The position numbers were made by a program, and so were the translations under genes. This document shows, piece by piece, positions 1 through 20,048 of a DNA stretch of 20,048 nt. The notes under the pieces were generated by a model. It ran no database searches. It saw nothing but the letters and a program-made list of their open reading frames with translations, and was not told the origin of the DNA. Where the stretch lies: positions 1-20,048 of the IMG/VR virus record IMGVR_UViG_3300042355_000776; one strand, written 5' to 3'. Source of the stretch: a virus. Each line of letters starts with the position of its first letter. The first letter of the stretch is position 1.

Positions 1-104
1 CCCTTTATGTAAAGGGTCGATGGTGAATTTCGATCTTTTTCTTCTAAGATATATTCGAATTGTTCTTCAGGAGCAGGTTTTTCGACAATAAGCCTTAATG
101 ACAT
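1..104 (-). CDS. 21: probable prohead protease gp21, N-terminus only (partial)
   Basis: The reading frame starts at an ATG at 104 and runs off the left edge, so only about 34 residues are visible, beginning MSLRLIVEKPAPEEQFEYIL and reaching a TLYIKG segment. In T4-like phages the prohead core protease gp21 opens with a short acidic stretch followed by a 'YIEG/YIKG' beta strand. That similarity, plus the nearby gp20 portal and gp13/gp4 genes, is why I suggest gp21. The catalytic Ser/His residues lie outside the window, so this is a family guess rather than proof. The start is supported by a TAAATA late-promoter box (110-115) exactly 5 bases upstream. No Shine-Dalgarno is present. In the family this serine protease cleaves scaffold and capsid proteins after Glu during head maturation. 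Confidence 0.5.
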   Translation of the reverse strand, partial: MSLRLIVEKPAPEEQFEYILEEKDRNSPSTLYIK

Positions 105-109
105 AAAAT

Positions 110-115
110 TATTTA
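110..115 (-). promoter_or_regulatory. late-type promoter box for the gp21-like gene
   Basis: On the minus strand the sequence reads CTAAATAATTTT then ATG at 104. TAAATA matches the last six bases of the T4 late consensus TATAAATA, with 5 bases to the start codon. Transcription would begin at about the A of the ATG. Confidence 0.6.
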
Positions 116-172
116 GATTTAGTCATAAAATTTTATATATCAAATGTAATAATTTATTATTGAGAATTAAAA

Positions 173-571
173 TTATCGTCTTTGATACCTAACTCTTTCT
201 TGATGTCTAATTGCGGCATCGAAATCTCTTTTCTGTTCGGGTGACAACAATTCTAAATTGTTTTTAATCAGTTCCAAATTATCAAGATGTTTTTGATCTA
301 ACTTACCAGTGTAAAAACTAAGTATGTTTAAATACTCCGACAATTTTTTTTGATATTTGGGATCATCTATATTTGGAATTGGTGTATTAGGAAGACCCAA
401 ATCACTTTCTCTCATTTTTTCTTTCATGTCTTTAACAATGGCTTTACCCCCACCAAACATAAGTCCAATTGTTAATGCTAATGATGCCAATTGCGGTAAC
501 ACATCTTCCTTAAATCCCTCATTTACAATTTCTTTATACGCATTTTCTAAAGCTATTTGATCTTTATTCAT
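173..571 (-). CDS. small hypothetical protein with a hydrophobic segment, possibly virion-associated
   Basis: A protein of 132 residues if started at the ATG at 571. A second in-frame ATG at 577 lies inside the TATAAATA promoter box (577-584) and would probably not be transcribed, whereas 571 sits exactly 5 bases after the box core, so I prefer 571. The N-terminus (MNKDQIALENAYKEI) resembles the short amphipathic capsid-targeting sequences of T4 internal proteins. A hydrophobic glycine-rich segment follows at about residues 27-45, and the rest is charged and helical, ending in a basic HQERVRYQRR tail. I do not recognise the family. Its place between gp21-like and gp4 genes and its late promoter suggest a head-related product, but that is inference. 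Confidence 0.7.
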   Translation of the reverse strand: MNKDQIALENAYKEIVNEGFKEDVLPQLASLALTIGLMFGGGKAIVKDMKEKMRESDLGLPNTPIPNIDDPKYQKKLSEYLNILSFYTGKLDQKHLDNLELIKNNLELLSPEQKRDFDAAIRHQERVRYQRR

Positions 572-576
572 ATTCA

Positions 577-584
577 TATTTATA
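577..584 (-). promoter_or_regulatory. T4-type late promoter TATAAATA, minus strand
   Basis: The minus strand reads TATAAATATGAAT then ATG (571). This is a perfect 8/8 match to the T4 late box, with 5 bases from TAAATA to the start codon. It overlaps an upstream in-frame ATG at 577, which argues for the start at 571. It forms a divergent pair with the perfect late box at 602-609 on the other strand. Confidence 0.7.
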
Positions 585-601
585 TTATATGAAGGTATTA
601 A

Positions 602-609
602 TATAAATA
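602..609 (+). promoter_or_regulatory. T4-type late promoter TATAAATA, plus strand
   Basis: A perfect TATAAATA followed by TAATT and then ATG at 615. With the T4 late geometry (start about 6 bases after the box) the first transcribed base would be the A of the ATG, predicting a leaderless mRNA. Confidence 0.7.
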
Positions 610-614
610 TAATT

Positions 615-1517
615 ATGAATGACCAGAATTTGATATTCGAAGCTTATCTAAATGAGAATAGATACAGAGCACAAGGCGAAATGATGAAAGGTACTCTTGG
701 GAAAGGTGAGACGATGTATGGCAGAGAAGCTGCAACAGGTTTTACCGGAGGTAAAGGAAATCAAATGATGCCGCCCGAAGAAGAAGCTAGAATTTTAAAT
801 TCCAAATATAGCAATAAAATAAATGACGATTTGAAGAATGGTGATATTATTGATGTGACGCAAATTTTAGGGGATAATAAAAAGAAAGAAATCGAAAAGC
901 TCATATCTATGATGAGCGATGGTGATTTGACAAAATCAAATCAACTCAATGTATATCCGGATGAAGGGGTTGGTCTGATACCAAAATTTAAAATTCAAAA
1001 TATAATTCAATTTTTGAATTATTTCACTTTCCCAGAAAAAAAATACAATACAACTTTAACAGAAATCAAAAATGCATTAATTGGTATCGATGATGGAACA
1101 CGAGAATATTATTCATCACTGCCACAAAGAGTAACACCCAAAGGAGAAAGAGTGACCAGACATACTGGCGACACAACAACATTTGCCCAGAGAATAAAAG
1201 GAAAGGAAGGTTCAAAAGGAACCAAAGCTGCATTAGCTGGTGTAAGAAAAGGAAACCCAGAAAGAGGTGGTGAAATGTCCACTTATATGCCAGATAGACC
1301 GATTGCTGAAGAACCACCAAGAGAACGCATGGCACCTTCAATTCGTTTAACTGCTGGTTCAATAGAACCAAAAAAATCAAAGGAAGGTAAGACTTTTGAT
1401 GAATTGAAAAAACAAAAAGGAAAAGCAAAAACCAAAAAATCTAAGACAAAACCAACTACCAAAAAACCAGCTAAAGTTGCCAAAGAATCATTCATCAGAG
1501 ATGATATTCCTTTTTAA
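615..1517 (+). CDS. hypothetical virion or internal head protein with lysine-rich C-terminus
   Basis: 300 residues. The N-terminus MNDQNLIFEAYLNENRY carries an I-x-E followed by A (residues 7-10), matching the known gp21 cleavage rule (hydrophobic-x-Glu, then small residue). It also resembles the capsid-targeting peptide of T4 internal proteins. The middle is polar with a helical patch. Residues about 250-290 are very rich in Lys, Thr and Pro and look like a histone H1-type tail, suited to binding DNA. I recognise no enzyme motif. It is the only plus-strand gene in the surrounding minus-strand structural block. It has its own perfect late promoter and converges on gp4, overlapping its stop codon by 4 bases. 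A DNA-associated internal head protein is my inference; another minor structural role is possible. Confidence 0.8.
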   Translation: MNDQNLIFEAYLNENRYRAQGEMMKGTLGKGETMYGREAATGFTGGKGNQMMPPEEEARILNSKYSNKINDDLKNGDIIDVTQILGDNKKKEIEKLISMMSDGDLTKSNQLNVYPDEGVGLIPKFKIQNIIQFLNYFTFPEKKYNTTLTEIKNALIGIDDGTREYYSSLPQRVTPKGERVTRHTGDTTTFAQRIKGKEGSKGTKAALAGVRKGNPERGGEMSTYMPDRPIAEEPPRERMAPSIRLTAGSIEPKKSKEGKTFDELKKQKGKAKTKKSKTKPTTKKPAKVAKESFIRDDIPF

Positions 1518-1966
1518 AATAATTCTTTTTCTGTAATAATTAAAAATTCGGCATTTTTTGTTGATGCGAATTTTTTAGCAGATTCCCACTTAGCTTGATT
1601 AATTAGCCACTGTTTTTGTTCATAAATTACAGTGGCTTTTTTCTTTCTATTTGAAGGTTTGGGTGGTATTGTTTGAGAAAAGGGTTTAATCTCGATTAGA
1701 TATTTTTTGATTTTCGTTCCTTCTTTTATGACGACATAATTATCAACATAATATCTATGTGGTTTGCCATCCACCGGACTAATGTATGGAACTACAATAT
1801 TTTCCGATCCCCACTCCAATACATTGGGATTTGTGTCTGCCCATATCATAAACTTTCGTTCAAACGATGAACGAAATATGGCAAATTTACCATTGAACTT
1901 TTCCGGATTTAATGGTTTAAAAATGCCCTGTGTGAATCTAGGATCTTTTTTAAAATTGAGTGACAT
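1514..1966 (-). CDS. 4: head completion protein gp4 (nuclease-like fold)
   Basis: 150 residues, about the length of T4 gp4. The sequence has the family pattern: a FRSSFERKFMIWADTN segment (about residues 31-46), then a WGSE strand, then YYVDNYVVIKEG and a YLIEIKP strand (around residues 85-97). The E..., D..., E-x-K arrangement is the signature of the TnsA/PD-(D/E)XK-like fold that gp4/50/65 head-completion proteins share. In T4, gp4 acts on the filled head together with gp50 before tail attachment, and its absence blocks head-tail joining. It begins 8 bases after the gp13 stop codon with no promoter or Shine-Dalgarno of its own, so it is probably the second gene of a gp13-gp4 unit. An 8-base perfect inverted repeat lies inside it (1854-1876). 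Confidence 0.88.
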   Translation of the reverse strand: MSLNFKKDPRFTQGIFKPLNPEKFNGKFAIFRSSFERKFMIWADTNPNVLEWGSENIVVPYISPVDGKPHRYYVDNYVVIKEGTKIKKYLIEIKPFSQTIPPKPSNRKKKATVIYEQKQWLINQAKWESAKKFASTKNAEFLIITEKELF

Positions 1967-1974
1967 TATTAAAA

Positions 1975-3126
1975 TTAACCTACGAAGAATGAAACTGGAT
2001 CCGACGAACCAAATCCAGCAGATGTTGAGAACAGATCCTGTTCCAATTTTTCTTTTTCAGATTGACCTTGCGTCATAATATCCTGTGAAAATAATTGACC
2101 ACCAAATAATGGAACCTGCCCATATTTTCCACGGACATAACCAACGGTAATTTTCGTTAACGCTAATGCATATTGATAAACCCAAGGTTCTTTAATGATA
2201 TCACGAATCGGTCTTTCAACATAAGAAGCTAATACGCCATAAAATCTTACGGCATCTGTTGGTTCTGGATACATTCTTAGATATTGTGTTCTCTCATCAA
2301 ATTCATAACTGCGTTTAGTTGCTAAAACCTTTTCACGGGTTTCCAACCAATTTTTAACACAATACCAACTAATCAAATCAAAACCAAAATTACCCATAGC
2401 ATAACTAAAATACGTTTGTTGTGCTAATGTTTGTTCTATAGTAAACAAAGTATTGATTCCGGTTGTACTGCCTTCTTCGAAATCTGTTATAGCTATAACC
2501 TTTCTATAATCCATGACATCATAATCAAACATATTATTAAACTTTTGATTATTTGTTTGTGGATTATTTGTAGTAGCTCGATTTACTCTACTTTCTGTGA
2601 AAAGAGATGATAAAGATAATCCACCGGAAATCAAAGTGGATGACATTTCTTTATATAAAGTGCTATCTATAATTTGATTTGCAAATACACCATCGCCTAT
2701 AATTCCAGAAAGAGCAGAAGAAGATGCAAAATATGAAGATGGTATACCTGTTGTAGCGATATAAACCGTCTCCGCAGTTTCTATATATGGTCCAGTATCT
2801 CTGGAGGGGGTTTTATGTTCCAATCTTTCCATCAAAGATAGATTTGGATTTGCCAAGGTATAAAGATGATCCAATCTAATACCCGTTCCCTTTTTATAAA
2901 TTTGCGAATCGAATATCAAATATTCTTTGGTATAACCAGCATATCGAGAAAACATTTCACATGCTATTGAAATATTTTCAAATAATTGATCTTGATGAAC
3001 TTCAATAGAAATTAATGGAGCACCAAGAGATCTTACGATTCTATCAGCCAATCTAGAAAAATTATCAATTTTACTATTAAGATTCGTGCTTTGAAAAGAT
3101 GTAATAGGTGTAATAGCACATGTCAT
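1975..3126 (-). CDS. 13: neck protein gp13-like
   Basis: 383 residues, longer than the roughly 310 of T4 gp13, as in other distant T4-like phages. The N-terminal quarter (SRLADRIVRSLGAPLISIEV, then ENISIACEMFSRYAGYTKEY) is the family's helical opening. The C-terminal half holds the conserved FDLISWYCVKNWLETREK region, a YLRMYPEP strand, and a long helical segment ending GQVPLFGGQLFSQDIM, typical of gp13. In T4, gp13 and gp14 form the neck that closes the filled head and accepts the tail. It is the first gene of a unit with gp4, led by a late-type box 5 bases before its ATG. Assignment to gp13 rather than gp14 rests on the C-terminal pattern, from memory of the family. Confidence 0.8.
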   Translation of the reverse strand: MTCAITPITSFQSTNLNSKIDNFSRLADRIVRSLGAPLISIEVHQDQLFENISIACEMFSRYAGYTKEYLIFDSQIYKKGTGIRLDHLYTLANPNLSLMERLEHKTPSRDTGPYIETAETVYIATTGIPSSYFASSSALSGIIGDGVFANQIIDSTLYKEMSSTLISGGLSLSSLFTESRVNRATTNNPQTNNQKFNNMFDYDVMDYRKVIAITDFEEGSTTGINTLFTIEQTLAQQTYFSYAMGNFGFDLISWYCVKNWLETREKVLATKRSYEFDERTQYLRMYPEPTDAVRFYGVLASYVERPIRDIIKEPWVYQYALALTKITVGYVRGKYGQVPLFGGQLFSQDIMTQGQSEKEKLEQDLFSTSAGFGSSDPVSFFVG

Positions 3127-3131
3127 GCTAT

Positions 3132-3137
3132 TATTTA
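3132..3137 (-). promoter_or_regulatory. late-type promoter box for gp13-gp4
   Basis: The minus strand reads GCTAAATAATAGC then ATG (3126). The TAAATA core is 5 bases from the start codon. A nearly identical string (GCTAAATAATAAC then ATG) precedes the gene starting at 14907, so this is a reused element rather than a chance AT-rich match. Confidence 0.65.
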
Positions 3138-3143
3138 GCTATA

Positions 3144-4952
3144 TTAAGCTTCTGGTGCTGGTTGTGGCGTTGTACCACCGGGAGTTGGTGTTTCTGGAGG
3201 TGTTTCAGCACCACCAGCTGCTTCTGGTTCTGCCGCAGGTCCACCAGTAAACGGTGGAGGTGTACCACTACCACCTAAAGATCCCCCGCCTCCACCACCC
3301 CCACCTCCTGCTTCCGCTTCAGCAGGAGCAGCACCACCCGCCGCTTGTGCTTCTAATTGTTCTTTCCAATTAGGTCCAGCGGATTCAATCTGTGCCAATT
3401 CCCATCTAAATGCTTTGTCTTTTCTTAAGAATTCTCTATTGGCTTTGATATCAACATCAGACCAACCCAGATATCTCTTTTGAGCATATGATGGTGATAC
3501 ACTTTCATTTGAGGTAATATTAGAGAAATTGTTTAGTTTCAATTCAAGTTTTTGACTTTCTCTCATTTCATAGAAATTGGTCGGAACATTAAATTCAATT
3601 TCTATGTTTTGCTCTGATAAATCAAATTTATCCCACAATCCGGTCAATTGTAAATGTGTAATAAATCCATTTTTAATTCCACTCGCAAATAGTTGTTGTA
3701 GACGAATTATGAATTTTGCAAATTTTAATTCTTCTCTCAACATATCAGCACCATCTCTGAATGCATCTTGTGGATCTAGACGAGTTGTGGGGACTTTTAA
3801 TGCTTGATATAATTTTTTAACGAAATACATCAAGTCTGTTAATTCACCCAAATTAGCACCACCAGCTAATTGAGTGACACTGGTTCCTTCAGAACCTGCT
3901 CTTTTCGCAAACCAGAAATTATCCAATAAAGACTGTGGATTAAACTTCTGTGCAATACCTCCTTGATTCACATCAAATGTTTTAGAAGACCAGAACTGAG
4001 ACATCAATTTTCTGAGATATGATTCTGCTTTAGGTGCTGGCATATTACCAACATCAACATTAAACACTAATCTCTCAGGTGCTCTGGCTAATCTATAGAT
4101 TACTATAGAATCTTCGATCATTGATAATTGTCGATATGCACGTCTAGCATTTTCCAAAAATGGAACACGCATCGTTTTACTTTCATTCCATACATCGGAA
4201 TGAATGTACGTGACCTGATTTTTATCCATCGGGATATAATCAACACCAATCTGTTTTAATGGATTATTTGGATCGAATTTGGGTTTTCTATAAAGAAACC
4301 CTTTGACCATAACATTCTGGATGTTCGAAAATACGGGATCTACAATTTCGGTTGGTATCTGAACGACACCCAATATTCCTTTATCAACATGTTTTTTGTG
4401 AATAATGTGTTCCCAATATATCTCTCCTTCGGTAAGGAGTTGTCTAAAATATGACCATCCTTTGTGTTCGAAATCGAAATAATTAGCGAACTTATAAAAC
4501 TCTTTGTTGAGTGTGGTTGTCTCGTAATCTGATAATTTTTTGTCTCGATATTTAATATTCAAACAACTACCAGTAAACGAATCGATATTTATAATTTCAT
4601 CGCAAATCTCGTCCAACGCATTCGAAACTTCTGCGAATGCTGCCATTACTCTATAGTCTCTAATTCTTGCAAATTTATCCTTTTGGATATTTGCATACAT
4701 TATCTGGTTGTATCTGTTATCCGAAAATACACCAGCAACAGATTGATTGTTATAATCAAAATTTTGAGAAATGGAATGCTTGGATAAAACCTCTGATCTT
4801 CTCGAACCAGTTTCTTCGAAATATTTGTATTTCGGATTTAGGTTATCAGCCTCTACATATGATCCAACTCCGGAATAAGGAAGTTTTGATGAGATATAAC
4901 TCATCAATTCTCTTCCAAAAGTCGAACTTTTACCATCGTCAAAATTATTCAC
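3144..4952 (-). CDS. 20: portal vertex protein gp20
   Basis: 602 residues against about 524 in T4 gp20. The body matches T4-type portals: FARIRDYRVMAAFAEVSNAL then a DEICDEII helix near residues 92-122, the WEHIIHKK region, YRLARAPERLVFNVDVGNMP (about 285-304), then KLMSQFWSSKTFD and an LKVPTTRLD loop followed by the long stem helix. The dodecameric portal nucleates head assembly and is the channel for DNA packaging. The last 70 or so residues are an unusual low-complexity tail rich in Gly, Ala, Pro and Glu, including a run of nine Gly, and explain the extra length. The start is GTG with no Shine-Dalgarno. An in-frame ATT lies one codon earlier, at the exact 5-base distance from a TAAATA box. 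Confidence 0.95.
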   Translation of the reverse strand: MNNFDDGKSSTFGRELMSYISSKLPYSGVGSYVEADNLNPKYKYFEETGSRRSEVLSKHSISQNFDYNNQSVAGVFSDNRYNQIMYANIQKDKFARIRDYRVMAAFAEVSNALDEICDEIINIDSFTGSCLNIKYRDKKLSDYETTTLNKEFYKFANYFDFEHKGWSYFRQLLTEGEIYWEHIIHKKHVDKGILGVVQIPTEIVDPVFSNIQNVMVKGFLYRKPKFDPNNPLKQIGVDYIPMDKNQVTYIHSDVWNESKTMRVPFLENARRAYRQLSMIEDSIVIYRLARAPERLVFNVDVGNMPAPKAESYLRKLMSQFWSSKTFDVNQGGIAQKFNPQSLLDNFWFAKRAGSEGTSVTQLAGGANLGELTDLMYFVKKLYQALKVPTTRLDPQDAFRDGADMLREELKFAKFIIRLQQLFASGIKNGFITHLQLTGLWDKFDLSEQNIEIEFNVPTNFYEMRESQKLELKLNNFSNITSNESVSPSYAQKRYLGWSDVDIKANREFLRKDKAFRWELAQIESAGPNWKEQLEAQAAGGAAPAEAEAGGGGGGGGGSLGGSGTPPPFTGGPAAEPEAAGGAETPPETPTPGGTTPQPAPEA

Positions 4953-4960
4953 AATATACT

Positions 4961-4966
4961 TATTTA
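4961..4966 (-). promoter_or_regulatory. late-type promoter box for the portal gene
   Basis: The minus strand reads CTTAAATAAGTAT, then ATT, then GTG (4952). The TAAATA core is 8 bases from the GTG start and 5 bases from the in-frame ATT at 4955. Either codon would give a leaderless or nearly leaderless mRNA. Confidence 0.55.
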
Positions 4967-5015
4967 AGTTTGAAATCCCACTAAATCAATTTAATTAAAA
5001 CATTTTTTATTTGAA

Positions 5016-6095
5016 TTACAACTGGCAAAATGCAAAAAAACTGACATCACTATCCACCCCTTGTGCATAACCAACTATATTTGATAATACTATTTGAAAT
5101 TCACCGACACCACTAATCGGAGGCAACGTAACAATCATTGTGTTTTTATCCAGAATTTTGTAATTCGTATCTGGTATAGTATATCCAGAAATGGATGGAT
5201 AATATGTATAATCTAAATTAATTTCACTGGTATCGGTATTAATTGTATCCGAACTTAATATTACATTGTTTATGTCTAAAAAGTTTTTACCTAGTAAAAG
5301 AATACTACAATTCTGATCTTCATCAGAAATTATATATTCATTAAGAATATCATATAATTTAATCCCATTAGCTAATAGATATTGATTTGTTATTTCTGGT
5401 TTTCCAGTCAAAGAAACCACTTCCGTATTTCCAGTTCCGATTGCTGATAAATCACCATAATAAGAAAATGTCTTATTAATTTCATTCGTTGAATGAAAAT
5501 TGGCATCTATGAAATAGATGTTTTTATATACATCATTTGGTTCTTCTGGGAATAACCAACCCTTTATAGTAAATGATGTAGTTGCTACAAACCTTGGTTT
5601 ATTTGTTGCATCGACATCAGTTGGGTATTCTAAAGAAATAGTACCATCCCATAATACTTCAGAACGAATTTCATTTATATTAGGCAATCCAAATGCTTCT
5701 GGTATTTTCCATGAAATTATAACATACGGATTTGCATAAGGAACAAAATTCGAAATGATTTGATCTAAATCCGATTGATAAGATGCCAAAATAGACATAC
5801 TTATAGTCAGATTCACCGGAACAGGCATCCTCAAATAATGTGTAGCAGATAAACTAGTTTTTTGATAAATGTATTCGTTCTTACTAAAAACCCTAGTTTC
5901 GTCTCTATTGATACTTGTAATATTAATAGAGACCACAGGCAATGTTATATTCTGAGCTTTATTTACAATATCAAATAAAACACGTTCTTTTGGAGCATGT
6001 ACATATCTGACTTGTATTTTTTCCTTTTCTTCTCGATTCTTATTATGTCTACCAATTACAATATCATCGAATGCTGCGATGAATTGTATCAACAT
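5016..6095 (-). CDS. 15: tail sheath stabiliser / tail terminator gp15-like
   Basis: 359 residues from the first ATG. The first 180 residues follow the T4 gp15 pattern: IQVRYVHAPKERVLFDI (about 27-43), a LPVVSINIT strand, PVPVNLTISMSILASYQSDL, QIISNFVPYANPYVIISW, then a SFTIKGWLFPE strand. In T4, a gp15 ring caps the finished tail tube and sheath and joins it to the gp13/gp14 neck. The last 150 residues are beta-rich and acidic and look like an added Ig-like domain; T4 gp15 is about 272 residues. The true start is probably upstream: the frame stays open to 6155, a strong GGGAGG lies at 6141-6146, and translation from an ATA at 6129-6131 adds 12 residues (INARAFHFEIQD) that bring the N-terminus to the T4 length. 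See findings. Confidence 0.8.
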   Translation of the reverse strand: MLIQFIAAFDDIVIGRHNKNREEKEKIQVRYVHAPKERVLFDIVNKAQNITLPVVSINITSINRDETRVFSKNEYIYQKTSLSATHYLRMPVPVNLTISMSILASYQSDLDQIISNFVPYANPYVIISWKIPEAFGLPNINEIRSEVLWDGTISLEYPTDVDATNKPRFVATTSFTIKGWLFPEEPNDVYKNIYFIDANFHSTNEINKTFSYYGDLSAIGTGNTEVVSLTGKPEITNQYLLANGIKLYDILNEYIISDEDQNCSILLLGKNFLDINNVILSSDTINTDTSEINLDYTYYPSISGYTIPDTNYKILDKNTMIVTLPPISGVGEFQIVLSNIVGYAQGVDSDVSFFAFCQL

Positions 6096-6140
6096 GTCTT
6101 GAATTTCGAAATGGAATGCTCTAGCGTTTATAACAATAAT

Positions 6141-6158
6141 CCTCCCAGCTAATATTTA
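6141..6158 (-). promoter_or_regulatory. late-type box followed by a strong Shine-Dalgarno for gp15
   Basis: On the minus strand GATAAATA (TAAATA core at 6153-6158) is followed by TTAGCT and then GGGAGG (6141-6146). No ATG, GTG or TTG in frame follows at ribosome distance; the in-frame codons after it are ATT, ATT, GTT, ATA and AAC. The box overlaps the region just past the helicase stop. This is one of only two late units here with a leader. Confidence 0.6.
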
Positions 6159-7781
6159 TCAAACGAATCTTTTGAGGAAGTATTTAGGTAGCTTATCTTT
6201 GTTTTTTAATACCGAATCGGTTATGGATGCATCCATTATGTAAGTCACACACTTATCCTTTTCAGATCTAACACCTCTACCACATGCTTGAATTAGATTA
6301 TTCAACATTTTATTCAAATACCAAACGGGATCATCCTTGAACAATTTCTTGATTCTTTCATCTCCTAATGGTAGCCATGCCGCTTTCATTATAATCTGAA
6401 ATCTAGCCAAGTCCTCTTTTAAATCGATACCATATGTCAATGAAGGACTCACCAAAATAGTGTTTTCGTCAGATTCGTAATGTTGCTTCAATATTTGCTC
6501 GTTATTGCAACCGGGAACTCGAAATAGAAACCTAGAATCTTTTATATTTTCTTTTAAAAATTCCGTTATTTCCATGGTGTGTGTATGGATGATTCCCTTC
6601 ACATCTTTATGATAATCACATATTTTTTTGACCTGTGATTTTAGATTTGGTAGTTGTTCTTTCAGATTTTTGTAATTCAACCTGACTTTTGTTGTTGATA
6701 GAATCGGCGCGTTCTTTGGATTGAATGTAGAATCAACTTCAATATATTCATAATCATCAATACCCAATGTTTTCGCAAAATGTTTGTGATCGATGATGGT
6801 AGCAGACATCAGCAATATTTTTTCACCATATGCAAATATATGTTTGGACAAAGTATCCACCTTTAATGGTTTTAATGTTATTTCATTTTGCGTTTTTTCT
6901 ATCAAATATTCGCAAGAGTTCCATGTCTCAATTGTTGTCTTGAGAGACATAAACAAGTTATTATACAACGAATACCTTTGCAATTCCGATACTGGTATAT
7001 CATTTTTCTTTCGAGATAAGTTTTTCTTGATTGAATCAATTTCGGTGTTCAACTTAATAATTAAGTTGTTTAACCAAACATGAAATTTTGTATAATCCGA
7101 TATCGGTATTCCCAAAATAGGAATATCCAATTTTTTTAGTATTTTCAGATTTATACTCCTACTGAATCTTTTGATTAGTTCATCTTCAATCTCGGAAGCT
7201 TCATCACATATGATAAATTCTCTTTTCTTGACATGATCTGGCAAAGACAAAAACATGCTATAATTCAAAACACCAAATCTACTAACTAACAATTCTTTTC
7301 TGGAATTGTAATATGGACATACGGAGTTTGCTATGCATTTGTCCTTCAATTTGGAATCGAAAACACATGGAGCTACTTCAACTTCAAATCTAGGGTCTAC
7401 AGCACAAATGTAATTACGTTTACCTTTTAAAAGATTAGCATCGTCAAATGTTTCTTTATATTGATCTTGCAATCCTTTGGTTATAGTCAAAGCAAAAGCA
7501 CCAAATTCTGGTTCTGCAATACAATCAGATGCTCTATAATATTCACCAAACTGATCAATAGCAAATGCTTCATTACTTTCTATCAAGTATTTGTATTCTT
7601 GTGATGGAGTTTTACTCGCATTCCCTAAAGTTTTTGACAAAAAACTTTTACCACTCCCTGTTGGAGCACAACATATGACATATCGTTTTCCTTTGTCAAA
7701 GGCAGCATCGATCCTAGATAGCAATTCCTCTTGTTGTTTTAGTGGGGTAAAATTTTCCGGAAATTTATCGATTAGATTCAC
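6159..7781 (-). CDS. XPD/DinG-type superfamily 2 helicase with a four-cysteine iron-sulphur motif
   Basis: 540 residues. Walker A is APTGSGKS (39-46), motif II is DEAS (193-196, a DEAH-box variant), motif III is SATI (326-329), and motif VI is QACGRGVR (498-505). Between motifs Ia and II four cysteines at 126, 139, 149 and 155, the last followed by PYY, have the spacing style of the 4Fe-4S domain of XPD, Rad3 and DinG helicases, which unwind DNA 5' to 3'. An insertion of about 50 residues (about 52-95) separates Walker A from motif Ia (ALTITKG), longer than usual. A DNA repair or replication role is inferred. The start is GTG without Shine-Dalgarno; the upstream frame is closed by a TGA with no better start. 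It begins 31 bases after the preceding gene and ends right before the gp15 promoter. Confidence 0.85.
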   Translation of the reverse strand: MNLIDKFPENFTPLKQQEELLSRIDAAFDKGKRYVICCAPTGSGKSFLSKTLGNASKTPSQEYKYLIESNEAFAIDQFGEYYRASDCIAEPEFGAFALTITKGLQDQYKETFDDANLLKGKRNYICAVDPRFEVEVAPCVFDSKLKDKCIANSVCPYYNSRKELLVSRFGVLNYSMFLSLPDHVKKREFIICDEASEIEDELIKRFSRSINLKILKKLDIPILGIPISDYTKFHVWLNNLIIKLNTEIDSIKKNLSRKKNDIPVSELQRYSLYNNLFMSLKTTIETWNSCEYLIEKTQNEITLKPLKVDTLSKHIFAYGEKILLMSATIIDHKHFAKTLGIDDYEYIEVDSTFNPKNAPILSTTKVRLNYKNLKEQLPNLKSQVKKICDYHKDVKGIIHTHTMEITEFLKENIKDSRFLFRVPGCNNEQILKQHYESDENTILVSPSLTYGIDLKEDLARFQIIMKAAWLPLGDERIKKLFKDDPVWYLNKMLNNLIQACGRGVRSEKDKCVTYIMDASITDSVLKNKDKLPKYFLKRFV

Positions 7782-7812
7782 CGGGATAAGGTAGTCTATA
7801 AGATTCTTTTCG

Positions 7813-8151
7813 TCAAGCCATTTTCTCGTATATCACCAATCTGTTGTTGTACAACTTCGAATTGGTTTTTTTATTCAAAGATAATAATCTGTATTTGATA
7901 TTATGATCGGCAGTTCCGAAACTAGAAATTGTATATTCCAATGTTAATATACCCTCACTCACATGGATTTTAAATGGATATGGAATTTCATATTTTTTGG
8001 TTTCGTTGTTATCTAACTTAAGATACAAATTTATATAAAAATCCTTCTGATTGATCAAAACTAATTTACCTTCCTTTACTAGTTTGCCATCTATTCGAAA
8101 TTCCAGATTTCTTTGTAAAAGATTATTAAAAGCTAATTCTACATTTGTCAT
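7813..8151 (-). CDS. hypothetical protein, beta-rich, 112 residues
   Basis: No family recognised. The composition (alternating hydrophobic and charged residues, few helix-formers, phrases such as FRIDGKLVKEGKLVLINQ and FYINLYLKL) suggests a small all-beta fold. It starts one base after the stop codon of the preceding gene with no promoter or Shine-Dalgarno, so translation is probably coupled. It sits between the SH3-barrel-type protein and the iron-sulphur helicase in one minus-strand unit, which hints at a nucleic-acid-related role but does not show it. Confidence 0.75.
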   Translation of the reverse strand: MTNVELAFNNLLQRNLEFRIDGKLVKEGKLVLINQKDFYINLYLKLDNNETKKYEIPYPFKIHVSEGILTLEYTISSFGTADHNIKYRLLSLNKKTNSKLYNNRLVIYEKMA

Positions 8152-8152
8152 A

Positions 8153-8533
8153 TTATGAATCCATGTACACCATTTTTTCTAAAGTGGACATCGTGTATAT
8201 TTTTTCGTTGAAAAATTTCCAGAATGTATCATTTGCTGGATAACTTTTTATCAAATAACATTCGTCCATATTTATACATCTATAATCAATCATCAATATA
8301 TCCCAAGTGATAATTAGATTTTTTTGTTGTGGATTGAAATGCGGTAATTGTGTCGGTGGTCTATACCCAAGTACCATTCTTCCATTAAATGAATTTAATA
8401 AAGAACTTGAATTTGTACATAGCATTTTCCTAAAATCTGGTCTATATGTAATGGGATGTCTTCTAAAAAAAGAAATCTCACACACATTACGCATGAGTGT
8501 GAGATGTAATTGATTATAGGTGACACGCTTCAC
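8153..8533 (-). CDS. WYL_2/DUF2693-type SH3-barrel protein (probable)
   Basis: 126 residues. The pattern, a V..I.F.RR segment, then an RKMLCTNSSSLLNS loop, a YRPPTQLP motif, a LIITWDILMIDYRCINMD strand pair and a PANDTFWKFFNEKIY C-terminal region, matches a phage family I know as Sm-like SH3 beta-barrel proteins (WYL_2, DUF2693) found in T4-like genomes. The recall is from memory and the function is unknown. The start is GTG (8533), placed exactly 5 bases after a TAAATA box, which supports it over internal ATGs. A perfect 9-base inverted repeat lies at codons about 10-20 (8475-8505), where it could affect translation or transcription. It is the first of three genes ending with the helicase. 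Confidence 0.75.
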   Translation of the reverse strand: MKRVTYNQLHLTLMRNVCEISFFRRHPITYRPDFRKMLCTNSSSLLNSFNGRMVLGYRPPTQLPHFNPQQKNLIITWDILMIDYRCINMDECYLIKSYPANDTFWKFFNEKIYTMSTLEKMVYMDS

Positions 8534-8538
8534 CTATA

Positions 8539-8544
8539 TATTTA
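8539..8544 (-). promoter_or_regulatory. late-type promoter box before the GTG start at 8533
   Basis: The minus strand reads ATTAAATATATAG then GTG. The TAAATA core is 5 bases from a non-ATG start, which suggests that box position, not the codon, is what is conserved. Confidence 0.55.
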
Positions 8545-8556
8545 ATCTAAAAACAG

Positions 8557-8967
8557 TTAGTTTGGTTTAGCAATACCAAATAGACGTGCTTCATTTAAAA
8601 ATAAACCCTTTCTGACCTTGCCATAACCTTCGATTTCCATATTCGAGACAGTGGCACCACGATCATTGGGAAATACGACAATATCATCCTTTTTTGTATA
8701 TTTTACATTAGGACCAGCTAAAATAACTTTTCCTTTCCTCCATGCTTTGGTATTCGCATTTGTAGGCACAAAAATACCATTTCTCATTATAGCAGATCCA
8801 TTTGAATCATCTACTTCATCTACATATTCAACCAATACAATATCATCAAATACGAAGGACAATTTATAATCATCAAAACCAAAAAACCCCTCTGAATTAC
8901 CATCAAGATCTATAAGACCTTTGGTATTTTTCAGATTATCCATATGTGTCGGCAATTCTTGTTTCAT
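8557..8967 (-). CDS. 31: GroES-like co-chaperonin (gp31-type)
   Basis: 136 residues. After a roughly 30-residue leader, the protein shows a GroES-type beta barrel: FVFDDIVLVEYV (first strand), a mobile-loop region with a glycine and IFVPTN, WRKGKVILAGPNVKYTKKDD (the G-x-V...G.G......GD pattern of the family), IVVFPNDRG, and a closing NEARLFGIA strand. In T4, gp31 replaces host GroES so that GroEL can fold the major capsid protein gp23; T4-like phages often carry such genes. Sequence identity to gp31 is not evident by eye, so the call rests on fold pattern. It begins 5 bases after the clamp-loader stop codon without its own promoter or Shine-Dalgarno, so the two are probably cotranscribed. Confidence 0.7.
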   Translation of the reverse strand: MKQELPTHMDNLKNTKGLIDLDGNSEGFFGFDDYKLSFVFDDIVLVEYVDEVDDSNGSAIMRNGIFVPTNANTKAWRKGKVILAGPNVKYTKKDDIVVFPNDRGATVSNMEIEGYGKVRKGLFLNEARLFGIAKPN

Positions 8968-8972
8968 ACAAT

Positions 8973-9350
8973 CTAATTAGCTAATTCTTCCAATAAATCA
9001 ATATAAGTATCAATTTCTCTGATCGATAATTCGTTATATTTTGCTATCGATTTATTTGCATCTGATACTTCGGATGTTTTTTCTTTATTTTTCTTAATAT
9101 ACTCTATTTTTTTCTTAATTTTCTGTTTAGGAATTGTATTATATATGAAATCGAATTGATTCTGTTTGTCGCCTAAAATCGATCCGTATGTATTTGTCGT
9201 TTCGTTAATAATCTTAGCATTGTCGGTACTATGCATAGAAATCCAGCGATTAACCATATAAAGACTGAATTGAGTTTCTGATTCATTTATTATTTGCGGT
9301 TTTGTTTTTTTATATAAAATAGAATCTATATATTCGAATATTGTTTCCAT
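8973..9350 (-). CDS. 62: DNA polymerase clamp-loader small subunit (gp62-type)
   Basis: 125 residues from the ATG at 9350. The FSLYMVNRWISMH segment followed by NAKIINETTNTYGSI, then FDFIYNTIPKQKIKKKIEYI and KKNKE, is the pattern of the phage clamp-loader A subunit (gp62 family) in distant T4-like phages, where the protein is shorter than the 187 residues of T4 gp62. With gp44 it opens and loads the gp45 sliding clamp. The frame is open to an ATG at 9362, but a Shine-Dalgarno GGGAG (9356-9360) is spaced 5 bases from the ATG at 9350, so METIFEYIDSIL is the better start. An early-type promoter may lie just upstream. It is followed by the GroES-like gene. Confidence 0.8.
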   Translation of the reverse strand: METIFEYIDSILYKKTKPQIINESETQFSLYMVNRWISMHSTDNAKIINETTNTYGSILGDKQNQFDFIYNTIPKQKIKKKIEYIKKNKEKTSEVSDANKSIAKYNELSIREIDTYIDLLEELAN

Positions 9351-9355
9351 TATTA

Positions 9356-9360
9356 CTCCC
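9356..9360 (-). promoter_or_regulatory. ribosome binding site fixing the clamp-loader start
   Basis: The minus strand reads GGGAGTAATA then ATG (9350). This is one of few clear Shine-Dalgarno sequences in the window. It overlaps codons of the longer frame, so the start at 9350 is preferred over 9362. Confidence 0.65.
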
Positions 9361-9388
9361 ATCCTACCAATTTTTCATATTTTGTCAA
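9361..9388 (-). promoter_or_regulatory. possible sigma-70 (early) promoter for the clamp-loader gene
   Basis: TTGACA (9383-9388) is a perfect -35. After a 16-base spacer comes TAGGAT (9361-9366), 4 of 6 matches to TATAAT. The -10 is weak, so this is only a candidate. An early promoter would suit a replication gene. Confidence 0.4.
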
Positions 9389-9409
9389 TTTCATTTTCGC
9401 TTAAACATG

Positions 9410-9415
9410 TAAATA
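9410..9415 (+). promoter_or_regulatory. late-type promoter box for the gene at 9422
   Basis: TGTAAATAATTAAA then ATG. The TAAATA core is 6 bases from the start codon, on the plus strand. Confidence 0.5.
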
Positions 9416-9421
9416 ATTAAA

Positions 9422-10102
9422 ATGGCTGAAGACGTATACATTAATGTAAAAGATTTGCCCGAAGTAACGGAAATCGTTAATGGTGATTATATTTTGATAG
9501 AAACCCCAGATGGTACTAATATAATCAACTTTGAAAATTTCGTATTACCTACAGCTAATACTTTGATCACTACATTAGCTACAGAAAATACAAATGCTAT
9601 ATTGAGCTTATCCGCCGATACTAGCACTAAGATTTCTACGCTGGAACAAAGTGTTAGTGCATTGTCTTCATTTGCAGTTGCCAAAGCAACTGTAACGATA
9701 GCACAGAATAATTACTCCGGAACTGCCGTTCTTTTATTCGAACCAACAAAAGTACCTTCACTCCTACCATTAACAGTTGAAGATATCATTGTAGTACCTG
9801 CTAATGAATATGCCGCTAAAAATCAATTCTATATAAGCAATCTATCACAACAGAACCTTGTTACAATAACTGGTATATTCCCACTACAATCCATAAGTCT
9901 CACCGATGAAACTCCTATCGTGTTACCTTCAAACAAGGTTACATTTACTGGTAGTACATCAGCACTAAGCGCACTTAGTGGCACAGTACCAGAATATGAA
10001 TTGAGTGTTTCTGATATTCTCAGCAGAATTGAATTTAAGACTGAATACACTCCAGCTATTCAAGAAGCAAAATACAATATTTTTGTTGTTAAGAAGTTTT
10101 AG
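9422..10102 (+). CDS. probable virion structural protein (beta-rich, tail-fibre-like)
   Basis: 226 residues, low in charge and rich in Ser, Thr, Ala and Val. The opening INVKDLPEVTEIVNGDYILI followed by a TNIINFENF strand is a module I have seen at the N-terminus of phage tail and fibre-associated proteins, where 'DGDYLLIE' strands fold as a small beta domain. A short heptad-like helix follows (TKISTLEQSVSAL, about residues 69-81), consistent with a trimeric coiled coil, then beta-rich sequence. No enzyme motif is seen. It stands alone on the plus strand behind its own late-type box and converges on the kinase-like gene, overlapping its 3' end by 14 bases. The structural role is inferred from composition and the N-terminal module. 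Confidence 0.7.
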   Translation: MAEDVYINVKDLPEVTEIVNGDYILIETPDGTNIINFENFVLPTANTLITTLATENTNAILSLSADTSTKISTLEQSVSALSSFAVAKATVTIAQNNYSGTAVLLFEPTKVPSLLPLTVEDIIVVPANEYAAKNQFYISNLSQQNLVTITGIFPLQSISLTDETPIVLPSNKVTFTGSTSALSALSGTVPEYELSVSDILSRIEFKTEYTPAIQEAKYNIFVVKKF

Positions 10103-10850
10103 TATTCTTAACAAATTCTTTCAACATTTGTAATTGTTGTTTTTCAAATTTTTCCGATTGATTTGCGTTTTGTTGTTCTTGTAACAGATTTTCGATATCG
10201 CTCAGATTTTGTGGATTAAGTATCGTATCTGCTTCTTCACCTATAATATTACCATCCGTATTTAAATATTGTCGGATGAGGTGGATTCTTTCTTCTCTAT
10301 TTCCGAAAATTTCTATTATAGCTGGACAATCGTCTTTCGGGAAAAACTGGGTCTTGTTGAAATTACTATGATATTGATACATCAATGCCTTGAATATATT
10401 ATCAATTTCTTCAATATATACTGGATCAGTTTCCCTTAATTTATCTCCAACTATTTCAACGGGTGATAATTTTGTCTTCGGAATGAAAAATATAATATCC
10501 AAAAAATGCATCGATTCCCTAACTAGGGGAACTATTTTGTTTATAAATTCCGCGTCTATATCAGATGATTGTTTTTCAAATGCCCACAATGAATAAACCA
10601 AACAATCTATAGGTGATCTATCAAAAATAATTTTGTCATCTGCTGTGTATTTTTGTAAATCATCGATCATTCCATTTAAAATTGCCCACTGACCATCCTT
10701 ATTACACGATTTACTATGTGGGTATTTATTTTCTTCCAAAAGTTTCCTGTAATTAAATTCGCTAGTTTTATATTTGGGCCATTCTTTAATGAAATCATTA
10801 ACTAATGTTGTTTTACCCAAATTGGCAGACCCACTTATACTAATTCGCAT
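10089..10850 (-). CDS. P-loop NTPase, nucleotide/nucleoside kinase-like
   Basis: 253 residues. The N-terminus ISISGSANLGKTTLVNDFIK holds a Walker A motif GSANLGKT (7-14). A KIIFDRSPIDCLVYSLW segment (about 94-110) has the DRSP 'aspartate-arginine' element seen in deoxynucleoside and thymidylate-type kinases and in NadR-like AAA_28 ATPases, and an FFIPKTK strand follows. The C-terminal 50 residues are Gln- and Asn-rich and helical. It probably phosphorylates a nucleoside, nucleotide or related small molecule, but substrate residues cannot be assigned by eye. The upstream sequence is GTAAAATATATTC then ATG, a one-mismatch version (AAAATA) of the late box at the standard 5-base spacing. The 3' end overlaps the convergent gene at 9422-10102. 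Confidence 0.75.
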   Translation of the reverse strand: MRISISGSANLGKTTLVNDFIKEWPKYKTSEFNYRKLLEENKYPHSKSCNKDGQWAILNGMIDDLQKYTADDKIIFDRSPIDCLVYSLWAFEKQSSDIDAEFINKIVPLVRESMHFLDIIFFIPKTKLSPVEIVGDKLRETDPVYIEEIDNIFKALMYQYHSNFNKTQFFPKDDCPAIIEIFGNREERIHLIRQYLNTDGNIIGEEADTILNPQNLSDIENLLQEQQNANQSEKFEKQQLQMLKEFVKNTKTS

Positions 10851-10855
10851 GAATA

Positions 10856-10861
10856 TATTTT
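10856..10861 (-). promoter_or_regulatory. weak late-type box for the kinase-like gene
   Basis: The minus strand reads AAAATA (one mismatch to TAAATA) 5 bases before ATG (10850). The spacing is exact but the core is imperfect. Confidence 0.35.
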
Positions 10862-10864
10862 ACA

Positions 10865-11287
10865 TCATGTTTCGGAATCTTCAATATCTGATTTTATTGA
10901 TGTAGTAGATTTTTTAACAGGCATTTTGTATTTTAAAAAAGATGCTATATCTCTTTTTGTAAATTTACACAAAGGATATTTGTGTATATCATATACATCA
11001 GCCCAAACATATTTTGAATGTTCTTTGCTGAGTTTTACTGTTCCGGGTTTTGGTTTACCATAGTATAAAACAAAATCAGGTTTCTTAAAAAATAATTTAT
11101 AATTAGATAATTCTAATCCGGTTTCTTCGAATAATTCTCTTTTTAAAGCTTGTATATAAGTTTCATCTACATTTAAATGTCCGCCGGGAAATTGAAATTT
11201 CTGCAATCTTTCTGAAAATAATAATAAAACTCTATCTTTCTTTAATAAGATTATCTTCGACACCTTTTTTGTATCTAATGTGTCCAT
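10865..11287 (-). CDS. Nudix hydrolase
   Basis: 140 residues. A complete Nudix box runs from Gly36 to Leu58 in the pattern G-x5-E-x7-R-E-L-x-E-E-x-G-L: Gly36, Glu42, Arg50, Glu51, Glu54, Glu55 and Gly57 are all in place. Nudix enzymes cleave nucleoside diphosphates linked to another group, such as oxidised dNTPs, NADH or capped RNA; the substrate cannot be told here. The residues before the box (FQFPGGHL) are typical of MutT-like members. T4 has an unrelated Nudix protein, NudE. A late-type box lies exactly 5 bases before the ATG, predicting a leaderless single-gene mRNA. The gene is followed 14 bases later by the start of the kinase-like gene. Confidence 0.92.
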   Translation of the reverse strand: MDTLDTKKVSKIILLKKDRVLLLFSERLQKFQFPGGHLNVDETYIQALKRELFEETGLELSNYKLFFKKPDFVLYYGKPKPGTVKLSKEHSKYVWADVYDIHKYPLCKFTKRDIASFLKYKMPVKKSTTSIKSDIEDSET

Positions 11288-11292
11288 CTTAT

Positions 11293-11298
11293 TATTTA
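11293..11298 (-). promoter_or_regulatory. late-type promoter box for the Nudix gene
   Basis: The minus strand reads GATAAATAATAAG then ATG (11287). GATAAATA is 7 of 8 against the T4 late consensus, with 5 bases to the start codon. Confidence 0.65.
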
Positions 11299-11324
11299 TC
11301 AGATACTTCGGAACTAGCTACCAA

Positions 11325-12152
11325 TCATTTCACTGCTTCATAATATCTGACATAATCAACCATCATTTTGACCTTGGGATTTTCTCTGGTGCCATAACCA
11401 TCTTTTGGTATTGGTCCAGACCAAAGCATGTCTTGCACTTCAGTGCTAAAAATCATGAATTGTGGTCTATGTGATATGACTTGAGTATGAGTCCATACCA
11501 ATCTCCCATCAATGTAGAATTTATAATAATCCTTGGTCCATTCCAATGCATATGTGTGGTATCCTATGCCTAAACCAAGATCTTCCGTTTCTATTCCATC
11601 CCACCCACTATTCTCACCATAATCTCCCCAGTGTAGGTTTATTGAATTTATCCCCGATATATGATTGAAATCATTATCAAAAACTCTATGTTCTACGATG
11701 TCGATTTCAACACCAGCTTTACCGGGATCATTTAATGGATTGCCTATTGTAGATGATTGCAACCAAAAATCGGAAAATGTTCCGGAATAATCCATGAAAC
11801 ATATAGAAGCTTCCCAATAACCATACGTTTTTTCAAATATACCTTCAGTTGAAATTACTCCCGTATAATGCTTACCATCAATGGTGTATGTTTTTATTAC
11901 TAAATTGCCATTCTCCAATGATACCGCTTCGGGAACATCTATAGCATGTCTTCGTTGACCCTGAGACCAATGTCTCCATTTACTTTTGTCTAATTCTATG
12001 CCATTAAAATCATCAGACCAAACCAATTTATAATTAGGTGGAGGATCGGCAGTAATATGATTAGGAATTAAAAATATAAATATTCCTATTAAAAATAGTC
12101 GAACTAATTTTGAAAAGATTTTAGCCTTTTCAAAATTTAAGTTCGTTTTCAT
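11325..12152 (-). CDS. secreted GH16 glycoside hydrolase (laminarinase/agarase-type clan)
   Basis: 275 residues. Positions 13-35 form a signal peptide: basic residues, a hydrophobic core (LFLIGIFIFLIP) and an ITA cleavage site. The mature protein opens YKLVWSDDFNG, the usual first strand of bacterial GH16 beta-jellyroll enzymes. The catalytic motif EIDIVEH contains Glu149 (nucleophile), Asp151 and Glu154 (acid/base) in the E-x-D-x-x-E order. YHTYALEW, YKFYIDG and the closing VDYVRYYE strand complete the family pattern. GH16 enzymes hydrolyse beta-1,3/1,4-glucans, agarose, carrageenan or related polysaccharides; substrate cannot be told. A phage-encoded, signal-peptide-bearing GH16 is unusual: it could clear capsule or matrix polysaccharide when cells are lysed or export it beforehand. 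It follows PhoH by 6 bases and probably shares its mRNA. Confidence 0.93.
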   Translation of the reverse strand: MKTNLNFEKAKIFSKLVRLFLIGIFIFLIPNHITADPPPNYKLVWSDDFNGIELDKSKWRHWSQGQRRHAIDVPEAVSLENGNLVIKTYTIDGKHYTGVISTEGIFEKTYGYWEASICFMDYSGTFSDFWLQSSTIGNPLNDPGKAGVEIDIVEHRVFDNDFNHISGINSINLHWGDYGENSGWDGIETEDLGLGIGYHTYALEWTKDYYKFYIDGRLVWTHTQVISHRPQFMIFSTEVQDMLWSGPIPKDGYGTRENPKVKMMVDYVRYYEAVK

Positions 12153-12158
12153 TTCATA

Positions 12159-12959
12159 TTAATGGTGTGATAATTTATCTTTTAAATTTTTGAATGATTT
12201 TGATACAAATCTACAAAAATCAGATCGTACAATACAATCTTCCGTTAATTCTACACAATGAATTCCGTGTTCTATTGATTCTTCTGTGTTAAACAAATCA
12301 TAAACTGTTGCGAATCCAGATTTGTTTGGTGGTAAATCACTTTGATCTGGGTCTCCACAGATAATCACCTTACAGAATTCACCCACGCGAGAAAGTAATG
12401 TTTGCATTTCTCGAAGAGAAAGATTTTGTGCTTCGTCGCAACAAATAAATTTCACGGAGAAATGTAATCCGCGAGCGAAATTTATAGGACAAACTGTTAT
12501 GCGATTATCTTTTTCAAGTTTTTTAGTTTGTTGTGTACCTATTAATTCTTCGAATTTGTCATTGAAGGGAGTCAAATAAACACCAAATTTTTCCATAATA
12601 TCTCCCGGCAAAAATCCCAATTTAGAATCGGAACTTTCCACAGCAGATCTAATTAAAACTAAATCAGATACTTTTTTAGCATTTAATAATTTAAGTCCAC
12701 AATACATCGAAAGAATTGTCTTCGATGATCCCGCTGGTCCTTTTAAAAACAACGCCTTTGTTTTTTTATCCAAAACAAGATCTATAATCTCCTTTTGTTT
12801 TTCTGTCCAAGGAAGATCTTTTATTTTTAATTCATAATTGATCTTTTCCTTTTGGAAAACATACGGGGATTCCTTTTTAGTTTTGGAGTTCTTATTTAAA
12901 GACTCTTTATCCGCTTTATCATCATCTAAATGAGGATGAATTGGGGTATTATCGTCCAT
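12159..12959 (-). CDS. phoH: PhoH-like ATPase
   Basis: 266 residues. A polar tail of about 40 residues precedes the domain. WTEKQKEIIDLVLDKKTKAL leads to Walker A GPAGSSKT (74-81), then VLIRSAVESSDSKLGFLPGD (the PhoH signature region, about 101-120), Walker B FICCDEAQN with Asp175-Glu176, and the sensor ICGDPDQSDLP. This is the PhoH family, common in phages, especially marine ones, and related to the helicase-like part of PhoH2. The cellular role is not settled; ATPase or RNA helicase activity is proposed. The TAAATA box before it begins with the TAA stop codon of the preceding gene (12969-12971), a compact overlap. GH16 is the next gene. Confidence 0.93.
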   Translation of the reverse strand: MDDNTPIHPHLDDDKADKESLNKNSKTKKESPYVFQKEKINYELKIKDLPWTEKQKEIIDLVLDKKTKALFLKGPAGSSKTILSMYCGLKLLNAKKVSDLVLIRSAVESSDSKLGFLPGDIMEKFGVYLTPFNDKFEELIGTQQTKKLEKDNRITVCPINFARGLHFSVKFICCDEAQNLSLREMQTLLSRVGEFCKVIICGDPDQSDLPPNKSGFATVYDLFNTEESIEHGIHCVELTEDCIVRSDFCRFVSKSFKNLKDKLSHH

Positions 12960-12965
12960 TAATAT

Positions 12966-12971
12966 TATTTA
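12966..12971 (-). promoter_or_regulatory. late-type promoter box for phoH-GH16, overlapping a stop codon
   Basis: The minus strand reads GATAAATAATATTA then ATG (12959), 6 bases from the TAAATA core. The first three bases of TAAATA are the stop codon of the gene ending at 12969. Confidence 0.6.
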
Positions 12972-13238
12972 TCCCAGATTTGATTTTTCTATAGCAATAA
13001 GTTCTTTTATGCAATCTTCCAATGATGGTGTTATGATATCGACCTTTGTCTTTTTTGTCGGGGGTTCATTTATCATACCTGTTATATCCAAAATTCTGGA
13101 AAATACATCATATTCTAATTTTTGTAGTTTGGAATCTCTTTCGAACGGCACGGGAGAATTGAAACTACCATTTCTTGAAATAGCTGTTTTCTTAGAAAGA
13201 ACCATTTGTTCGTATGTATTTGCTAATAGTGATTCCAT
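12969..13238 (-). CDS. hypothetical protein, 89 residues
   Basis: No family recognised. Two helical parts (LLANTYEQMVLSKK and YDVFSRILDITGMI) flank a polar stretch, with a C-terminal helix ending ELIAIEKSNLG. The start at 13238 has one of the best Shine-Dalgarno sequences in the window (AGGAG, 6 bases before the ATG). It is the last gene of a five-gene minus-strand series beginning at 14907, separated from the gene before it by 11 bases. Confidence 0.7.
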   Translation of the reverse strand: MESLLANTYEQMVLSKKTAISRNGSFNSPVPFERDSKLQKLEYDVFSRILDITGMINEPPTKKTKVDIITPSLEDCIKELIAIEKSNLG

Positions 13239-13240
13239 AT

Positions 13241-13251
13241 TATTCTCCTTT
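13241..13251 (-). promoter_or_regulatory. clear Shine-Dalgarno for the gene at 13238
   Basis: The minus strand reads AAAGGAGAATAATATG: AGGAG followed by AATAAT and the ATG. It contrasts with the box-adjacent, SD-less starts of the transcription units around it. Confidence 0.6.
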
Positions 13252-13867
13252 ATTTTTGTAATTCTAAAATTATAGAAAGTAATAAAAGTTTATACAAAAT
13301 TTTAAAAGCAGTATTTTTATCGATTGTATTTGCAGGATTTATTTTCTCCTGTAATTTTTTTTGAACATCCGAATATACTTTTTTATATAAAGGATCGGAT
13401 TCATCTGTAATCTGAGCCAACGAAGATAAATCTTTCGATAAAATTTCACTTTTTATTAAAGGCAATATATTTGGCGCACCGATATTTTTAGCAGCAATTA
13501 AAATTTCATCCAAAAAGTTCAAAGTTGGCATATTTTTGAAATTTGGATTTTTTAAAATTGTGATTACATTTTCCCTTTTAAATTGGAAAGTTTTCCCATT
13601 AATTGTTAAAAAATTTGGTATACCTTCTATTTTAATTGAATTTGGGTCATTTCTTACAATTTTTTCAATGTTGGATATTTCACTTTTAACATCAATTTTT
13701 TTGACATTGCCAGTCAATTCTCTCCAATTCTTTGTAGCAGCATCACCCAACCTATTAACTATACCCATCCCCAAATTTTTAAATCCTTGTCCTATAGATT
13801 GAAGAATACCTTCATCCAATTGATAACCAACAATTAGAGTTTCGTATTTCTCATTAAATCTCTTCAT
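13250..13867 (-). CDS. hypothetical protein, 205 residues, possibly virion-associated
   Basis: No family recognised. An amphipathic N-terminus (FNEKYETLIVGYQLDEGIL) is followed by a glycine-rich helix (SIGQGFKNLGMGIVNRLGDAA) and a mainly helical, charged body, ending in a hydrophobic helix (ILYKLLLLSIILEL). The glycine-rich part resembles sequence seen in phage structural proteins. It overlaps the end of the preceding gene by 14 bases in another frame, so its translation is likely coupled. The last of its helices could be membrane-associated, but at 15 or so residues it is short. Confidence 0.75.
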   Translation of the reverse strand: MKRFNEKYETLIVGYQLDEGILQSIGQGFKNLGMGIVNRLGDAATKNWRELTGNVKKIDVKSEISNIEKIVRNDPNSIKIEGIPNFLTINGKTFQFKRENVITILKNPNFKNMPTLNFLDEILIAAKNIGAPNILPLIKSEILSKDLSSLAQITDESDPLYKKVYSDVQKKLQEKINPANTIDKNTAFKILYKLLLLSIILELQK

Positions 13868-14279
13868 AATAATCGCTTCTGTAAATATTCAATAAATCCT
13901 TTTCAGTATATCCATTATTCAATATGAAACTTTCAAATGTTTCGATATTAGGACTATTAATAATCAATTGATATATTACATTATTACAATCAACGCCCAG
14001 ACCTTTTAAATATTTTGCAGCGCACAATTTCAATCTCTCCAATTTAGTCAAACCACTTTTTGCGTCCAACATATCATGTGGTATGATTGCAATTTCCCCA
14101 TTGAAATCTTCGAAGTATATTTTATATTCCCCGTCTTTCTCTGCTAGAATGTAACCTTCATATCCTTGGAATTTGGATATTTCTCCTCTTTCACAAAAAG
14201 CAGGATCCACCTTTAATCTAACTTTTTTTAAATTGTTAGAATTAAAAGCATTCTCTAATAATTGTGAAAATTTGCTCAT
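13854..14279 (-). CDS. hypothetical protein with a small beta-barrel-like middle
   Basis: 141 residues. The N-terminus MSKFSQLLENAF contains LLE then N, similar to T4 capsid-targeting and gp21 cleavage sequences. Residues about 20-68 (KVRLKVDP..., GYEGYILAEKDGEYKIYFEDFNGEIAIIPHDML) have the strand-turn-strand look of KOW or SH3-type barrels. The C-terminal part is helical (TFESFILNNGYTEKDLLNIY). The family is not recognised. It starts 2 bases after the stop of the preceding gene with no Shine-Dalgarno, within the series led by the 14907 promoter. Confidence 0.75.
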   Translation of the reverse strand: MSKFSQLLENAFNSNNLKKVRLKVDPAFCERGEISKFQGYEGYILAEKDGEYKIYFEDFNGEIAIIPHDMLDAKSGLTKLERLKLCAAKYLKGLGVDCNNVIYQLIINSPNIETFESFILNNGYTEKDLLNIYRSDYYEEI

Positions 14280-14281
14280 TT

Positions 14282-14521
14282 TTAAATTGCTGGTTTTTGA
14301 TTAGCGGGGGTATTTTTCTTATCGTCACCATCTTCACCATTCAACATGGCAGCTATTTTAGCTTTATCGTTCGCTGCTTTTTTAGGGTCGTTCAATGCTT
14401 GTCTTCTCGTTTCTTTAATTTTTTCTGCAATTTTGTTTACTTCTGGAGAAGACATATCTTCAGAAAAGATATACTTTTTGAGCAGTGCATTAACTTTATT
14501 GTCGAAATTTTCCGTATTCAT
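14282..14521 (-). CDS. hypothetical small helical protein, 79 residues
   Basis: The protein is highly charged and helical (NKIAEKIKETRRQALNDPKKAANDKAKIAAML), ending in a disordered polar tail (DGDDKKNTPANQKPAI). This resembles small scaffold or prohead-core proteins in composition, but no family is recognised. It starts 2 bases after the preceding stop in the five-gene series, without Shine-Dalgarno. Confidence 0.7.
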   Translation of the reverse strand: MNTENFDNKVNALLKKYIFSEDMSSPEVNKIAEKIKETRRQALNDPKKAANDKAKIAAMLNGEDGDDKKNTPANQKPAI

Positions 14522-14523
14522 AA

Positions 14524-14907
14524 TTAATCTGGTTTTAATGTATTTAAATCATATGAAACACCAAATTTAGATGATTCATCTTTCAAAACTTGATCGAAAT
14601 CACTCAATGCTTTTGGTAAATCAACGTCTACAAGGTCCGATGCTTCTTTCATTCTATTTACAAAAGTTCGAAGCATACTATCACTACTAAGTTCTTTACT
14701 GCCTTGTGCTAATATCAGAAAAGTGGTTTTCAATACAGAACCCAAAACTTCCATTTGATTTTCCATTTGTTTCTTGAAATCATCCGGATTAATATTCTCC
14801 GCAGGTGCTTGTTGCTGTTGTGCTTGATCGGGCATAGCAGCATCTTGGGGCGTTTCTGGTGCTTCCAAAATGGAATAGGTCTCTTTTATGAGATTCAAAA
14901 ATGTCAT
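14524..14907 (-). CDS. hypothetical protein with an N-terminal capsid-targeting-like sequence
   Basis: 127 residues. The N-terminus MTFLNLIKETYSILEAPETP contains ILE followed by A (residues 13-16), matching the gp21 cleavage rule, and has the amphipathic aromatic/acidic look of T4 internal-protein targeting peptides. A Gln/Pro/Ala-rich linker (about 22-40) is followed by helical sequence (EVLGSVLKTTFLILAQGSKEL, then SMLRTFVNRMKEASDL). It leads the five-gene series down to 12969 behind a late-type box identical in ten bases to the one before gp13. A structural or prohead role is inferred. Confidence 0.75.
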   Translation of the reverse strand: MTFLNLIKETYSILEAPETPQDAAMPDQAQQQQAPAENINPDDFKKQMENQMEVLGSVLKTTFLILAQGSKELSSDSMLRTFVNRMKEASDLVDVDLPKALSDFDQVLKDESSKFGVSYDLNTLKPD

Positions 14908-14912
14908 GTTAT

Positions 14913-14918
14913 TATTTA
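14913..14918 (-). promoter_or_regulatory. late-type promoter box for the 14907-12969 gene series
   Basis: The minus strand reads GCTAAATAATAAC then ATG (14907), 5 bases from core to start. It is nearly identical to the gp13 promoter. Confidence 0.65.
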
Positions 14919-14934
14919 GCGATATACGATTAAA

Positions 14935-15447
14935 TTAAATCCTATATAGTTTCAATTTAATCGAAGGATCTTTTTTTAGATTTTCCGAAAGTTTAGTTAA
15001 ATCGTTTCTTTGAAGAAACTTGGACATACGAGGTATAATATTTTTGGATTTATTCTCTGCTATATTTTTCATTCTGTAGATGAAATCTTTATCAATTATT
15101 AGAGTTGATTCGATACATATAATCGGCAAATCCAATTTATTTGCTATAATTTTAATTATATTGTGTAATAATATATTACATTCTTCAGAATTATCCCAAT
15201 AATCCAAATGATTACATTTGTAGTCATTTCTAATCACAATAATATTGTTATATTCTGAATTTATATAATTCAGTATTTCTTGTAATAAGAAATGTAATAT
15301 TATTTTCTTTGTATCTTTAGATTTTAAAGATACTTCCAAATTATATAGATATATAAAATTTGTAATATCTATTTCTATTTTGTTCCTTAAAATAGAATTT
15401 AGATTTATTATATTTAGATTATATTCTTTAAGTATAATATTTTCCAA
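14935..15447 (-). CDS. hypothetical AT-rich gene with a consensus early promoter
   Basis: 170 residues beginning at TTG (15447). Composition is extreme: Ile, Asn, Leu and Lys dominate, with strings such as LNIINLNSIL, IIKIIANKLDLPIICIESTLIIDK and a C-terminal MSKFLQRNDLTKLSE. No family is recognised. The base composition is more AT-rich than that of its neighbours, suggesting a recent arrival or fast evolution. Unlike most minus-strand units, it lies behind a perfect TTGACA-N16-TATAAT, so it is probably expressed early from host polymerase. TTG is supported by AAGG 9 bases upstream and by a GAAATA element 5 bases upstream. Early-expressed orphan genes are often host-takeover factors, which is only inference here. 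Confidence 0.7.
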   Translation of the reverse strand: MENIILKEYNLNIINLNSILRNKIEIDITNFIYLYNLEVSLKSKDTKKIILHFLLQEILNYINSEYNNIIVIRNDYKCNHLDYWDNSEECNILLHNIIKIIANKLDLPIICIESTLIIDKDFIYRMKNIAENKSKNIIPRMSKFLQRNDLTKLSENLKKDPSIKLKLYRI

Positions 15448-15467
15448 TTTATTATTTCCTTAAAATA

Positions 15468-15495
15468 ATTATACTGTGTTTTTTAAAATTGTCAA
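15468..15495 (-). promoter_or_regulatory. perfect sigma-70 promoter TTGACA-N16-TATAAT
   Basis: On the minus strand TTGACA (15490-15495) and TATAAT (15468-15473) are both exact consensus with a 16-base spacer. A start of transcription near 15461 would leave a leader of about 13 bases containing AAGG before the TTG start at 15447. It is the strongest promoter-like sequence in the window. Confidence 0.75.
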
Positions 15496-15558
15496 TAATT
15501 TTTTTTATTTCCAAACACATTTTTATTTATGTGATGTCCAAAAATTGCAATACCCATT

Positions 15559-15957
15559 TTAAAATTTTATTTTCGATATTCGTAAATTTACAATCCCGTT
15601 GTAATAATCTTCTCTAATCAAAGCATCTTTATCGAATTGTTCTTTAGCTTCAAAATAAGCCATTTCGGATTTTGAATTACAAAATCGTATTATTTCGAAT
15701 TTAAAATTGTCTTTTCCGTGTTTCTTAATATCTTCGTTGAGTTCTGAAGAACTGCTTGTATATGTTTTCCAATCAGTCTCAACAATACTAATTCGCTTAC
15801 GCTTTTTACCCTTTAAAGGGGGTTTGCGCTTTTTTGTAAGCATTTGTTTTTTTCCAATATATTTTTTGTTATCAATTATATTGGTTATAACATAAACCAT
15901 ACCAAATGGGTTTTCTGGTATTGGAATTTTACATTCCCAATGTCCCAAGTCAATCAT
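15559..15957 (-). CDS. GIY-YIG family endonuclease
   Basis: 132 residues. The catalytic opening FGMVYVITNIIDNKKYIGKK has Tyr22 and the YIG triplet at 33-35 with the usual spacing; the first triplet is MVY instead of GIY. The next element, TYTSSSSELNEDIKKHGKDN, matches the G/SS..L..DI..HG pattern, and Glu103 in YFEAKEQF is in the place of the catalytic glutamate. Such proteins are Seg-like homing endonucleases or phage repair nucleases; there is no obvious C-terminal DNA-binding module, so a small stand-alone nuclease is likely. It is a single gene with a late-type box 5 bases before the ATG. Confidence 0.85.
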   Translation of the reverse strand: MIDLGHWECKIPIPENPFGMVYVITNIIDNKKYIGKKQMLTKKRKPPLKGKKRKRISIVETDWKTYTSSSSELNEDIKKHGKDNFKFEIIRFCNSKSEMAYFEAKEQFDKDALIREDYYNGIVNLRISKIKF

Positions 15958-15962
15958 AATCC

Positions 15963-15968
15963 TATTTA
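15963..15968 (-). promoter_or_regulatory. late-type promoter box for the GIY-YIG gene
   Basis: The minus strand reads CCTAAATAGGATT then ATG (15957), 5 bases from core to start, lying between the stop of the preceding gene and this start. Confidence 0.6.
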
Positions 15969-15971
15969 GGA

Positions 15972-16217
15972 TTATTTTTTGCGTTTTTTGCGTTTATTGT
16001 TATTTTGTGTTCTTCTTTGAATTACATTCCCAAATAATGATTTTGGAATTATAGCACCGTTTTTTTCTCCATATGCTTTACTATTATTAGATGGGAATTG
16101 ATTTCCAAAATCGCCATGTGCATGTGTTTCACCATCTGCTGTCTGATTAGTACCAAAAGCAGTAGATGCCATCATATTTTCCATCAAAAAATTGTATAAT
16201 TTATTAAAACAGTCCAT
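15972..16217 (-). CDS. hypothetical small protein, basic C-terminus, possibly head-associated
   Basis: 81 residues. The N-terminus MDCFNKLYNFLMENMMAS carries LME then N, resembling a capsid-targeting peptide with a gp21-type cut. A Gly/Asn/His-rich middle (GETHAHGDFGNQFPS) and IIPKSLFG precede a very basic end (RRTQNNNKRKKRKK). No family is recognised. It has a perfect TATAAATA box 16 bases upstream, which overlaps the early promoter of the divergent uvsY gene. Confidence 0.65.
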   Translation of the reverse strand: MDCFNKLYNFLMENMMASTAFGTNQTADGETHAHGDFGNQFPSNNSKAYGEKNGAIIPKSLFGNVIQRRTQNNNKRKKRKK

Positions 16218-16233
16218 TGATTTTTCTATTATC

Positions 16234-16243
16234 TATTTATAAT
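16234..16243. promoter_or_regulatory. overlapping divergent promoters: late box (minus) and TATAAT (plus)
   Basis: TATTTATAAT reads as TATAAATA on the minus strand (16234-16241), a perfect late box for the gene at 16217. It reads as TATAAT on the plus strand (16238-16243), 7 bases before the uvsY ATG. A weak TTGATT lies 15 bases upstream of the plus -10. The two polymerase forms could not occupy this site at once. Confidence 0.55.
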
Positions 16244-16250
16244 AGAAATA

Positions 16251-16646
16251 ATGGAATTGTTACAAAAGTACATAAAAGAAATAGCAGAAGATCTGAAAAT
16301 CGATGAAATTAACATCAAAGATGTTCAGATGCGTACTCCTGCTAGGAAACATTTTTGGGTAGCTAGATTAATAAATCATAAAATCGAATTGGATAAATTA
16401 AAAAAGAAAAAGAAATCTTTAACTAAAATGTTGCTGCAAACGGCAGAACATAAAACACCTGTAATTTTATCAAAAATTAACTTAGAAAAAACTATAGAAG
16501 AAACGCCTCAAATTCAAGAAATAAATGATGCCATAAAGGAAAATGAACTTATCATAGAACTTTTAGAGAAAACCGAAAAGACATTTTCTTCATTAACTTA
16601 TGACATTAAAAATATCACAGCAATTATGACAATGGAGCAAATGTAA
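16251..16646 (+). CDS. uvsY: UvsY-like recombination mediator
   Basis: 131 residues against 137 in T4 UvsY. The pattern is similar: an N-terminal helix (LLQKYIKEIAEDLKID), a VARLINHKIELDKLKKKKKSL region (the K/R-rich DNA-binding part of UvsY is around here), and a helical C-terminus (ELIIELLEKTEKTFSSLTYDIKNI). No catalytic motif is expected; in T4, UvsY loads the UvsX recombinase on gp32-covered single-stranded DNA. The call rests mainly on length, layout and its place directly before uvsW, the same neighbourhood as in T4. It starts 7 bases after a TATAAT and overlaps the uvsW start by one base (TAATG). Confidence 0.65.
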   Translation: MELLQKYIKEIAEDLKIDEINIKDVQMRTPARKHFWVARLINHKIELDKLKKKKKSLTKMLLQTAEHKTPVILSKINLEKTIEETPQIQEINDAIKENELIIELLEKTEKTFSSLTYDIKNITAIMTMEQM

Positions 16647-18085
16647 TGATATCAATCTCATACGACAGAAAAAAGAAAAAAGCTATAATTTCTGGAGATT
16701 ATTTTTCAGAAATAAGAGAGCATTTTTCTGTCGAAAATCCCTCCGCGAAATTTAATAGAAGTTTTAGATTTATACCAAAGAGATTGTATTCAATTACACC
16801 AACTGGTCAATTTGATATTGGATTATTGGGAGAAATACAGAAATACATTTTATTAAAACAATATAATACAAAGTTTGATATTTCTGAAGAAACAAAAGCA
16901 GTATTAAATCCAAATTTTGAATCCGATATCATATCGGAATTGGCACTACCTTTGAGAGATTATCAAAAGGATGCGGTCAATTTGTGTCTCGATAAAGGCA
17001 GGGGTGTATGCATATTGGGTACAGGTGCAGGCAAAACACTGATAATAGCTTCTCTTATAGAGAATATCTACAAAAGAGTTAAAAACAAAAACACTTTTAA
17101 ATGTTTGGTTATTGTTCCAGATTTGGGTCTGGTTGACCAAACATTCAATGACTTTTCTGAATATAATATTTCGTTTACAAAAACCAAGTGGACTGGATCG
17201 AATAAACCAGATCTATTGGCAAACATTATCATAGCAAACTCAGCTATTCTTCAGAGTAAATTTGAAGAAAATGATTGGCTTAGATTTGTCGATGTTGTGA
17301 TTGTTGACGAATGTCATAAATTGACCAGCGGCAATAAAATCACAAAATTGGTACAAAAAATCAATACCGATAATAAGTTTGGTTTTACTGGAACATTACC
17401 AGAATCACAAATTGATAAATGGAACATTATTGGGAAAATAGGTCCAGTTCTTATTGAAAAGTCTTCTCATTCATTGAGAGAAGAAAACTTTCTCACAACT
17501 GTTGCCGTAAAAATATTTGAAATACAATACAATACAAAACCAATTAGACCTGTAATATCAAATGGAAAAAATGAAAAATATAGAAACGAACTAGATTTCA
17601 TCTATTCAAATTCATTTAGGAACAAAGTCATTTCTACGACATGTACAAATTTCAAAAACAATTCATTAGTGCTTGTAAATCATTTGGACCATGGTGAAAG
17701 ATTATACAATTTATTAAAAGATAAACTTACCGATAGAATGGTATTTTTTATCAAAGGTGATGTCGAAGTTGATATTAGGAACGAAATAAAAGATATGATG
17801 GAAAAAAATACAAATGTTGTTTGTATTGCTATGAGTTCCATATTTTCTACTGGCGTTAATATTAAGAACATCCACATGATTTTATTTGCATCTGGAGGTA
17901 AGAGTTTTATTCGAGTTGTTCAATCAATTGGTCGTGGATTGCGTTTACATTCAGATAAACAGAAATTGATCATTATTGATTTAGCAGATAATCTAGAATA
18001 TGGATTGAAGCATTCAATCAAAAGAAAAGAAATATATAACAAAGAAAAAATTTGTTATACTGAACATATTATTGTTGAAAAATGA
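16646..18085 (+). CDS. uvsW: UvsW-type superfamily 2 helicase
   Basis: 479 residues, close to the roughly 500 of T4 UvsW. An N-terminal region (1-95) with beta strands precedes LPLRDYQKDAV (Q motif). Walker A is GTGAGKT (125-131), motif II is DECH (221-224), motif III is FTGT (247-250), motif VI is QSIGRGLR (426-433). UvsW unwinds branched DNA and R-loops and, in T4, shuts down origin-dependent replication and drives recombination repair. The ATG overlaps the uvsY stop codon (TAATG), with GGAG 9 bases upstream inside uvsY, so coupled translation is likely. It is transcribed toward gene 55 and the 47/46 pair. Confidence 0.93.
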   Translation: MISISYDRKKKKAIISGDYFSEIREHFSVENPSAKFNRSFRFIPKRLYSITPTGQFDIGLLGEIQKYILLKQYNTKFDISEETKAVLNPNFESDIISELALPLRDYQKDAVNLCLDKGRGVCILGTGAGKTLIIASLIENIYKRVKNKNTFKCLVIVPDLGLVDQTFNDFSEYNISFTKTKWTGSNKPDLLANIIIANSAILQSKFEENDWLRFVDVVIVDECHKLTSGNKITKLVQKINTDNKFGFTGTLPESQIDKWNIIGKIGPVLIEKSSHSLREENFLTTVAVKIFEIQYNTKPIRPVISNGKNEKYRNELDFIYSNSFRNKVISTTCTNFKNNSLVLVNHLDHGERLYNLLKDKLTDRMVFFIKGDVEVDIRNEIKDMMEKNTNVVCIAMSSIFSTGVNIKNIHMILFASGGKSFIRVVQSIGRGLRLHSDKQKLIIIDLADNLEYGLKHSIKRKEIYNKEKICYTEHIIVEK

Positions 18086-18127
18086 TTGAATATTAAGATT
18101 ATTATATTATAATTAAGATTATAATTT
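18086..18127 (+). promoter_or_regulatory. sigma-70-like promoter and repeats before gene 55
   Basis: TTGAAT (18086-18091), 16 bases, TATAAT (18108-18113). A second TATAAT lies at 18120-18125, 2 bases before the ATG. The string ATTAAGATTAT occurs twice (from about 18092 and 18113), forming a short direct repeat. Confidence 0.45.
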
Positions 18128-18661
18128 ATGCCTAGAAAAAAATCAATTCCAAAAGAAAGTTTAGATAATGATGATATATTAGATGATTTATTGAATGATA
18201 CGGAAGCTGTTGAATTAATAAAGCCTACAAAAAAGAATAAGCAGGATTACTATGTGGATCCTTCTAAATTTAAAGAGGAAATAGTTACTTATTATAAGAC
18301 TGGTCATTGTACAAATTATTTGGGTGATTGTCTTAATAAAATTTCACATGGGTTAAGTTATAACCCAAAATTTATTAATTATTCATACAAAGAAGAAATG
18401 GTTGGAGACGCGCTAATTAAGATGTTTAGTGCATTAAAAAGAAAGAAATATGATGTGAATAGTGAGAGTTCTCCATTTGGATATTTTACAACTATAGCAT
18501 TTCATGCATTCATAAATCGAATAAAAAAAGAAAAGAAGCATCACGAAACTTTGGTAGAATATAGAGAGAGAAAATACGAAGAAATTTTGTCCACTTCTGA
18601 AGGACATATATACGTTAAGCCAATTATTGATTCTACGGAAGAAGATGCTTTTTGTGATTGA
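18128..18661 (+). CDS. 55: late transcription sigma factor gp55
   Basis: 177 residues, near the 185 of T4 gp55. An acidic N-terminal tail (about 1-35) precedes the region-2-like core: YNPKFINYSYKEEMVGDALI (about 77-96), then SESSPFGYFTTIAFHAFINR (about 114-133) and a basic KKEKKHHETLVEYRERKYEE stretch. This matches sigma-70 region 2, the only sigma region gp55 keeps; there is no region 4, as expected for a factor that works with gp33 and the sliding clamp rather than a -35 element. In T4 it directs polymerase to TATAAATA late promoters. That box is found repeatedly in this window. The gene has an early-type promoter upstream. Confidence 0.9.
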   Translation: MPRKKSIPKESLDNDDILDDLLNDTEAVELIKPTKKNKQDYYVDPSKFKEEIVTYYKTGHCTNYLGDCLNKISHGLSYNPKFINYSYKEEMVGDALIKMFSALKRKKYDVNSESSPFGYFTTIAFHAFINRIKKEKKHHETLVEYRERKYEEILSTSEGHIYVKPIIDSTEEDAFCD

Positions 18662-18686
18662 AAAACTCATTCAAATGAGGTATAAT
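18658..18686 (+). promoter_or_regulatory. sigma-70 promoter for genes 47 and 46 (leaderless geometry)
   Basis: TTGAAA (18658-18663), 17-base spacer, TATAAT (18681-18686), then CCTCGGA and ATG (18694). The -35 overlaps the gene 55 stop codon. The spacer contains a small inverted repeat, CTCAT-TCAA-ATGAG (18666-18679 approximately). Transcription should begin about at the ATG. Confidence 0.7.
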
Positions 18687-18693
18687 CCTCGGA

Positions 18694-19743
18694 ATGTCAT
18701 ATTTCAGAGGATCAAAAGTTGCGATATTTTCTGATATCCATATAGGAGTTCATAAAAATTCAAAATTTTGGCACGATATATCAAAAGATTGGGCTAAGTG
18801 GTTCATATCGGAAGTTAAACGCCATGAAATACAAGATATTGTGTTTTGTGGCGATTTTTTTCATTTTAGGGATGAAGTATCGGTAGATACTCTACATTTT
18901 GCTTCTGACTTGTTGGATATGTTTTCCGATTTCAACGTAATTATGATTACGGGAAATCATGACTGCTATCTCAGAGATAGTTCTCAAATCAATTCATTAT
19001 CTCCATTTAGAAATTGGAAAAATGTTACTATTGTAGAGAATCTCCAAACAATAGAAAATAATAATAAGAAATATACATTTGTTCCATGGGGAACAGAAGT
19101 TGATAACATTCCAGTGTCGGATGTTATCTTCGGTCATTTTGAAATTAATTTATTCAAAATGAATACCTTCTTTTTATGTGAAGATGGCATAGAACCCAAA
19201 GACCTTCTTAAAAAATCACCATTAGTTTTCTCTGGTCATTTCCATTTAAGAGATGAAAGGAAATATAAAAATGGCAGTATTGTGTATGTGGGTAATCCAT
19301 TTGAAATGGATTATAATGATTCTGGGTCTTCAAAAGGGTATTACACATTAGATTTAAATACACATAAGTATGATTTTTATGAGAATTTAAATTCTCCCAA
19401 ACATAACAATATTTCATTGTCGTTCTTAATTTCAGAAAAGACAATAAATGAAAATGTCAAAAATCTATTCGCAAATAATTTAGTTAAATTAAAAATAGAC
19501 AGAAGGATCTCTTCTGAAGATATAGAATTTTTAATTAATAAATTAAAGACATTAAAGCCAATAGAATTTTTAGTTGAGTATGAAAATGATATTAGTGAAT
19601 ACAATATGCCAGAAAACAGAAAGGACTTTTCTGGTATTGATATAGAACAAGCTATCATTGAATTCATAGATTTGATGGATATCAACAACAAACAAGAACT
19701 AATCAATTATACGATTGATTTGTATAGGAAATCAAAAAATTAA
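18694..19743 (+). CDS. 47: recombination endonuclease subunit gp47 (Mre11/SbcD type)
   Basis: 349 residues, close to T4 gp47 (339). The metallophosphoesterase motifs are in order: IFSDIHIG with Asp14 and His16, CGDFFH (52-57), TGNHD (86-90), then FGHFE (147-150) and SGHFH (180-184). These coordinate the two metal ions of Mre11/SbcD nucleases. With gp46 it resects DNA ends to make single-stranded tails for recombination and helps degrade host DNA. The last 100 residues are Asn- and Lys-rich and helical, where family members bind the gp46 partner. The start lies 7 bases after a TATAAT with no Shine-Dalgarno. The gene 46 ATG follows the stop codon directly. Confidence 0.95.
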   Translation: MSYFRGSKVAIFSDIHIGVHKNSKFWHDISKDWAKWFISEVKRHEIQDIVFCGDFFHFRDEVSVDTLHFASDLLDMFSDFNVIMITGNHDCYLRDSSQINSLSPFRNWKNVTIVENLQTIENNNKKYTFVPWGTEVDNIPVSDVIFGHFEINLFKMNTFFLCEDGIEPKDLLKKSPLVFSGHFHLRDERKYKNGSIVYVGNPFEMDYNDSGSSKGYYTLDLNTHKYDFYENLNSPKHNNISLSFLISEKTINENVKNLFANNLVKLKIDRRISSEDIEFLINKLKTLKPIEFLVEYENDISEYNMPENRKDFSGIDIEQAIIEFIDLMDINNKQELINYTIDLYRKSKN

Positions 19744-20048
19744 ATGAAATACGTAAAATTCAAAGATATCAGTATTCGCAATTTTCTTTCATTTGGTAAT
19801 GAAGAAGTTAAATTGAATTTTGATAATGGTTTGCATGTTATTACTGGTGTAAACCGAGATAAATCAGACAGACAAAACGGGGTTGGTAAAAGTGGTTTGG
19901 CAGAGTCTTTATATTTCGCAATTTTTGGTACAACTATAAGAGAGTTGAAGAAAGATTTAATACACAATTCTTTCACGAATGGAACTTGTCATGTTGTATT
20001 AAACTTTGATGTTGAGACTGATTCTACCACTTCATACAGAATAGAAAG
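19744..20048 (+). CDS. 46: recombination endonuclease subunit gp46 (Rad50/SbcC type), 5' part
   Basis: About 101 residues are visible before the right edge. FKDISIRNFLSFGNEEVKL is the standard opening of SMC/Rad50 ATPases, and residues 35-50 hold a Walker A with a longer loop than usual: ITGVNRDKSDRQNGVGKS, where the family norm is G-x-N-G-x-G-K-S. ESLYFAIFG then follows. gp46 is the ATPase partner of gp47. The Walker B, signature motif and coiled coil lie outside the window. The ATG follows the gene 47 stop codon without any gap, so the two are cotranscribed. Confidence 0.95.
   Translation, partial: MKYVKFKDISIRNFLSFGNEEVKLNFDNGLHVITGVNRDKSDRQNGVGKSGLAESLYFAIFGTTIRELKKDLIHNSFTNGTCHVVLNFDVETDSTTSYRIE

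Follow-up and report, generated by a model that had tools for sequence, protein, structure and literature searches.

Results

By the window we mean the whole stretch of viral DNA analysed here, 20,048 nucleotides long. The hexamer TAAATA stands close upstream of a series of predicted start codons in it, mostly at a distance of 5 nt. On the minus strand, such boxes lie at 110-115 before the ATG at 104 (102..115; a late-type box, its gene running off the window), at 577-582 before the ATG at 571 (569..582; a further ATG at 577 overlaps the box), at 3132-3137 before the ATG at 3126 of the head-tail adaptor Ad2 (gp13-like; phrog_211; 3124..3137), at 8539-8544 before the GTG at 8533 (8531..8544), at 11293-11298 before the ATG at 11287 of a NUDIX hydrolase (11285..11298), at 14913-14918 before the ATG at 14907 (14905..14918), and at 15963-15968 before the ATG at 15957 (15955..15968). 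On the plus strand, the box TATAAATA, with its core at 604-609, precedes the ATG at 615 by the same 5 nt (604..617). The gap is 6 nt at the ATG at 9422 (box 9410-9415; 9410..9424, plus strand) and at the ATG at 12959 of a PhoH-like gene (box 12966-12971; 12957..12971, minus strand). Two variant boxes, both on the minus strand and 5 nt from the start, are AAAATA before the ATG at 10850 of a thymidylate-kinase-like gene (phrog_2107; 10848..10861) and a weak one, GAAATA, before the TTG at 15447 (15445..15458). In the portal gene (4950..4966, minus strand), the box at 4961-4966 is followed by an ATT at 4955-4953 and then by a GTG at 4952. When the window was re-read, every site listed in the initial annotation was found in its place.

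The arrangement is conserved. TAAATA-N5-ATG at position 104 was kept in all 12 distinct close relatives shown, the sequence farther upstream being variable, and the box-to-start spacing of Ad2 was kept in most of the relatives shown; the 6-nt gap at 9422 recurs in three of the five relatives found. Portal genes of relatives carry TAAATA-N5-ATG-GCN at the same place, so that the ATT of the window occupies the expected +1/start position, and translation of its portal may be predicted to start either with AUU at +1 or with GTG at +4.

The window has 31 copies of TAAATA, a number below that in dinucleotide shuffles (mean 51.5). Seven ORFs that start with ATG and are 50 aa or longer have the box at offset 5, as compared to 0.07 for each of the other offsets (Poisson p 2e-12). 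The spacing histogram proposed in the initial annotation, run on whole contigs, again peaked at 5 nt. In the 236-kb relative G001, 62 ORFs have the box at this offset against a background of about 1.7 (p 8e-73), and nine window-like contigs pooled gave 191 cases at offset 5 and 41 at offset 6, with a background of about 5. The box precedes 32 of the 110 called genes of G003, and in G002 the distances are spread (20 at offset 4, 29 at 5 and 16 at 6). Since offsets of 4, 6 and 7 occur, some transcripts would bear one or two extra bases, or their +1 would lie one base closer to the box. The p values for the window and G001 uphold the original claim that the cluster exceeds chance; the signal is confirmed as real and far stronger across the relatives than one window could show. 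That it reflects a coincidence of AT-rich composition and the picking of start codons has practically no chance of being correct, in spite of the window's 31% G+C and of how common a word TAAATA is. At offset 5 the background is exceeded 30- to 40-fold, the peak is retained at 41.5% G+C in G011 (7 of 27 boxes), and anagrams of TAAATA give no peak save for overlapping shifts of the motif itself. Most of the other T4-like phages examined, AT-rich controls among them, have none, the peak being absent from TAAATA spacing histograms of T4, P-SSM2, AG-345-F15/P14, Milchi and Melnitz. The whole-contig histograms already refute such a coincidence.

The late box of T4 extends from -13 to -6 and works without a -35 element (PMC2988020); in this register, TAAATA with a 5-nt gap would put +1 on the start codon. 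The logo of aligned boxed starts has T at -1 and A at +1, and no conserved position was found at -30 to -36 among 102 aligned starts. The TAAATA core is strongly enriched, and the outer TA of the T4-type box (-13/-12) is relaxed to A/G and A/C. The box was found on 39 of 52 first-in-directon genes (75%) but on only 21 of 106 tightly packed internal genes (20%; odds ratio 12, p 2e-11; pooled p 3e-18), and the boxed genes in G001 include structural ones, for tail sheath, tail fibre and Ad2. Within genes the box is avoided on both the sense and antisense strands, likewise in T4 and P-SSM2. The gp55-type late sigma factor that the initial annotation had placed at 18128 (18128..18661, plus strand) is borne out by a match to phrog_234 (E 3e-27) and by 36-38% identity to cyanophage gp55. 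A match to phrog_234 was found not only in the window but also in 6 of the 17 related contigs, which are mostly fragments, and we propose this sigma factor as the reader of the box. All discriminating tests favour a promoter over a ribosome site.

A second start-adjacent motif, a full sigma70 promoter, was found 6 nt upstream of the starts of replication genes. Scans with the sigma70 consensus peak at exactly 6 nt (19 cases in G001, 41 in G002 and 17 in G004, versus about 1-3). Starts of this class have TTGA at -34 (T.78 T.73 G.78 at -34..-32 in the logo of G002 and G004), and individual sigma70 promoters, for which TTGACA and TATAAT 16-18 bp apart are expected, were seen in G001. Helicase, primase, SbcD, endonuclease and thymidylate synthase genes belong here. 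In the window, the gp47/SbcD-like gene has TTGAAA at 18658-18663, then 17 bp, TATAAT at 18681-18686, 7 nt and ATG (18658..18696, plus strand); its relatives have TATNAT 6 nt upstream of the ATG. The DNA helicase has TTGACG at 7811-7816, then 17 bp, TACCTT at 7788-7793, 6 nt and GTG (7779..7816, minus strand), with -10-like hexamers (TATGAT, TAGGAT, TATGTT) 6 nt upstream of the start in relatives. At the NUDIX gene, relatives replace TAAATA at 5 nt by a -10 box at 6 nt; this gene thus switches promoter class between relatives, its predicted +1 staying on the ATG. From sigma70 promoters at the 6-nt gap, early-type genes are predicted to be likewise leaderless, which goes beyond what the initial annotation had claimed.

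Exceptions were also found. Among 102 boxed starts of G001 and G003, 91% are ATG and 9% GTG; the initial annotation had included TTG as well, for which none was found, and the single TTG in the set from the window (15447) depends on the near-match GAAATA. Shine-Dalgarno-like 4-mers precede 0 of 100 boxed starts in G001 and 3 of 76 in G002. At internal genes they are near background in G001 and G003, and in the G002/G004 subgroup internal genes use Shine-Dalgarno sequences. The window itself has an ordinary Shine-Dalgarno start, with GGAG at 13245-13248 (AAAGGAG) 6 nt upstream of the ATG at 13238 (13236..13248, minus strand), and a gene at 16217 whose box lies about 16 nt upstream of its start. 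Relatives of gp15 are boxed, yet have leaders of 5-8 nt, and internal operon genes mostly lack the box. Hence, of the proposed wholesale leaderless late transcription, the leaderless late mRNAs are in agreement with the promoter register and the tests, as far as sequence can tell, but "wholesale" does not hold.

Discussion

Positions of the boxes, their spacing, conservation and place in operons, and the functional split between boxed and sigma70-type genes, are direct observations. The explanation that we consider best, with a probability of roughly 0.87, is that the first genes of both late and early transcripts are predicted to be leaderless. TAAATA boxes would be gp55-type late promoters with +1 at the first base of the start codon, and late transcripts would begin at AUG (or GUG) and be translated as leaderless mRNAs. 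DNA-metabolism genes would have sigma70-type promoters placed alike, 6 nt separating the end of the -10 hexamer from the start. As both promoter classes would set +1 at the start codon, the opening gene of a transcript, early or late, would usually be leaderless, whereas internal operon genes would be translated otherwise, by reinitiation or coupling, with Shine-Dalgarno sequences in one subgroup, or without them. We infer the gp55 reading of the box, the +1 on the start codon and the initiation by ribosomes there.

All known sigma70-family enzymes initiate some 6-9 nt downstream of the -10 element, so that +1 can hardly lie much upstream of the start codons. One might still suppose that the boxes are late promoters whose +1 lies elsewhere, or that the true start codons are farther downstream, with ordinary leaders in either case. 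The starts used here are predicted from sequence, sigma factors tolerate some freedom of +1, and the gp15-type genes show a leadered arrangement to exist. Nevertheless, we regard such leaders as improbable as a general solution: across relatives, the alignment of homologous proteins begins at the box-spaced ATG while the upstream sequence has diverged, the GenBank starts of phage HTVC008M agree, and a +1 farther downstream would remove the conserved ATG. Scarcely more probable is that TAAATA acts in leadered mRNAs as an A-rich, Kozak-like translation-initiation element of the Bacteroidetes style, its spacing set by ribosome geometry. Bacteroidetes work without Shine-Dalgarno sequences and prefer A at -3 and -12/-13 (PMC6847099), Far-T4 phages have been associated with Flavobacteriales, and the near-background Shine-Dalgarno level at internal genes of G001 and G003 would fit. 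However, a ribosomal signal would account neither for the contrast between first and internal genes nor for avoidance extending to the antisense strand, and it is the structural genes that are boxed. Position -3 has no fixed A (A 0.28, T 0.42), the other motif, with its proper -35, sits one nt shifted as a -10 hexamer should, and the same gene carries either motif depending on the relative.

T4 late transcription is a textbook system, its mRNAs having leaders with Shine-Dalgarno sequences. T4 late promoters (TATAAATA; gp55/gp33/gp45) resemble those described here in the core box, the lack of a -35, the late structural genes and the gp55-type sigma. In T4, however, the distance from the box to the annotated start is mostly 21-28 nt instead of 5 nt, which gives these leaders. 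The box-at-start trait is not unique to the clade of the window, as its late architecture is shared by HTVC008M, a cultured pelagimyophage of Pelagibacter. Eleven annotated starts there have TAAATA at a 5-nt gap and one has it at 6 nt; these include baseplate, tape-measure and head-closure genes, and 12 of 13 boxed starts agree with those in GenBank. HTVC008M differs in being classed with cyanophages (Kyanoviridae), in a spacer often starting with GTA (TAAATAGTA) and in AGGAGA-type Shine-Dalgarno sequences at internal genes. No literature was found on its box-spaced starts, and the open-access literature yielded nothing on T4-like phages with leaderless late transcription, in accordance with the initial annotation.

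Leaderless transcripts are reported for the giant phage phiKZ and the Thermus phages phiYS40 and P23-45, which have unrelated transcription systems. In leaderless mRNAs of lambda, P2 genes and mycobacteria, the promoter likewise sets +1 at the start codon (cf. PMC4633059), but here this would be standard for first genes genome-wide in a T4-like phage, with two sigma classes. In Rhodothermus phage RM378, the cultured Far-T4 phage, 11 ATG-started ORFs have TATTTAA at a gap of exactly 6 nt; this phage differs in the word itself, in an A-rich conserved spacer and in a portal only 23% identical. Its motif is not enriched at first-in-directon genes (2/28 versus 8/106), and whether it is a promoter or a translation signal is ambiguous. 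In a portal tree that covered T4, cyanophages and RM378, the window and 20 relatives branch away from T4 and the cyanophages, with RM378 farther out.

A separate problem is the host. Far-T4 phages have been suggested to infect flavobacteria (PMC7198788, PMC13037479). In these bacteria few mRNAs are leaderless (5.5%; PMC9723704), and 87% of leaders exceed 10 nt (PMC6847099); if the host is a flavobacterium, this counts against our explanation. A search for bacterial genomes with a window-type portal found none, and there were no near-DNA matches among phages. The GH16 gene matched at just 26-31%, in Treponema and Clostridia MAGs. tRNAs gave no hint (none in G001 and G003, eight in G002). The Bacteroidetes -7 word TAnnTTTG was rejected, having no promoter-like spacing in whole contigs; peaks at 11 and 17 nt were seen in the redundant close set.

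The phages with start-adjacent promoters are T4-like and come from water samples. Homologues of ribosomal protein S21 are encoded by G002, G004, G005 and HTVC008M; none was found in G001 or other window-like contigs, and a phage-encoded IF3 was looked for and is absent. If common aquatic relatives of T4 lack leaders, software that looks for promoters between genes and for ribosome sites, whether phage gene finders or promoter predictors, would miss starts and promoters. Late-promoter prediction failed in pelagimyophages in a 2020 study (PMC7029224), which promoters abutting start codons could explain. The cultured phage-host pair would offer a genome-scale handle on the translation of leaderless mRNAs. 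We put forward only tentatively, as somewhat less than an even chance, that leaderless mRNAs are the default for first genes, early and late, in a widespread aquatic T4-like group, having originated independently or being ancestral in pelagimyophages. Were this so, the phages would rely on, or bring about, a state of the ribosome favouring leaderless mRNAs, to which the S21 homologue could contribute in some carriers. In contrast to T4, an unusual initiation of protein synthesis would thus be predicted.

Results

The fragment (20,048 bases, a viral contig in IMG/VR) carries T4-like genes for portal, head-tail adaptor Ad2, head closure, tail sheath stabilizer, helicases, SbcD/gp47 and a gp55-type late sigma, and has no close DNA match among phage records. 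Eighty related contigs were found via the portal; in the portal tree, the window groups with close relatives (71-78% identity), and 21 clade members are separate from T4 and cyanophages, with the cultured Rhodothermus phage RM378 farther out. A glycosyl hydrolase family 16 gene (11325-12152), with only distant bacterial relatives found, lies within the T4-like block, and the head-closure gp4-like protein (1514-1966) gives a second match to a TnsA-like endonuclease N-terminal domain.

Every late-promoter box (core TAAATA) named by the initial annotation was found at its stated distance. The word TAAATA is rarer than expected in the window (31 copies vs 51.5 in shuffled sequence), and seven of the 31 copies precede an ATG-started ORF by exactly 5 nt, the figure for each other offset being 0.07 (p 2e-12). 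The spacing histogram, proposed in that annotation as its own refutation test, peaked at offset 5 in the 236-kb relative G001 (62 cases, with 14 at 6, 11 at 7 and about 1.7 elsewhere). When gene starts were called without using any motif, a de novo word-by-offset search returned TAAATA at 5 as the top word both in G001 (67 of 303 genes, expected 2.8, p 2e-66) and in the related contig G003 (32 of 110 genes, p 3e-34). Anagrams of TAAATA showed no peak apart from overlapping shifts, and the offset-5 peak was not seen in T4, P-SSM2, AG-345-F15, AG-345-P14, Milchi or Melnitz. Most T4 copies of TAAATA are 21-28 nt upstream of annotated starts, and the word most strongly linked to starts in T4 is the Shine-Dalgarno AGGATT.

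The cultured Pelagibacter phage HTVC008M, taken as a control, proved positive: its top start-linked word is TAAATA at 5 nt (11 vs 0.8 expected, p 1e-9), and 12 of its 13 boxed starts coincide with GenBank-annotated ones, including those of tape measure, head closure, baseplate tail tube cap and baseplate wedge genes. AGGAGA is found at its internal genes. One published effort at late-promoter prediction in pelagimyophages was unsuccessful (PMC7029224), possibly because the promoters abut the start codon. In RM378, 11 ATG-started ORFs are preceded by TATTTAA at a 6-nt gap; with an A-rich spacer and no enrichment at first genes, this word may be either a promoter or a translation signal.

A second, sigma70-type motif was found in the related contigs G002 and G004, where a 6-nt gap separates TATAAT from the start, with a -35 TTGA at -34 (25 starts with TATAAT at 6 nt in G002, p 6e-22). 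Scanning for the E. coli consensus gave a peak at exactly 6 nt (G001 19, G002 41, G004 17, G006 7, G003 6), with no such peak in T4; one individual promoter reads TTGACA-17-TATCAT-N6-ATG.

Discussion

Five independent lines point to the TAAATA box being a promoter rather than a ribosome signal. One of them is the existence of the second, sigma70-type motif described above. In G001 the box is present on 39 of 52 genes opening a same-strand run, and on 21 of the 106 that follow closely on another gene (odds ratio 12, p 2e-11; five contigs pooled, p 3e-18). Within genes, TAAATA is avoided: both strands hold fewer copies than a Markov model predicts (0.56-0.83 of expectation), as is also the case in T4 and P-SSM2, and TATAAT shows no such avoidance. 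The two promoter classes also differ by function: tail sheath, tail fibre and Ad2 are among the boxed genes, and helicase, SbcD, primase, endonuclease and thymidylate synthase among those with sigma70 promoters, though many other genes have no known family and the sigma70 set holds one weak baseplate-hub match. Across relatives, the NUDIX gene is preceded by TATAAT or TATGAT at 6 nt, or by TAAGTA or TAAATA at 5 nt, its register to the ATG being constant.

The T4 late box occupies positions -13 to -6, without a -35 (PMC2988020), so that a 5-nt gap after TAAATA makes the start codon's first base +1; a 6-nt gap has the same effect after TATAAT, as a -12 to -7 hexamer. Aligned boxed starts have T at -1 and A at +1 (ATG 91%, GTG 9%), and Shine-Dalgarno-like 4-mers precede none of the 100 boxed starts in G001.

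At the portal (4950-4966), the window has TAAATA-N5-ATT-GTG vs TAAATA-N5-ATG-GCN in relatives, which indicates that a single base change made the expected start AUU, with a usable GUG right after; the start may be AUU or that GUG, or the changed base may be a sequencing error. At the gp15 gene (6138-6158), TAAATA is followed by GGGAGG and then ATTATTGTT, with no ATG, GTG or TTG at the expected start. In several relatives the gp15 leader is 5-8 nt. Upstream of gp15, relatives L003, L071, L072, L013, L015, L111 and L080 have an inverted repeat, with the late box within its loop or next to it. The right arm touches the gp15 ATG, and the arms vary from one relative to another yet stay complementary, up to 14 bp (L003); the mean over 35 relatives shows a small excess over shuffles. 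The arrangement resembles T4 gene e, whose start is hidden in read-through RNA and not in late-promoter RNA (PMC3014915).

The gp55 gene of G001 (103597-104970) has an in-frame interruption of about 330 residues, intein-like in appearance, beginning CVDEETEALTKRGW and ending before NS..., which is absent from the gp55 of the window. Ribosomal protein S21 homologues occur in some phages with the predicted leaderless architecture (G002:39344-39463, G004:58820-58936, G005:34318-34425 and HTVC008M 91228-91431) and were not found in G001.

A tie of Far-T4-like phages to Bacteroidetes or Flavobacteriales has been proposed (PMC7198788; PMC13037479). Flavobacteria have few leaderless mRNAs (PMC9723704; PMC6847099), and Bacteroidetes promoters are of a different type from the TTGACA/TATAAT promoters of these phages.

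Wholesale leaderless late transcription, as suggested initially, does not hold, most tightly packed internal genes being without a box. Such genes are enriched in Shine-Dalgarno sequences in G002 and G004 (G002: 5.0 vs 1.6 per position) and hardly so in G001 and G003; two genes of the window also depart from the pattern, 13238 with AAAGGAG at 6 nt and 16217 with a box at a distance of about 16 nt. The proposal of leaderless late mRNAs itself is supported by the register of the box on the start codon and by its promoter-like behaviour, and is extended here to early-type genes. Leaderless transcription in these phages is a prediction whose components, T4-type late promoters and leaderless mRNAs, are already known.

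Follow-up and report, generated by a model that had tools for sequence, protein, structure and literature searches.

The window, that is the whole stretch of 20,048 nucleotides analysed here, carried on its minus strand the gene for gp15, an essential tail protein (tail sheath stabiliser or tail terminator; 5016-6131, 371 amino acids when read from an AUA codon). The helicase gene upstream (phrog_2488; 6159-7781, minus strand) lay in the same frame and ended in TGA TAA; readthrough from it into gp15 was considered unlikely because of this double stop. The portal gene (phrog_213; 3144-4952, minus strand) and the gp14-like head-tail adaptor gene Ad2 (phrog_211; 1975-3126, minus strand) were used as the first and second start-codon controls. 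A gp55-like late sigma factor gene (phrog_234, E 2.6e-27; 18128-18661, plus strand) supported the use of late promoter boxes. A glycosyl hydrolase family 16 gene was present at 11325-12152 in this T4-like phage; as a host clue it was uninformative, its nearest bacterial matches (Treponema, Spirochaetaceae, Clostridia) showing only 26-31% identity. Megablast of the contig revealed no cultured close relatives, and at the protein level the kin were distant cyanophages, two Pelagibacter phage records and one Rhizobium phage only. No gp15 relatives were found in bacterial genomes. The relative L001 shared the helicase, gp15 and portal genes of the window, with an additional helicase separating the first helicase from gp15; this 807-aa helicase-like gene (542-2965, SNF2 type by eye) stood where the window has 27 nt only.

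The minus strand from 6161 to 6093 was read directly as TGA TAA ATA TTA GCT GGG AGG ATT ATT GTT, continuing with ATA AAC GCT AGA GCA TTC CAT TTC GAA ATT CAA GAC ATG. The in-frame stop TAA was at 6158-6156, so the gp15 frame was open from 6155, as the first-pass annotation had proposed. That annotation was also correct in placing a Shine-Dalgarno sequence, GGGAGG, at 6146-6141, and an ATA 9 nt past it at 6131-6129; in finding zero in-frame ATG, GTG or TTG codons from the stop to 6095; in reading a 12-codon addition (INARAFHFEIQD, 6096-6131) ahead of the first in-frame ATG (residue 13, MLIQF; 6093-6095), which is 45 nt from GGGAGG; and in noting a late box before the Shine-Dalgarno, where we read the late-promoter-like sequence GATAAATA (6153-6160, minus strand). 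It had left the choice between ATA and an ATT at 6137-6135, 3 nt past GGGAGG. AUA is a codon that almost never serves as a start signal. In what follows, AUH stands for AUA, AUU or AUC and NTG for ATG, GTG or TTG. An out-of-frame mini-ORF, TTG TTA TAA, began 4 nt past GGGAGG in the window; it is probably due to chance, because no counterpart was found in the other AUH relatives.

In a profile search gp15 matched phrog_227 (tail sheath stabiliser) with an E value of 6.5e-18, the match starting within the extension, and a profile built from gp15 relatives matched T4 gp15 in the PDB (E 9e-7). The AlphaFold model of the 371-residue protein had a mean pLDDT of 73.8, with values of about 57 for residues 1-10 and 72 for residues 11-20. 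It was superposed on T4 gp15 in 4huh (Z 15.3, residues 7-213 on 7-219) and 4hud (Z 14.8, residues 3-213 on 3-220). Numbered from ATA, residue 3 fell on 3 and residue 7 on 7; therefore residue 1 of this reading was in register with T4 residue 1 in the superposed model, and the equal N-terminal length claimed earlier held against the solved structures. Residues 5-28 in this numbering are AFHFEIQDMLIQFIAAFDDIVIGR. The profile match, together with the modelled fold and its matching N-terminus, assigns gp15 to the T4 gp15 tail terminator family. An extra C-terminal domain (window 5016-5410, residues ~242-371) had IPT/TIG (Ig-like) matches at Z ~8, whereas T4 gp15 has 272 residues only. L224 gp15 (2501-3814) exceeded the most closely related gp15 in length by ~65 residues and had an insertion around residues 258-330.

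This register and the Shine-Dalgarno spacing both pointed to ATA, not ATT, as the start codon. Although ATT is known as a rare start codon and GGGAGG precedes it, a start there, with two residues more, is very unlikely given a spacing of 3 nt only and the alignment of residue 1 of the relatives and of T4 to ATA. Even less probable, to the point of near-exclusion, is a true start at the ATG at 6095 with the Shine-Dalgarno before it idle. This ATG is the first canonical in-frame start, and an internal ATG occupies the same column in many marine relatives; however, position 0 holds a normal start codon in nearly all of these, and in several AUH relatives the column contains no start codon. Starting at 6095 would lose conserved residues, part of the first modelled helix (residues 10-19, which begins within the extension and spans residue 13) and the beginning of the phrog_227 match, with the Shine-Dalgarno too distant, so this ATG was rejected as the main start.

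In each gp15 relative examined, the start codon aligned with the window ATA, showing that the relatives start exactly at this position, and the extension was similar among them (I-N-A-R-A-F-H-F-E-I-Q-D in the window versus M-Y-N-H-G-Y-Y-F-E-L-Q-D in a relative). The best full-length relative (L001/L003) had MYNHGYYFELQD opposite the window INARAFHFEIQD, with its ATG precisely over ATA. When 366 loci were reduced to 206 distinct homologues (another count covered 169 distinct), the codons at position 0 were ATG in 85, GTG in 73, TTG in 34, ATC in 6, ATT in 5 and ATA in 3, and nothing else. By contrast, many synonymous codons occurred in other hydrophobic gp15 columns, and, in another gene, a hydrophobic internal column two codons past the start contained GTA 48, ATA 31, GTC 10, ATT 9 and GTT 8 times. 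Position 0 of gp15 is therefore occupied by start codons, ATA, ATT and ATC among them. Searches with patterns beginning with I are biased toward AUH; they contributed zero new AUH sequences. A portal-anchored set, blind to the gp15 start, had AUH in 3 of 48. When IMG/VR was searched for the extension with degenerate DNA, nothing was found. A second candidate gene with AUH and a Shine-Dalgarno (homologues of window 8153-8533 in L161 and L173) was discarded; its real start was a GTG two codons upstream, and the column became a negative control.

Shine-Dalgarno sequences were present in 8 of 15 AUH gp15 genes (7 of 14 relatives, and the window) versus 1 of 192 NTG gp15 genes, the sole SD-like motif among the latter being a GAGG ~14 nt from ATG. 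Fisher's test gave p 8e-10, a value computed over related sequences and underlain by 4 independent gains. On the gp15 tree (131 proteins, residue 1 left out) each of these 4 gains was in an AUH lineage, and a kinship-aware sign test (4 to 0) gave p 0.125, the lowest value attainable with 4 independent gains. Strong Shine-Dalgarno sequences were nearly absent upstream of the control genes as well (portal, 1 of 155 placed; Ad2, 0 of 127). Spacing was GGGAGG-N9-AUA in the window, at the long end of the set, and AGGAGG-N5 to N8 in the relatives. Seven AUH sequences, six AUC and one AUA (L208), had no Shine-Dalgarno, indicating that compensation by this element is not universal. The best reading of these comparisons is that a strong Shine-Dalgarno would offset the very weak start codon in AUH lineages. 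The window pattern exceeds chance: the N-termini of the relatives are all homologous to its extension, and a Shine-Dalgarno of such strength is almost never seen upstream of the genes compared.

The same counts bear on a possible assembly error or minority variant at 6129, with ATG as the true codon at 6131-6129. The window is one metagenomic contig only, and our search found no close kin of this phage, which would favour such an error. However, independent assemblies of other lineages have ATA, ATT or ATC at the same position, and the window Shine-Dalgarno itself predicts an AUH start, given its rarity before NTG codons. We regard an error as highly improbable, because in relatives a Shine-Dalgarno of this kind precedes ATA or ATT, and nearly none of those with a normal start have one.

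By their names, the contigs with AUH gp15 relatives came from 19 other metagenomes, and in several cases the same or a near-identical AUH phage had been assembled separately (for example, AUC start in 3300005747, 3300044723 and 3300044724; AUU start in 3300009161 and 3300009182). On the gp15 tree, 7 changes between AUH and NTG were required. In L207, L208, L209, L218, L227, L235 and L152 the next in-frame ATG, GTG or TTG was codon 51 or 101. Over codons 2-50 the pairs compared had pN of 0.03-0.14 against pS of 0.43-0.82, a sign of strong purifying selection, indicating that the region ahead of any ordinary start codon is translated. On sequence grounds, AUH starts at gp15 are thus real and recurrent in this uncultivated T4-like group and not a lone oddity. 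In the AUC-start genes of L043 (3815), L068 (3813) and L150 (1662) an out-of-frame ATG was observed 4 nt before AUC (ATGTATC); for this clade, a +1 slip directly after AUG is an alternative to initiation at AUC.

In T4 the late box occupies -13 to -6 (PMC1524935), and a TAAATA box was found upstream of most gp15 relatives. The +1 predicted from the late-promoter-like box of the window is near 6147, immediately followed by GGGAGG, so that the predicted leader would be ~16 nt long with the Shine-Dalgarno at its extreme 5' end. The distance from box end to start codon was 5-6 nt in 116 of 127 Ad2 genes, 56 of 73 GTG gp15 genes and 6 of 6 AUC gp15 genes (62 of 79 for GTG or AUC), which predicts leaderless or near-leaderless late mRNAs in the group. 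At window 3120-3140, as in the Ad2 relatives, a TAAATA late box ended 5-6 nt before ATG. The box was 15-27 nt from the start in the class with AUU or AUA and a Shine-Dalgarno, and in L209, L218, L235 and L224 AGGAGG started at or beside the predicted +1. A broader reading, in our view quite unlikely, is that most late mRNAs of the group are leaderless and SD-independent, that AUA or AUU with a 5'-end AGGAGG shunts gp15 into an SD-dependent, IF3-sensitive pathway, and that sister lineages start leaderless at AUC or AUA. If true, initiation would occur directly at AUC or AUA on leaderless mRNAs, which textbook rules hardly allow.

Taken as a whole, the best explanation, which we hold with high confidence, is that gp15 starts at AUA, with GGGAGG positioning the 30S subunit and offsetting the weak codon, and with low synthesis as the proposed outcome. 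Late transcription would probably begin at ~6147, the strong Shine-Dalgarno in the short leader would place the 30S subunit, and the ordinary initiator fMet-tRNA would read AUA despite the third-position mismatch; no phage tRNA to explain AUA decoding was found in the window. Unusual RNA folding that might hide the start was not detected (z-scores -0.33 to 1.92). The weak start codon would then keep gp15 synthesis low. T4 gp15 forms a hexameric ring, with six copies per tail (PMC3004832). In the same genomes and behind the same promoter type, ATG was the start codon in only 85 of 206 gp15 genes, versus 127 of 127 Ad2 and 143 of 155 portal genes (the other 12 being GTG), and the simplest reading of this difference is selection for a low gp15 initiation rate. 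The gp15 of the group has shifted repeatedly to weak starts (GTG, TTG, AUH), and in AUH lineages a strong Shine-Dalgarno would have arisen to compensate. Start codons are usually discriminated by IF3 (PMC10158994; PMC5472188), which may be the agent here too. A regulated rather than merely weak AUH start, gp15 being turned on late by a change in IF3 level or in the ribosome during infection, would be compatible with the AUA start. IF3 represses rare starts elsewhere (sigR GTC, PMC5472188; S. aureus infC AUA, likely autoregulated, PMC13009471), and strong Shine-Dalgarno sequences are exceptional in these phages. However, neither IF3 nor any ribosomal protein was recognised in the scanned window proteins, and we consider such regulation unlikely.

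AUH starts with a strong Shine-Dalgarno are already known in bacteria; new here is their recurrence at phage gp15. E. coli infC starts at AUU. In S. aureus, infC (AUA), ccpN (AUA) and cvfC1 (AUU) have rare starts with extended Shine-Dalgarno sequences, and in poor medium reporters of cvfC1, ccpN and citZ reached ~10% of the output from AUG (PMC13009471). Like window gp15, infC of both species, ccpN and cvfC1 have an AUA or AUU start directed by a strong Shine-Dalgarno; output in these cellular cases is weak relative to AUG, as is proposed by analogy for gp15. However, they are cellular and mostly regulatory genes, whereas gp15 encodes a structural part of the virion and its start codon has switched repeatedly from one lineage to another, in genomes otherwise seemingly without Shine-Dalgarno sequences. 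Streptomyces sigR offers an analogy in that its noncanonical start sets stoichiometry, as may be the case for gp15, but its codon is GTC rather than AUH, and IF3 repression has been demonstrated there (PMC5472188). Among phages, we sought an AUH precedent in SPP1 and found AUG, UUG and GUG starts only. Nivinskas et al. reportedly described, in 1992, an internal AUU start in T4 gene 26. As an AUU start within a tail gene of T4 it is akin to the gp15 case, although it is a secondary start in a baseplate gene, whereas AUA would be the main start of gp15. The gp15 proteins of T4 and the cyanophages share family and fold with window gp15, but in the records checked (four from cyanophages, one from a Rhizobium phage) the homologous position is ATG.

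The repeated shifts to AUA, AUU or AUC at one structural gene, often with gain of a Shine-Dalgarno, amount to a series of natural experiments, informing on how start codon and ribosome-binding site are traded off in setting the dose of a six-copy virion part. Common gene finders accept only ATG, GTG and TTG and would therefore cut 12 to ~100 residues off these gp15 proteins. Separately, the annotated gp15 starts of Cyanophage P-RSM6 (L380, NC_020855) and Syn30 (L381, NC_021072) lay dozens of codons past an in-frame ATG that is conserved and corresponds by homology to residue 1, and both genes look truncated as annotated. In L048 (contig 3300009512) codon 16 of gp15 was an in-frame TAA in an otherwise intact gene (KDLLT*FVAAF), either an error or a real nonsense variant.
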